Shown piece by piece: positions 1 to 64,000 of a stretch of DNA of 64,000 bases; within the stretch, counting starts at the first letter, position 1; the number at the start of each line of letters is the position of its first letter. The stretch spans positions 14,508,420 through 14,572,419 of the forward strand of contig OZ038387.1 in the NCBI GenBank assembly GCA_964036045.1, read 5' to 3'. Source of the DNA: Eutreptiella sp. 'Long Island Sound 2002' (lineage: Eukaryota > Euglenozoa > Euglenophyceae > Eutreptiales > Eutreptiaceae). The notes beneath the pieces were generated by a model. That model saw nothing but the letters and a program-made list of their open reading frames with translations. It did not search any database and was not told the origin of the DNA. The translations under genes were made by a program, and so were the position numbers.

Positions 1-944
1 AAAAGGGCCAAAACTAAGGTTTGAGCAGATGCTGACGGACAAAACTTTGAATTGTCTGCGAATTGCGAAAGCAGCATTCCCCTATTTTTTCTGAAGCCTG
101 AAGGAGGCCTTGGAGGTCGGGGGGGGGGGGGGGGAAACAGGGGGTTGGTGGGACGGGGGAGGGTGTCATTGATCACACCACAAGCATTCTTGCATGCCTT
201 ACCAAAAAAAAACTCACCTCCAAAAGGGCATAGAGGAAGGGGGCCGCACGAAGGATATTCCGGCACTCTACACATGCACGTCCTTGTATGCATATGCAGC
301 AATGTTCGGCAGTTCTCTCAAACGTTCGCCCAGTCGCGCCTCCTTATGTACAGGCTGGTTAGTGGGTCAGTGGGTTTGTCCCTGATAAAGGAAGGGGGGG
401 GGGGGGGGCAGATGCCCAAAAGAAACTCTAAATTCAGGCTCGCCAATGGAGGCGGCCGACAACTCCAATCAAGCAGTGCACAGCTGCCGCATAAGAAATC
501 ACAAGTATCAAGGTGGGCCAGCCTGGTTGTGACAGGTTGGCAGGACAGCATGGCCAAATTAGCCTGGAAGCGTGGCGTCTCTTCTAATCATGGTATCCTC
601 ATCAGAGCACTCCTTGAGCTCCGCATTGCTGTTGACTGTTGAAGCTGCAATCCAGCCATGCATAAAGATGCCAACCTACTATTCCTTCTATATATCAGAA
701 CCAATTTCAAAGGAGCATTCCGTTGTTCCAATGGTGCCGAAACTTGGCCTGCGGCACTTACGTAGGATGTGTGCAGCCCTCTTTCGCACTATATATCACA
801 TACTGTGGACTCATGCCATTGGTGACTCAGTAATTCACACACCCCGGACAGTGTACAAACCAGCAGCGGCCAGCCAATGGCTCATTCGCAAACCCAAAGG
901 AACCCACCCGCACATTATCAGGTCTGGGGTTGGGCAATGCAGTC
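1..944. other. no gene recognised; G homopolymer runs
   Basis: I find no credible coding region here. The stretch carries pure G runs at 119-134 and 394-408. Open frames crossing it change composition abruptly at these runs and show no recognisable motif. It lies downstream of the EXPERA-like exon, so part of it may be that gene's 3' UTR. Confidence 0.5.
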
Positions 945-1440
945 TCAAGCGTCTTTGTCCTTCTCAGTGGTGGGATTACTTTCATGGATCAACGTTTTGA
1001 ACAGCACCAGAGCAATGGAGACAAGATACGGGCCTTCAACTGCAAAATATGGACCCAAATGTTGAGGGGGGGTACGGGAGGTGAATTCCATCAGGTGATA
1101 GAACATGATTGCGTACAACTTGGCCCCAATGAACAGCACAATTGGGATTCTCAATTTTGCCCAGGCATTGGTGATGGCAGCAATAGCAATCAAGGTATAG
1201 AAAGGGCAAAAGCCGTAGGCCGAAACGCATGTGGCAGTCTTCATCCACTTAGGCCTTCCGAGGAAAAGTGGGTTGTATTGCCTACAAAAGGCCACGGTCT
1301 CGGGAACCAGGAAGCGGGTGTCGTCTTTCGTCAGCTCAGAGTGACAGTAATACCGCTCCACTGTCACATTCATGAGGATGAAGTAGCATTGCAACAAGAA
1401 GATGAGTATGTTTGAAAGACTCAATGCCATTCTACAACAG
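945..1440 (-). CDS. EXPERA-domain (TMEM97/EBP-like) membrane protein, terminal exon
   Basis: The frame reads about 165 residues to a TGA at 945-947. Seen: a hydrophobic first segment (SNILIFLLQCYFILMNV), then NPLFLGRPKWMK, then a second hydrophobic stretch containing PFYTLIAIAA and RIPIVLFIGAK, a third, and a fourth starting PYFAVEGPYLVSIAL. The 'DP/NP-x-RP-W' block followed by 'PFY..AIYAF..' and 'W-I-R-I-P' is typical of EXPERA proteins, the four-helix ER sterol-isomerase/sigma-2-receptor fold. Family members run about 150-250 aa, so this is nearly full length. The first ATG is at 1430. Just upstream (-) is TTCTCTTTCAG at 1441-1451, a good 3' splice site, so the exon may start at 1440 with an upstream exon or 5' UTR. 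Exact substrate is unknown; the family assignment is by motif reading only. Confidence 0.65.
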
Positions 1441-1609
1441 CTGAAAGAGAACAAGTGTCATGCAGTTCGTACCTGTCTGCGCGACCTCAAAAAGCGATGA
1501 ATCGCAAAAGTTGCTTCGGGAACCCATGCACCCGAAAAAGTTATATCCATCATTTGCATGCTGACAGCTGTGGAGGGCTCCAACATGCTTCCGGGGAAGG
1601 GGTAAATTG

Positions 1610-1790
1610 GACCACGCCCCCTGATCTGAAGGGGGGGTGTTTGCCCGGCGCGCTACTTTTGTGTGAAGTATCCCGACATTAACCGCGGATTTACCCTCCT
1701 CCAGAGGAGCCCCCCAGGTCGACCAGAGTGGACTGCAAATCTTCCCTACAAAGCACGCTGCATAGGGTGAAATGGAGAATGGAGAAAATG
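1610..1790. repeat. dispersed repeat, copy 1
   Basis: This segment holds the string tttgcccggcgcgctac followed by a 'tttgtgtgaagtatcc' block and, about 80 bp on, 'gcaaatcttccctacaaagca'. The same ordered blocks recur, diverged, at 16825-16990; the first block alone recurs at 15305-15395. On the minus strand the copies translate to similar peptides (SPYAACFVGK... versus SAYATCFARK...), which shows common descent but not coding function. It is probably a decayed transposable-element family; its ends were not defined. Confidence 0.5.
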
Positions 1791-2399
1791 GAGAACACCA
1801 ATGTGTATTACCCACGTATTGGCTAATAAACAATTTGTTCCACAAGCGTGGGCATCAATGAATTCATCACAATAATGCTCCCGGCACTCATCATAAGCTG
1901 TGGTGGTGGAGCGCTTCTGACAACACACATCTGCCCCATCCTCTCCCTCATCTTGCATGGCGGCCGAGTGGCTTTTATCATTCTAAACATGAGGCGGGAC
2001 ATGGTCCCATGGTCCATAAGGAGGGTGACGGGCCTGTCTCCAAATGCAAAATTGCGTGAAAGGCAACAAAACACGCACGGACTAGTGCAACTCATGAGGG
2101 CCACCACGCCAAATGTTCCGAACCGAACCCCAATACCACAACTGTCCAAACAAATGCTCAATGCGTGCCCTATACCACCCATGCACATCATTGTACGACT
2201 GTTGCCGGGCCGTCAAAGTCCCATTCTTTCTTCCAATGAATGGCACAATGACATGAATCCGGCGTTTATAAGCGCCGCCAAGGCCCCCTCAATATCAAAG
2301 AAATCACCGTGGGAACAAGACGGTCCAAACCCATTCAAAACAGCCGCAGATATCCCGGGGGCCAAAGGGCAAATCCATATAGTCCATATCCAGGCCAAT

Positions 2400-2480
2400 C
2401 CATATCCCCAACTGGACAGGGGCTGGTCCATATCCCCAGCCGGAAAGGGGTTGGTCCATATCCCCAACCGGAAAGGGGCC
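2400..2480. repeat. 28-bp minisatellite, about 3 units
   Basis: Three tandem units begin ccatatcccca and end g(g/t)ggct/ttggt, each 28 bp, with a few substitutions between units. A degenerate fourth start (ccatatccaggcc) precedes them. Confidence 0.7.
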
Positions 2481-4183
2481 ATGCAAAAAGCGTGGATTAG
2501 GGCTCCGTATCAAACGTGGCCCAAAAAGATGTCCGGTGCGCGCCCAGGCGCGCACCCAGCACGCCGACACTCCCCCTATAAGAGATCCCCCCAACGCGGT
2601 CATGGCAGTGAATTCCAATTGCTGCCAACCGCCGATGTTGAACCGCCAACCGACGCCGATCCGTAGCTAATCTAGACACAACGAATACCGGAGGCAGTTT
2701 CTTCGTTGACCTGAACTAACTCCTTGTCTCTCAGTTGGTCTTTTGCAGCAATTCAAATCATTGGTGTGCGGCTCTACAACAAAGTTTTTGTAAGTCAAGT
2801 GCACCAGCAGTACCGGAGATGGCCATGATCCAAATCCATGCCACAGAACTAACATCTTGCCAGTCAATTCAATGAATCCTTGCCAATCGATTGAACCTTA
2901 GTACAACATTGCAACACCGGTCAACACTTGATGATACACAAGACGGGAGGGGGGCATGGGGGGTGCAACAACTGTAGTTGTTGCAACAAGCCCTAAACCG
3001 GACTTCTTCAAAATCAATTGGCGCAATGGATTCATGTGGAGTTGCATTGCTTCAAACCTTTGAATACCCTTGCGACATCATGCTACACTCACAAAGAATA
3101 CAGGGCCTTCAAACGGGGCCAAAGACACCAGCACACCCGCTGAATTGGTGAGAAAAATTGGTTTTCGAAAAGGCATTGAAAGGCTCCACTTTTGCCTCAC
3201 TTCACATATGTGGTTGTGGATGCATTTGCCGGTGCCTTATTTGAATTCTAACATGCCTTGTCTAAAGCTTTGAAGCATTGTTTGACTAGTCTCGACCCCA
3301 TGTGTTGATATGTCAACCTTTTGTAGGACACCATGCTTCCGGCCATCAGTGAATGTTGCATTACCACATGCCATTCCAACAACATGCCACCTCATTGGAT
3401 GGCACTACCTGGCCTCAACACTACACTATTGGTCCACCACCAATGGTGGCTGAGGATGATGTTGTGGTAGAGCATAATCCAATGATAAAGGATGAGGAAA
3501 TAGTGAGAGGAAAAGAGGTTGAACCATTAGCCACAATCAACCCACCTCCATCCTCATTCCACCACTTAAACTAACTCATGTAACCCGTCCCATGTAGCCG
3601 GCATTCTTGTCAAAGTGAAATATCTACTACCTACTACACCCATTTTTCTTGCATGTTGTCCGGTGCCATCGACAACTGTTCGACACTATGATGTGGTGTT
3701 CCGGCTCTTTAGACTCATTGTCTAAGACAGTACATTACCTACTACACCCATTTTACAGTTTCTCGGGACTACTTTATGTATGGCTTGTTAGCTGTGGTAG
3801 GACACATCCTTGATCTCTGTATGACCACTACCAACTTCAGGGCCCCTCTTGTAAGTCCTCATCGGAGACTAAAGCTATGGACACATGCATTGTCTAGGCA
3901 GTGATGCCTTTGAGTACCTTAAAAGTTGGCTATCTGGGCGTCACAACAAAAAGAAAATTGCATTCGAAGAAAAGGACGTGCCAAGGGAGTGTCCAAATAG
4001 ACAGATTGAAAGTATGTTGACAAGGGATACAATGGAGAGTAAATTTCCCCTTGAACATGAGGTGTGGTGGCCGTTGCACCATTGTTGGGGTGCAGCAGTT
4101 GAGCTTCGGCGTGGTGCTTGTTGCACTTGCTCTGGAACGTGGCTATTGTTGCTCCCGAGGTGCTGCCTTCCCTACACCTGTGC

Positions 4184-4231
4184 TGCAGTGCAGTTGTTGC
4201 TGCATGGCCATGCAGCAACAACTGCACTGCA
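4184..4231. repeat. 48-bp perfect palindrome
   Basis: The 24-nt left arm (4184-4207, starting tgcagtgcagttgttg) is followed with no spacer by its exact reverse complement (4208-4231). Beyond 4231 the match becomes imperfect. It would extrude as a cruciform or fold as a long hairpin in RNA. No gene or element boundary was seen beside it. Confidence 0.9.
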
Positions 4232-5210
4232 CTGGGGTGTGTCCGGTGTAAGGTGCACCGCGATTTTTCTTTGTTTGATCCCTTTCCCAACCAAAAATGA
4301 CTAGAGGGGATACATGGTTGTAAGGCTTTTGTAAAGTTTGAATGTAACATAGAAGATGTTCGTTGGGTGTGCACATGGCAGTTCATGTGGCCGTAGACAG
4401 GCATCGGTGCAGGCTATGGAGAAGGTTACATGCCTTCTCGATCTTTAGGTCACGTAGGTTGGTGGTTGGAATGAGCCCGGCATCTACTCGTTACCTTTGT
4501 TTCCCCACGTAGGAGCGGGTGTTTGCACCTTTGCAACAATCAATGTTGTGGGTACTCGGACCCCGTAAAGATGATGGCATCTCCATGGTCTTCCAAAGGT
4601 ACCTCCCTGCATTGTCGGTCATCTAGGACCTCTACATTGGCTGCATGGTTAAACCTAGATTTGCCTGTGGTCTCATTCGAGGTTTTCAAACGCTCCCCTC
4701 AGCCCCTCAAAGCTGGGATCGTAGCCACTGCAGCGTTCCGAAAGTTCTTGGAGTTCAGTATGTACAGTCAAAGGTGCATAAATGCTGGCTCTCTGGTGGC
4801 CTGCTCTGCCTGTGACTTGATCCGTCCTGCTGCTTCCCCCTACTTGTCCCCCCTGTACCCTTGCCTGTGGGCTTCACCACTTGCTAGACTATCGCCTCCG
4901 TCAAGCCCAGAGTATTTTTCGTTTCTGCAGTTTGATTCGTGCTTCGTGTGCAGTGATTTTGTGTCGCATGTGTGGGGTGGGTGGGACAAGGCAGGGTGAT
5001 CCGAAAAAAACGGGGCGGACAATACAAGCAACTTTACTTAGGCCTTTACTTAGGCACACAGTAGACAACAACAAGGAAACAGACCAGCCTCCAGTCAGCA
5101 GGCAAAAAGCATGAGAGGGATTGACCCCAAAAAAATAAGATGAGGGAGGAGGGGAGGGCGGAGACACACATGGGGGACTAGTTCAAGAAGGCTTGCCCCA
5201 AGTCACACAA

Positions 5211-5226
5211 ACCCCCCCAAGGCAAT
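5211..5226. repeat. LINE target-site duplication, 3' side
   Basis: The 16-mer acccccccaaggcaat here is repeated exactly at 10472-10487. It borders the poly(T) tract that marks the 3' end of the minus-strand LINE. Confidence 0.9.
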
Positions 5227-5453
5227 TTTTTTTTTTGACTGACTCCAGAAGTTCAAAGAGTACTTAAGACTATGCTTGGGAAAGTGGGCGTCTCCAGCAT
5301 ATGATACGGTGGATCCCCGCAAAGCGGGGCACATGGCAAAGACCCAGAGTTCACATGCGTATAACAGAGGGCTCTCTGTTGCGGTAGGCAAAACCGCCAC
5401 GCCATATGGCAAGCCTATAATGCGTAAGATTTAAGGGGGTTAAACATGCTGCA

Positions 5454-6980
5454 TCACGTGTGTGCCATTCCCCACAGGTCTTCAAGAGTGACAAGCTTTC
5501 GTCGCTTTGTAGGGGCCATGTCTGGTGGCGGGCGTTGGCCCAGGATGCCGGGTCTTGTGCGGCAGTGGCGTTTAGGTAGAGGGGGCTCCACCCAGTGGGC
5601 CGCGCGCTCGGATGCCCACAACTGGCTCATCACCGAAAAGAGCTGGACCCTTCGGTCATGCCGCTGGTAGTGCTGGTCTGCGGAGGTGGTCCACACTCTA
5701 GCACGCCGCAGGTGGGTGTGCCAGTGCCGTGATTGCCGCACCAGATCCTCTAGCATGTCGCGGTATGAAACCATCAGTGAGGCCCCGAGAACGGCACGTT
5801 GATGCAGAAACCAAGGCTGGGCCAGATACTGCATTGCCGAAGCTACGTGTTGCGCCCCTGGGTCCGCGGCAGTGGGACAGAGGCACTGGTCGAGATATTT
5901 TACCGCCCATGACCTGGTGTAGTACGATTGCGGCCGGTCCCATGTGCGCGCAGCTCTACGGTGGGACGTCTCTTGAGAGGTGCGGCCATCCTGCCGCTGT
6001 GTTCTCTCCCGGGGCCCTGTATACCCTACTTGATTGCGGAGGATAGAGTCCACGGGGTTCGGTCGTACAGCTCGTGAGCGCAACTTTGTGTACCATGCCG
6101 GCACCGCCGTGGAGAGCGTGGGCGGCACCTGTGGGTCACGGGGGGGCATGGTGAGTTGGCCGCGCAGTTGGCATACACCATGTAGGGCGTGGTACTGGTG
6201 CCAGGCCACACGCTCCCTGAGGTCTACCCGCATTGTTCGGGGGATGTGGTCCCATAGGGACTGTGGTATGCGAAGGCAGGAAACATGGTGTAGGTCTGCC
6301 GCTGACGCCCTGTTCGACCATTCCGTCACCGTATCTTGCCATGGTCCCCAGGTGCTAAGCCACATGTTGCGAAATGCGACTTTCCAACGCATGCAGTGGA
6401 TGAGTCGTTTGTGGACAGTGGTACCGTGGTGGAGGGGACATATGGGGCATTTGGGGTTGGTATGGTCCCACGGCGCGCCCGTCCCATCCCATCGTACCTG
6501 ACCCCAAAGCCATTTAACCCAGAGCATACGTCGGTCCCCGCGCATCGGCAGCCAGGATACCCAGTGCGCACCGTCGAAAGTGACAACGTGCCTCCGTTGG
6601 AGGATCCATTTCCGCGCCGGAGTGGGGGCGGGCCCGCCGCACATTGCAATATCTTCGGGGCGCTGGGGGTCGTAATCCGGCACGGGTAGGCGCGTGGCCA
6701 TCTTGGCGAGCAGGTCTACTTCCCCATTGCGTCGAATTTGTTCGCGTTCTTGCGCGTTACGGGCCTCCGTCTCAAGGCGGTGGCTGGGGATCCACTCCGC
6801 GGCGACGCGTTTGTGCTGCACTTGGTCACACACTTTGTGGCGGATGTCAGCGTCAGAACATTCGTGCGTGGGTCGGCGGTGTGCGCATTTTGTGACGGCC
6901 ATATTGTCGATGTATTGAGTGTCACCGTCAGATGCAATGGCCGCGCCGATGGCTGCTCCGTACATTTCAGCCCTGTAGGA
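5454..6980 (-). CDS. LINE polyprotein, RNase H and C-terminal part (after in-frame TAG)
   Basis: This is the same reading phase as the upstream LINE ORF, continuing directly after the TAG at 6981-6983 with SYRAEMYGAAIGAA. The remaining RNase H residues are present: E in AEMYG, D in QYIDNMAV, and D in NGEVDLLAKMA, preceded by WIPSHR. With the SDGN aspartate upstream, all four catalytic acids exist, so the stop cuts the domain in two. A CPIC...HKRLIHC knuckle (CCHC-like) follows, then a C-terminal region of about 290 residues of unknown role. The stop codon is TGA at 5454-5456. The single nonsense codon probably inactivates this copy unless it is read through. Confidence 0.88.
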   Translation of the reverse strand, partial: SYRAEMYGAAIGAAIASDGDTQYIDNMAVTKCAHRRPTHECSDADIRHKVCDQVQHKRVAAEWIPSHRLETEARNAQEREQIRRNGEVDLLAKMATRLPVPDYDPQRPEDIAMCGGPAPTPARKWILQRRHVVTFDGAHWVSWLPMRGDRRMLWVKWLWGQVRWDGTGAPWDHTNPKCPICPLHHGTTVHKRLIHCMRWKVAFRNMWLSTWGPWQDTVTEWSNRASAADLHHVSCLRIPQSLWDHIPRTMRVDLRERVAWHQYHALHGVCQLRGQLTMPPRDPQVPPTLSTAVPAWYTKLRSRAVRPNPVDSILRNQVGYTGPRERTQRQDGRTSQETSHRRAARTWDRPQSYYTRSWAVKYLDQCLCPTAADPGAQHVASAMQYLAQPWFLHQRAVLGASLMVSYRDMLEDLVRQSRHWHTHLRRARVWTTSADQHYQRHDRRVQLFSVMSQLWASERAAHWVEPPLPKRHCRTRPGILGQRPPPDMAPTKRRKLVTLEDLWGMAHT

Positions 6981-9900
6981 CTACTGTGGGCCCGCCACCC
7001 GGGCGAGGATGTGAAGAGGCCCTTTTGTTACTGCTGCGCCCGCCGCTTGGTATTCCGAGCCCGCAATCTGAACTGTTTGAAGGTTGCCATCGGAGTATAG
7101 GGACGTTCCGGTTGGCGGTTGCTTGTTTGAGTAGCACGGAATGCCCGCGATGTTGACAGGGTGGTATCCCGCAGGTACCGTGCCTGCCGAGGGGTCTTCG
7201 TGGTACCGGTGTGGGGCAATGTAGTGGCGCGTGTGGAGGGCATCCCCCACCTGCTCCTTGCGGGCAGACAAAAGGACGCCGTCATCGGAGCTTTCACTGT
7301 CGATGAGGTTGGGTCCCCCGGCCGGCCGCGGCGGAAGTGCTATGTGGAGTGCAGTGCGAGCACCTAGCTGGGTGAGTATAGCCAAGTAGTTGCGAATAGG
7401 CACCGCTCGGGAGGGCAATTCTTTGCTAAGGTTGCAGCCAATGGATCCCGGACGTGAACGTAACGTGTTCTGTACCATTGTGGTGAAGCGTGCCTTGTGG
7501 GCCCAGAACAGTTGGTGCAACCCCATTCCGCCCAGTCGGTGAGGAGAAGTGACATGGAGGACGTTGTATGATTTGTGAACGTCGACCTTATTGAGTTCCA
7601 TGCCCTCCGCCATAAGCACAAACCGCAAGCACATGGAGTCCATGGCTTTGAACATTGAGTCGTTGGGGAGAAACAAGGTGCGGTACGTCCACCGTGGGAT
7701 CAAGATGGTGTTCAGCAGCTGCACCCGCTCGAAAGCGTTCAGTGGCAGGTATTGGTATCGCGCCAAATCAGCTGCGGCCGTCCCCACAAAGTCATCACGT
7801 GCCTTTTGTTCCCAGGTCGGATGTGCCAGGAGGTGACCGAGGTAGTGGAAGATAGGGGGTTGCAGCGCCAATCGCGCATCGCCCCACGTGATGGTGTCCC
7901 TGGTCGGGGACTCTCGTCGTGCCACACCCTGACGGCGGGAGGGTGGGGCCCAACGGTACACCTGTGTCTTTGAAGGGTTCGTCTTGAGGCCCAGTATGGC
8001 AGACAATTGACTGACGCGCTCCAGGACGTGCTGCATCTCCCGTTGGCTCGGGGAGATGATGGCGATGTCGTCGACATAGGCCAGTATGGTGCTGTTGGGA
8101 AATTCCCTAGTGAGAGTCTGGTGGAAGGCCTCATACACTAGAACAAAAAGGGCTGGGGACAGGGGGCACCCCTCCTTGATGCCACGACGCAACGGAAAAC
8201 GGACGTCTCCGTACACCCCCGTGCTGTGCGCGTAGATGCTAGCCACCATGTTGTAGATGCGGGCTGGGGTTCCAATCAACTGGAGTCCGTAGGTGAGGCA
8301 CTCATGGGGCATGTTGGGGTAGGCTTTTGCGATGTCCAGGAGGCATACCAGCGCACCGTCCCCGTATTGGTGTAAAAGCATCGACATGCGGAGGGCTTGT
8401 TGTGATGTGGTATAGCCTCGTCTACATCCTGCTTGGGGGTCGGAGAGCGCCGCGTCAATGGGCCCTCGCAGGGTGTCCAATATGAGCCGGGCTAGAATGG
8501 AGTACATCCCCGTGGCTACGCTAATGGGCCGGTAACTGCGGGCCGCCTCAAGGGGGCCAGACTTGTAGATCATGGCTATTCTGGCATGCAGCCAGTGGTG
8601 CGGCACATCGCCGCTTTCCCACACATGGCGCACTGCCATGTATAGGTCCCACTGTAGTTCCCTAGGTAACCACTGGTACAGGTGGGGTGCCACGTGGTCC
8701 ATGCCTGCCGCCTTGTTCTTGGGTTGGCGTAGCGCTTTTGTGAAAGATTGCCAGGAGGGAGGATCGGGGCTCACTGGTCGTCCTGGCTTTAAGACTTGTG
8801 AAAGAAGAGCCTTGGCCTCTTCCGGTCTCCATGGTGGGTCCCCCGCGAAGTGCGGAAGGTGTTCGGCGGCCCAGGTCGTGTCGGGTTGTGGGGTAGTCGT
8901 GCGGAAGGGGGTGATCAGCCACCACTTTAGGGCATTGAAGAAAGTAGAGCGGCCGTGTACCGCGCATTTTCGGAAGCGCCGCAGGTGTCGTTGGGCCCGT
9001 TTCATATTATTGGTCGCCCTGTGGTGCGCCCAAGCTTGCTGGGCCCGCTTGGAGGTAGGGTTGCGGTGCAACTCGTCAGCCAGCTGTTGTTCGACCACGT
9101 CTTGAACTGGCTGTGGGCGGGGGTGTGCGTGTACAAAGCTGGACGCTGCGGCAATGATGGTGTCCGCCCTGTCTAGTGGGTGCATGATGTGATCTTGGTG
9201 AGTGGAGTGCGCTTTGGACCATTGGGACATGTGGCGCGAAAACTTGCGGAATAACGAGGAGGGCCAGTGCGACACATTGCCCATGACCGGTGGCGGCGCT
9301 GGCCGCGGTCCCAATGGGTTCATTACTGTGACCCTGACTGCTTTGTGGTCACCCGCATGGGGAAAGTCGATGGTGTCCGCAGAGATGGGGGGGTGAATGT
9401 CCCATGCCGTGGGAGAAAACAGGACTGCGTCCAAGCGGCGGCCCCGGCAATGTGTGGAGAGATTTTGAGGGTTGGTGTTTGGCGCATGTGCCAAAATCGG
9501 GTCCAGCAAGGCTCCGGATTCGAGGAGCGGGTGCCAGTACCTAGTTGGTTGGGAAGGACGCCCCCACACATGGTCGTTGAAGTCGCCCATAAGGATGCCC
9601 AAGTCTGGCAATTGTGCAAGCCATGCGTCCAACTTTTCACGTTGGTCCCGCGAAAATGGTCCGTGGATGTTGGCGATGACGTACGGTGTGTGGCCAGGGA
9701 GAGCGAGCTTGATGGCACGGGCCTGGCTCCCCATGGAGGGCAGCTTGGAGACATATCTGGATATGGAGTTGTGGACGAGGAATTGCGTGTCCGGGTTCTC
9801 GTCCCCATAGGTGATGGGGAGGTAGTCATCATCCATAGCAGCCGTCCAAGCTGCATGGTGAGATCCACTACGGAATCGAAACTCCTGTAGGGCAATAACT

Positions 9901-10454
9901 GCGGGCTGTTCGGCGATAATCTCCGCCAGGAGGTGCCCCCAGCGGCGCCGTGAAAGGAAGGGTCCTCCGACATTGAGTGTCAGGAAGGATAGGTCTGGCC
10001 GGGGTGGGGGGCTAGGCCCTGGATTGGGGTGGACGTCGTTGGACAGACGTATTAGCCGTTGTGCTAGATCCCATAGGATCAGGCCCGGCAATCGGGTGCG
10101 CGCGAGTGTTTGGTGTAAGGGTGAAGTGTGTAGCTGTGTGTAGGCGTCTTGCACGTGTGGCGGTGTCCACATGGGCAGTCCCACATGGGTGAGTGTCAGT
10201 AACAGGACGTACCAGCCCGGCAGGTTAGAGTAGTGCCACCTGTGCCGACGTTGTAGCTTGGGCCGCAAGCGTCGTGGCGTGCCGCTACGACGCCCAAGGT
10301 AGCACCATGATGGTAGTTGAACCACAGGCATCGGTGAACACATAGAAGTGACCCGGCTGCTCCATAGCAGCGCATACAAGAGGATGAGGTAAGGGAGGGA
10401 CTTGATCCATCGTGGTCTCCAGAAGTCCCATGTCTGGCGATGGAGGCGTGCCAC
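6981..10454 (-). CDS. LINE polyprotein, endonuclease and reverse transcriptase part
   Basis: This is a 1157-codon open stretch. The first codon of this call is GTG; the frame is open for five more codons upstream, and the first ATG is residue 38. The N-terminus (1-135) has hydrophobic segments. Residues 140-147 read DVHPNPGP, a 2A-like motif. The AP-type endonuclease follows, with LTLNVGG (about 157), LQEFRF (190), LMGDFNDH and AGDHKAVRV. The reverse transcriptase has YRPIS, QAGCRRGYTTSQQ, LLDIAKAYPNM, RRGIKEGCPLSP and AYVDDIAII (YVDD at 8067-8078, about residue 792). The stretch ends in the start of an RNase H domain (LYSDGNLQTV, catalytic D) and stops at a TAG at 6981-6983. Role: target-primed reverse transcription. 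Nearest clade unresolved; the RNase H-bearing, single-ORF layout is seen in several LINE groups. Confidence 0.93.
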   Translation of the reverse strand: MARLHRQTWDFWRPRWIKSLPYLILLYALLWSSRVTSMCSPMPVVQLPSWCYLGRRSGTPRRLRPKLQRRHRWHYSNLPGWYVLLLTLTHVGLPMWTPPHVQDAYTQLHTSPLHQTLARTRLPGLILWDLAQRLIRLSNDVHPNPGPSPPPRPDLSFLTLNVGGPFLSRRRWGHLLAEIIAEQPAVIALQEFRFRSGSHHAAWTAAMDDDYLPITYGDENPDTQFLVHNSISRYVSKLPSMGSQARAIKLALPGHTPYVIANIHGPFSRDQREKLDAWLAQLPDLGILMGDFNDHVWGRPSQPTRYWHPLLESGALLDPILAHAPNTNPQNLSTHCRGRRLDAVLFSPTAWDIHPPISADTIDFPHAGDHKAVRVTVMNPLGPRPAPPPVMGNVSHWPSSLFRKFSRHMSQWSKAHSTHQDHIMHPLDRADTIIAAASSFVHAHPRPQPVQDVVEQQLADELHRNPTSKRAQQAWAHHRATNNMKRAQRHLRRFRKCAVHGRSTFFNALKWWLITPFRTTTPQPDTTWAAEHLPHFAGDPPWRPEEAKALLSQVLKPGRPVSPDPPSWQSFTKALRQPKNKAAGMDHVAPHLYQWLPRELQWDLYMAVRHVWESGDVPHHWLHARIAMIYKSGPLEAARSYRPISVATGMYSILARLILDTLRGPIDAALSDPQAGCRRGYTTSQQALRMSMLLHQYGDGALVCLLDIAKAYPNMPHECLTYGLQLIGTPARIYNMVASIYAHSTGVYGDVRFPLRRGIKEGCPLSPALFVLVYEAFHQTLTREFPNSTILAYVDDIAIISPSQREMQHVLERVSQLSAILGLKTNPSKTQVYRWAPPSRRQGVARRESPTRDTITWGDARLALQPPIFHYLGHLLAHPTWEQKARDDFVGTAAADLARYQYLPLNAFERVQLLNTILIPRWTYRTLFLPNDSMFKAMDSMCLRFVLMAEGMELNKVDVHKSYNVLHVTSPHRLGGMGLHQLFWAHKARFTTMVQNTLRSRPGSIGCNLSKELPSRAVPIRNYLAILTQLGARTALHIALPPRPAGGPNLIDSESSDDGVLLSARKEQVGDALHTRHYIAPHRYHEDPSAGTVPAGYHPVNIAGIPCYSNKQPPTGTSLYSDGNLQTVQIAGSEYQAAGAAVTKGPLHILARVAGPQ
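10014..10037 (-). other. 2A-like motif in LINE ORF
   Basis: Codons 140-147 read DVHPNPGP, preceded by LIRLSN. Canonical 2A peptides end D-V/I-E-x-N-P-G-P and cause ribosome skipping between G and P. Here the E is replaced by H. 2A-like motifs ahead of LINE endonucleases are known in other eukaryotes. Skipping here would release a leader of about 146 aa with hydrophobic segments from the endonuclease-RT. Confidence 0.6.
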
Positions 10455-10471
10455 GCCCAGTGTATTGGCTT

Positions 10472-10487
10472 ACCCCCCCAAGGCAAT
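10472..10487. repeat. LINE target-site duplication, 5' side
   Basis: An exact copy of the 16-mer at 5211-5226. The flanking bases differ on both sides (t/a at the left, a/t at the right), which fixes its length. Confidence 0.9.
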
Positions 10488-12298
10488 ACTAAATTATTGC
10501 TGACCTTGGTTTAGCTTGCATTGTCTGCCTCATAATCTTTGGATCACCTTGCCCTATCCCACCCACACAAGCAACACAAATCCCCATGCAAACCACAGCA
10601 TAAATGGTTGGACCACTAAATACTCTAGGGGGGGAAACCCGTGCCAACCCACGGTACCATCCCACACCCTACCCCACACTCTTGCGTCCGCGCGCGGCAC
10701 ACATAGTGCTCGTTGGTCGTCGTGTGCCGCATTGTTCCCACACAGTTGTGCACACACGCGTCTCTGCGCTCGCGACTACGGCCTGTCTGCCTCGCCCGGA
10801 CTGCAAGTGACAGGGCGGTCCGGTTGGCTGTCAATTTCTGGCCGAGCCTAGGGCTACCCACTGCCCGGGGCTCGCAACTCCTCTTCATTCGTGTGAGAGT
10901 GCGCCCCAGAGCACTGCGCTCCCCGGCCGTGCGCCTGTGTTCTCGCAACCATGCGAACAAGCCTTTTAACGGGCCTCAACATGAACATGGACAACAACAC
11001 GGTGAAGGCCCTAGTGGCTATGATTGCGGTTGTCATGGCCAACTGCTCAACACGAACAACGACAACAACAACGACAACGACCCGCAGGAGGCAACCCGTG
11101 GCACCGACATGGGATATGGCGCCGCTGCAGCCGGGCGATGAGCTGCGCCTCTGGCTGAGCAGAACCGGCGGCTGCGCAGCTGCACTGCGCCCGCCGGACG
11201 CCGGCCTTGCACTGCGATTGGGCGCTCTTGCAACGGGACTGTACTATTAACGAGGGAGACCCATGTGCGGCCGTGAGCTGGGGGTGCATAAGTAACCTGG
11301 CACTTGGACGGGGCTGGCTGATTTGCACCATCCCTACTCTTCCACAAAGTCAGACACTCGAGGCCTGGGCTTGTTTAGGTGATTTCAGTCGCTGCCCTTC
11401 CGTGCCCTTGCTTAAATAGGGGTCATACCACGTCTAGCCCTTCCTCCTCTAGCATGCCTTGCAGTAGGGGGGCGGTCGGTGAAGGGGCCATGAGGCAACG
11501 GAAACTGGGCTCGCATACGCCCCCGTGTCACAGGCGCATGGTCATAACCACATTGTTCAGTGTTTTGGTTTTCGGTGAAGGGGGGGGGGGGTACTTGGGT
11601 CTCCGTCGTTTGGGGACTGGCGGTGTGAGTGGGAGGTGTGGTGAGCGCGTCGAGGGATAATGTGAGGGGCCTGCGGAGCGCAGCCATCGGTGTTTGCGGG
11701 GGCCTTCTAGCGGGGCGGCCGGCCTAGTGTGTGTGGGTGCTGGCGTGCACACTTTGTAGTGCCCACAGGCACAACAGTGCCTCACGCCCCACTGCATTAG
11801 CGTACACCTCGGGCAAGGCGGGAGTCCATGTACGGCGCATGTTTTCGATTGTGGGCGTTGATCCACGTGCCCTGGGTTGTGGTATCCCTTGTTTCAACAG
11901 ACTGTTGCCGAAATGCGCAGCCTTTTGCATGTGGAGCAGGCCGGAAGACAATGCACCGGGCAGAGCGAGCGCGTTGGTGGCGTGTGTGATACTACAGCTG
12001 GCGCGCATGCTTGGATTTGCAGCGCGCCATGACCGAATACGGTGCTTGTGGCACCTGGCCATCCCTAATGACTGAAAACATGTCACTAGCAAAGGTGGTG
12101 GACCCCCCCCTTGGCACACAAGGCCGAAGATGGCATCAAGCCTGTGTTCAGGCTGCCAAAGCTCAATGTAAGCGTGCTTCCTCCACCTCCTCTACCATTC
12201 ACCTTATGCGGTAGACGTGGGGTCAATGTGCATGCGTGCGTGTGCGCGTCTGGGTTGACTCACAGTAACGTGCCAAATGTTCCACATGTGACACCATA
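10488..12298. other. gene-free, GC-rich stretch with simple repeats
   Basis: No recognisable coding region. It includes an (aac)/(aca)-rich patch near 11050-11085 and G runs near 11579-11590. Overlapping frames exist on both strands with the biased composition expected of GC-rich non-coding DNA. Confidence 0.4.
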
Positions 12299-12317
12299 GC
12301 CGAGCGGCGTGCAAAGT
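12299..12317. repeat. target-site duplication of short retroinsert (3' side)
   Basis: The 19-mer gccgagcggcgtgcaaagt is repeated exactly at 12677-12695 and is followed here by a T10 run. Confidence 0.88.
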
Positions 12318-12676
12318 TTTTTTTTTAACGAAGCTGCAACGGTTCTGCAATAGTTCTGCAGCAGTACGAGTCAATCTCGGGATCTAAGTACACTCTCGGA
12401 ACATACCATAGCTTCTTCCCCTGTCCAGGACAGGGGTCAAGGATGACAAAGAAGGAGCAACTTATATTCCTACCTTGAGTATACCTGCAGAGCGACCTGG
12501 GGTCCCCATGACTGATGTTTGGCCCTTGTCTTCTCACCTATGACAAGTTTTCTTTGCTCTATGGACTTGCATGGGTGAGTCTGGTGATATTCTGATTCGC
12601 CCTGTTATACTCCTAGTGGTAAACGTCCGTTTGGCCCGTGGCAGTGAGCAGGCCGTGTTGTGTGGTGCTTCCTCGC
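12318..12676 (-). mobile_element. 359-bp retrotransposed fragment (SINE, LINE 3' end or processed retrocopy)
   Basis: The segment is bracketed by exact 19-bp direct repeats (12299-12317, 12677-12695) and ends on the minus strand in a poly(A) tail (T's at 12317-12326). A frame at 12325-12537 (-) ends in a TAA whose A's merge with the tail. It includes the peptide KKLWYVPRVYLDPEID, which looks protein-like but matches no family I know. No internal Pol III box pair was recognised. The TSD plus poly(A) show L1-type retrotransposition, plausibly mobilised in trans by a LINE. Source gene unknown. Confidence 0.8.
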
Positions 12677-12695
12677 GCCGAGCGGCGTGCAAAGT
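12677..12695. repeat. target-site duplication of short retroinsert (5' side)
   Basis: An exact copy of the 19-mer at 12299-12317. Confidence 0.88.
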
Positions 12696-14371
12696 ATGGC
12701 CTTCGGTTGAGCCGCGCCAGCATGGGGCCTCCCAATGGGACCGATGGGACCAGTGCTGTGGTGCGGATGATAACCTTGGTTGGATGCAGGGTGCCCAGTT
12801 TAACCAACTTTTGCAGAGTGCAGAGTGCCAGCCTGAGGACTCTGGTTCTTTCTTGCAGTGGCAATGTGTGCTCTGAATTTTGCTTGCGGGGCCGCAGGCA
12901 GTGCGCGCGCGCGCGCGTATGTGGCTTATGCAGGTTGTGCCCCCCCCCTCCCCATCAGACCCCCCGGTGCTACAACCACTCCTCTACTCGTTGCCAGTCC
13001 TTGCCATTGCGCACGCACTCAAAGCGGATGCACTAAGGATGCTGCAGCGTCCCTCCTGAGGCCCTCACTCCGTGGTGTGGGGGATGCTAGGATGGCTGCT
13101 AGGTTGGCAGGGCTGGACCAGCTCAGCATTTTGCGGGACGACAAGCCTCCAGGGGCGTATGAGCGGTGCTTGTCTACATGGAGACGCTCATAGCAGGGTC
13201 TGCGCAGTGGCGGACTGGGTGGTGCTTCCACCGCCCGCCCGGTGGTCGCGCCTAATGCGCGCCGGCGGGAGCGGGTGGCCGGTGGGCCTGTCCCGCCCCC
13301 TCGCAGACACGGGCACCCTGCTGCGCTACGCCATGGGCGAGTCCGCGTGCGCGGTGGCAGGGCCGCGCCCTGAACTGGTGCTACGGGAATTCGCTTCGCA
13401 CTCGACCCCCTGCCCATGGCACCAATGCATGAGGCTCAGGCAGGAGGAAGCAAGCTGGCCCTCGTACCCTGTTAGGCCCCCAGCTTGGAGGTTTTGTGCG
13501 TCCTCAGGGGAATCCTGCAAGACTTTGGCTGGAGCGCCTTGTCCCGCGGGTCCACCTCATACCATGAAGTTCAGTGAGCCCTGTTGACTGACCCCCTAAT
13601 TGCAAGTGAGGAGCAGGCAGCCATCCTAACAACCATGATGTCACCGTGGCATGCAGCAGTTGCTCTATAGGGCCACATCACGCGCCGTGCAGCAGGCGCT
13701 GCTGCACCATGATGCGTGTTAGGGATTCTAGAAGGAGCTTTGGTCGCAATACTGTCTGGACAAGTGCACGCTTGAAACCTCAGTGCTGCCGCACATCTAC
13801 CAGGGGCGTGGCACTCTGGGCCCGGTATGCGTTCACCACTATGCTTCTACACCGCTACCATACCATACCAAACCAAACACCACGCCATGCCATGCCAGAC
13901 AGTCTGGACTGGACTGGTTTGGTCCGTGCAATTAGGGGACTCTCGGATCAAATTGCTGCGCCATGGGGCTTATCCTTATCCCAACGAGCACAGCACAAAA
14001 TGTGCGCATCACAATCGGTACACACTTATTTCCAAACCATGGGTCACAGTGTCGGGTAATCAGGACTGAGCTCAACAACAATGGAGGCTGAGAGTGAGAC
14101 ATGTTCCTGGATCCCACGTACATCGTCAGCCGGGTGGCATGGCGGTAAATCAGGTCCTACATGTTCTGGCTGTACTTTGTACAGGGATGAATGAGGCTGG
14201 GTCTCAGTAATTGACAAGACAGGAAGCAAGACACGGGTGCATGCCCAAGGGAAATGCATTCCTGTCACATGCACTCAGGCATGCACATGTGTCTGGACGC
14301 TGTGTCAGGTACAAACAGGAGAATATGCCAACCACGGGGGCCGCCGCCAGCCAATGTGTGACCCCGAGGGG

Positions 14372-14910
14372 TGTGCAACAGTTTTGGGGGCTGTAGGGGG
14401 GGGGGACCCACCCCCTCCCAAGGGGGAGGGGACCCCTCCCCCCCCCCCCTTGGTTGACCCAAACCTTGGGGGTCGGCGGGTCAGGCGGTCAGCCGCTGGG
14501 CTCCCCGGGGGGGGGGGGGGGGCTCGGTGGGTACCTCAACATACATACCTCAAAATGATCCCCATGACACGCTGATCATTTTGAATATGCACAAGTGGGG
14601 TGAAAATTTTTCAAAAAAAAATTGCCCATCAACCCAGGCTCCCATCAGCCAAGGTCCGACCCGGAGGCCGGGTCGGGGTCAAAATCCTTTTTTGTGCTTT
14701 TCAGCCATTTTTGAATTCTCCACAAAATTCTGATTATTTTGAGTACAGACACATAGGGTCGAACGCCAAAATTTCCCCCTGCCATATGCCTAAAACAAAA
14801 TCTCCGGCGCCTCTGGCGCCCACAAAACCCATTGTTCTGTAGAACAATTTTGGGGTCTGTAGAGGGGGGGGGGGGGGTGCCCCCCCCTCCCCCTTTGGGG
14901 TCGGGTCCTG
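14372..14910. repeat. pair of G-run/C-run repeats flanking 370 bp
   Basis: A block reading caacagttttgggggctgtag, then a G run, then a C-rich run (about 14375-14470), recurs as gaacaattttggggtctgtag with G and C runs at 14842-14910. Between them lies an inverted repeat (caaaatgatc ... gatcattttg, about 14551-14584). The arrangement could be the ends of a small element, but no duplication of a target site was found. Confidence 0.4.
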
Positions 14911-15304
14911 ACCAGGATCGGCCCCCGTGATGTCAACCAAAAAAGATGTGCCCGTCCGGTACAACAGCAGCTGAAGGCACAGTGTGCAAAGCACTGAACG
15001 GCTGTTGAATGATGGCGATTGGCAAGCAACAGCAGTCGACGCTCAATGGGTGTGAACTGACGTTTGACCACCGTTGGTTGACCGCAGACTGCCGGCCAAC
15101 GGGCTACCTGTCCTTCAACAAAACACTGGGTTAAGCATGCAACTATGTTGACAAAGTGGTTTCGGGGGCATAGAAGGTGCAATGTGCAATCCAACAATAC
15201 AAAATCGCTCTGGTCTGAAGGTCCGATCATTGGGCCTATACAGGCACCGCTGGCACAGCCAATACTGCCTTACACACCCGACCGGCTTGTCTACCGACCT
15301 CTCT

Positions 15305-15395
15305 TGGGGGCCACTGGGGGGGGTGTTTGCCCGGTGTGTGCCCGGTGCACTACTTTTGTATTAGCTATCCCAACATATCAACCGCAACATACTGC
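15305..15395. repeat. dispersed repeat, copy 2 (partial)
   Basis: This has the blocks 'gtgtttgcccggtg' and 'actacttttgtattagctatccc', matching the first part of the repeats at 1610-1790 and 16825-16990. The later blocks are absent. Confidence 0.45.
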
Positions 15396-16689
15396 CCCAC
15401 ACCACGCTCGCACTGCGCCCGGTGCTCCCCCTCTAACTCCCTCCTTCATCTGGTTTGGGGTTGCCTGACTTGCTGGTCCTCACCATGCTCCCCTCGTCCC
15501 TCATAGCATCGCCCCTCCCCGCCCCATGAGCATGCAAGTATGTGTGCCCTGGTACAGGAAGGGCAGGGCAGATGCCTGGCAATTGGGGCATTGCATAGAG
15601 TTGTGGATACGGCATGAGGGTACGTGGATCAGTGCACTGCAGATTGAGAAGAGGCTGAAAGGTTTCTGGGTCGGAAACTGTTCCTGTCCAGGGACGTTTT
15701 CTCCTGGCAAATTCAGCAGCACCGAGCAAATGTCGGCTCCTGCTGGGACCAGGGGGGGGAGGGGGTCAATACAAGCAGTGTCCTTGAAGCAGCCTTACGG
15801 AACAGTAGCGACCGATTGCAAGTACGAGTGAAGCACCGGCTCCTTTGATGATGGGATGTGGTTTGACTCCGAAGAGTGGCTTGATAAGACGTAGCCACAC
15901 GTGCAGTTGCAACCTGAAGCTGTTGACGGTTGTTTCAATATTGTATGGGAGATCCTGTCCAAAGGCAGAGGATTGCACTTTGCTGCATAAAATTTGCCTA
16001 ATGTCAAGCAACAGTCCTGACAGCTCGTGCGCGAGTTTCGAGAAAGATTTCATGGGACAGGCAGTGCCATGGAGTGAATGGTATGATACCCAGGACGCAA
16101 ATGTCATTGAAAATGATTCTCAGGCGCGGGGCTGCACCTCCCCTCTCCATGTGTTCCTCCAGTACAGGCACCAAGGAACCATAAACCAGCATATCCCACG
16201 TACAGAAAAGGACAGGAACTGACAGTGCAGGTAGCACAAATGCTTCAGGCGGGATATGTGGTGAGACAAGGGGAGACAGGTAACCATACATACGAGAGAA
16301 CGGACATCAGCAGCGCATGGGAACAGGCATTGGAGGAGAGGAGGGGGATAGACTTGTGCAGCTGTGCACCTGAGGGGGAAAGAGGCTGAAGGGCGTTTCA
16401 GGAACGTTGCAAAAGTGGAAATTAGCGGTTGGAAAAGAGGTTGGAGGATACAGTCTGGTGCGGACAAACGGCTGGGGGACCGTTGGAGGCGGACAGAAGC
16501 GGTCGGAGCGGAAGGAGTTGTCACTTCAAAGGGGGGGGGGGGACTCTTCTGCAATTCAAGACCGTGCCTGGACTTGGAGCTTGGTGGCACTCAAACACAC
16601 AACACACAGCGGGGCGGTCCTTAAGAGGGAAAAAAAAGTGTTCCTGAACGGCAGTTTTGCAAAAAGACCACGTGTAGCTCATATGTTCA

Positions 16690-16825
16690 ACCATGGTTGG
16701 TGGCGATTGGCGGTTGGCCACTGGCGGTTGGTGGCGGTTAGTGGTGGTTGTCGGCGGTTGGTGATTGGTGGTTGATGGCGGTTGGCAGTTGGTGGGAGTT
16801 GGTGGTTGGCAGTTGGTGGTCCCTT
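16690..16825. repeat. degenerate GGTTGGC-type minisatellite
   Basis: Irregular tandem copies of ggcggttggtg and variants (ggtggttg, ggcagttggt) run across about 135 bp. No unit length is strictly kept. Confidence 0.7.
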
Positions 16826-16990
16826 GGGGGGAATGTTGGCCTGGCGCATGCCGGGCGCGCTACCTTTACATTAAGTATCCTATCTCTAGCCCCAAGTTTA
16901 TGACCACCCAGAGAAGTCCCCCAAAAAGACCGCACTAGACCGCAAACCTTCCGTGCAAAGCATGTTGCATAAGCCGAAATATGAGAATTC
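16825..16990. repeat. dispersed repeat, copy 3
   Basis: This has the blocks gccgggcgcgctacctttac and taagtatcct, then gcaaaccttccgtgcaaagca about 80 bp later, in the same order as at 1610-1790. The minus-strand translations of the two are similar in about one third of positions. Confidence 0.5.
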
Positions 16991-19900
16991 AACAACACAA
17001 AATGTCACACCCACCACTTCCCACCACCACCCTTGCCATCATCATAAACTGGGTGCAAAGGATGGGCCAGATTCTTATACACTGTGAGAAGGTACTCCAG
17101 ATCGTTTGGTGATGGGGGGGCAAAAACAGGCACAAGTGGGGAATGGAAAAAAAGATGCCCGGCGCGCTAATGCTCACTCAAGGGGCGGTCCCCAAGGGCG
17201 GTCCTTGACAGATGAAAATCTAGCCCCTTAAGGACCCCCCTAAGGCATAGGGTCAACTGGAACCAATTCATCGGGATTCACCTGGAACACCTGGAGCCAT
17301 GTGGAGTTCCTTCGTGTCAGACCAACAAGAGTCTGAGATGCTACTGCTGAGAGCAGCGAGGTCCATCCTTCATGGTATCTGAGACCAGGGCGACAGTATG
17401 TGCTGCTGAACAGCAGTGGCAAAATCGCAAGCATGATGTTGTTTTGAGCAAAAACAACTGATAAGCATGTTGTGGCCCCTCTTTCCCGCTAACCCCCCCT
17501 CTTACCCCAGCACTCCTGAGGGGCCCCGTGCTTAGACGGGGAGCAGAACAATAGAGGGGTGCACCAAAAAGCTGCCGGAGCCTCACCCAGGACCACCAGT
17601 AGTTATATGGCAATGGTGTCGAACGGCCAGCCAATGTGTGACGCAACTGCCACGCCATAGCCATAAACAGTGGCAGGCACATGATCACCAATCCTGGATC
17701 GGATGTATGGTGATGTTGTTGCACTGTGCGGGCACTGCGTCCAAAATCGCCTCTTTGCAGCTACCACAAACAGGCACACGATTCACTATTTCCAAATGTG
17801 CAACCAGGTTCTCCACCCGGGTATCATCCCTTGACAGACAGCTAGTTGTACATCCTTGAGGCTGGTATGAATGCCCTCTCTAGCATGGTATTCATCCCAC
17901 GAATCAGTCTTGTCATGCATGAACAAGCTGGCAGTACATTGCCGTTGCATCATGAATGGTCCCCCCCCCCATGTCCAGGAACCGGCAATGTTCGACTGCG
18001 GAACCAGGGGTTGGTTCCTGCGCACGCTTTCCCCCCAAAATTCGACCGCGGAACCAGGGGTTGGTTCTTGCGGACGGCTGTGAGCAGCCCCGTACCGCGG
18101 AAAAAAATTTTCTGGTGCGTTGCGCAGGGGTATGCGCGCCCTCTCCTTTCCCACAGACAAATGAACACCAAAGGACTGAATCTCACCTGACTGGGCTGTA
18201 GTGTGCCTTCCAACGAGCATGGAATGATCTAATGTTCAACTGGTTCTGATGTGAAACCCTTCTTCCTGTGATACACCATCCTGAAGACCTGTCTGTGCTG
18301 CCCCTTGGGGCCCGGCTTCGGTGCTGCCTTGGGCTTCGGAACTGGCTTAGGCTTCAGCTTAGGCTTGGGTGTTAAAATGCTTCCAAATACCGCAAACCAT
18401 GCAATACACATGAAATCTTGTCCTGCACACCTGAATAGCTGTCCTTCATCCACCAGAACCACAAAAAACCCAATACTGTGGTTAAAAAAAAAGTAGTGTG
18501 AGAATTTGAACGCGGAACCAGGGGGCGATTCTTGCATAAGGCGGTTCCTAGACACGGGGGGGGTACTAGTCATCACGGGATTGTCCATCATCATAATCTA
18601 ATCTCCACCTAGAAGGGGGTAGAGATCGGGTAAATAGGGTGCAAGGGGGTGAAAAAGGATGGAAAGTGTGCATAGCACGCCATGCACACCTACCGTGGCT
18701 GCACAACAATCATGTCTCAACTGTTTTGCCCAAACCCCTCAACAAGCACCAAACACTCTTTCTGAAAATCCCCTTCCACACAAATTCTTATCACATGGAT
18801 ACCATCCATCGAATTAAGTTACAGTAATTTTCCACCCAAGAAGCCCAGTAGCTTTTTGAAAAAGCCGAAAACTAGATTTCAGGTAATTATTGACGTATGA
18901 AACTGTGTGTGCTACGTGGTACTGCGTGCACACCACATGACAACATTCCCTATGTGATGGCCATACCAAGTACAGCAACATTCGCCATTGCTGACAAGCT
19001 CATCAAAACAGGTGGAAATGGCTTGCAGTGTCAAATACAACGTTCACATACCCAAAATCAACCTTTCACCATGGCTAGCTCAAAGCATGTCTTCTTGCTG
19101 ATGGGCCGGTGGTGTCGGTGGCGACGATGGTCCGTACTAAAGCAGGACAATTACTTGAAACTCTATGGCCCAACCAGAGCGTGACCTTGCTATCTTCTGC
19201 AGTGCTAACTGACAGTTCAAACATGTAAATGCGTCCTTGAACTGCACAATGGCTATAGAATGTCGTATTGGAGTGGATTACGATTAGATCCTTCGACCTC
19301 AAGCCTTGAGCACAAGCCCCTCTAACCCTGGTTAGCCCCACTGTGGTTAGGGACTCAAGATCCTCACCTCGACCCTGTGATTAGAATACCCAAATGCCTC
19401 CTTTCCCATCTTTCCCATCAGCTGTAGACATCTTGGCTGCTCTTGAAGCACAAAAGGACTAAGGCTACAAGAGACAGTGAAAGCCTACTTTCCCATTTTT
19501 CTCCTTTTCCTCAGGTTGTTGCCTTTCCTTGGGCAACTGATGTCTATCCTATAGTCCTCTTCTTCCTCTGTGAAGGCCTCCATATCTGAACGCTGTGGTC
19601 CCCAAAAAATGATCTGTGTGATTCCCTGATATCAAGTGTCCATGGTCTTCGAATTGTTCCACTGAGTTGTGTTCCGTCTGAGCTGGCACAACAGCCTCCT
19701 GTGGGTGTCACATTTCAAACAAGCCCTGAGTAAGCCACAGTGCAAAAGAAAGAGAGTGTGTGTGGGTGCATTATGGAGCATAGGCCTTGGGCTTGAAGGC
19801 TTGAGGGCCCTACCGATGCTTCCCTGAGGGTCACGTGGTAGGGAGCCTTCGGCACTGGCAGAGCTAGAGGCTGCTGACCTGGTTTATGTTTGCTGTGTGG

Positions 19901-20429
19901 TTGTCTGACCATGCCCCGCTTGGTGACGTGGCTGCAGTCGGTTAGATCGCATGCTGTACACCATGGTGTAATGCTGCAGAGGCAGGCCCTGCCACATCTG
20001 GAAGGGCAGGCGTCCATTCATCCGCGCCAGCCCCGGTACTGGTCGGGAGTCTCGGATACACCCGTTGTAGTTCCCAATGTGTAAGCCACAGTGCATGTCC
20101 CCATGAGTCTGATGTTGGACGTGGGGACTCGGGTTCTTGCACCACGTCTCTGACATACAGGCACTGTTGATACCACCTGCGTGGGGTGCACCCACACGGA
20201 TGGCTGCTGACCAATCCTCCCTCCGACGCCCACTTGCCCATCTACTTCCCACCCTTCTCCCCTTAGCCGGGCGGAGCTGCCTGGATCCCTTCCTTACGAG
20301 CCACTTAAAAAGAAACAAACACAAACAGTGAGCGCACTCTCAGCGGGTTGTCTTTTCTTTATCAATAACAAATTTCAGATTGATGTGGCATCAGATGATT
20401 TGAAGCTTCGCTGAGCATAGTGCCCGAAT

Positions 20430-20441
20430 TCTCTCTCTCTC

Positions 20442-20490
<49 letters not shown>
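20430..20490. repeat. (CT)n microsatellite
   Basis: Uninterrupted CT repeats broken only by a short (CTGT)2 patch at about 20451-20462. Confidence 0.95.
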
Positions 20491-20493
<3 letters not shown>

Positions 20494-22084
20494 CACATAT
20501 GTTGGGTCAAGTGTAAATCAACCAGGGCCATGAAGCTCAACATATTGGACAGCTACACAGTATGTTGCTCACATCATGAACTCAGCACGTGGCAACGCCA
20601 CTCTTATGATTACCACGGCCTCACGGAGTGTGCTTGCAACAATTTGCTGACGTCAACATTGGCACGTAAACGCCCGTGAGGAGCAGTATCTCCCTCAACT
20701 GTGCACCCAATCTTGTGCAAAACCCTCCTCACTGTGGCTCAGCCAAGTGCTGATCCACCAACCTACTGCAATGAAAGACCACCATCACAACCACCTACCA
20801 ATCCATACAGCAGCAAAACAACTCCTCCGACCCTACCTCCTTTCACCAGCCATCCACTCTCACCAACTAATCTATCCCACGTATCTACCTAAGGGTTTGA
20901 GACCTGCAGTGCTGCAAGGCCGCCAGGGAATAACTACTACACCTTCACGCTGGAGGCCCATACTATTGTTGTAAATCTGGTGTACGACCCACACTGCATG
21001 TGTACAAACCCAATGTTACTTGGTGAAGGGCCAATGGCTGTTGTCAGAGCTGGCCTGCCAAAGTGGCGAGAGTTGTACAAGACACGATCGCCTTTGGTGC
21101 ACATAGACATGTTGCACAAGATCAGAAATTGTTGCATCCATTCCCTTTCCTTCCAAGGCCCACCAGCAGCCACAACTTGTGGCACAACCAGAATTCTAAG
21201 TGACAGAGGATTGCACCATGGAGGAATCAGAGGAAGGGGGGGGGCTTGGTACTAATATGATACAGAACAATGGTTAGAATTATGGCACGACTACAAATAA
21301 TAATGGACATCAACTTTCCGGGGGGGCTCGCCACAGTGAGCACACTTTGTATTGATGTCTCTACATTCATAGGTTTACCCTGGATGACGATGGCTGTCCA
21401 TCAAGTTATGGACGGCAGCATCATTGTCAGATGCCAGTCCGAAGACGGGTTCGCGCCTTCCGGGTGTAGTTGGGGTGCCATCAGAAGCCGACAACACCGA
21501 TAATTGTGACAGCCCAGACGGCGTTCAACGGGAAGCAGTCTGCACCGTGCACATAGAGCGCACTTTTGGGGACAAAAGAAGGAAATCGTAGGAAAATCTT
21601 GCGCATTTGTGAATATTCACCCAAAAAAGGTAGCCCCTGCAAAAAAAATTAAAATCGAAACCCTGCCATGTCCGCCTGACTCCCCATATCTGTTCCCCTA
21701 CGACGTAAACAAAAGGAGTGCTGCATTACACTGTGCACGCCCAGCCCCAAGCCATTCGCTTCAGAGTTCATCTTTGAAGCTCAATTTAAATTGTCTACTG
21801 TGCTTCTGGCATTTGATTATCAGGTGTTGTTTACAAAATTTTCGATCATGGCCGTGCAACCCTGATTTGAGGTGTGCGCTGGTGTGGAAACATGGCAACA
21901 AGACTGTCAAAGCCTGGGTCACCCAGCGCTGCTCGCCAACTATGAACCTTTGTTTGTCATGGCAGACCGTGCCATCGATGCTGTGCATAGTGACATAGTG
22001 GTGTGGTCAAGAAAGGTACTGGGCTCGGCAGTAAGGGACTCCAAGCTAGCGTCATAATCGCCACTGTGCTACCAAAAGTCAGCA

Positions 22085-22085
<1 letters not shown>
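20491..22085. other. gene-free stretch
   Basis: No recognisable coding region or RNA. Frames are short (under about 130 codons) and without motifs. Confidence 0.4.

Positions 22086-22127
<42 letters not shown>
22086..22127. repeat. (GT)n microsatellite
   Basis: About 21 uninterrupted GT units. Confidence 0.97.
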
Positions 22128-22128
<1 letters not shown>

Positions 22129-25100
22129 CCCACAACGGGAACGGCATTCTATATGTTGAGTAGCTCTCATAGCTGCTGAATCCCGCAGAAAAAGTTGGTC
22201 TATAGTCACTGGAATAACCGCCTCCAAAGGACTGAAATCAGTGATAGTCAACCAACAAGATGGGAAACAATCCTGCCAGTGTTAAGATACGCCTGCAGTC
22301 ATTTCATTGCTCTGCTTGGCCAGGTCCCCAGATGCGTTGCCTGCGGAGTATGCGCACAGTGCACAATATGCCCTCTGTAGCGGATACCACCCAATTCTAC
22401 CAAGGTTTGCTTGGCCGCAGGGAGAAAGCCAAGGCGTGCGGTAGGGACACGGCCTTGTGCAGTATTGCACCGCCATGCTCAAGCCTGAAGTTGGTACGGC
22501 GCCTTCCTTCTTTGCTGGGAAAGACCACCAATGCAGTACGTGAGTACGTGCGCCTACGGATTGCGGAGATGTATACCATGGGATCCATGGAAGAAGTACC
22601 CTACAGAATTGCGCAACATGTGTCGTTGAGTCATGCCACAGCGTGTGCCATAGCGCTTTCTTGGCAGACAGCAGCCGCTCAAGAGCCCCATCGGAGCTCG
22701 GATCCTTGTGCATACTGTCAGCACCCCTGGCTGACAAAACGGTACCCTACCCTTTGATCCCATTGTAACTATGCAATCCTGTGTGTGTCTGTTTCCCCCT
22801 TTTGGGGGTGAAACCATATTTGGGAGGGGAGAGGCCTTTCAAGATCCAGCACGCTCCTGTGCCAAGGGGTGCCGCTTAGGGTGGGGGTGTTACATCAAAC
22901 CCCTCCCGTCCGGTTCCTGTGACCCCCCCCCTTCGCCCCCTTGCAGCACGCGAGAGGGACCCAGGTCAGCTAAGTTGAGCATCCTCTGTGGACGCCCCCC
23001 AAGGGCAAGAAGAGCCCGCCTCTGCACCCCACGCCATCCCCTGGGCAGAGGTGTCCACCCTGAGGGGGTGGTATGGTGCTGCCCCAGGGAAGCCCAACCA
23101 GCAAACCGCCCGAGCGCGGCACCCGCACCGCCGCCGGGCCTCCCGTGCCTGCAGGCCTCTGCCCATCCCGTGGCCCTGGCCTCCAGCCCACCCCCCTTCC
23201 TGCCTCGCCGCCTGGGCCTCTGCTGCACACTGCGCCCTCCCCTGCGCCGGATGGGGGACACCCCTCCTGCGAAGGCGACTGGCGCCTGCTCCATACCCCC
23301 CAGTGGGCTTCGCACCCTGGACCGCCCCCCGTCCACCACCCCTGGTGCCACCGCTGCAGCCGACCCCGCCACCCACCCTGCCTTGCAGAGCAGGCCGCCA
23401 CGCCATCCCGCCCATGACCTGCATGGTGCCGGGAGCAGCAGGGCCGTACCCCTCAGTGTCCCGCACACGGCCACATACGGGCTCCCCATGCTGCTCGCAG
23501 CGCTGCAGCATGGGAGGCCGTCACCGCTGCAGCCTCCCTCCCTGCCTTCCATCGCAGAGGCAGGGGGTGGGGGGGGCACCTGCGGCCGGGTTGCCCTCCG
23601 CCACCCCTGGTGCCCCACAGGGCTGTCGGCCTGGGGGTGGCTCGTATAAGCCCGCCCCCTCGGGTGACTCACAGGGCAGTCGGCCCCGGCGACACAAGCT
23701 GGGGCTCGTGCTCCCGGGTGCCTCGCAGGGCGATCGACCCGGATCTGGGGGGCTCTGGGATGTAAGACGGGAGGACGTTGGGAGACTTCTATCTCCCCCC
23801 CAAACGCCGGCCCTCACGCCAGGGCGCCCCCACATGTAGGACGGACGGGGGCCAGAGTCTGCAGGGTCAGGGGCATGGCAGGCGCTCCGGTCAGATCCAG
23901 TTTCCATCGTAAACGCCCTTTCACTGCAAAATGCAATCAATGCATGTCTGGGCAAAATTGATGGAGAATGGATCGGAACTCCGTCCAGTCTACACGCATA
24001 GACGCAAAGGTGTTATTCTGTAACACCCGCCAGCGCATCACCTAAATTTCTGTTCCAACGCCATCAGTCCTGAGAGACATTTGACAAGGCTGGTGGCCAT
24101 CGGCCCCCAGCAGATCCGGATCCCCGGCTCCGGAGCCCCTCGTCTTGACGAAAACCTCCGGTGGCAAGGAGCTCAGGTGACTTCCGCTCCCCCCAGTCGG
24201 TGCCCGACAGCTGTGGTCATGTGTCGCCTGCATTTGGGGGCTGTCCGGGCGCAGCGCCGCCTGCTGTCCGGCTGGGCCCTGTGGCCTTGAGCACCTTGTT
24301 GGTGTTCCGCATGGTGCCCTGCTGTAGAACGACATCCTGCCATGTGATGAAGGAGCGGGGACTGACACAATACACAGCATGGCACCCTCACATTCAGCTG
24401 CAAGATTTGGTTTGAGTTGGGGCTGCCAGCTGCCGTGAGCAAGCACGGCGCTGGCGCTGTAGGCATCCGCCCTTAAGTGAAGGGTGCTTGGCCCATGGCC
24501 TGTACAAATTTGGGCTGAGGTTGTGTGTGCAAGATGGCACGTCGGTCGCAATTGCCGCAAAAGTGCTAAGGCTGATACTGCCTGGGAAATCAGATTACGT
24601 ACATAGGGTGAGGGATGCCCCACCATTCTGACTGCGCCCCAATTATTATGGCACGGTGCATTAGGCGTCGCAGGATCAGGGTGGTCCAAAATGCCCAGCA
24701 CGAAAGACACTCGTCGACCCCACCAACCCCGCATCTCCAAAAAACCCCACAAAATTCCAATGGCCAGAAGCCGTCGTCGGTGAGGCCTGCCAACTCGCGA
24801 ATGGCAAAAGGTACAATGCCCTCACATTCGTGTCATCTCACTTTCTGGATCACAAAAGCTGCAGTCAGAAAAAAAAACGGTCAGACAGGCTGTTTGGACA
24901 AGCGCAACGCCGCAAATTCAAACCATGCTCGAATTGCAAGTTGCACCAACATGCAGCATCCAATCTGTCCGAACACATTGTACACTGCTTGCACAATGGG
25001 GTAAGGCGACTCAGAGATACAGTGCGTCTTGGCATGCAGACCGACGGACGGACGGATGGACAGTATCGATGGAGGTGCAGGCAGTGCATACGACCCGTGC

Positions 25101-26107
25101 CTTGCTTGAGGACAGCCCAGCCAGAATTTTGTTCAAGGCATACCAACCGTCCCGCTCTCGTTTCGACGTCCTATAGCAGCTCGCGCTGGGCCAACTGCGC
25201 AATGCTGTAATCCGTGTACAGTGGACGTGGGCTGATGATGAGGATCCAGAGGAAGGCGCTCGGACCACGACTGCCCATAGCGGCGTCCAGATGTTGGTGC
25301 AGGGCTTCTGGCGGCATGCTCTTTTTCGTGCAACGCGTAAAAGGGAAAAAGCAGCGCAACCCGCGTATTGTGCCCGCGGATTGCGACAGAAAGAAAGTTC
25401 GCGGCCTACGCTTCTTTTGGGTACGCGGGTCTGCACCAAAAATGAAACAAGTGGACGCGGTTTACATCGAAAAATGTGAGCGAGACATGCACCGAGGGTG
25501 CACTGCTTGCACGGTCTGCTGGGCAGTGTTCGCATGCCTGCCCACGCGCGTTCCTGGAGTCGCAACCACTCCCCCATCTGCACCTGTTTCGGAACTTGCC
25601 AACGCGGCAAAAATGAAAGTACCAATGACCGCGACTGCGGACTGCTCGTGGGCCGTGTGGCCCCTGCGCACCTCTCCAGGGACACCATCTGTCGTTTCCG
25701 AAACCAAGCGGTTGCCCCTCGCCTTGTGGTGTGTTCAGCAGGGAGGCCCCACTCAATGAGAACCCCAGCTCCCAGGCCTGCATATCCCTGAGGCTCTGAG
25801 TTCCAACACGGCGCAGGGACACGCCTCCCAACCACATCGAACAACACCATGTGGCCGCTGGGACGGGTATTGACGGGAGGCGCTCGCGCGCACTCTCCCA
25901 GCATTCCTCTGTCTCCCACCATGCTACATCCACACGGTGGGCCCCCACCTCTCAGGCTGCACAATGGTGCATGTGCATTGTCGGTGCACAACTGTCGTGC
26001 CCATTTTTCATCAGGTACACGATGGTATAGCGCTGTTGCACAACGGTCGTGGAGCATCGTGGCTCCTGGCACAATCGGGAGACCTCCACCTGAACTGCGG
26101 AAACAAG
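22128..26107. other. gene-free stretch including a GC-rich island (22.9-23.9 kb)
   Basis: From about 22900 to 23850 the sequence is very C-rich on +, and several frames on both strands stay open for 180-290 codons at once. That pattern reflects lack of stop codons rather than a gene. Around 23610-23740 three degenerate units of about 54-60 bp share 'cagggc-gtcggcc'. A (gacg)n patch lies near 25042-25058. The 442-codon minus frame at 25011-26339 overlaps the end of the IQ gene in another phase and has a Cys/Arg/Ser-rich, motif-free sequence, so I do not call it. Confidence 0.4.
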
Positions 26108-29100
26108 CTATAGCCCGGCCACACCGTAATACCCTCTGGCCTTTGTTGGCGTCACACAGGGGAGAGGCGGGGCCTGAGCTGCAGGATAGCTTCGATTGAG
26201 CTTGGCAGGGCTGTGTGTGTGGTGCAGCTTGATTGGCGGGAGGCGCTCGAGAGCTTTGGACATAAAGACAGCACTGGCCGTAGCACAGCGCTCCGCACGT
26301 TCCGCACCCGCGACCAGCAAGCTCACCGGAGAGCCGCATGCAAGCGACGGCGACCGGAGGCCCCGGGCGTTGCGCAGCTGCCGCCGGTGCTGCTCAAACG
26401 CAGCCTGGCCGTCCTGCCAGCACCGCTGGACCTCCAAGCGGGCGACTCTCTCCTTGCTCTGCAAGCCCCGCAGCTTCCACTCCGTCAGCTTGCCCAGATC
26501 GGCCTCGATCTGAGCCTGGGCAGAGGGCGACAGCTCGCCCCAGATCACGTACTCCTCCTCTACCACCGGGACGGCCGTGCGCGCCAACGCGCGCTCGCGC
26601 TCCGTCCGGCGCTGGCGCACCCACTCCGGGTTCTCTTTCCACTCTTCCTCGAGTACGCGCTGTCTGTGCTTCTCCTCCAGCGCCAGTTCCAGAGTGCGCG
26701 CCTCCATCTCCTCTCGCAGGAACTCCGCCTGCTCTTCCGCCTCCATATGCAACACCACCTGCCTGTTCAAGAGGTTATCCGCGTGGTCGTGGTCGTCGTC
26801 ATCCCAGTACTCGCCGTCCGTGTCGTAGTCGTCCTTGCCTCCATACACAGGACCGTTGGACCGCTGCACGTCCGCACCCAGCGATCGCGGCAGCTTCGCA
26901 CTGCCGTCCAAGCCGAGCACCGGGGCGTTGAACTGCCCCACGTCCTTGTTCACAGGGCGCCACACCTTCGTACTCCCGTTCACGCCAAAGCGTGTGTTCC
27001 GGGTCCCGCGATGGAGGCTGGCCTTCGGGGGGGAGCATATCTTGCTCCACGCCTCCGAATGCAGGCTCAGGATCGCCACCCACGCGCGACCCTCCGTCGC
27101 CTGGAGGTCACGGCGTCGAATGCCCTCGTACTTCGTGTTCAGCTCCAGCACGTCCTGCAGCTCCTCCCTTAAAGCCTTTAGCTGGCGGCTGTGGTACTCG
27201 CGCCACACCCTCTGTATCGTTTGCACAGCGCCACGAAAGTTCTCGTTCCTCACCTCATTCATCATACGCTGGTGGCGACGCCTCACTAACAGTTGGCGCT
27301 GCTGCCGGGCGTAATGCAGCTTGTAGTTCCGCTGGATGATCTTGCAGGCCCGGAGGCGCCTGTCGAGCTTCATCCGTGCGATTGGGTCCGAGGGGCGAGG
27401 CATCGCTGGATAGAACGTGAGCTTCGCTTCGGTGGCCGCGCGCACCCTCTCGCGCATCCGCCGCAAAGCACCCTCTCCATCCTGTTGGATCTGCAGACGC
27501 ATCGCCTTCTCCTCGAAACATAAGTCATTGATCAGAGACACGAGGTGTGCCTTGGCCGCCTGACTCTCGGACTGCTTCTGAAGGCGAGCTCCGTGTGCCT
27601 CTCGGAACCACACTCTGGCTATGTGCCGCCGGAGCATGGCTTGGATCCGGATGGCCTGGTCATGCAGCAGATCCTCACGCTGCTGCTGTTGCATCTCACG
27701 CTGCCGCTGAACACGAAGGGCCTGGCACCGCTGGCGTGCACACCACGACTTCCAGGCAAGTTGCACCAAGAGTGCCTTTCTGGATTGAAATCGCTGATGA
27801 GCAAGCCCAATTGCTTTGCTGTGGTATTCCTCGACTGCCGCCAGCTGCTCCCGGTCGCGCATCTCCCGTTCCGCCAGTTCCAGCTTCTCCCAGCCTTCCA
27901 CCGCAGCCAACGCGGCCTCTCTTTCGGCTTGCATCTCAGCGTCGCCGCGGCGCCAGGATTCCTCGATGGCCAGATCCAGCATCCCACGCTCCGCAACCGC
28001 ACGCTCGCGAGCCCTCCGCCGGGCCTCGAGCATCGCATGCACCTCAGCCCGGGCCTGACCTCCGCGCCACATCCGTTGGATTTGTATGCTCGCCTCAGCT
28101 CGCCTGCCTTGGACATGCAGCCCTGCGAATGTCCAAGCGCGCCGGCGCTCCGGCACCTCTTCCCGCTCTATCTCTTGGCGCTCCAGGCGCTCAATCGCAA
28201 ACAACCGCAAATGCACCTCTTCATCGCATGGCTCCAACACTGCTTCGCGCTGGATGCGTGCGGCCTGCACGAGTTGAAGAACTGGAGCCAGGGTATCCGC
28301 AGCCTCACGTCTTTCTGCGACGAGGCGGGATTGTGTAAACAGCGAACGGCGGCGCTCAAGCTCATAGCGTGCAACAGCACACCGCCAACCGCATTGAATC
28401 ATCCGCGCCATACTCTCCTCGTGAGCTGTAGGTATCTCGCTTGCTTCCGGTGCGCGCGCTGTCGCAAGTTTCACTTGAAGCTTGGCTTGTGCACCTCCAT
28501 GCGTCGCAGTCCGCCGTTCTCGACGTACTGTGGCATCGCGCCACGCGGATTGGATTACTCGCACCATCGCCTCAGCCACGTTGCGGTCTCCAGTGCTGTG
28601 AGCCGGCGGTCCATCTTCGGCAGCTTTAGCAGCCTTGCGCCGCGCGACCTCATGGCGTGCAACAGCACACCGCCAACCGCATTGAATCATCCGCGCCATA
28701 TTCTCCTCGTGAGCTGTAGGTATCTCGCTTGCTTCCGGTGCGCGCGCTGTCGCAAGTTTCACTTGAAGCTTGGCTTGTGCACCTCCATGCGTCGCAGTCC
28801 GCCGTTCTCGACGTACTGTGGCATCGCGCCACGCGGATTGGATTACTCGCACCATCGCCTCGGCCACCGTGCGGTGTTCCCGTGCGTCATGGTGTTCTGC
28901 CGCCGGCGGGTGCTCTTGGGCAGCTTTGGCGGCCTTCCGGCACTCGAGCTCGTGGCGTGCAACAGCACAACGCCAACCACATTGGATGACCCGCGCCATG
29001 TTTTCTTCGTAAGCACTTGGTGCGGCGTCCGATGTATCTCCAGGTGAGCGTGCTGTTGCAAGCTTTGTTTGGAGCTTCGCGTGGGCACCCCCGTGTGTAG

Positions 29101-29230
29101 CGGTCCGGCGGTCCCGACGCACAGCTGCATCACGCCACGCGGCTTGAATCACTCGGACCATACCTTCCGCTATTGTGGCGGCTTTCCCCGACACGTCCAT
29201 CGGACAACTTTCGTCGGTAGAATTGTCCAT
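26108..29230 (-). CDS. large IQ-motif, coiled-coil protein (calmodulin-binding type)
   Basis: The frame is 1062 codons from an upstream GTG. I place the start at the first ATG, 29230 (MDNSTDES), giving about 1040 aa. About eleven IQ motifs are visible (for example VIQAAWRDAAVRR, VIQCGWRCAVARHE, IQRMWRGGQARAE, IQAMLRRHIARV, IIQRNYKLHYARQQ). The first six are paired in three modules of about 96 aa, and the middle is long charged helix. A D-rich patch (DDYDTDGEYWDDDDHDH) precedes a last E/R-rich helical region, and the C-terminus is basic and Pro-rich. IQ motifs bind calmodulin or related EF-hand proteins; such arrays occur in cytoskeletal and ciliary proteins. No motor domain is present. It is intronless here. 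TAG stop. Specific function unknown. Confidence 0.8.
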   Translation of the reverse strand: MDNSTDESCPMDVSGKAATIAEGMVRVIQAAWRDAAVRRDRRTATHGGAHAKLQTKLATARSPGDTSDAAPSAYEENMARVIQCGWRCAVARHELECRKAAKAAQEHPPAAEHHDAREHRTVAEAMVRVIQSAWRDATVRRERRTATHGGAQAKLQVKLATARAPEASEIPTAHEENMARMIQCGWRCAVARHEVARRKAAKAAEDGPPAHSTGDRNVAEAMVRVIQSAWRDATVRRERRTATHGGAQAKLQVKLATARAPEASEIPTAHEESMARMIQCGWRCAVARYELERRRSLFTQSRLVAERREAADTLAPVLQLVQAARIQREAVLEPCDEEVHLRLFAIERLERQEIEREEVPERRRAWTFAGLHVQGRRAEASIQIQRMWRGGQARAEVHAMLEARRRARERAVAERGMLDLAIEESWRRGDAEMQAEREAALAAVEGWEKLELAEREMRDREQLAAVEEYHSKAIGLAHQRFQSRKALLVQLAWKSWCARQRCQALRVQRQREMQQQQREDLLHDQAIRIQAMLRRHIARVWFREAHGARLQKQSESQAAKAHLVSLINDLCFEEKAMRLQIQQDGEGALRRMRERVRAATEAKLTFYPAMPRPSDPIARMKLDRRLRACKIIQRNYKLHYARQQRQLLVRRRHQRMMNEVRNENFRGAVQTIQRVWREYHSRQLKALREELQDVLELNTKYEGIRRRDLQATEGRAWVAILSLHSEAWSKICSPPKASLHRGTRNTRFGVNGSTKVWRPVNKDVGQFNAPVLGLDGSAKLPRSLGADVQRSNGPVYGGKDDYDTDGEYWDDDDHDHADNLLNRQVVLHMEAEEQAEFLREEMEARTLELALEEKHRQRVLEEEWKENPEWVRQRRTERERALARTAVPVVEEEYVIWGELSPSAQAQIEADLGKLTEWKLRGLQSKERVARLEVQRCWQDGQAAFEQHRRQLRNARGLRSPSLACGSPVSLLVAGAERAERCATASAVFMSKALERLPPIKLHHTHSPAKLNRSYPAAQAPPLPCVTPTKARGYYGVAGL
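28349..28928 (-). repeat. 288-bp intragenic tandem duplication in IQ gene
   Basis: The segment starting near 28361 recurs near-identically 288 bp (96 codons) further on, starting near 28649. A more diverged third module lies at about 28937-29160. Each unit encodes two IQ motifs plus a short linker (ATHGGAQAKLQVKLATARAPEAS). The near identity indicates very recent duplication or gene conversion. Confidence 0.88.
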
Positions 29231-29900
29231 CACGTCATGTGATGGAAACAAAGCTGCAATACGGAGGAGGATGGTGGGGCCCAAAGTTGGAAACACTGCG
29301 TTGAGAAATGCACGTAAACCAACGAGAGAAATTTGAAACCATGACCCTTCAATTCTCGAGATGGGATGGAGTTAACCTTGACGGGCCACCATGTGTAGAG
29401 AGTTCTCCATCGAATTGGCCATCAAATAGATGGAGGCGAATTTTCGGGACGATGATCGTCAGATGAATCTCGCGGTCCATCTAACATTTATCGGCCTGAA
29501 AACAGCTAGTCATTGTTAGATGGGAACACTTATCTTCCTGAAATCATGAAAGCACACAACACCACTCACAATGTTGTTGAACCATTTGAACCACCTTTGC
29601 AACTTCATTTGTAGCCACCATTGTCAATGGCAAGCATGAGCCCACCCAAAAGTAAAGGGCCCTGGTTCCGTTTCCTCAATCCACTTAGTGATTCGGTGCA
29701 ACTAGGTAAACAAGCTGGGTGTGGAATGGCCTTGGCCGATGCCTACGAACCCCCCCCCCTTTGTACTGAAAAATTAAGCTTGTGCATGTGCAATTTTTGG
29801 GGGCCTTGGGAACCAAAATGTGTTCTTTTAGATCCCACAGGTAGGGATAACATGGAACTTTGTTAGGTAGTGTAATGTGTGGGGATTTGGTGTGTGACAC
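29231..29900. other. intergenic, nothing recognised
   Basis: This is upstream of the IQ gene. No TATA box or other promoter motif could be assigned with confidence and no coding frame is seen. Confidence 0.4.
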
Positions 29901-30065
29901 TGAGGGACCAATGAAAACCCTTGAGGGACCAATGAAAACCCTTGAGGGACCAATGAAAACCACTAAGGGACCAATGAAAACCACTGAGGGACCGGTGAAA
30001 ACCACTAACGGACCAATGAAAACCACTGAGGGACCAATGAAAACCACTGAGGGACCAATGAAAAA
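29901..30065. repeat. 21-bp minisatellite, about 8 units
   Basis: Tandem units of tgagggaccaatgaaaaccac with substitutions (ctaagg, ctaacgg, ggtgaaaa). Confidence 0.9.
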
Positions 30066-30169
30066 AGCACTCAGGACATTCTATTTTGTCATTTGCAATG
30101 TATCCCAGGAATAGATGAGGACAAGTTAGTACAAGCAATCTAGATATCATCCAATCTATATGCAATTTA

Positions 30170-30789
30170 CGGTAAAATGTCCAATAATGTCCCGGACAAA
30201 ATCAAGCCATTCGGGACATTACGAGACTTCGGTGCCGGCCATTTGGGACATTATGAGACTTTCCTATATGGGCACCGTTTGGGACCATTCGGGACATTAC
30301 GAGACTTTTTCCTGGGACATTACAATACTTTGTGGAAAATTTTTCTTCAGGCGCTTCGCGCCCCCCCCCCTTCAAACTTCCAAAATTTTTCTTTGGGTGC
30401 TTCGCGCCCCCCCCCCCCCCTACTTGAAAATTTTTCTTCTTTTCCAATCAAAAATTTGACGCAGAACTGTGCTCAGCGATCGCTCGGATCGCTCGCCCAT
30501 CGCTGCCCAGGCCGATCCCTGCTGAAAATCGGCATTGGCGAGTGCATAACTCCCCATCTTCCCGTGCGATGATCGGAATTGAACCCAGGTGTACCAAGTC
30601 GTACCCCAGCGCGCTTGCCTTAAGGGTACTCCCTCTCAACAAAACGCGCAAAAACCAAAAGTGCAAAAATTCATTTGGGGCATCAGAAGACTTGTCCCAA
30701 GACTTCAAAATCGTAAGTCTTGGAACATTATCCAGACCATTTGGGACATTAAGAGAGTTTTTTCTGGGACATTATTGGACATTTTACTG
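30170..30789. mobile_element. Tc1/mariner-like MITE
   Basis: The left end starts CGGTAAAATGTCCAATAATG and the right end is its inverse, starting CAGTAAAATGTCC on the minus strand: a 24-bp TIR with one mismatch. Both ends are flanked by TA (30168-30169, 30790-30791), the usual Tc1/mariner duplication. Subterminal copies of 'gggacattacgagact' lie inside the left end (about 30212, 30246, 30291) and related ones near the right. The interior has no transposase frame, but it has two C-run units near 30345-30420 and a tRNA-like T-arm sequence. Non-autonomous. Confidence 0.75.
30560..30650 (-). other. tRNA-like sequence inside MITE (uncertain)
   Basis: The minus strand has GGGTTCAATTCC, a good Pol III B-box/T-arm core (plus 30570-30581). 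The segment upstream on that strand does not fold convincingly into a D-arm and acceptor stem, so I do not call a tRNA gene. Confidence 0.25.
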
Positions 30790-31215
30790 TAACAAGCGGA
30801 TCGTTAAATTGTCAGTACTCGGCTGGAATTCGACAACCGCGGCTTTAGATCCATGACCACGGCTCGAATCTGACAAATCTGCACAGCCGAATCTGCTGAA
30901 TCTGCTCAAGAGGTCGACTCTGCACAATGGGGTCCCCAATGGTCACCTGCTTCAACGCCCCCCCTCAGGGTCCGAAAACGCGCAACCAAACGGCACTTTT
31001 TTCTTTCGAGGAAAAGGGCCCTAAAACAGCCCCCCCGGGACCATTCGGGTCTCTATGGGTCTAAAATGGTTGTACGGGGTAGGTGGGGGGCTATTTGCGG
31101 ACCAAAATTTGGAGCACCGGGGGGGTCAAGTGGGGGTCTCTGAGGTCCTAAAACAGGGCTGAAACAGGGCAGAAAATGGGTCACACGGTGTGCATAGCCA
31201 CATGGATGATGTGCT
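30790..31215. other. nothing recognised
   Basis: No coding frame or structured element seen. C- and G-rich patches only. Confidence 0.4.
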
Positions 31216-31620
31216 TCATTGTCCATATAGTTCCTCAAATTGCCTCATCAGGGCCTCCTTGGTCCCATTGCGGCGTAGAAGGTCAGAAATGTGAGGGTTA
31301 GACTGTTGCCATGTCACCACCGCCCCCTTGAGAACCTCCACAGTCAACTTCTCTACTCAACCAGAAACCAAGTCATCACTTTGCAAGAAAGCAAGGAGAT
31401 TCCCCTCTCTATCCCTTTTCTCTTGTGACTCCATGGCTTTTACCCTCCTTTTCAAAAGTTCAGTCAGTTTGTACTTCGCAAAGGACTTGAAGGTTAGGTC
31501 CTTTTCCTCAAACCGCCGTCTCGCGGTCTCACGCACAGCAGAGAGTAGGTCAGGGTTATCTATGATGTGAGGCGTGTAGGAGGACCGCTTTACTCTCACG
31601 TAGGCCTCCGCATAGACCAT
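31216..31620 (-). pseudogene. small ORF of unknown family, broken by in-frame TGA
   Basis: An ATG at 31620 opens 87 codons with protein-like composition (KRSSYTPHIIDNPDLLSAV... then an Arg/Lys/Glu-rich helix). A TGA follows after LVSG. The same phase continues, still protein-like (VEKLTVEVLKGAVVTWQQ..., ending EELYGQ), to a TGA at 31216-31218. The sequence resembles no family I know. It may be a decayed gene, part of a mobile element, or a case where the TGA sits in an unrecognised intron. Confidence 0.45.
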
Positions 31621-31897
31621 TCTCGTAATGGTCGTAACTCAGCTGTTCCCTATGCGACAGACGTCTTCGCGGCGGTGACGGTATGCAGACTGCGGCCCTA
31701 GCAGACTGCGAAAGACTGCGCACGAACAGGCGACACGCGCATTTACGACAACCGAAAAAACGACTGCGACTGATCTACTGCAACTGATCTTCTGCTAAAA
31801 GGCGACAAGGATGTTTTGAACCGTTCTGCAGCCCAAATTTATAAAATAATTGCATTATTTTATCGCCAGATAAGGGAACGATACCTTACTGGTAAAT
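31621..31897. other. upstream region of small ORF, nothing recognised
   Basis: This contains several gcagtctg-type short repeats (31676-31775) but no gene. Confidence 0.35.
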
Positions 31898-33050
31898 CCA
31901 CTCCCTCCTACTCATTTTCAACTCCCTCCTACTCATTTTCAACTCCCCCCTGCTCATTTTCAACTCCCTCCAAGTCAAAATCCACTCCCTCCTACTCATT
32001 TTCAACTCCCCCCTGCTCATTTTCAACTCCCTCCAAGTGAAAATCCACTCCCTCCTACTCATTTTCAACTCCCTCCTACTCATTTTCAACTCCCCCCTGC
32101 TCATTTTCAACTCCCTCCAAGTCAAAATCCACTCCCTCCTACTCATTTTCAACCCCCCCCTGCTCATTTTCAACTCCCTCCAAGTGAAAATCCACTCCCT
32201 CCTACTCATTTTCAACTCCCTCCTACTCATTTTCACCTCCCCCCTGCTCATTTTCAACTCCCTCCAAGTGAAAATCCACTCCCTCCTACTCATTTTCAAC
32301 TCCCTCCTACTCATTTTCAACTCCCTCCAAGTGAAAATCCACTCCCTCCTACTCATTTTCAACTCCCTCCTACTCATTTTCAACTCCCTCCAAGTGAAAA
32401 TCCACTCCCTCCTACTCATTTTCAACTCCCTCCTACTCATTTTCAACCCCCCCCTGCTCATTTTCAACTCCCTCCAAGTGAAAATCCACTCCCTCCTACT
32501 CATTTTCAACTCCCTCCTACTCATTTTCAACTCCCCCCTGCTCATTTTCAACTCCCTCCAAGTCAAAATCCACTCCCTCCTACTCATTTTCAACTCCCCC
32601 CTGCTCATTTTCAACTCCCTCCAAGTGAAAATCCACTCCCTCCTACTCATTTTCAACTCCCTGCTGCTCATTTTCAACTCCCCCCTGCTCATTTTCAACC
32701 CCCTCCAAGTGAAAATCCACTCCCCCCTGCTCATTTTCAACTCCCTGCTGCTCATTTTCAACTCCCTCCAAGTGAAAATCCACTCCCTCCTACTCATTTT
32801 CAACTCCCTGCTGCTCATTTTCAACTCCCCCCTGCTCATTTTCAACCCCCTCCAAGTGAAAATCCACTCCCCCCTGCTCATTTTCAACTCCCTGCTGCTC
32901 ATTTTCAACTCCCTCCAAGTGAAAATCCACTCCCCCCTGCTCATTTTCATCTCCCTGCTGCTCATTTTCAACTCTCCCCTGCTCATTTTCAACTCCCTCC
33001 AAGTGAAAATCCACTCCCTCCTACTCATTTTCAACTCCCTCCTACTCACA
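31898..33050. repeat. 1.15-kb minisatellite of 21-bp-based units
   Basis: The basic unit is about 21 bp (ctcattttcaactccctccta with ccc/ctg variants). Units group into higher-order blocks punctuated by ccaagtgaaaatccactccc. Because the unit is a multiple of three, both strands stay open for hundreds of codons (LLLIFNS-type on +, RELKMSRGE-type on -). These frames are products of the repeat, not genes. Confidence 0.93.
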
Positions 33051-33350
33051 CACAAGTGTCCCCCCACCGATCCAACCATCGACTTGCACACTATTGTTGT
33101 CACTGGAAATTCCGTCCCTCACCTGCCCTTGCACACTTGGCACGAAGAAAGCATTGTTCCATCTTTTTTTGTGCAATGTGCAAAAGAATGTGTAAAACAA
33201 TGTGCAAGAGATGTGCTTCCCGATGATGAAAGTAGTATACATTGTGGAGCCGTAGCTCAAAACTGGGGGCCATGGAGGCATAACCCAACCTTACACAGGC
33301 GAACGGTGAAGGCATGGAACATAAACTCAGACTTGAAATTTGAAATGTCC

Positions 33351-36300
33351 TTAGTTCTTCGACACTTGAGCCCGCCACTCCCAAAGCTGCTTACACTGAT
33401 GCAACTCAGCTGGCGAAAGTTGTTCCCCACATGCAGCCCGAGCATACAACTGAGCCAAGCGAGTATCAACCTGCTCAGCCGAGTCAACCATATTGTGAAT
33501 GTGTGCATGCAATTGATCATTATACGCGGCCTGCTGCGCACTCAGGCCCCCAGGAGCCTGATTCACGGTGGTTAGCGCATGTGAAAGCTCAAGGGCAGCA
33601 TTCAGCTCTTCCTTCAGCGGCGGACCGCTACCCCTACCCTGACCCCTACCTCTTCCCTTTGTAGCACCCTTTGGACCATCCCCTCGCTTAGCGGCCTTCC
33701 TGACAGTTGGCTGCACGGTTCGCTTGGCGGCCACCGGCGGGGGAACAGGTCGTGGTGCTTGTGCACCTGCCACATGGACCTGTGTGGAGGAGGCTCGCAT
33801 GTCCACAAATTGGTTCAGTAGCCTCTCCTCTTCTTCGAGAAAGGCCCCTGCATCCTGTCCCTGGTCGGAAAGATGAGTTGCCACTCGATCCACATTATTT
33901 ATATATTGACGCATCCGGGACTGCAGGTTCCCAAGGGAGCGGACAATCTGCTCGCGTTTCGTTCCGGCTGGCAAATCAGCCCACGAGGAGATGTCGGTCA
34001 ATATAATGTCATCGTCTGTAGCATGGATTGCCACGGGTACCTGCACTGTGGGTAGGGGGAGGCGTTGGCTGCTGCATTTGGCACTGACAAGGACCTGAGT
34101 TGCAGTCTGAAATTGTTTTAAAATAAAAATTGGATTGAACACCCCAAGATGGAAGCCGACTGAAGATGACCGATGATGCAAAACAGCAAAATAGTGACGA
34201 CATGGATGCCCAACTCGGACAGCAAGTCCACAACTACACCAAAACTTCGTATAGGCACCATCCTCAGCCAATGGCTCGAACAGACAAACATAATGTGGAC
34301 AGTTCATGTAACGCGAAGTGCAGCTGGATTCACTTCGCTTTACCTCATAAACTATATTTTTGCCTTGGATTTGGTGCACACGATTGGAGATCGCACAGAA
34401 TCTCGGTAGGTCTACCAACTCCGTCTCAAGTGAATCGTGACACTGTCGATCATAGTTCCATAAGGGTGCCGCCCTGTTAGCAACTATATATTGGGCCTCC
34501 CTGGACATGTCATACTCATACACGAGGTACGCAGTTGAAGCATTCATCTGCTGGAGCATTCTATCAAACGCCCAGCTTGTCACCTTGCCTGAAACGAACT
34601 TGACATAGAATGGGAAGGTCTGGTTAGCTATTTGGTGATTGGCGTGCCGCTGATTCACCATTTCAGTATATTCAAGTTTATAGCCCTCCTTGGAGAGCAA
34701 GTGCAAAACAGATAAAAAAATGTGGTAGTAACCTTTTCTTGTGGTTAGGTGGCGCTTTATGCGGCAATTCAAAGACTCAGCCCTCTGTGTGGACTTGCAG
34801 CCGAAGGTAAAAACTTCTACCTGCCATGCAACACACCAACGGTCAAGACGATGTAGGGGGGATCTGACTCCAAGGTAGTCCTTGACAGTTTTCCAGCGGG
34901 GGTCCTCCAGAATTTTGCGCCAGAGAATATCAGCAGCATCCTTATCTGGGCACTCCTGAACCTGTCGGATGGCGCTCTCAAGAGCAGTGAAATCGTGTTG
35001 CTCGAGGGAGTTTCGGCAGTTTTCGGTAAGATTTTTGTAGATGTGAAAAAGGCAGAGGAAGTGAGCAGTTCGGTCCGGGGGGAAAACCCTGGGAACGGAC
35101 CCCAAGAGGGCGTATGCAGCATCACTGAACAAAACACGGGGTGCACAACCGGTTGCCTTTATCCACTCCTGCCAGAGCCACTCATAATCCTGTGCATTTT
35201 CACTGCTTGGCATGCAGCCCTGAGCCAGGAGAAGGGTTTGGCCATGTTCGTTGATACCGCAAAACAGGGCCAATGCCTCGCCGTACCAATTCGATTTGTA
35301 CGTGTTGTCTTCAAAAATGACTTGTGCATATTTTCTGGCGTTTTTTACTTGCTCTGGCGTCATAAAAAACCATCTTCGTACAACACCAGTGACTGGGTCA
35401 GGGGCTTCATGATTGAAATACCAGGCAGGATCTGCCTGTTTGAGCATTTTCAGGTGGTTAATCAAACGTGCAAGATCATTTGGGCCCATCTTGCGTTCGA
35501 TGGACTTGAAAAAATTTTGGATGTGCTGGGTTGAAAACCCTTTGATTGCTGGGTACGCGTCCTCGCTATATTTCTTCCTCAAATTTATAAGAATTTGCCC
35601 CGGCATTTCACGGTGCTCATACGCCCGCTCAATGTCGTGCCAGAGCTCATCAGGGAGGGCTGATTTGTCCAGTGGGGGGGCCTCCTCCTCGTCAGGCCAC
35701 CAATGGTCAGAGTGGTCCCAATTACACTCGGTTAGCTTCCACAGGCCCGTGCCAGCATCATGGGTTAGCGTTGCACCATATGGACACAAATCAGACTTCG
35801 TGAGAGGCCGGGGATGCTTTTCTGGGCGTGCTCTACTGGTCTCCTTTAGGGGCCCGTGTTGTTTTAGGCGTCCCCAAATGCGACAACCAATACGTGCCCA
35901 ATTACTCCCCCCTGCAGACTTGCTGGTAACGCTGTTATGTATTGCCAACTCCCCCCGAATCTTATTCAGGTATGCAACAGCTTCGGTGTGGGACCGGAAG
36001 GTGCAGCCAACCTCGTCTCCACGTCGGGGGGAGTGCTCGGAGGGACAATGGGCTTCGCGTTTCACGCGTTTGCGGGGGGGGATGTCGGGATGAGGTTTAG
36101 GATCAGAACGCGGTGACTGGGCGGCACTAAACTCATGCTTAATTAAGGGGGCCGGATCCGTAGATTCCGTGGGTCCCGAGTCAGATGCCGGGGTTGGAGA
36201 TAGGATGGCAGGGGGGTTTCTTACGGGGGCAGGTCTGGATGAAACTGCCACTTCCGCGGGTTCCGTTTTGACGTTGTCCAACATTGATGAAGAAACAGAT

Positions 36301-36896
36301 CTCAAGGTCGCACAAAATGGATCGTCATATACACCCTCAAAAAGCAAGGTCATCTGGGCGGGGGTAGGGTGGCCCATGGACGCGTGGAGGGACCAAAAGT
36401 TGGTTCGAAGGAAGTCTGCGGTTTGATCCTGCAGCGGGATGCAGTTCCATGCAACACCACCGCGGAGACGAAACAGGACAAGAACCCGTTCGTTACGGAC
36501 CCAGTCACCGGTTCTGCGTGAAACTCTACAAATTCGCTGATCATGAACGGGCACACCAGTGATGATCCTCACCAGATCTGAGATGGCAGCCTCACTGATA
36601 TCCTTAGGCACACACAGAACGAGGGTTCTGTCGGGGAGTGCCACGAAAATGGGGATCTCCTTCCTCGCACATCGTCCCTTGTGGAGTAGTTGACAAGGTG
36701 AGCGTCTTCGCCGCCGTTGGTGGTGTCTACGATGCCTCCGATGGAGAAGGGAGAGAACAACAGCGGCCGAAACGAGACCACAAAGGACTATGGTCAGCCC
36801 CACAAGGCTCCAGCCGGCATCGCAGATTGCGCAGAGCAAAAGCATTAAGATGGACATGTCTACAACGAGAGATGAACGTGAGAGGCTAACCCCCAT
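33351..36896 (-). CDS. MULE/FAR1-like transposase with N-terminal ubiquitin-like domain
   Basis: This is 1181 codons from ATG 36896. Residues 14-52 are hydrophobic, then Arg-rich. Residues 82-147 (IPIFVALPDRTLVLCV ... LFRLRGG) read like a ubiquitin fold ending in RLRGG. A basic NLS-like run is at 273-281 (PPRKRVKRE). A FAR1-type zinc region has C298, C338, C371 and H395/H398. The MULE core has D530 (EDNTYKSN), D592 (LFSDAAYALL ... FLCLFHIYKNL) and E707 (QRAESLN). The SWIM finger is C887-x-C889...C899-x-H901. The C-terminus is Pro/Gly/Arg-rich plus a helix. The DDE triad suggests catalytic competence. The start is uncertain: the ATG lies in a degenerate satellite unit, and a 3' splice site (TTCATCTCTCGTTGTAG) occurs 36 bp on, with phase 1. 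An AT-rich, intron-like segment lies near 34090-34145. Next to a Ulp1-SET gene on the same strand. Confidence 0.85.
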   Translation of the reverse strand: MGVSLSRSSLVVDMSILMLLLCAICDAGWSLVGLTIVLCGLVSAAVVLSLLHRRHRRHHQRRRRRSPCQLLHKGRCARKEIPIFVALPDRTLVLCVPKDISEAAISDLVRIITGVPVHDQRICRVSRRTGDWVRNERVLVLFRLRGGVAWNCIPLQDQTADFLRTNFWSLHASMGHPTPAQMTLLFEGVYDDPFCATLRSVSSSMLDNVKTEPAEVAVSSRPAPVRNPPAILSPTPASDSGPTESTDPAPLIKHEFSAAQSPRSDPKPHPDIPPRKRVKREAHCPSEHSPRRGDEVGCTFRSHTEAVAYLNKIRGELAIHNSVTSKSAGGSNWARIGCRIWGRLKQHGPLKETSRARPEKHPRPLTKSDLCPYGATLTHDAGTGLWKLTECNWDHSDHWWPDEEEAPPLDKSALPDELWHDIERAYEHREMPGQILINLRKKYSEDAYPAIKGFSTQHIQNFFKSIERKMGPNDLARLINHLKMLKQADPAWYFNHEAPDPVTGVVRRWFFMTPEQVKNARKYAQVIFEDNTYKSNWYGEALALFCGINEHGQTLLLAQGCMPSSENAQDYEWLWQEWIKATGCAPRVLFSDAAYALLGSVPRVFPPDRTAHFLCLFHIYKNLTENCRNSLEQHDFTALESAIRQVQECPDKDAADILWRKILEDPRWKTVKDYLGVRSPLHRLDRWCVAWQVEVFTFGCKSTQRAESLNCRIKRHLTTRKGYYHIFLSVLHLLSKEGYKLEYTEMVNQRHANHQIANQTFPFYVKFVSGKVTSWAFDRMLQQMNASTAYLVYEYDMSREAQYIVANRAAPLWNYDRQCHDSLETELVDLPRFCAISNRVHQIQGKNIVYEVKRSESSCTSRYMNCPHYVCLFEPLAEDGAYTKFWCSCGLAVRVGHPCRHYFAVLHHRSSSVGFHLGVFNPIFILKQFQTATQVLVSAKCSSQRLPLPTVQVPVAIHATDDDIILTDISSWADLPAGTKREQIVRSLGNLQSRMRQYINNVDRVATHLSDQGQDAGAFLEEEERLLNQFVDMRASSTQVHVAGAQAPRPVPPPVAAKRTVQPTVRKAAKRGDGPKGATKGRGRGQGRGSGPPLKEELNAALELSHALTTVNQAPGGLSAQQAAYNDQLHAHIHNMVDSAEQVDTRLAQLYARAACGEQLSPAELHQCKQLWEWRAQVSKN
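36456..36653 (-). other. ubiquitin-like domain ending RLRGG (within transposase)
   Basis: Residues 82-147 of the transposase ORF share ubiquitin's order: a first strand (PIFVAL), a second (RTLVLCV), a helix (SEAAISDLVRIITGVP), the HDQRI turn equivalent to ubiquitin's 'PDQQRL', and the last strand ending LFRLRGG. A diglycine terminus followed by further protein (VAWNCIPL) is the layout of a precursor cut by a Ubl protease. Confidence 0.6.
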
Positions 36897-38219
36897 TATT
36901 GATTCACAAAGGTCCTCTGATGCACGAACTTGATAGGCTACCCCCTGACTATTGGTTTACCAAGGGCCTCTGATGCACGAACTTGATAGGCTACCCCCTG
37001 ACTGTTCATTTACTGGGGGCCTCTGATGCACGAACTTGATAGGCCACCCCCTGACTATTGACTTACCAGGGCCTCTGATGCACGAACTTGATAGGCTACC
37101 CTCTGACTATTGATTTACCACGGGCCTCTGATGCACGAACTTGATAGGCCACCCCCTGATTATTGATTTACCGGGGGCCTCTGATGCACGAACTTGATAG
37201 GCTACCCCCTGATTATGGAGTCAACAAGGGCCTCTGATGCACGAACTTGATAGGCTACCCCCTGACTATTGATCTACATGGGGCCTCTGATGCACGAACT
37301 TGATAGGCTACCCCCTGATTATTGATTTTCCAGGGGCCTCTGATGCACGAACTTGATAGGCCACCCCCTGACTATTGATTTACCAGGGGCCTCTGATGCA
37401 CGAACTTGATAGGCTACCCCCTGACTGTTCATTTACTGGGGGCCTCTGATGCACGAATTTGATAGGCCACCCCCTGACTATTCACTTACCAGGGGCCTCT
37501 GATGCACGAACTTGATAGGCTACCCCCTGACTGTTCATTTACTGGGGGCCTCTGATGCACGAACTTGATAGGCCACCCCCTGACTATTCACTTACCAGGG
37601 GCCTCTGATGCACGAACTTGATAGGCTACCCCCTGACTGTTCATTTACTGGGGGCCTCTGATGCACGAACTTGATAGGCCACCCCCTGACTATTGATTTA
37701 CCAGGGCCTCTGATGCATGAACCTGATAGGCTACCCTCTGACTATTGATTTACCACGGGCCTCTGATGCACGAACTTGATAGGCTACCCCCTGATTATTG
37801 ATTTACCGGGGGCCTCTGATGCACGAACTTGATAGGCTACCCCCTGATTATGGAGTCAACAAGGGCCTCTGATGCACGAACTTGATAGGCTACCCCCTGA
37901 CTATTGATCTACCTGGGGCCTCTGATGCACGAACTTGATAGGCTACCCCCTGATTATTGATTTACCAGGGGCCTCTGATGCACGAACTTGATAGGCCACC
38001 CCCTGACTATTGACTTACCAGGGGCCTCTGATGCACGAACTTGATAGGCTACCCCCTGACTGTTCATTTACCGGGGGCCTCTGATGCAAGAACTTGATAG
38101 GCTACCCCCTGACTATTGAGTCAACAAGGGCCTCTGATGCACGAACTTGATAGGCTACCCCCTGACTATTGATTCACCCGGGGCCTCTGATGCACGAACT
38201 TGATAGGTTACCGTCTGAC
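36897..38219 (+). repeat. 53/54-bp satellite array A, about 25 units
   Basis: The unit begins ggcctctgatgcacgaactt, then gataggctaccccctgacta, then ttgatttaccagg. Variants change the last third (tgttcatttact, ttatggagtcaac, tattgatctac). About 25 'ttgatagg' cores are countable. It abuts the transposase start codon, whose first degenerate unit contains the ATG. The same satellite fills introns of the gene at 53.4-56.5 kb. Confidence 0.95.
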
Positions 38220-39823
38220 TCATGTATGGCAAGACTTTGCCCTCCCCAGCCTTGAAGGATGCGGGGGGATGAGGGGGGGTGGAGGGGGAGGTGAGGGCTG
38301 AGCTGGGGGGGAGGGGAGGGAGGGGAGGGGGGAGGGTTGGGGGCCTTGGGGGGTTGGAGGGGGAACTGGGGGGGCCCCGGGATGGGAGGAGGGTGCGGGG
38401 GGGGGGGGGCGGGGGAGGAGGATGTTGGAAAAGCTGGAGGGGCGTAGGGGGGAGAGGGGTGGGGGGGCTTGGGGGGGTTTGAGGGGAGGTTTGGGAGGGC
38501 CCGGGGGGGAGGAGCGTAGGGGGGAGTAAAGGGGTAAAAGGGGGGAACACTGGGGCGTCTGATGTACGACGGGCATCAACTCAATTGGTGATTGAATCAT
38601 GAATCATTCACAGGCCCACGCACGACAGGCAAGGGAACGAAACAAATCAATAGCAGAAGGATTGAGCAAGTAAAATGTGCGAATCCAGTACATCATTTTC
38701 AAGGATCCACTAGCATTTGTTCACACTTGGGTTAAACGGGAGAAACATATGGGGAGTCAGAATCAGGCTGATGACGACAACGCTAACTGACACTTATAAG
38801 CACGTGGGGGTAAACCATAAAAACTGGCCGGTAACCTGGAAACAAAACTCGCTGGCTGGGATTCGGCCCAGAGGGTGCCGTAGCTTGGTTATCGCCCCCC
38901 TGTAGGGGGACCCTCTGGCACTCGAGGTTCCCGGGGTGTGACCACACAGGATCTGCACATCTGTGGCGTCACGTACCTTCCCCTAGCCTCGGTAGCTGCC
39001 TTACCTGCACTAATTGGCCAGCGCCGTTTCCTAGGTCCCTTCTGACCTGTTTTTAAGGTCAGGAACAAGGTTCACGCCCACTTACAACGTGGGTTGGGTC
39101 TGTATAATTCTCTTGAACCCATTTGGGTTCAAAATTCGAGTTCCCTTAACCGCACCCACGCAACTAAGAAGCAAACGACGCAAACGCACTGTAGCTGTGG
39201 TGTCTTTGTAGCCTGTATCAGCCATTACTCTCAAGGTTGGACAAAGGAAAAGGGTTCGGTCCGGTCAAACCAGTCAAATCAGACGCAATGGGGTAGATCT
39301 GAATAATACTCTTGAGGCTAAAAAATAGCGTGTTGTAACAACACCTGCGGTAACAGAAACCAGTACCTGTACCTGCAATCTGTCTCACCTGGTGAAACCA
39401 GATGGAAAGTAAGCAATCTGATCCGGTCAAGATCAGGTCAAATGAGACGAAATAGGGTGCCCTTTGGCTCCAAAAAATGAACAAACACCCCAATAGCGCC
39501 AAAGAGAAAGTCACAGGGCTAGACAAGCGCGTATCAGGTAGGAGGTCAGTAGGAGGTCAAACAGATTTCACCGCGCAGAGAAAGGAACAGAATGCAATGG
39601 AGCCTGGCCTTTCAATATTATATCTGGGTCCGGGAACCGGTATCAAGGGTAAAATTTGCCAAGCAAACAGCAGTCTGCTGACCCCCCCGCCGTAGAAGAA
39701 AATCGCGGAGCCTGCAATGCGTGGGTTCAGATCTCAGTCTTGGTCCGGCGATGCGCTCTGCCACTACACACGCCATCATCTCACTGCCAAAACCACTTCA
39801 CAATGCAAGCACTAGAAAAACTT
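38220..39823. other. G-rich low-complexity stretch and spacer
   Basis: From 38270 to 38535 the plus strand is nearly all G with A/T interruptions. A 51-bp nested hairpin lies at 38868-38918. The rest, to 39823, is the region downstream of the Ulp1-SET gene stop and contains no recognised gene. Confidence 0.5.
38868..38918. repeat. nested hairpin
   Basis: Outer arms ccagagggt (38868-38876) and accctctgg (38910-38918) enclose an inner hairpin ccccc-tgta-ggggg (about 38896-38909). It could be a structured transcript end or a fossil element end; no family recognised. Confidence 0.55.
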
Positions 39824-41124
39824 CTAGCGCTTCCAATTAGGGTTACCAGAACCCTCGCGCGAGCCCCCCCACTGATCCTCCAACCCAATGGCGGTCTCAT
39901 CGGGGAGATAGACCACCCATGCAACTTGGGTGGTTCCCCCCTTTTCGGTTTCCCGCTCCACCTGCCGAAAGTTCCTACCCCCTGCAAGCCGCTTCTGATT
40001 GACGTTCGGGACCCAGAAGGCTTCAAAACTGCTGAGTCGGCCCTTGGAGTCGGGCCGACAGAAGGTGAAAGGGGGGGTGCACTGGTCGGAGTCGACCGGA
40101 GCGAGGGGGAGATAGGGGACGGCCTTTTCTGGTGGCAGGAGCCACTGCGTCGGATTGCCCTTGCTGAGCATCTCCTCCACCTCAGCCTTCGCCTTCTGAA
40201 CGGGGACAGACCTCTTCATCTGCCATTTCCCCCCCCAAACAACAAACTTGGACAGAGTTGTCCAACAAAAACTTGGATCCCGAACGTCAAACTGCTGCCT
40301 CAAACCTGCTCCCTGCACCGGCAACGACCCCCTACGAATGAACTCTTTAAAAAAATTTGCCGTTGCAAACGTGCAACGGTACGGACCCCCATCGACACGA
40401 GCCCTCTTTGCCTTGGGCTCGTCAGGCTCAACGCCGCAGGGGGGGCTGACGGTCGAGCTCTTTCCCCAATGCTCGATCCGCGACTGCAGATCAGGCATCT
40501 TAGCCAGCGCCCTGTCCACCACCACCTGACAGATCCGCCTGATCCTCGGCGAATCCAAGCCTCCAGCTTCCCAGACCAGCAGAAACCAGCTGGACTTGCC
40601 CCTCGAATCCTTCCTGCACTCGGCAATGACCGAGATGCAGTGGCCCATCCCTCCCCCAGTCCCTCCACCGCCGTCGACGAGCTTAATGGCATGACCATTA
40701 ACCCTGCAAAGGACATGCCCATACACCCTGTCCTTCACCCTATCGTACACGGACTTGTCCTGGGTCTTGATCGTTTTTTTGCCAGGCGGAGCTACCAGGT
40801 GCTCCGCCCGCCACTCAGCCCAATCCAGCGTCGCCCCCCACCGGCTGTCGACACCCATAGCCCTCTCTGCCCGGACAAAAAATGTCTTCTGGCGGATACC
40901 ACGCGCTGCAGCTTGGTATTCCGCATCATACCCCCTTAGGTCGATTCCGACCTGCAGCCACTGACCCGTCTGGCCGTACACGTCCTTCCTATTCTGCACC
41001 GAAATCACCTCCCACTTACCACCCACAAACACCATTTCTACGACACCCCCAGGAGCAGCCCCCTCGAACTCGTAACAAAACCAGGGAGGGTAAACGCCTG
41101 CAAGTCGCGACCCAGCCGTGATGA
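39824..41124 (-). CDS. Ulp1-SET gene, exon 7 distal part (novel C-terminal region)
   Basis: About 433 codons, continuing in frame from 52111-53361 once the LTR element and one AGTCG copy are removed (GGD|FITAGSRLAG). The sequence is globular-looking (PPWFCYEFEG, GQWLQVGIDLRGYDAEYQAA, MGHCISVIAECRKDSRGKSSWFLLVW) with a glycine-rich loop (DGGGGTGGG). No known domain was recognised. It ends ...EGSGNPNWKR and stop at 39824-39826. In the present state this part can be translated only from the 3' LTR: that LTR carries the ATG at 41293 (gag start), which is in the same frame, so a 489-aa product with a 55-residue gag leader is possible. Confidence 0.75.
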
Positions 41125-41129
41125 AGTCG
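41125..41129. repeat. LTR element target-site duplication (3' side)
   Basis: agtcg, matching 52111-52115 exactly and directly bordering the LTR end. Confidence 0.92.
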
Positions 41130-41662
41130 TGAAAGTGCTGCCCTAGGTCGTGTGTGGTGCCGGAGGGCTCAGGGCCGGCAAGACCGGGGGGGCAGGCACG
41201 CGAGGAGTCGACCTGAACGCTGCTGTTGGGGGCAGAACCGGATACACGGACACCAACGGAGGCAAGAGCGGCGATAACGGAGGCAAGATCCATGCTGATT
41301 GTTATCCGGCAAAAAATCCCAGTCTATGAAGAAAATTGATGCGGATTATCCTAAGTACATCTGAGTGTCCATATCTGTCTGAAAAGATTTATATAAATCC
41401 GATTGTGAAAAAATATTTGGCTGATTTGGCTTCGGGCGCGCATCAGCGGCAATTGGCGATTCCAGGTAAATGATCTGAACGCGACGGATTTACGATGAAT
41501 GGACCGCGGAATCAGATCCGGCATATCAGAAATATATAGGTCTGATCCTGAGACTGAGCTGCGAGGCGGCGATTCCGCCGAAGCAGAGAAAATGACCAAA
41601 ATGTAGTCAATCTGGGGCAGATCTGTGAAAATCTGAGCAGATGGGGGTTGGCCGCACTTACA
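41130..41662 (-). repeat. 3' LTR (533 bp)
   Basis: On the minus strand it starts TGTAAGTGCGG and ends ACTTTCA, the usual TG...CA ends. It is the same length as the 5' LTR at 51578-52110, and I count five substitutions between them (about 99% identity). It has a TATA-like palindrome gatttatataaatc at 41386-41399 and an ATG at 41293. Confidence 0.95.
41386..41399 (-). promoter_or_regulatory. TATA-like palindrome in 3' LTR
   Basis: gatttatataaatc is a perfect 14-bp palindrome containing TATATAA. It lies about 95 bp upstream of the LTR-encoded ATG (41293). The identical site is in the 5' LTR at 51834-51847. By position it is the likely U3 core promoter. Confidence 0.55.
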
Positions 41663-41672
41663 CTCCCCCTCC
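41663..41672 (-). other. polypurine tract
   Basis: GGAGGGGGAG directly precedes the TG start of the 3' LTR on the minus strand. This is the position expected of the plus-strand primer for reverse transcription. Confidence 0.88.
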
Positions 41673-43521
41673 AAAAACACACTGGGGTGTGTCGCTACGT
41701 CAACGAAGAACGTAGTGCGGGTAAGTCCCAGAAAAAAAATAGAAATGTAGCCTCGATGGGGCGAAATCTGCTTGATCTGACCTGATTTGGGCTGAATTGG
41801 CGCTGAATCAGGATGGATGAACCTGAAATGAGACAGAATGAGGAGTGACGAACAGTCCTCCGTGCAGTAAAACATTAGGTCAAGGGCTAAAAAGCATGCA
41901 AACGTATCGAGAATCGATACCAAACCATGCCCTGGTTGAGAATGAGGTAGATTATTGGTGGATTGAGTAGGAGAATCAAGAAATGGAGTGACATCTCGAC
42001 GCTCTGGCACAGTTTAGCTGTCGCGGGCACGCTACGGTGTCCTCCACGTACTCTACATCGTGTTACTCCCGCTTTTCTCGTTCTGAAAAGTGCAGCATGT
42101 GCTTCAGATTTGGCGCATCTGGTGGATGATCACAAGATTCAGCAAGATTGAGAATCAATTTGAGCAGAGATGAAGGAAATGAAACAATCACAGAGAGGGA
42201 AAACAAATACAAATGTAGTCTGCAGGCCCTAAGTGAACCACAGCAGGTAGGGATGTTCTTCTGTTCACTTAGTTAGGCAAAGCCGTAAACAGATCTTCGA
42301 GGAATGAGAGGAGATGACAAGGAAATCAACCTAAATTGTCCTAAAATGAGGCAAATTCCCTAAGATGAAGGTGAAATGAAGCGGAATGTCTAGAACTAAA
42401 ACTACTAACACTTTCGTTTAGACTAGAGTTAATATATATTGTCGTTTATTCAGCTGAGTTATGCTTTCCGGCACGTTGGTTCGCGAGCATCCAACAGATT
42501 CATTGAAAATGTGGATCATGTGATGATGCATCATGATGGGACATGATAGCCCTGGATCCTTGGCATGTAACGCGCCGAAGGTTCGCTGAAGGCGCTTTAC
42601 TGACAGTACATAACTGAGAGACACCGAATAGTTCTTTATTTACAGTGGCGACGGTGTCAATCGACTTGGACAAGGCCCATCTTTCGATTGAGTCCCACAA
42701 GACACTTGGATTCACCATTTTCGACAGTTTCAGGTCGGATTGAGCTCACATTGGCGTGTGCCAAAAATACACTGAAGCTTACGGACTTCAGAGGTTGCTT
42801 TTAGAAGTCCCTAGAGCCTCTGTCTGAAGGTTGTCTGAACAATTGACGTCGGGGTTTCGTGCAACAATGGCAGAATGAAGGACAAACCTGAGAAATTCAA
42901 GGCAAATTTGAGGATCCTGGATCTGAATCTGGACTTTGGCTTCCGCATCACGGCAAATGAAGGTAAGATCTGAGTTCCTGGCGTCGCATCTGGTGCAGCC
43001 AGTACTACAGGGGGTGCCTGTAGGGGTGAATGTCGCTGGCCAGCGTTTTTACTATGTACATTTGCTTCCATCTGCACGAGTAGCCAAATTCCAAAGATGC
43101 ACAGACCAACAGAGACAAGATTACCCCGAATCTGCCTGAATTAAGCCTGAGTTTGGTTTTTTCTGAACACGGCAGCACACTCCGTGGCTTTCGGCAGCGT
43201 ATCTACGCCTTGTCTGCCGAACGGAGACCAAAGAAAAGTTGATTGACGTCAAATTATCAAACATTCGCAGTTCTCCACATCATGACATAATCAGGAAGAA
43301 TGAACAGTGGATTGAGCAGAATGTGGTTCTTTCAAGTCGTCAGAACACTCACATTGGAATAAGTGGTCGACGGGGCGAGGCTGGAGCTTTTGTAGGAGTT
43401 GGACATGCAAGGGTTTCGAACCTACACCCTTGAGCCCTAGCGACGAGTGCCATGACGCCCTGGACTAGACGACTGTTACCCAGATTATGGCGTCGGCGAC
43501 TCAAGTCACGACGGGTCTCCC
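41673..43521 (-). other. long non-coding 3' region of LTR element
   Basis: About 1.85 kb between the chromodomain ORF stop and the PPT. No frame longer than about 90 codons with protein-like sequence. Such long 3' spacers occur in some gypsy elements; no env-like frame was found. Confidence 0.6.
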
Positions 43522-44640
43522 TCAATTCGGCCAAGCAGGAATACATGTGACCACCAACCTGTCTGGTCGGGCCCTCGTACGGCTTGGGCGCTGCAAATCA
43601 GCGGCCGAACTCGAAGCTTGGTCCTCATTTGGCTCCTGGGCTGGCCTGACCGCAGGAGGGGGGATCGACGGATCAGCCCTGGAATGAGGCTGCTGAGGGC
43701 CGTAAAAGGCTGGATCTCGATTCACCACAGGTCTTTTTCCGTCGCTCTCCACCTGTCTGTCTGGTTTCGACAAACAGTCTGTCAGGAGTACTCCAATTTC
43801 GGGGTGCTTCTTGAGGAAGTCGATGAACCCCTTGGTGTACCCATGGACAAAAGAATGGGCTGGTTCCCAGTTGTTGTGACTGGAATCAAAGCCCCTCCAC
43901 TCACATAGAAATTCCCAGTCGCCCTTTTCGTCACGTCTTGCTTCTAAAATCCTCTTGAGTTCGTACTTCCCCCCTTCGATGACCCGATCGGACAAAAATT
44001 TCGAAGTCCAAAAAAGGGGTTTAACCCGATCCTTGGGAAAGGGGATCTCTCTCTTGAGGCGATCGCCCGAAACATCAATTTCCCTGCTGACATCCACACG
44101 AATCCTCCACCTGTTCTCACCTAGACGCGCTGTAACAGCGAATGGCCCCTCCCACAAGGGAAGAAGCTTATCATCTCCGTCCAGGGTGGTTTCGGATTTT
44201 CGAAGCCAAACTCGATCATCGACTTCAAAATTGTGGGGGTTTTTTCGGCCTTGATTCTGGACCCAAAGCCAGTCAGCTTGATGCTTATCGATTAATTTCG
44301 AGACAGTTTTTTCTGCTCGTTGGATTTCGTCCAAAAACAACGAAGCATCTTTACAAGGGCGAGGATTATTCAATGGTATGTTCCACCAACACTTCTTTCG
44401 TCCAAAGACAATTTCATTTGGAGAAAGGCCATGGTACAAAGGCGTGTTGTGGTAACGGCGAAGCAATGCGAAGAGAACTTCAAGCCAATGGAAATCCTTC
44501 TCACTCGCGAGCTCCTTACGAAGCATATTTATAATAGAGCGGCCGGCTCTTTCGCCAGGCAGCGCTCGATGCGAGTGGATTTCACATCTTAGGTGGTGGA
44601 TTCCAAGGCGAGCACATAATTCCTTCCACCATTCGGAGGT
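43522..44640 (-). CDS. LTR element pol, integrase C-terminal part and chromodomain
   Basis: The same phase as the upstream pol frame continues right after the TAG at 44641-44643 with TSEWWKELCARLGI and the catalytic glutamate in LPGERAGRSI. The GPY-like region follows (LPLWEGPFAVTARLGENRWRI). Then comes a chromodomain (YELKRILEARRDEKGDWEFL, CEWRGFDSSHNNWEPAHSF) that by family knowledge directs integration to modified chromatin. The C-terminal tail is rich in Pro, Arg and Ser. The TAG removes one residue between TDSGKE and TSEWW, inside the integrase core. Confidence 0.88.
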   Translation of the reverse strand, partial: TSEWWKELCARLGIHHLRCEIHSHRALPGERAGRSIINMLRKELASEKDFHWLEVLFALLRRYHNTPLYHGLSPNEIVFGRKKCWWNIPLNNPRPCKDASLFLDEIQRAEKTVSKLIDKHQADWLWVQNQGRKNPHNFEVDDRVWLRKSETTLDGDDKLLPLWEGPFAVTARLGENRWRIRVDVSREIDVSGDRLKREIPFPKDRVKPLFWTSKFLSDRVIEGGKYELKRILEARRDEKGDWEFLCEWRGFDSSHNNWEPAHSFVHGYTKGFIDFLKKHPEIGVLLTDCLSKPDRQVESDGKRPVVNRDPAFYGPQQPHSRADPSIPPPAVRPAQEPNEDQASSSAADLQRPSRTRARPDRLVVTCIPAWPN

Positions 44641-47600
44641 CTACTCTTTGCCTGAGTCCGTAACCACCTTGGATGGGACGTCCCAACCTCCCATCCAGGT
44701 CTGCGCGCACCATTTGGCGGCAGCCTTGCCAGTCATTGACTCGATGTTGCAAGGCAACACCTGAATGTAGCCAGAATGACGGCATTGTATAAGGAGCACT
44801 CCATTGACCTTTTTGTTGGTCCAATGGCACTCTTCGTCATCGAGTTCACCAAGATAGAAAAAATCACTGGTGACTCTGTTAAAGAGGCGCTCCGGAATAG
44901 GATGTGGCCTCAGATGGCCGTGCTTCTTCGCGCTGGGTGGCGTCGCGACAGCACATTGGGCACATCCGGCGGCTACTTTCATACAATGAGTATATAGCGT
45001 TGAGCCGAACAACCTATGTTTAATCATCGACCATAATCTACGGCCATGTGCGTGGGGGGACTCCCATTTGTGCCACCAGTTTAACACTCGGGGGGCCAGG
45101 GCGTCTGGTACGCACAATTTACCCTCCATCCACAGCTTCCCCCCATCCAACGAATACTCAGCATAAATTCCATCCTTGTGAGCATCTTTAGATTTGAGAT
45201 TCTCAAAGACCTTATTAAACATGGAATCATGCAGATAATCGTTCGTCCAGTCACGGATGATAAGGGAATCTTTCGGCAGGGGCGGAGTTTTGGCCGGATC
45301 TCGACGCTTAATGCCCTGAATCAACCGAAATCCACTTACACGTCGGGTGTAGTCAAACCGTTTCCCACTCCCTGAGGAGGGATCGGTGACTTTCTCCACG
45401 ACTTTCAGTGATTTGGTGACAATTTCATGGGCATGCGCCGGATCTGAGAAGGCCGTGATGTCGTGACACGGGCATGCGTGCTGTTTAACAGTGCATTGCA
45501 TGCATTCACGTCGAATGAGCTTTTTTTCTTCCTGATCCCACTCGATTACGACGTGGCGGTCCTGCTCCGTACCATGGATGTTGGTACTTTGCAGCCCCTC
45601 TGAAGCGGGGTAAGCCCATCGGCTCAGAGCATCCGCTACCGTGTTGTGTTTTCCAGGCAGATACGACACATGGAGGTCAAACAAACTGAGAAATTCATGC
45701 CATCTGGCCCGTCGACCAGCTGGGCTCGCGACAGTATCAATGTGTTCGGTGGCCCAATACTCCAGAGATCGATGATCCGTCAGGACCTCGACTCGATTGG
45801 TGCCAACCCACGATTGATACTTCTTCAGAGCGCAGATTATGGCGTATGTTTCTTGCTCACGCGGTGACCATTGCATCTGGCGTGGAGCTAGCTTCCGCGA
45901 CCAAAATGCAAGAGGGTAATGATCACCTGTGGCTTCATCAACCTGTTCAAGGACAGCTCCGATCGCGTACCTAGAAGCGTCGGTTCTTATGTAGAAGGGT
46001 CGGTCGAATTTCGGCACATGCAACGTGGCGACTTCGCAGAGGGCCGCCTTCAAGTGATGGAAGGCCTCCCCGCACTCGTCAGTCCACTTGACACGAACCT
46101 TTGAACCTGCCTTGCCCGCATCTCTCCCTACCTTCAATAATTCAGTCAGGGGGGCAGCAAATTTGGCATAATTCGGCACAAAAGTGTGGTAAAAATTGCA
46201 ACAACCCAGGAATCCTCTCAATTCCGTGATCGTCTCAGGGCGCTTCCACTTCTGAATAGCGACGAGCTTCCCTGGACTGGGTCGTCGGGTACCATTCTCA
46301 AGGAGAGAACCACAAAATTCGACTGATTTTAGAAATAGTTTTCCCTTCTTTGGCCCACAAATCAGCTGATTGGCATCAAGAATGTCCAAAACCTGGTTCA
46401 GCTGCTTTTCATGTAGGGCCACCAGCTCGGCTTCGGTCAGTCCCTCCCCCTCTGTCGCGATGATTATGTCATCTATGTACACACTCACGAAGGCACGAAG
46501 CTCAGGATGAGCTGTAAAAAGCACATCCTCCATCATTCTTTGAAAAAACGAAGGGGCGTTCTTCAGGCCCATGGGCATGACCGTCCACTGGACTGGGCCA
46601 CATGGCGTGCACATACAGGTGAGAGGTCGGCTGTCCTTCCTCAACGGCATTTGGTGAAAGCCGTGACGGAGATCCAGCACAGAAAACAAACGACCTCTTG
46701 CCCTCTTGGCGATTTCCTCCTCAATGAGGGGCAGGGGGTGTGAATCCGCCTTGGTTTCGGCGTTGAGGTTGCGAAAATCAACAACCATTCGCCAACCATC
46801 AATAGTGTTCTGGTCTGCAGGCGGCGGCTTCGGGACTGTGAAGGGTGCACAGCACCACTCGCTGGTCATACAACCCTCAAGCCAACCAAATTCCCTGAGA
46901 TTTCTCTCGATTATTTTTCTGAGTATTTCATGTTTGTGTCCATGGTTCTCATAAGGACGCTGTTTCTTCGCCTTGTAACCTTCACGAAGCTCGATGAAGG
47001 CTTCACCGAACTGCCCACGGACAGGGGGGTCTTTGATCAACTTCCCCGAAAGGGTTGTGTCCTTCCGTTCCTCAAAAATCTTGTCTCTTTTCTTGGAACA
47101 CAACTCAGTGTCCACCTGATCGCCAGGAATTACTGTCGAAAAAACTTTGGCGATTTCTTCGGCCTTGGCAGGAAGAATCTTCTTACGGATGTCCCTAAAA
47201 AGGTCCGTATCAACTGCCTCTTGAAGATAGGTAGGTCGAGTGTCGACATTCCAGAGATTCTCTTCGTGATCCAGCTCCTCGAAAGGATCTATGAAAGCTT
47301 CCACACGGGGTTTTTCATAAAAAACTCTGAATTTGCGGCGCGAAGAAAATTTTTTTGTCGTCCGTGCACCGTAGATTCTTCTGGATGTAGATCGTATTCG
47401 GGAAGAGGGAGACGAGGCGGATCCATTTGACGTTGGATCACCTTGGGCATCTGACGGACAAAAATCAGAAAAAATAGATTCATGATCAGTACCACGCTCA
47501 ACCTCAGATTCAGACCCAACACAGGAATCAGTACCAGAATCAGCAGAATCAGAGTCAGAAAGCTTTCCATCCACCAGGAATGCAAGCGAACTCCAGGGCC

Positions 47601-48018
47601 GCTGTGGCAGGGGACCTGTGTCGTCCCTGGCATACAGCTTAATCTTCCTGGGAAGTTCGATGTAATCTACACAAATGTCTTGCAATTCCTGAAACCAAGG
47701 CTTGTCGTCCCACAAGGGCACAACTAAAATCGCCTGCGTTTTATCTTGCTTGATTTTGTGGATGACCTGCTGGATTAAGTGAAACGGAGGATTAATCCAT
47801 AACTTCTTGTCCCATTTATGGGTCCAAGCGTCGCGAAAGTGCTTGTCAAAACGCTTGTTCTCGCGGTTAGCAAAGGCATCCTACTGTGGCCAAAAGGAAT
47901 GGTGTTCATAAAAATATTCACAAATTGTATCGCGCCATTTGTCGACAACTCTGTAGGATGAAGAGTGCCAGCGCGAAGGGCGTCGTGGCTGGGAGTCCCT
48001 ACGAAGACATTCTAACTC
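44641..48018 (-). CDS. LTR element pol: Dam-like/NPPF region, RT, RNase H, integrase N-terminal part
   Basis: After the protease TGA the phase stays open apart from a TAG at 47881-47883. A DAFANRENKRFD...KLWINPPF segment is present (47880-47760), similar to adenine-methylase-like NPPF regions seen in some retroelement polyproteins. Then RT (QMPLRKDSRPLTCMCTPCGP, VSVYIDDIIIATEG), RNase H (IRTDASRYAIGAVLEQ, REQETYAI, LTDHRSLEYW), the integrase HHCC finger (H...H...GCAQC) and core start (TSDFFYLGEL, VVTDSGKE) up to the TAG at 44641-44643. RT has intact YIDD; RNase H keeps its acids. The copy is probably non-autonomous because of the stops. Confidence 0.88.
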
Positions 48019-48021
48019 TCA

Positions 48022-48705
48022 GGAGTACTCGGCACTCCCATTCACCTCTGCAATGGTGACATCTTCGCCAAACTTTGGTGTAACTTTTTGCTTCAAAAAT
48101 TCTTCTGCACTTTTAAACCCTGCGTGCAAAAAATGAAATTCAGGACGCTCCAAGGGACCTGACTCCAGCAAAAAACAACGCCGATGACCTACGGGCGCCA
48201 CCCTGTTCTTGCGAAGCCAAGGATGGCCCAGGTAAAGGTCATACTTTATGTCGGCACGATAGAAGTAGTCATCCTTAAGGATAACTTCCTCCACATTGCC
48301 ATCTTCCCAAAGGTCTTGAGCGACCAAATGAGTTGATATATAACAACCGCGTTGCCCACCTGCGAGAGAATGTCCAGAAACTCCCTCGAGGGTAACAGGA
48401 AGAGGCGAATCAAACACGCAGTCGTCAGGCAAAAAGGAATTGGATTGGAGATTTACCTCTGATCCATTGTCACACAAACAAGTGGCGAGGTGGAAATTGC
48501 CCTTGCGATCAGAGACCCACATCTTTGTGACAAACTGACGGGCCCTGTGCTTGGACTGTACACCAACCTCGTCCACTACCACAGAAGGATCCGCTGCCGG
48601 ATCCAGGGGAGAGGAGACAAGCGACCCTACATCAAGTAGTGGTCGAGAAGGAATCTGGGGATCATGCCTGAAATCGCCTGGGGAGGGGCAATTTTCGTGG
48701 CTCCC
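48022..48705 (-). CDS. LTR element aspartic protease region
   Basis: The phase continues from gag across the TAG at 48706-48708 (GSHENCPSPGDF...) into VVDEVGV... The protease has ATCLCDNGSEVNL, where DNG replaces the usual D-S/T-G, and YDLYLGHPWLRKNRV, matching the second conserved retropepsin block of gypsy elements. A TGA at 48019-48021 ends it. Function: polyprotein cleavage. The Asn variant of the active-site triplet is unusual, and its activity is uncertain. Confidence 0.8.
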
Positions 48706-51700
48706 CTAGGCGTTCTGACCTCCAGTAGCTGCGTTAACATTGTGGACACACCCTGATTTGTCGACCCACTCATCTTGGAACGGATCATCTGCTGGATTCA
48801 AGGCATTTTCAACGTAATCTCGATCCGCATCGGACACCTGATCTGCACCTGAGACCTGATCCACACGATGGTTGCCCTTTCCACGTCCACGGCCACGGCC
48901 GCCGGATGATGGACCTCCACCGTCGCCACGCCCTCTGCCCTTACCAGAGAAAGGGGTCCCAGAAGGATTTCCCTTACCTTTACCCTGGGATCCTGGAGCA
49001 TTTCCCTTGTTTGTACCGGATTGAGGGGTTTGGCCTGGATTTCGATTTCCGCCTCCGGCGTTGCTGTTGGGATTTTTCTGGCCGTTCGGCTGCCCACCGG
49101 AGCCGAATGGAGTCCGATTTCCTGTGCCTTGGGACCCGCCAGGGCCTCCAGGATTTTTGTTTCCACCGGAGGGGGTCGGATTCCCTTTTCCAGCCTTCCC
49201 ACCATGCACCTGTCTGTCATTCCTGTCTGAATTCTGCGAATTACTGATATTTTCACCAATCACCTTGTGATCGTAAGGAGACCATCGGTGATTATCAGTA
49301 GAATGCGTCTTAGCTCGGTTCGTAGAACCTAAAAGAAGGCAGATGCTACAGTGCTGCTGAACATTCCGGGTGTCATTCACCTTTTTGTTGCCCTTTTGGG
49401 CCCCATTTTGGGTGTTTTGCTGGGTATTCTTGTTTCCCCCAAGACCCTCATGGAAATTCTGATTGGCGGCGTCGGCGAGCCGCTCAACCTCTTCCCAGAG
49501 TTCCTTCGGGGTGAACGAAAACACCCAGTTCTTGGCCTTCAGGCGATGGCCATGGAAACTTACTCCCCTGTTGAGGACTTGGACAAACAAGTCCCGATCC
49601 TCGTGTTCATTAAACTTGATTTTCCACGTCTCCTCAGTGAATTTCACCTTGGAGAAGGACGTGGGGGAGCACTTTTGAAGTGCCTCCCTGACGGAAAACC
49701 TATTGGCAGAGGCATCGAAGCCTTCCACCTCCGCCCACCAGGTCTTGACCTTTTCTTCGGACTGTTTGTTCCGAAGGGTGGCGGCAGTTTCTGAGGGGAT
49801 CTTGTCAAAAATCAGATTTTTCAGCTCGGCACTAGAAAATTTTTCGCCTGAATGTTCAGCTTCTTCCACTAAATTCCAGAAGCGCTGTTTTTTGTCTTGC
49901 ACTTCGTGCAAGATTAATCGCGAGAATGAAGGAAAATTCTTCAACATTTGGTGGTAGTGGTCCTCTGGCAGCCGGGATCCACGTACCTCCAACTGTTCCC
50001 ACACCTCATCAAAGGTAAGGGGGGAACTTGAATCCTCGCGATCACTCCAAGTCCTGAGCCAAGTGTTGGCCGGCGCTCCCTCAAGGCAATCCAAGAGGGC
50101 CATCAGGAACTGATCATCTTGGAGTTTTTGAGTCTTAACCCACAGTTTAAATTCCCGTTGGAACTGAGGCCAACGTCGGGGGTTCCCATTATACTTCGGT
50201 TGCTTGGCAACGTGACGAAGTCGCAAGGAAGTAGGATTAAGAAGCGAATCCAGCCCAACACCGGCCGTAATGGCAGACACCTTGGCGGCATCATTCGCCA
50301 CACCAGCTCCGGCGAGGGTCTGGGCGAGCAACAGCTGGGCTAAGGTATTGGAATCAGCAGCAGGAGGGGCAGTACGGGAGGCAGTTCGCTTGGCATTCTG
50401 AGCCTCAGTCCTAGCCTTCGCCGTCCTACTCTCAGAACGAGAGATTTTAACCCTTTCCTTTAGCTTGGTCCTGCTGATCCTTGCATCGGTGGTCCTGGAG
50501 TCCACCGAAGGAGCAATTGAAAAAATTTCTGTCGCCTCCTCCGACGGCTCTGTTGCTTGTTCCACCGATGAGGCGCCCTCAGACCGCATGTGCGTCTTGA
50601 AAAGATCTTTTATTCCCAGCGTTTGAATGATGAGGCTCATTTGATCTTTGAGCAATTGGAGCTCAGAATCTCGCTGGAATCTGCAGGAGCAGTCGGCAGG
50701 ACAGTACATACCGTGTCCTGAAGGGCCTGAGCAGGCTGTCGGACTGCTGATCTCGGTGGTCCGCAGCCAGGAGTCCACTTGGGGAGCTCCTTCAGCCCTG
50801 ATTTCCAGGCTTGCCTGCCTGGCCGCCTCTAAAATTCCTTCCTCAACCGCGGCGGCTAGATCGTCGCGGATGGAAACAGGGGGATGAGGGGCGGAGGGCC
50901 CGGGAACAGGTGCCGTGCCCTTCTCCTTCGGGAAGGGGCTTGCCTCCCAGATCTGCAAAAAAATGGCAAAAGTGTCATCCTCTTGAGAACGCCACCACAT
51001 CCTGGTATTAATTTCGTCCTGAAGGAGGAAAAAATATTCCGTTAAAAAATCAGAGGAGATTCTTTCTTGTTCGATCAGCTTAGACGAGGCTAAGAGACAA
51101 AGGGCCTCAAGGGCCTCAAGGTTACGGGTCACTTCTGGGGACAAATGGTCGCCCCAGTGTGCCCAAGAGGCTGGTCGATTATAGCTAGGTACCTCACCTG
51201 GACCACCCATCTCAATGTCGTTCAGATCGGCGTCAATGGTCTCGAATGTTGGACCTCCGTAAGGAAGGTTGGTACCTGCCAGGTCCGTAAGCTCCACCGG
51301 AGCGTTGCCATCGTCGTAGGCCGGCGGATTCCAGCTGCTCGATGGCCAATTTCGACTGGGATCATAATGGTAATCTGGGTCTCCACAGCTGCTGATGTGC
51401 GCCCTTCTTGGGCAGCTTGGGCTTGCGCAAGGCATTCCTCTCAAGGCCTCGTTCGCGCAGCACCATGGCAGCGTAATCGTTACTTCTCCAGAAGCGGCGG
51501 GGTCTACGGGGCCGTACTGGGGAGCGGGCTGTGGACTGAAGGGCTGTGAAGCAACATTCAGGTAGCCTCTGCTACCATGAAAGTGCTGCCCTAGGTCGTG
51601 TGTGGTGCCGGAGGGCTCAGGGCCGGCAAGACCGGGGGGGCAGGCACACGAGGAGTCGACCTGAACGCTGCTGTTGGGGGCAGAACCGGATACACGGACA

Positions 51701-51741
51701 CCAACGGAGGCAAGAGCGGCGACAACGGAGGCAAGATCCAT
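48706..51741 (-). CDS. LTR element gag
   Basis: 1011 codons from ATG 51741, which lies inside the 5' LTR. The first 55 residues are LTR-encoded and the frame then reads through the PBS (HGSRGY). The N-terminal half is Pro/Ser-rich. The capsid-like 'retrotrans_gag' core begins near residue 513 (KYNGNPRRWPQFQREFKLWV ... LLDCLEGAPANTWLRTW). A knuckle near residue 797 reads CSICLLLG...THSTDNH, a CCHH-type variant. A Gly/Asn/Pro/Arg-rich nucleocapsid tail (GKGRGRGDGGG) ends at TAG 48706-48708. The downstream phase remains open into the protease, so this TAG could be a readthrough stop. Confidence 0.9.
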   Translation of the reverse strand: MDLASVVAALASVGVRVSGSAPNSSVQVDSSCACPPGLAGPEPSGTTHDLGQHFHGSRGYLNVASQPFSPQPAPQYGPVDPAASGEVTITLPWCCANEALRGMPCASPSCPRRAHISSCGDPDYHYDPSRNWPSSSWNPPAYDDGNAPVELTDLAGTNLPYGGPTFETIDADLNDIEMGGPGEVPSYNRPASWAHWGDHLSPEVTRNLEALEALCLLASSKLIEQERISSDFLTEYFFLLQDEINTRMWWRSQEDDTFAIFLQIWEASPFPKEKGTAPVPGPSAPHPPVSIRDDLAAAVEEGILEAARQASLEIRAEGAPQVDSWLRTTEISSPTACSGPSGHGMYCPADCSCRFQRDSELQLLKDQMSLIIQTLGIKDLFKTHMRSEGASSVEQATEPSEEATEIFSIAPSVDSRTTDARISRTKLKERVKISRSESRTAKARTEAQNAKRTASRTAPPAADSNTLAQLLLAQTLAGAGVANDAAKVSAITAGVGLDSLLNPTSLRLRHVAKQPKYNGNPRRWPQFQREFKLWVKTQKLQDDQFLMALLDCLEGAPANTWLRTWSDREDSSSPLTFDEVWEQLEVRGSRLPEDHYHQMLKNFPSFSRLILHEVQDKKQRFWNLVEEAEHSGEKFSSAELKNLIFDKIPSETAATLRNKQSEEKVKTWWAEVEGFDASANRFSVREALQKCSPTSFSKVKFTEETWKIKFNEHEDRDLFVQVLNRGVSFHGHRLKAKNWVFSFTPKELWEEVERLADAANQNFHEGLGGNKNTQQNTQNGAQKGNKKVNDTRNVQQHCSICLLLGSTNRAKTHSTDNHRWSPYDHKVIGENISNSQNSDRNDRQVHGGKAGKGNPTPSGGNKNPGGPGGSQGTGNRTPFGSGGQPNGQKNPNSNAGGGNRNPGQTPQSGTNKGNAPGSQGKGKGNPSGTPFSGKGRGRGDGGGPSSGGRGRGRGKGNHRVDQVSGADQVSDADRDYVENALNPADDPFQDEWVDKSGCVHNVNAATGGQNA
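51565..51577 (-). other. primer binding site
   Basis: TGGTAGCAGAGGC directly follows the 5' LTR end on the minus strand. It differs at one or two positions from the TGGTATCAGAGC complementary to initiator-Met tRNA, so that tRNA is the probable primer. Confidence 0.85.
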
Positions 51742-52110
51742 GCTGATTGTTATCCGGCAAAAAATCCCAGTCTATGAAGAAAATTGATGCGGATTATCCT
51801 AAGTACATCTGAGTGTCCATATCTGTCTGAAAAGATTTATATAAATCCGATTGTGAAAAAATATTTGGCTGATTTGGCTTCGGGCGCGCATCAGCGGCAA
51901 TTGGCGATTCCAGGTAAATGATCGGAACGCGACGGATTTACGATGAATGGACCGCGGAATCAGATCGGGCATATCAGAAATATATAGGTCTGATCCTGAG
52001 ACTGAGCTGCGAGGCGGCGATTCCGCCGAAGCAGAGAAAATGACCAAAATGTAGTCAATCTGGGGCAGATCTGTGAAAATCTGAGCAGATGGGGGTTAGC
52101 CGCACTTACA
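51578..52110 (-). repeat. 5' LTR (533 bp)
   Basis: This is a direct copy of 41130-41662 with five substitutions seen. It carries the TATA-like palindrome at 51834-51847 and the gag ATG at 51741, so transcript start and gag start both lie in the LTR. Confidence 0.95.
51834..51847 (-). promoter_or_regulatory. TATA-like palindrome in 5' LTR
   Basis: gatttatataaatc, identical to the 3' LTR copy. It lies about 93 bp upstream of the gag ATG, which would give a short leader if transcription starts about 25-30 bp downstream of the site. Confidence 0.55.
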
Positions 52111-52115
52111 AGTCG
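52111..52115. repeat. LTR element target-site duplication (5' side)
   Basis: agtcg, identical to 41125-41129. Confidence 0.92.
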
Positions 52116-53361
52116 CCCCCCAAAGAATTCTGGTCACCCCAGACCGTGGTCAAAGGCCTGACGAACCTCCCTGTCCGCCAGTCCATCTTGAAACAACAGG
52201 TCCGGCTTTCAACCTGTGTCAAGTTCGACCCCCCCATCTCGGACCACAGCAGACGCACCCTGTCCCCCTTCCTGACAATAAACTGCCCCCCATCAACATG
52301 GGTCACGGTGGCCTGGCTGGGATAGGTCACCTTCGAAGAAAAATACTGGCGACCCACCAGGGACCCGTCATCAGCATACAGTTGCCCTGCAGGCAGGGCA
52401 GAGGCGCTGGGAAGAATGTTCTGGGTGGTTAGAACTGGCTGGTTGGAACCTTCTGCAGCAGGTTCATCAGGGTCAGCAGCATCAGCAGGTGGAGGCGAAG
52501 GGGGCAACGGGTAATTTACGCCATAGAACATGGCCAGCTCGGTACTCGCCTTCACCTCCCGCCGGGTCCAAACCCTGGGGGTACCGTCATCCAGGTGGAT
52601 GATCACGTCGCAATCCTCCTGGCGAGGGCGAGCGTTGATACGGCTAAAAATATTCCCCCTTTTACCCCCGTCCACCCAAACCCCCCTCCCAGTCTTTGAA
52701 TCTGCCCCCCCGCCCTTGATGCACAAAACCTTATCCCCCCTACCCGTCAGGCAATCCGGTGCCGTCCCTTCAATCGTTTCCCCCTTGTACTCCCCCAGGC
52801 AGGTGTCCGCCGCAATATCCACCTTCGTTTTCACCCCCCGGCCTTCCCCAATCGTGGACTCCACGATCTGGAGGTGCTTCCCCATAACAAAATGCGGCCG
52901 CTCCACCACCGCCCGTTGCCCCTCCTCCTCCCCCGCCCCCGTGTCCGTGGCTCGGCGTTTTTGACCCCTCGTTGTTACCCCCTCCGGTTGCTTGGCCTCC
53001 GCCGCCCCCGTGTCCCTCAGTCGGCGTTTCGTTGTGCTTCGGCTCCTCGTTGTGACCCCCTCTGGTTGCTTGGCAACCCCCCCGCCCCCCGCTTCTGCCC
53101 CCTTCCGCCCACCCTCCGCCTCCGCAGTCTCTGTGTCCTTCTCCTTCCCCTTCTCCTCCTCCGTTTTCTTTGCCTCCTCCTCCTCCTCCTCCTCCTCCAC
53201 CAACACGTCGGTCGGGGTTGGGGTGACCACCGGCGACTGGGGCCCGGGGCTGGGCGAGCCTTCTCCAAGAAGCTGGCGTTCAGGACTTGGGCTTGGGCTT
53301 CGCTCCTTCTCATAAGCCCACTTCTCCGCGGGCTCCTCTCCCCTTTCCCTCTTGCCGAGAA
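52111..53361 (-). CDS. Ulp1-SET gene, exon 7 proximal part (SET domain)
   Basis: The exon starts after TTTGTATTCAG (3' splice site, AG at 53362-53363) in phase 1. It reads VLGKRERGEEPAEKW, a Pro/Ser region, a poly-Glu run, and two tandem copies of KQPEGVTTR-type basic linker. Then comes a SET domain: GEGRGVKTKVDIAADTCLGEY (GxG at about 52835-52849), NIFSRINARP in place of RFINHS, and ELAMFYGVNY in place of ELxxDYG. SET domains methylate lysines with SAM. The Asn is kept, but the NHS motif is divergent, so activity is open. The frame is cut at 52110 by the LTR element; the in-frame TAA arises from LTR sequence four bases in. The host frame resumes at 41124. Confidence 0.8.
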
Positions 53362-53444
53362 CTGAATACAAACAGCAAGGATCAGAGTTAAATTCTCAAG
53401 AAGCACAGCAGCAGAAGAAAACACTTACGCATGCAATTACATAC
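53362..53444 (-). other. intron 6 of Ulp1-SET gene (83 bp)
   Basis: Donor G|GTATGT at 53444 and acceptor TTTGTATTCAG at 53362 flank the intron. Both neighbouring exons leave phase 1. A second strong donor, GTAAGT (53423-53428), lies inside and would leave a stop in the exon. Confidence 0.7.
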
Positions 53445-53627
53445 CAAGGGCTCTCACATCCCCTCGGTGCAGGTCCCAGGACGCCTTCCTCTTCTTCTCC
53501 CGCTGCGGCTTCTCCCTGTGCCCCGCCGTCCTCCACCAATCCGGGTCCTCCCCCTTGTCCGACTCGAACCCGGCCAGCAGCTCGGCCACCGCTTCCTTCG
53601 TCGTCGCCGACACTGGACTCGCAGGAC
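53445..53627 (-). CDS. Ulp1-SET gene, exon 6
   Basis: 183 nt (61 codons), phase 1 at both ends. Acceptor CACCTATAG, donor G|GTATGT. Encodes a hydrophilic stretch with EAVAELLAGFESDKGEDPDW, then basic KPQREKKRKASWD (NLS-like). No domain recognised. One satellite-like unit (ggctaccccctaatta) lies just upstream. Confidence 0.6.
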
Positions 53628-53736
53628 CTATAGGTGCAGGCATATGGTTTCGTTTATGAGGGTCTTTGTGATTCAGTAATTAGGGGGTAGCCTATCAAGG
53701 TTGATCATCAGTGGTGTTGTGCAATCAGTGGCAGAC

Positions 53737-53817
53737 CTGCTTCTGCCCCTTCACCCTCCGCTTCTGCTCCTTCTTCGCCCTCCTCCGCTGCTTCCTCCAC
53801 TTCGGCTTCAGCTGCAC
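53737..53817 (-). CDS. Ulp1-SET gene, exon 5 (acidic)
   Basis: 81 nt (27 codons), phase 1 at both ends. Acceptor CTGATCCAG, donor G|GTCTGC. Encodes Ala/Glu/Gly-rich AAEAEVEEAAEEGEEGAEAE. Flanked on both sides by satellite units. Confidence 0.5.
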
Positions 53818-53869
53818 CTGGATCAGAGGATGTGCGTTCTATTGCAAGGACCAGCCTAGCAATGTCGTG

Positions 53870-54095
53870 CATCAGGGGCGGTAAATCAATAGTCAGGGGG
53901 TAGCCTATCAAGTTCGTGCATCAGAGGCCCCCGGTAAATCAATAGTCAGGGGGTAGCCTATCAAGGTCGTGCATCAGAGGCCGCTGGCAAATCAATAGTC
54001 AGGGGGTAGCCTATCAAGTTCGTGCATCAGAGGCCCTTGTTGACTCCATAATCAGGGGGTAGCCTATCAAGTTCGTGCATCAGAAGTGCCTTTGG
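53870..54095 (-). repeat. satellite units in intron 4
   Basis: Four to five 53/54-bp units in the orientation opposite to array A (gggggtagcctatcaagttc, then gtgcatcagaggcccccggt). Confidence 0.9.
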
Positions 54096-54239
54096 AACTG
54101 TTGATGTGTTGACCAGGATCGCGGTGGTGGTAATGGGTGGTGACTGTGGGACTCGTCAGATGGCGGGTGCGAGAGGGGCTAAGATGGGTCGGGGTGTGTT
54201 GATTGGGCAATGGCCTGTGCCGCCCGAGGGGTGAAGCAC

Positions 54240-54533
54240 CTGCAGCGGCTTTCTTCTCCGCCTCCAGCTTGGCTGCCTCGTCTGCAGCGGCTTTCTTCTC
54301 GGCATCCAGCTTGGCTGCCTCGTCTGCAGCGGCTTTGTTCTCGGCCTCCAGCTTGGCTGCCTTGTCTGCAGCGGCTTTCTTCTCGGCCTCCAGCTTGGCT
54401 GCCTCGTCTGCAGCGGCTTTGTTCTCGGCCTCCAGCTTGGCTGCCTTGTCTGCAGCGGCTTTGTTCTCGGCCTCCAGCTTGGCTGCCTCGTCTGCAGCGG
54501 CTTTCTTCTCGGCCTCCAGCTTGGCTGCCTTGT
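54240..54533 (-). CDS. Ulp1-SET gene, exon 4 (coiled-coil repeats, 7 units)
   Basis: 294 nt, exactly seven 42-bp units, each encoding a 14-residue helix unit (ADEAAKLEAEKKAA or with N for K). Phase 1 at both ends. Acceptor TCGTGCTGCAG, donor G|GTGCTT. The surrounding intron sequence (to about 54090 and 54640) is nearly identical to that around exon 3, so the exon was duplicated with its flanks. Likely an extended, charged alpha-helix; function unknown. Confidence 0.6.
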
Positions 54534-54639
54534 CTGCAGCACGAGGAACAGATGGATGGGGCAGGGGGTTGCATGGGTGATGGCACAGCAAGCGGAGGAG
54601 GAGGGCGGACGGGGGTCGAAGAGTATACGACGCAGAGGG

Positions 54640-55165
54640 TAAACCAATAGTCAGGGGGTAGCCTATCAAGTTCGTGCATCAGAGGCCCTTGGTAAATCAA
54701 TAGTCAGGGGGTAGCCTATCAAGTTCGTGCATCAGAGGCCCCCGGTAAATCAATAGTCAGGGGGTAGCCTATCAAGTTCGTGCATCAGAGGCGCTGGGTA
54801 AACCAATAGTCAGGGGGTGGCCTATCAAGCTCGTGCATCAGAGGCCCCCGGTAAATCAATAGTTACGGGCAGGCCTATCAAGTTCGTGCATCAGAGGCCC
54901 TGGGTAAACCAATAGTCAGGGGGTAGCCTATCAAGTTCGTGCATCAGAGGCCCCTGGCAAATCAATAGTCAGGGGGTAGCCTATCAAGTTCGTGCATCAG
55001 AGGCCCCTGGCAAATCAATAGTCAGGGGGTAGCCTATCAAGTTCGTGCATCAGAGGCCCCCGGTAAGTCAATAGTCAGGGGGTAGCCTATCAAGTTCGTG
55101 CATCAGAGGCCCCCGGTAAGTCAATAGTCAGGGGGTAGCCTATCAAGTTCGTGCATCAGAAGTGC
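54640..55165 (-). repeat. satellite array in intron 3
   Basis: About ten 53/54-bp units in minus orientation between the two coiled-coil exons, with variants such as 'agttacgggcaggcc'. Confidence 0.93.
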
Positions 55166-55315
55166 CTTTGGAACTGTTGATGTGTTGACCAGGATCGCGG
55201 TGGTGGTAATGGGTGGTGACTGTGGGACTCGTCAGATGGCGGGTGCGAGAGGGGCTAAGATGGGTCGGGGTGTGTTGATTGGGCAATGGCCTGTGCCGCC
55301 CGAGGGGTGAAGCAC

Positions 55316-55525
55316 CTGCAGCGGCTTTCTTCTCCGCCTCCAGCTTGGCTGCCTCGTCTGCAGCGGCTTTCTTCTCCGCCTCCAGCTTGGCTGCCTTGTC
55401 TGCAGCGGCTTTGTTCTCGGCCTCCAGCTTGGCTGCCTCGTCTGCAGCGGCTTTCTTCTCGGCCTCCAGCTTGGCTGCCTTGTCTGCAGCGGCTTTGTTC
55501 TCGGCCTCCAGCTTGGCTGCCTTGT
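55316..55525 (-). CDS. Ulp1-SET gene, exon 3 (coiled-coil repeats, 5 units)
   Basis: 210 nt, exactly five 42-bp units, phase 1 at both ends. Same splice-site sequences as exon 4. Flanks 55143-55315 and 55526-55640 match those of exon 4 almost base for base. Unit number (5 versus 7) is the main difference between the two exons, showing repeat-number change after duplication. Confidence 0.6.
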
Positions 55526-55631
55526 CTGCAGCACGAGGAACAGATGGATGGGACAGGGGGTTGCATGGGTGATGGCACAGCAAGCGGAGGAGGAGGGCGG
55601 ACGGGGGTCGGGGAGTATACGACGCAGAGGG

Positions 55632-56123
55632 TAAACCAATAGTCAGGGGGTAGCCTATCAAGTTCGTGCATCAGAGGCCGCTGGCAAATCAATAGTCAGG
55701 GGGTAGCCTATCAAGTTCGTGCATCAGAGGCCCTTGGTAAATCAATTGTCAGGGGGTAGCCTATCAAGTTCGTGCATCAGAGGCCCCCGGTAAATCAATA
55801 GTCAGGGGGTGGTTTATCAAGTTCGTGCATCAGAGGCCCTGGGTAAACCAATAGTCAGGGGGTGGCCTATCAAGTTCGTGCATCAGAGGCCCCCGGTAAA
55901 TCAATAGTTACGGGCAGGCCTATCAAGTTCGTGCATCAGAGGCCCTGGGTAAACCAATAGTCAGGGGGTAGCCTATCAAGTTCGTGCATCAGAGGCCGCT
56001 GGCAAATCAATAGTCAGGGGGTAGCCTATCAAGTTCGTGCATCAGAGGCCCCCGGTAAATCAATAGTCAGGGGGTAGCCTATCAAGTTCGTGCATCAGAG
56101 GCCCTGGGTAAACCAATAATCAG
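55632..56123 (-). repeat. satellite array in intron 2, left arm
   Basis: About nine 53/54-bp units in minus orientation, ending at an inversion point near 56123. Confidence 0.93.
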
Positions 56124-56415
56124 GGCCTCTGATGCACGAACTTGATAGGCTACCCCCTGACTATTGATTTGCCAGCGGCCTCTGATGCACGAACTTGATA
56201 GGCTACCCCCTGACTATTGATTTGCCAGGGGCCTCTGATGCACGAACTTGATAGGCCACCCCCTGACTATTGACTTACCAAGGGCCTCTGATGCACGAAC
56301 TTGATAGGCCACCCCATGACTATTGACTTACCAAGGGCCTCTGATGCACGAACTTGATAGGCTACCCCCTGACTATTGATTTACCGGGGGCCTCTGGTGC
56401 ACGAACTTGATAGGC
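56124..56415 (+). repeat. satellite array in intron 2, right arm (inverted)
   Basis: Five to six units in plus orientation, directly abutting the minus-oriented array at about 56123. Together they form an inverted repeat with arms of about 290 bp and almost no spacer. Confidence 0.93.
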
Positions 56416-56476
56416 TCCCATGGTGAGGCGTAGTAATGTAGTGTCACAATGTAGTGTCGTGCAATTCCTGGCAAAC

Positions 56477-56674
56477 CTGCAGGGAGTTCTTGTGGCAATT
56501 CCTGCTCCGTCTCTTCTCCTCTTGCTTCCTCTCCGGCTGGTGCTGGTGCTCCTTCTGCCGCTTCTCCTCCCGCTTCTTCCGCAGCGGCGACTTCCTTCGC
56601 TGCTCCTCCTTCCGCTGCCTCCACACCTTCCACGTTGCCTGCTTCCGGTCCTCTTGGCTCCTCCGTCTTTGGCA
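56477..56674 (-). CDS. Ulp1-SET gene, exon 2 (acidic)
   Basis: 198 nt (66 codons), phase 1 at both ends. Acceptor TCGCCTACAG, donor G|GTTTGC (weak after GT). Encodes VPKTEEPRGPEAGNVEGVEA, then Ala/Glu/Gly-rich sequence ending EQELPQELPA. No fold recognised; composition resembles exon 5. Confidence 0.55.
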
Positions 56675-56747
56675 CTGTAGGCGACGATGGGAGGACTGCT
56701 GCTGGCATGCATCGGCGAGACGCTCGCCCAACAGTGATATATCATAC

Positions 56748-57414
56748 CTTCCTCTTCTGCCATCTTCACTTGTTCCTCACGACGGTCAGGCATTGTGGAT
56801 ACTGAAGAAGGGGTTCTAGAATCCGGGAAGAGCGCACGATCGGGAACTACATCCGTATGCAGCAGACGTACTGTTCTGTGCCAATTACGTAAAATATTCC
56901 TAAGGTCTAAGTCGCTTAGTTCTAGCGATAGAGGTGACAAATCAACCTCGCTACCGCGTAAAACAAGGGAAACGACCCACTCTGCACCACAGCACGCAAA
57001 CACTGCACAAGACCAACCATCTGGCTGATGTACACAGTGAAATTTCTTAAGGTTCGGGTCGGTAGAGAATGGCCATGGCTGGTGCTGGTTATGCACCTGC
57101 CAATGCCGCTTAAGGAGGTCCCACAGAACGGTTCCACGCTGTTGCCGTTGGGCAGAATCCGGACACAGAGAATCCAGAATCCACACTTCAGGGGACGAGA
57201 GCAGATGAAGAAAAACTGCCACCCACCAGTGCCCCTGCTCGCCACAGACCAAAATAAACCAATCGAGGGCGAAGAGGTTTTCCTTCTGTGGCAAGCACTT
57301 TTTGCGCCAAAGGGTAACAGGCCAGACCCTTCGCTGGAGGTGAAACCAGACCGGGTGGTCAGGAGCAGAGGTCGCAGTGGCATGGGCAGCAACATTGCTT
57401 GGCACCGAAGACAT
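56748..57414 (-). CDS. Ulp1-SET gene, exon 1 of model (C48/Ulp1-like cysteine protease)
   Basis: 222 codons plus one base from ATG 57414 to donor G|GTATGA. Seen: ALDWFILVCGEQGHWWVAVF (catalytic His in HWW), EVWILDSLCPD (catalytic Asp), and VHQPDGWSCAVFACCGAE (oxyanion Gln and catalytic Cys), in the order and spacing of Ulp1/SENP peptidases that cleave after Gly-Gly of ubiquitin-like proteins. The usual WLNDxxI block is missing, so an upstream exon is likely. The frame stays open above the ATG to a possible acceptor CTGTTTGCAG (57445-57454), and a VDDRVDFSYVHIR peptide is near 57480-57520. Neighbouring exons add acidic, coiled-coil and SET regions. Confidence 0.78.
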
Positions 57415-57454
57415 AACGATAGTGTTGACTGAATAGTATCCTGCAAACAGATAT

Positions 57455-60400
57455 GGTACACATAGCCAATGAAATACCTGATATGCACATATGAGAAATC
57501 CACCCTATCATCCACTAATTGATATAATTACTAAACATCCAAGATTGCCTTATTCATCCCACATCCTATGTTCCTAACAAGGAAATGGAATATGATATAC
57601 CCTATCCCACATATATCCCATATATAGGGCCAAATAATGCTCCCTTAGGGGTAAAATGCCAGGGTAGGGTTGTGACCTGCTTCACCCCCCCACTTAAAAC
57701 GACTGCCACGGGCAGGAAGTACATGCCCAAGAGGAACGTAGCAGTCACAAACAGCAGCAAATCACAGGTTAGCAGATTCGCTCCTATAGGGAATCGAACC
57801 TACGCCAGGCAATCTCGGAGTCGGCCGCAAGGCCGCTGAATTAGTCCCGATCGGTGGGAATCGAACCACCGCCGGAATACAGAAATTGACGAACGGGATC
57901 CCGCAGGTCCCGCAATAAGTAGTAGGCGAAATCGCGAGCTGTTGCGCGTAGAGTCTGGTCCCTGCGTGTCGCATGAGGCATGTGGGGTCCAGCAGGTAAG
58001 GGCAGGTAGTTTTTCAAAGAATTAAAACTAAAGGCAAAGTGAAATCACACTGTTAAACAAAACTGAAGGTAATGGTACATTCGAAGCGGTGCGACGCGAA
58101 AGTGCAAAAATTTCACATGTTGAAAAAGAAAAACTGCCAGGAGTATTGACGGGAATGTCCAACAGTAACGTAGGACTGTGCCTGCACAAGGGAGCACGTG
58201 GGGAAACAACGATAGAGGGCAGGGATGCATGTCTGACTTGTGCTCGCCACTGCCTTGTGCATGCCTAGGTCACTTAACAAACACGGCCACGATGGCCCAC
58301 CGTGCGCGCGGTAGCTCACTAACTATAGGAAAGAGGCCACGATGGCCTCAGGGTAAAAGAACCGCTGTAAACACTAGGCACAAAGAGAAACACGGGTACG
58401 ATGCCCACACCTTCCACCTTCGTGCTTTAGACAATTTATGAGGGCTTGTATGGTCTTGATGCTGCTTGATGTGCTTGACCTAACGCTTGTATTAATGAGT
58501 GAGCTCTTGCTTGTAAGATGTAAGCTTGCTTGATCACCTGCTTGTAAAGACTCAGACAAGGCCTAGCCAAAGGCCCACTTGCAAACAGAACCGACACACA
58601 AAAACAGTGAAACCAAGGCCGGTGTGCCTTCGTTGGAATGCGAGAATGTGGTGGCTCTGATGGTGATGATATCCATGGACACGGCTCAGCCAAGGGTCGT
58701 GTCCACGTCTTCGATTAAATTTAGCATGTGTGTCACACGCGATGCAGCACTTAGAGGGTAAAGGAGGAGGTACGGAGATGGGATGAGGGTGTGAGTAGAC
58801 ACACTTAAATAGACAAACCTCATAACCATGTAATAATAACCTGACCTCACTGCTAACCCCTCACCTAGGAGCCATACTACGTATATATATCATATATACA
58901 CATAATAGAGCGATGCACACCGACAAACACAAGACACACTTGTGCGCGCACACCCATTGGCAGGGCCCAGGGGCACACACTCGCCCGGAGGGCATCACAG
59001 AGTGTGGGTCTCGCGGTGGCGGCCTTGGGGCACGTGATGGGGGCACTCCACACATACGGCACGTGCAAGAGCTTCCACAAACTACTCACGTACACACAAC
59101 AAACAGTAAGCATATCCACAATAGAACACGTGTATAGATACGCCACCTTGTTGCTTGGTGTTCGTGTGTGTCTTGGGGGCGTGCGTATAAACACTTAGGT
59201 TAGCTTGCGTGTTACCTTTGTCGGTGGGTGTGCCACCGGCGGGCCGTAGCGCAGGGGGTCACCTCCAGGTTGCAAATTGGGGAGGTCGCCCGTACGGTCC
59301 CGCTGGTGTATCAGCCCACCCTGCTCCCCGGGGGCACGATGACACGCCCCGAAGGAGTTTTACTCCCCCAACCCCTCTACACCGTGTATGACGGATTCAT
59401 GTTTACACCTCCGTGTGTAAACTTGGGCCGGTGTACACGGCTACAAAACCCCAAAGGTAGGTGTCAACCTAGGTCTTGCTTGTTCGGGGGGCGGGTGATA
59501 ACCAACGTAATAGGCAACCATATAATCCCGTAACTAAATTAATGGCATGCGCACACACACGCTACCATTGGCCACGGGCACACCCGGTTTTGGTGTGTCT
59601 CGGACAGAGAGACTCGTGTGTGTTGTGGAAACCCAAGTCCACGCACGGGTCTCTATAAAGAAAAATGCCACGCCCATATCCTAACCCGTTTGGTTGGGTG
59701 TTGGGATAGAGGACCCCTCGGGTGTTGTGGAAACCCAAGTCCACTCGTGGGGAACTCTAGAGAAAGCATTAATATACATATTCTCTCATAAACATATGCA
59801 TGTGCACACTCGCCCTTTTCATCATATTGTTTGTTCCCTCTCGTTGCAGGCAGGAATTCCCCCACGAAATTCATCAAGGACATGAAGAGCACACCCAGCC
59901 AGCATGCGGCCCCGTGCAATGGCAATGGAGGGTATCCACTCCCAACCCGGGCACGCATAGCGACCGGGGACGAATACCCAGGCGGCGGAGACGGCCCAAA
60001 TCCGCAACGCCACTCTTTGCCTTTGAAGACCCTACCCACTCATAGAGTGACGGGGCAAAGGCACCCATTGTAATTCATATTAGAATACTTGTATTGTAGA
60101 GGACGACCCCTCCCTCTAGGCTTAAGTCCTCGCCGTATGTAGTGGCAATTTTGCACGCCACGAAATTTTTTCCACGTAATGTGAGCCACACGAGTACTTC
60201 GTACCTTGTATACCTACCCTCGTGTGGACAAGGGCAAATCGGTGGAAAACCATCACGCCCAACACAAAAGGGAAAATGGGTTGTACCCGCCAACCCAACG
60301 AAGTTTTCAAGCCTTCGCCATTTTGAGCAAATGATTTAGCTCGTTGGCTTGGGTCACGGGTCAGGGACGGTCGTGGGGTCGTGGTTTCGGTACGGGGCGG

Positions 60401-60851
60401 CACTCCGAAACCTTGCAAACACCACCATGCGCACAACCCGGCAGAGTCTTCGGGAAGTGCTTGCCACGTTGTTAGCACCCTTGACAGGGGGCGTCATCGT
60501 GGGCAGGACTGACGGCAGTAGTCCTGGTGGTGGTAGGAGTGCTCCAGTAAGACCCAAGGATAGGGGTTTGAATGGCATTAAGACCCCCGAAAGAACACGT
60601 CCCACTTCCGCCCCAGGCTATATGCCACGCCACCCCACCCCAAGGACTCTCAAGCCTTTAGCGGTGAGAGAGGTAGACGGTGGGGTAAACCTGCGCTACC
60701 CACCGCCCTGCTCCGGTGGGGATTTTTGTAACCGAGGAGCGCGCCGTGCATGCACATCTTCTTTCCTGTCTCCCACCGCTTCTCGCTCTCTCCTCCCTTC
60801 CCCAAACAATAATATATCCATATTGGTTAGGGTTTTATTTTCGTGGCACGC
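57455..60851. other. spacer with tRNA-like motifs and short repeats
   Basis: No protein gene recognised. It contains two GGTTCGATTCCC B-box-like motifs on the minus strand (57789-57800 and 57856-57867), AT-rich tatatata patches near 57605 and 58880, and a direct repeat 'gttgtggaaacccaagtccac' 100 bp apart (about 59620 and 59720). A purine-rich tract on the minus strand ends just before a TG at 60756 and could be the PPT/3' LTR start of the gypsy fragment; no second LTR was found. Confidence 0.35.
57768..57890 (-). other. tandem tRNA-like sequences (uncertain)
   Basis: Two copies of GGTTCGATTCCC lie 67 bp apart on the minus strand, each in a short stem (for example GGTGG...CCACC). One is preceded by an A-box-like TAATTCAGCGG. 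The T-loops are one base too long and the acceptor stems do not pair, so these look like tRNA relics or SINE heads rather than genes. Confidence 0.3.
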
Positions 60852-62183
60852 TCATGAGAGCGGTCCACCAAGGTGGGCAAGGATGTCAACGGTTTGGGTG
60901 AGATTCTGTTTCTGCAAGTAATCTCTCCAAACTTTGTTGTAGGACGGTAAGAAGGTTTCAACGGGTTCCTCGGTATCCCAATCTTTGGTATAACCCTCCC
61001 ACCGCACCTTGAAGAGAAGTCTCTTGCGGTAAGTACGGTGACTTAATATTTTCTTGACATTATAGGTGTCCTCCTCAAACTCGGAGGGCACCCTAGCAAC
61101 CTCCTCCGTGTAATTTAGAGGCACGGGGGAGCGAGGGGAGTTGACCGTTTTCATTAAACAATCAACGTGGACGTCAACTAACCTCCGTTGGTCCACTAGA
61201 ATAACATAGAGGTCGTGCGCCTTCTTGGCCACAACCTCATAGGGCCCATCCCAATAGGGACAAGTCTTATCGCCAAGATTTTTGCGTTGGCGACGGACCC
61301 ATACGCGGTCCCCTTTTGAGAAATTGGGGGACATCCTCCTACTCTTATTATACTTACGAGCCATTGTCTCTTGCACTTGAATCATAGCCCTCCGTGCAAG
61401 AGCAATAAGCTCCTCACGCCGTTGGAAGTAGTGAGCGGCGTCTTGGGCCACCCCCTTAGGCTCAGCAAGAGGAGGCCCCTTAGTACGGTTGTGTTTACCA
61501 AACACAATCTCGTTAGGTGTATAACCTGAAGGACCTGTAGTCTCATGCCACGCTCGTACAACGGCGGGCAAAACCTCTACCCAATTAGTTTTCTTCTTCT
61601 TCAAGGTAATGGCTTTAGCAACGGCACGCCTTAGCTGCTTGCCAGTATTTTCGGCCTTGCCATTACCTTGGTGCCTACCCGCGAGACACATAGTCGAGCG
61701 GGCACCAATCTTAGAACAAAGGGTTTGGAAATATTGGCTCACAAATTGTGGCCCACGGTCGGAGCATATTTCACGAGGGGCTCCGAACCTATCCACCCAG
61801 CGCTCCATTACCAAATGGGCCGCTCTTCTCCCCGTTAGCCCTTCATCCTTGTCTCCATGACGGGGTTTAGGAATAGGGATCGCGATGAGGTAGCCGGAAA
61901 GCCGGCATACACATAGGAGCATTCGGTCATACACCTCTCCATCGTGGGAGGTGGAAGGGTAGTGAAACACATCAAGCGCTATGGAGTCCATGGGCTCCAT
62001 AGGTATAGGCATAGGGGTCATGTACCCTTGCTTGCGCTTGGTGTCATGCGTGTGAATGGCACATGAGGGACACGTTTGACATTGCAGTTCCACTGCTTTG
62101 TACAACCCCTCACCTTCCACGCCATGGTTCATTTCCTTCCAGTGTTTTTCCACACTGGAGGTAGTGAAGCGGTATGGGGTGCT
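60852..62183 (-). pseudogene. truncated Ty3/gypsy pol: integrase and chromodomain
   Basis: The frame is open from just after a TGA at 62184-62186 (STPYRFTTSSV...) to 60852. It contains the second half of the integrase zinc finger (CQTCPSCAIH), the catalytic core D (SIALDVFHYP), D (EICSDRGPQF) and E (GNGKAENTGKQL), a GPY-like block (CPYWDGPYEVV) and a C-terminal chromodomain (YNVKKILSHRTYRKRLLFKV, RWEGYTKDWDTEEPVETFL). RT and RNase H are absent: upstream sequence is unrelated, so the copy is 5'-truncated or rearranged. It is a different family from the element at 41-52 kb. Confidence 0.82.
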
Positions 62184-62186
62184 TCA

Positions 62187-62830
62187 CCCATACCCGCTGC
62201 ACAGCCTGTGGCGCTCTTCGCCAGGCCAGATCAGGAATTTTCCTGCTGATGCTACGGCATCTTGATTTCTGTGGGATTTCTGTAAAATACCCCAGAAATC
62301 GTCATTTTACGTCTTTTCTGGACTGGCGACGACAGTCGTCGCCTGCGCGACGCAGCTCCAGATCGAGAATTTAACTCTCGATTTCTAAAGAATTTAGGCA
62401 ATTTTATTATTGTTTTATCGTTTTTAGAAATAAAAGATTATAGCGTGACCTTTTTCGCGGCGTTCCGCGAAGGTCCATTTTTGCGAAAAGTAGCGCGTTC
62501 ACGCATTTTTCAAAAAATGCTGAGGCGATTCCAGGAATCGCCCAGACGCCTATGGCGTAGCCCAACAGTGGGCCTTTTCATATGTAGGTTGAATTGGCAC
62601 AGAAACGCGTCGTGTCGGCTACGCGACGCGTTGGGGGGAGACGCGCAAAATGAGTGTTTTTGACTCAAAAATCACTTTATTTCATTGTTTTTCCCCCAAA
62701 AACCACTGCTTGGCCCAGTTTGGGCAGGATCTCAGTGGAGATCCTGATGGCGACGCTTCGTAGCCGTCAGATTTTCTGATGGCGGCGACGCCGTCGCCTT
62801 CATTTCGTCTTCTTTTTTATGCTATTTTAT
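62187..62830. repeat. cluster of short perfect hairpins (organelle-like)
   Basis: In AT-rich background, short GC-rich palindromes are packed closely. They are ggcgacgac-a-gtcgtcgcc (62325-62343), ttcgcgg-cgtt-ccgcgaa (62454-62471), gcattttt...aaaaatgc (about 62504-62521), ggcgattcc-a-ggaatcgcc (62524-62542), an imperfect cgcgtcg...cgcgacgcg (about 62606-62630), ggatctc-agtg-gagatcc (62727-62744) and ggcggcgac-gccgtcgcc (about 62782-62800). No coding region. This style is known from some green-algal organelle genomes, so it may be organelle DNA inserted in the nucleus. Confidence 0.6.
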
Positions 62831-64000
62831 AGTATAGAATTGTTACTTATACATTGTACATGTCAACGCATTTATTATGTTACATATACCTTCTCTTTGT
62901 CCATAGACGCCAGATTGTGTCCGCGGACGCTCCCCGTGGGGTGAGCAAGGATTCCAAGACCATTTACGCAACTCCAATGGAATCGAAGTTTGGAATGGAC
63001 TTCATGTAGTACTTGGAGGGGTTTGGGTGATGGGTTGAAGGATTTTCGATTTTGCCGATTTAAATTCGATTTTTCTGTGGACGCACGGACATCACCCCCG
63101 CCGAAAATGCTTCAAAATGGTCTTGCCGCTGTCCGCGTGGTTCACTGGAGGACCTGTCGATGAGCTACCACAACGTCGAGGTCCTTACCTGCTGCCTGAT
63201 TTTCGACAACTCCCGCAGCGCAACAGACTGCAGCCTAAGGTATTGCCCTGGTGGAAATACAGTGCAAGAAGGGACGCCTGGGCCAAGACTGGCCCCCAAG
63301 GCAACAGCAGCGACGACGACAGCCCTGAGATCAGCTCCAGGAGCTCCTGCGACGACGACGACGATCCCAGCAGAGGTCTTCAGGAAATCTGGACCCTGCA
63401 GCAGCTTGACAAGTGGTGTGGATGGCAAATCCCAAGAGCAACGACAGCAGGTCGCGCGGTAAGCGCCCCGCGTCCACCAGAAACCAAATCAGGCGCGTTA
63501 ATTCGTCGCCTTGGGTTGGTTGACCCTCCGGGAGGTCCCTTCCTAAATAGGCGTGGGGCGCCTTGGGTAGGAAATGACCCTAAATCCCCCAAATCAGGTG
63601 CGTTCACTCGTCACCTTGGGTTGGGAATCGACCCTGAAAGGCACGAGGAATTCGTCGCCTTGGGCAGGAAATGGCCCTAAATTCAGGCTCGGTGGAAGGC
63701 CTTGCCTTGGGTTTGACCCTAAATAATTTTTTCCGAATTTTCCGAATTTATTGAATTATTGATTTCCATGCCCATGGAGAAAAAGGGCCAATATGTGCAC
63801 CTAAGTGCCATCAGTCAGGGCGGAAGGCCCTGCAGCGCCCCTGGTCTGGTCACCAGAGGCTACGAGGAGTGCCAGGGACCAGTGTGGTCGCCTGAGGGGC
63901 AATTGCCCTATGAATATTTCAAGATCAAAAAAAAAAATTAATTTTTTTTTACATGTGTGTGGTGCTCCCCCCCATGTAAATTACTCACGAAGCCCCCCCC
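62831..64000. other. no gene called; degenerate 104-bp tandem repeat
   Basis: The block starting aaatcaggcgcgttaattcg (about 63486) recurs as aaatcaggtgcgttcactcg (about 63590), with a shared cgcc/cacc-ttgggttgg and 'aggaaatg-ccctaaat' ending. A 187-codon plus frame (63117-63680) crosses it but has no recognisable domain. The sequence ends in poly-A/T and C runs. Confidence 0.4.

Follow-up and report, generated by a model that had tools for sequence, protein, structure and literature searches.

A MULE transposase beside Ulp1-like protease and SET genes in Eutreptiella: possible remains of one large transposon

Mutator elements that bear a Ulp1 domain are described from hydra, lancelet, Arabidopsis, maize, rice and melon, with the proposal that ubiquitin and SUMO pathways serve transposition (PMC2836005). 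The location of the domain in these MULEs varies: some carry it in a VANC gene, some in a gene that may run in either direction and some in the transposase itself (PMC2836005, PMC13317346, PMC2528002). VANDAL elements that bear Ulp1 counter silencing (PMC13317346). SET domains are also on record in this superfamily. MULE-Phytophthora_1 has SET in 14 members, with terminal inverted repeats (TIRs) listed for just one, and several MULE groups are tabulated without TIRs (PMC6446971), while SET-bearing MuDR and HarbingerS families are described in oomycetes (PMC12730594). The main text of PMC6446971 contains no mention of ubiquitin or Ulp. Ginger1 is a further DDE transposon with a Ulp1 or OTU protease domain, which points to the same ubiquitin/SUMO pathways (PMC2836005).

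The window that we analysed, a 64,000-nucleotide stretch of DNA from Eutreptiella, carries on its minus strand, in this order, a C48-like protease gene, a SET gene and a MULE transposase, with arrays of a 53 bp satellite interspersed. An earlier note on this DNA had placed the transposase and the C48 gene on the same strand, which is borne out, and the SET gene is likewise on the minus strand. If the window represents one element, it would resemble the Ulp1 MULEs (the Kaonashi/KIU VANDALs of Arabidopsis and the elements of melon, rice, maize, hydra and lancelet) in combining a transposase with a Ulp1-type protease. Judged from the descriptions, it is set apart from them by a Ulp1-like domain in a gene of its own, by a weak J-like stretch that precedes this domain in the full-length relatives, by the SET gene in between and by a ubiquitin-like (Ubl-like) stretch on the transposase. 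With MULE-Phytophthora_1 and the SET-bearing MuDR elements of oomycetes it would share a SET domain in a MULE lineage, a likeness of description rather than of tree placement. In Ginger1, as described in the cited section, the transposase is of the Gypsy-integrase type and the protease domain is fused to its C terminus (PMC2836005), unlike the arrangement in the window.

The transposase is encoded by an ORF of 1181 amino acids (33351–36896, minus strand) that matches the Pfam MULE family (PF10551, E = 1e-15), with the catalytic domain at residues 527–622 (35031–35318, minus strand). Asp530, Asp592 and Glu707 are the catalytic residues by motif, together with a CxxH pair (Cys615/His618). A SWIM-type zinc motif, C887-x-C889...C899-x-H901 (residues 887–901; 34194–34238, minus strand), is recognized in the translation by motif alone. 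These features agree with the earlier description of the ORF as a DDE/SWIM transposase. The start codon as annotated is uncertain; residues 14–65 are hydrophobic and then arginine-rich. Word-based searches of 5.8 billion proteins, with 7992 and 6988 candidates scored, returned as relatives solely the clusters P0001 (205 members) and P0002 (12 members), each 95% identical to the window among the candidates scored. The search with the DDE region retrieved P0001 and P0002 again and nothing more distant among its 6988 candidates. Given clusters of this size, the transposase family is multi-copy.

Directly after the transposase ORF, repeat finding locates a minisatellite (31894–33048) with periods of 63, 84 and 147 bp on a 21 bp base. 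Aphid Phantom MULEs also have a minisatellite after the transposase ORF, a likeness of position alone, and their table row, unlike the window, lists no accessory genes (PMC6446971, in the cited part). Beyond the minisatellite, at 31240–31610, the transposase strand (minus) contains short open stretches (VKRSSYTPHIIDNPDLLSAVRETARRRFEEKDLTFKSF...) that may be a further element gene. Several other features lie on the same side of the transposase. Repeated 'aatgtccc' phrases and a 35 bp inverted pair at 30167–30792 are perhaps a small non-autonomous element, and a 1062-residue ORF at 26108–29296 (minus strand), with weak IQ-type matches and internal duplications, is perhaps a host gene. A non-LTR retrotransposon ORF at 6981–10454 (minus strand) has Pfam matches to endonuclease and reverse transcriptase. 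Directly ahead of its endonuclease is the stretch SNDVHPNPGP, which we take to resemble a 2A-type skipping motif. For the neighbouring ORF at 5454–6965, Pfam gives nothing at E ≤ 0.01.

The C48-like ORF (56362–57414, minus strand) contains all four residues that had been named for a C48 protease. His62, Asp81, Gln130 and Cys136 align with yeast Ulp1 in the Ulp1 order and spacing (E = 0.18), and we treat the ORF as a candidate C48 enzyme. With this ORF as query, yeast Ulp1 is the third of nine rows at E ≤ 10, after two beta-galactosidase rows at E = 0.15. With the relative P0008 as query it is the second of six rows, again at E = 0.18. Among six C48 relatives, His, Asp and Cys are kept in all and Gln in five. 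Pfam Peptidase_C48 matches neither the window ORF at E ≤ 1 nor its 175-residue piece at E ≤ 10, and at E ≤ 1 it does not match P0008, P0009, P0012 or P0014 either, so that the assignment rests on the motif and its order. An AlphaFold model of the protein, built from six alignment rows, has a mean pLDDT of 30.9. A GT...AG intron with the frame open on both sides is proposed in the 3′ part of the gene (56675–56747, minus strand); the database model of P0008 reads through it instead. The four long relatives (P0008, P0009, P0012 and P0014) have about 445 further N-terminal residues, none of them encoded in the window. In three of the four these residues give a weak DnaJ match (E = 0.015, 0.054 and 0.1, below the cut-off), with none in P0012. 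No HPD motif is seen in this J-like stretch.

The 5′ end of the ORF meets a putative second retroelement of the Ty3 type, which would occupy 57341–64000 (minus strand), has its far side beyond the window and apparently lies inside the C48 gene. Its ORF at 60852–62153 matches rve (E = 5.7e-7, 30.2 bits against a cut-off of 32.6) and Chromo (E = 2.9e-6). An LTR-like start, TGAAGCAGG, is found at 57684, upstream of the C48 match, and the LTR would end in TTTCA at 57341, next to a putative target CCTCC at 57336–57340. In tblastn, the match of the ORF to P0008 begins at 57339 and runs downwards from there at 97%. Because the C48 gene is apparently split by this element, the start of the ORF would be retroelement sequence. 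The ATG at 57414 was considered as the start of the protease and was rejected, the first 25 ORF residues being without counterpart in the relatives.

The SET gene is interrupted by an LTR element. The first part of its main exon (52111–53361, minus strand) contains the SET domain and has P0003–P0007 and P0013 as relatives. It falls within an ORF (52106–53371, minus strand) that is SET-like while remaining under the Pfam cut-off: the window piece scores E = 7.7e-4 and 20.3 bits against a curated cut-off of 22.4. The SET domain of the earlier note is retained on these terms. The relatives score similarly, P0004 reaching 22.3 bits (E = 1.8e-4) and P0003 20.8 bits, while P0013, in which much of the domain is missing, gives no Pfam SET match. 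NCBIfam yields weak matches alone, such as that of P0003 to a bacterial-effector model (E = 0.03). Of four rows against the PDB, the top two represent the same bacterial effector in two depositions (E of about 0.3), which we take to be a SET protein. Upstream, we propose a first exon with its ATG at 53643 (53445–53643, minus strand), based on an open frame and a GT/AG intron at 53362–53444; the six SET relatives show no such exon.

The inserted element (41130–52110, minus strand) is an 11 kb retroelement of the Ty3 type. Its LTRs are 98.4% identical over 547 bp in a self-comparison, and it is flanked on both sides by CGACT (52111–52115 and 41125–41129), a target duplication. Reverse transcriptase and RNase H are found within 44641–47721 and a chromodomain within 43522–44526; its gag-like ORF (48706–51741) has no Pfam match. 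Beyond the insertion the SET gene resumes with a second part (FITAGSRLAGVYPP...; 39824–41129, minus strand), which was delineated by tblastn of the six SET relatives. All six read from the 52.1 kb end directly into 41128 and onwards, and the nested element is absent from them.

A unit scan confirms the satellite, of 53 or 54 bp in the earlier note, that was said to link the genes: 55 units of 53 bp are present in six blocks at a threshold of at least 33 of 53 matches, the best of one shuffle reaching 28. Twenty-five units lie ahead of the transposase (36909–38231, minus strand). Between the C48 and SET genes, blocks of four, ten and nine units have the opposite orientation (53880–56106, plus strand), and six units adjoin the 3′ end of the C48 gene (56121–56438, minus strand). 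One more unit, a degenerate one, runs into the first codons of the transposase ORF (score 19, reached by none of 500 shuffles). P0002 starts with the same satellite-derived residues, so that the window is not alone in having this contact. Likewise, the C terminus of P0008, which represents a cluster of 95 members, is translated satellite, as in the window. That database relatives, too, have the satellite next to their transposase and C48 genes favours shared mobility. The inverted blocks may mark element borders. Between the satellite blocks there are also two stretches of a 42 bp repeat (54240–54540 and 55316–55532), which could encode a AADEAAKLEAEKK-like coiled coil. A second C48-gene tail, a remnant detected by tblastn, occupies 53708–53871 (minus strand); tail residues of P0010 and P0011 cover 53737–53871 with 47–51% identity (E = 0.002), and its TGA, read from the sequence, lies 64 bp ahead of the SET ATG.

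In the protein database, each of the three genes falls into multi-member clusters, with at least 217 members for the transposase, at least 137 for C48 and at least 172 for SET. The transposase count (205 + 12) comes from the 7992 candidates scored for that query. The C48 count (95 + 10 + 1 + 9 + 1 + 21) and the SET count (160 + 1 + 2 + 1 + 1 + 7) come from the 7993 candidates scored with a joined C48–SET query. The representatives alone were read for these counts, and the database is silent on whether one genome supplies all members. Viral contigs scanned with all three proteins contain no relatives.

The N-terminal region of the transposase had been read as ubiquitin-like, and this reading stands in part, as a weak resemblance. 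The stretch concerned, residues 80–147 (36456–36659, minus strand), ends in RLRGG (residues 143–147). When residues 75–165 are compared with the 177,635 distinct PDB sequences using phmmer, three matches reach E ≤ 10 and each of them is a Ubl: two belong to Sacsin and one to a Ubl–eS31 fusion (E = 0.33–0.44). A query shifted by a few residues recovers the same three, as is expected of a search that is not independent of the first, and the equivalent piece of P0002 has a single match, again Ubl–eS31 (E = 0.24). The reversed piece has none at E ≤ 10. Between the stretch and ubiquitin the Smith–Waterman score is 42, a value reached in 16 of 20000 trials when the stretch is shuffled and in 63 of 3000 when the full protein is; of the 702 stop-to-stop ORFs in the window one exceeds it, an unrelated ORF of 1087 residues with a score of 44. 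A protein of this length and composition would be expected to contain RLRGG 0.0018 times; the six frames of the window, 123,903 residues in all, contain it three times, the transposase copy included. This last count is one of several observations that would also suit a different interpretation, namely that residues 137–155 form an ordinary β-hairpin with a Gly-Gly turn in a lineage-specific N-terminal region. Pfam gives no match for residues 80–147 at E ≤ 10, and a PDB search with the full-length ORF yields nothing at E ≤ 1. In hhalign the stretch scores 13.9 against a profile of six Ubls, and is beaten by at least four of 31 control stretches (15.7–19.0) and at least four of 200 shuffles (15.8–18.6). 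The AlphaFold model of the full transposase, built from three near-identical alignment rows, is of low confidence, with block pLDDT values of 35–55 over residues 81–150. It shows a strand–strand–helix–strand order in the stretch, and predicts strands at 137–145 and 148–155 with the Gly-Gly pair as the turn between them (block pLDDT of about 38–49). The stretch is also less conserved than the linker, with identities of 58/63 and 62/68 in two relatives compared with 148/153 and 150/153. The PDB matches, all of one kind, and the rarity of the alignment score among shuffles speak against a plain hairpin, which we nevertheless regard as a prospect falling a little short of even and which is compatible with the other readings of the locus. 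That residues 80–147 are a genuine Ubl is, in our judgement, somewhat probable.

The proposal of a single Ulp1–SET fusion gene fares worse. The two parts are adjacent on the same strand and each has one proposed intron, as such a fusion would have it. The DNA between them nevertheless contains stop codons and some 2.5 kb of repeats, satellite included; P0008 terminates in satellite and the SET gene continues past the nested LTR element. The joined query retrieved 12 relatives, not one of which covers both parts, in a search that scored 7993 candidates with a length window of about 450–1430 amino acids where a full-length fusion would have about 1500. We therefore reject the fusion, which we consider very improbable. 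It is harder to choose between one element and three independent repeat families, that is, a MULE together with C48 and SET genes belonging to multigene families of the host or to other transposons, brought together through a common satellite. A self-comparison of the window finds neither TIRs nor a target-site duplication around all three genes; the earlier note had likewise found no TIRs around the two genes that it considered. The inverted satellite blocks and the duplicated C48 tail between the genes point to rearrangement, the member counts are unequal (217, 137 and 172 among the candidates scored) and the host may carry the common satellite as a dispersed repeat. Independent families do not readily account for three genes on the same strand, nor for satellite at matching positions in P0008, P0002 and the window, and we rate them as a real possibility on the low side of even. 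That the locus is the ruin of a large, high-copy MULE carrying Ulp1-like and SET genes is the likeliest of the readings, although in our estimation no better than evenly balanced.

If the locus is such a ruin, the three genes would have been mobile as one element, the transposase carrying out cut-and-paste of the whole, and two Ty3-type retroelements would later have interrupted the SET gene and, apparently, the C48 gene. The protease could strip SUMO or a Ubl from proteins of the element or the host, and the SET protein could alter chromatin such that copies evade silencing; these roles are proposed by analogy with the Ulp1-bearing VANDAL elements of plants that counter silencing. Should residues 80–147 adopt a Ubl fold, the transposase would be translated as a Ubl fusion, and it is a matter of speculation that cleavage after Gly147, by the C48 enzyme of the element or by a host enzyme, would free the DNA-binding part. 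The Ubl–protease pairing is a speculative, if attractive, extra to the MULE-ruin reading. The complete version, in which one MULE has its own Ubl/protease pair, the RLRGG fusion being cut by the co-mobile C48 enzyme, and a co-mobile SET protein acting on chromatin at donor or target sites, appears improbable to us. If true, it would be a single transposon bearing a self-contained modifier switch.

The locus had been put forward as a possible undescribed transposon system. The literature already describes Ulp1-bearing MULEs (PMC2836005, PMC13317346) as well as SET-bearing ones (PMC6446971, PMC12730594), and the novelty of the system shrinks accordingly. What stands is the combination: among the matches listed from the open-licence literature we found neither a MULE with both Ulp1 and SET nor a Ubl-tagged MULE transposase. 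The locus is probably what is left of a large MULE that carried two accessory genes, each on record by itself in other MULEs. If the three genes are one element, a single MULE would carry the two accessory genes even without the Ubl. If the wider reading is true, Ulp1 and SET genes together with a transposase as candidate substrate would make it possible to test in a concrete case why SUMO/ubiquitin proteases are retained by transposons.
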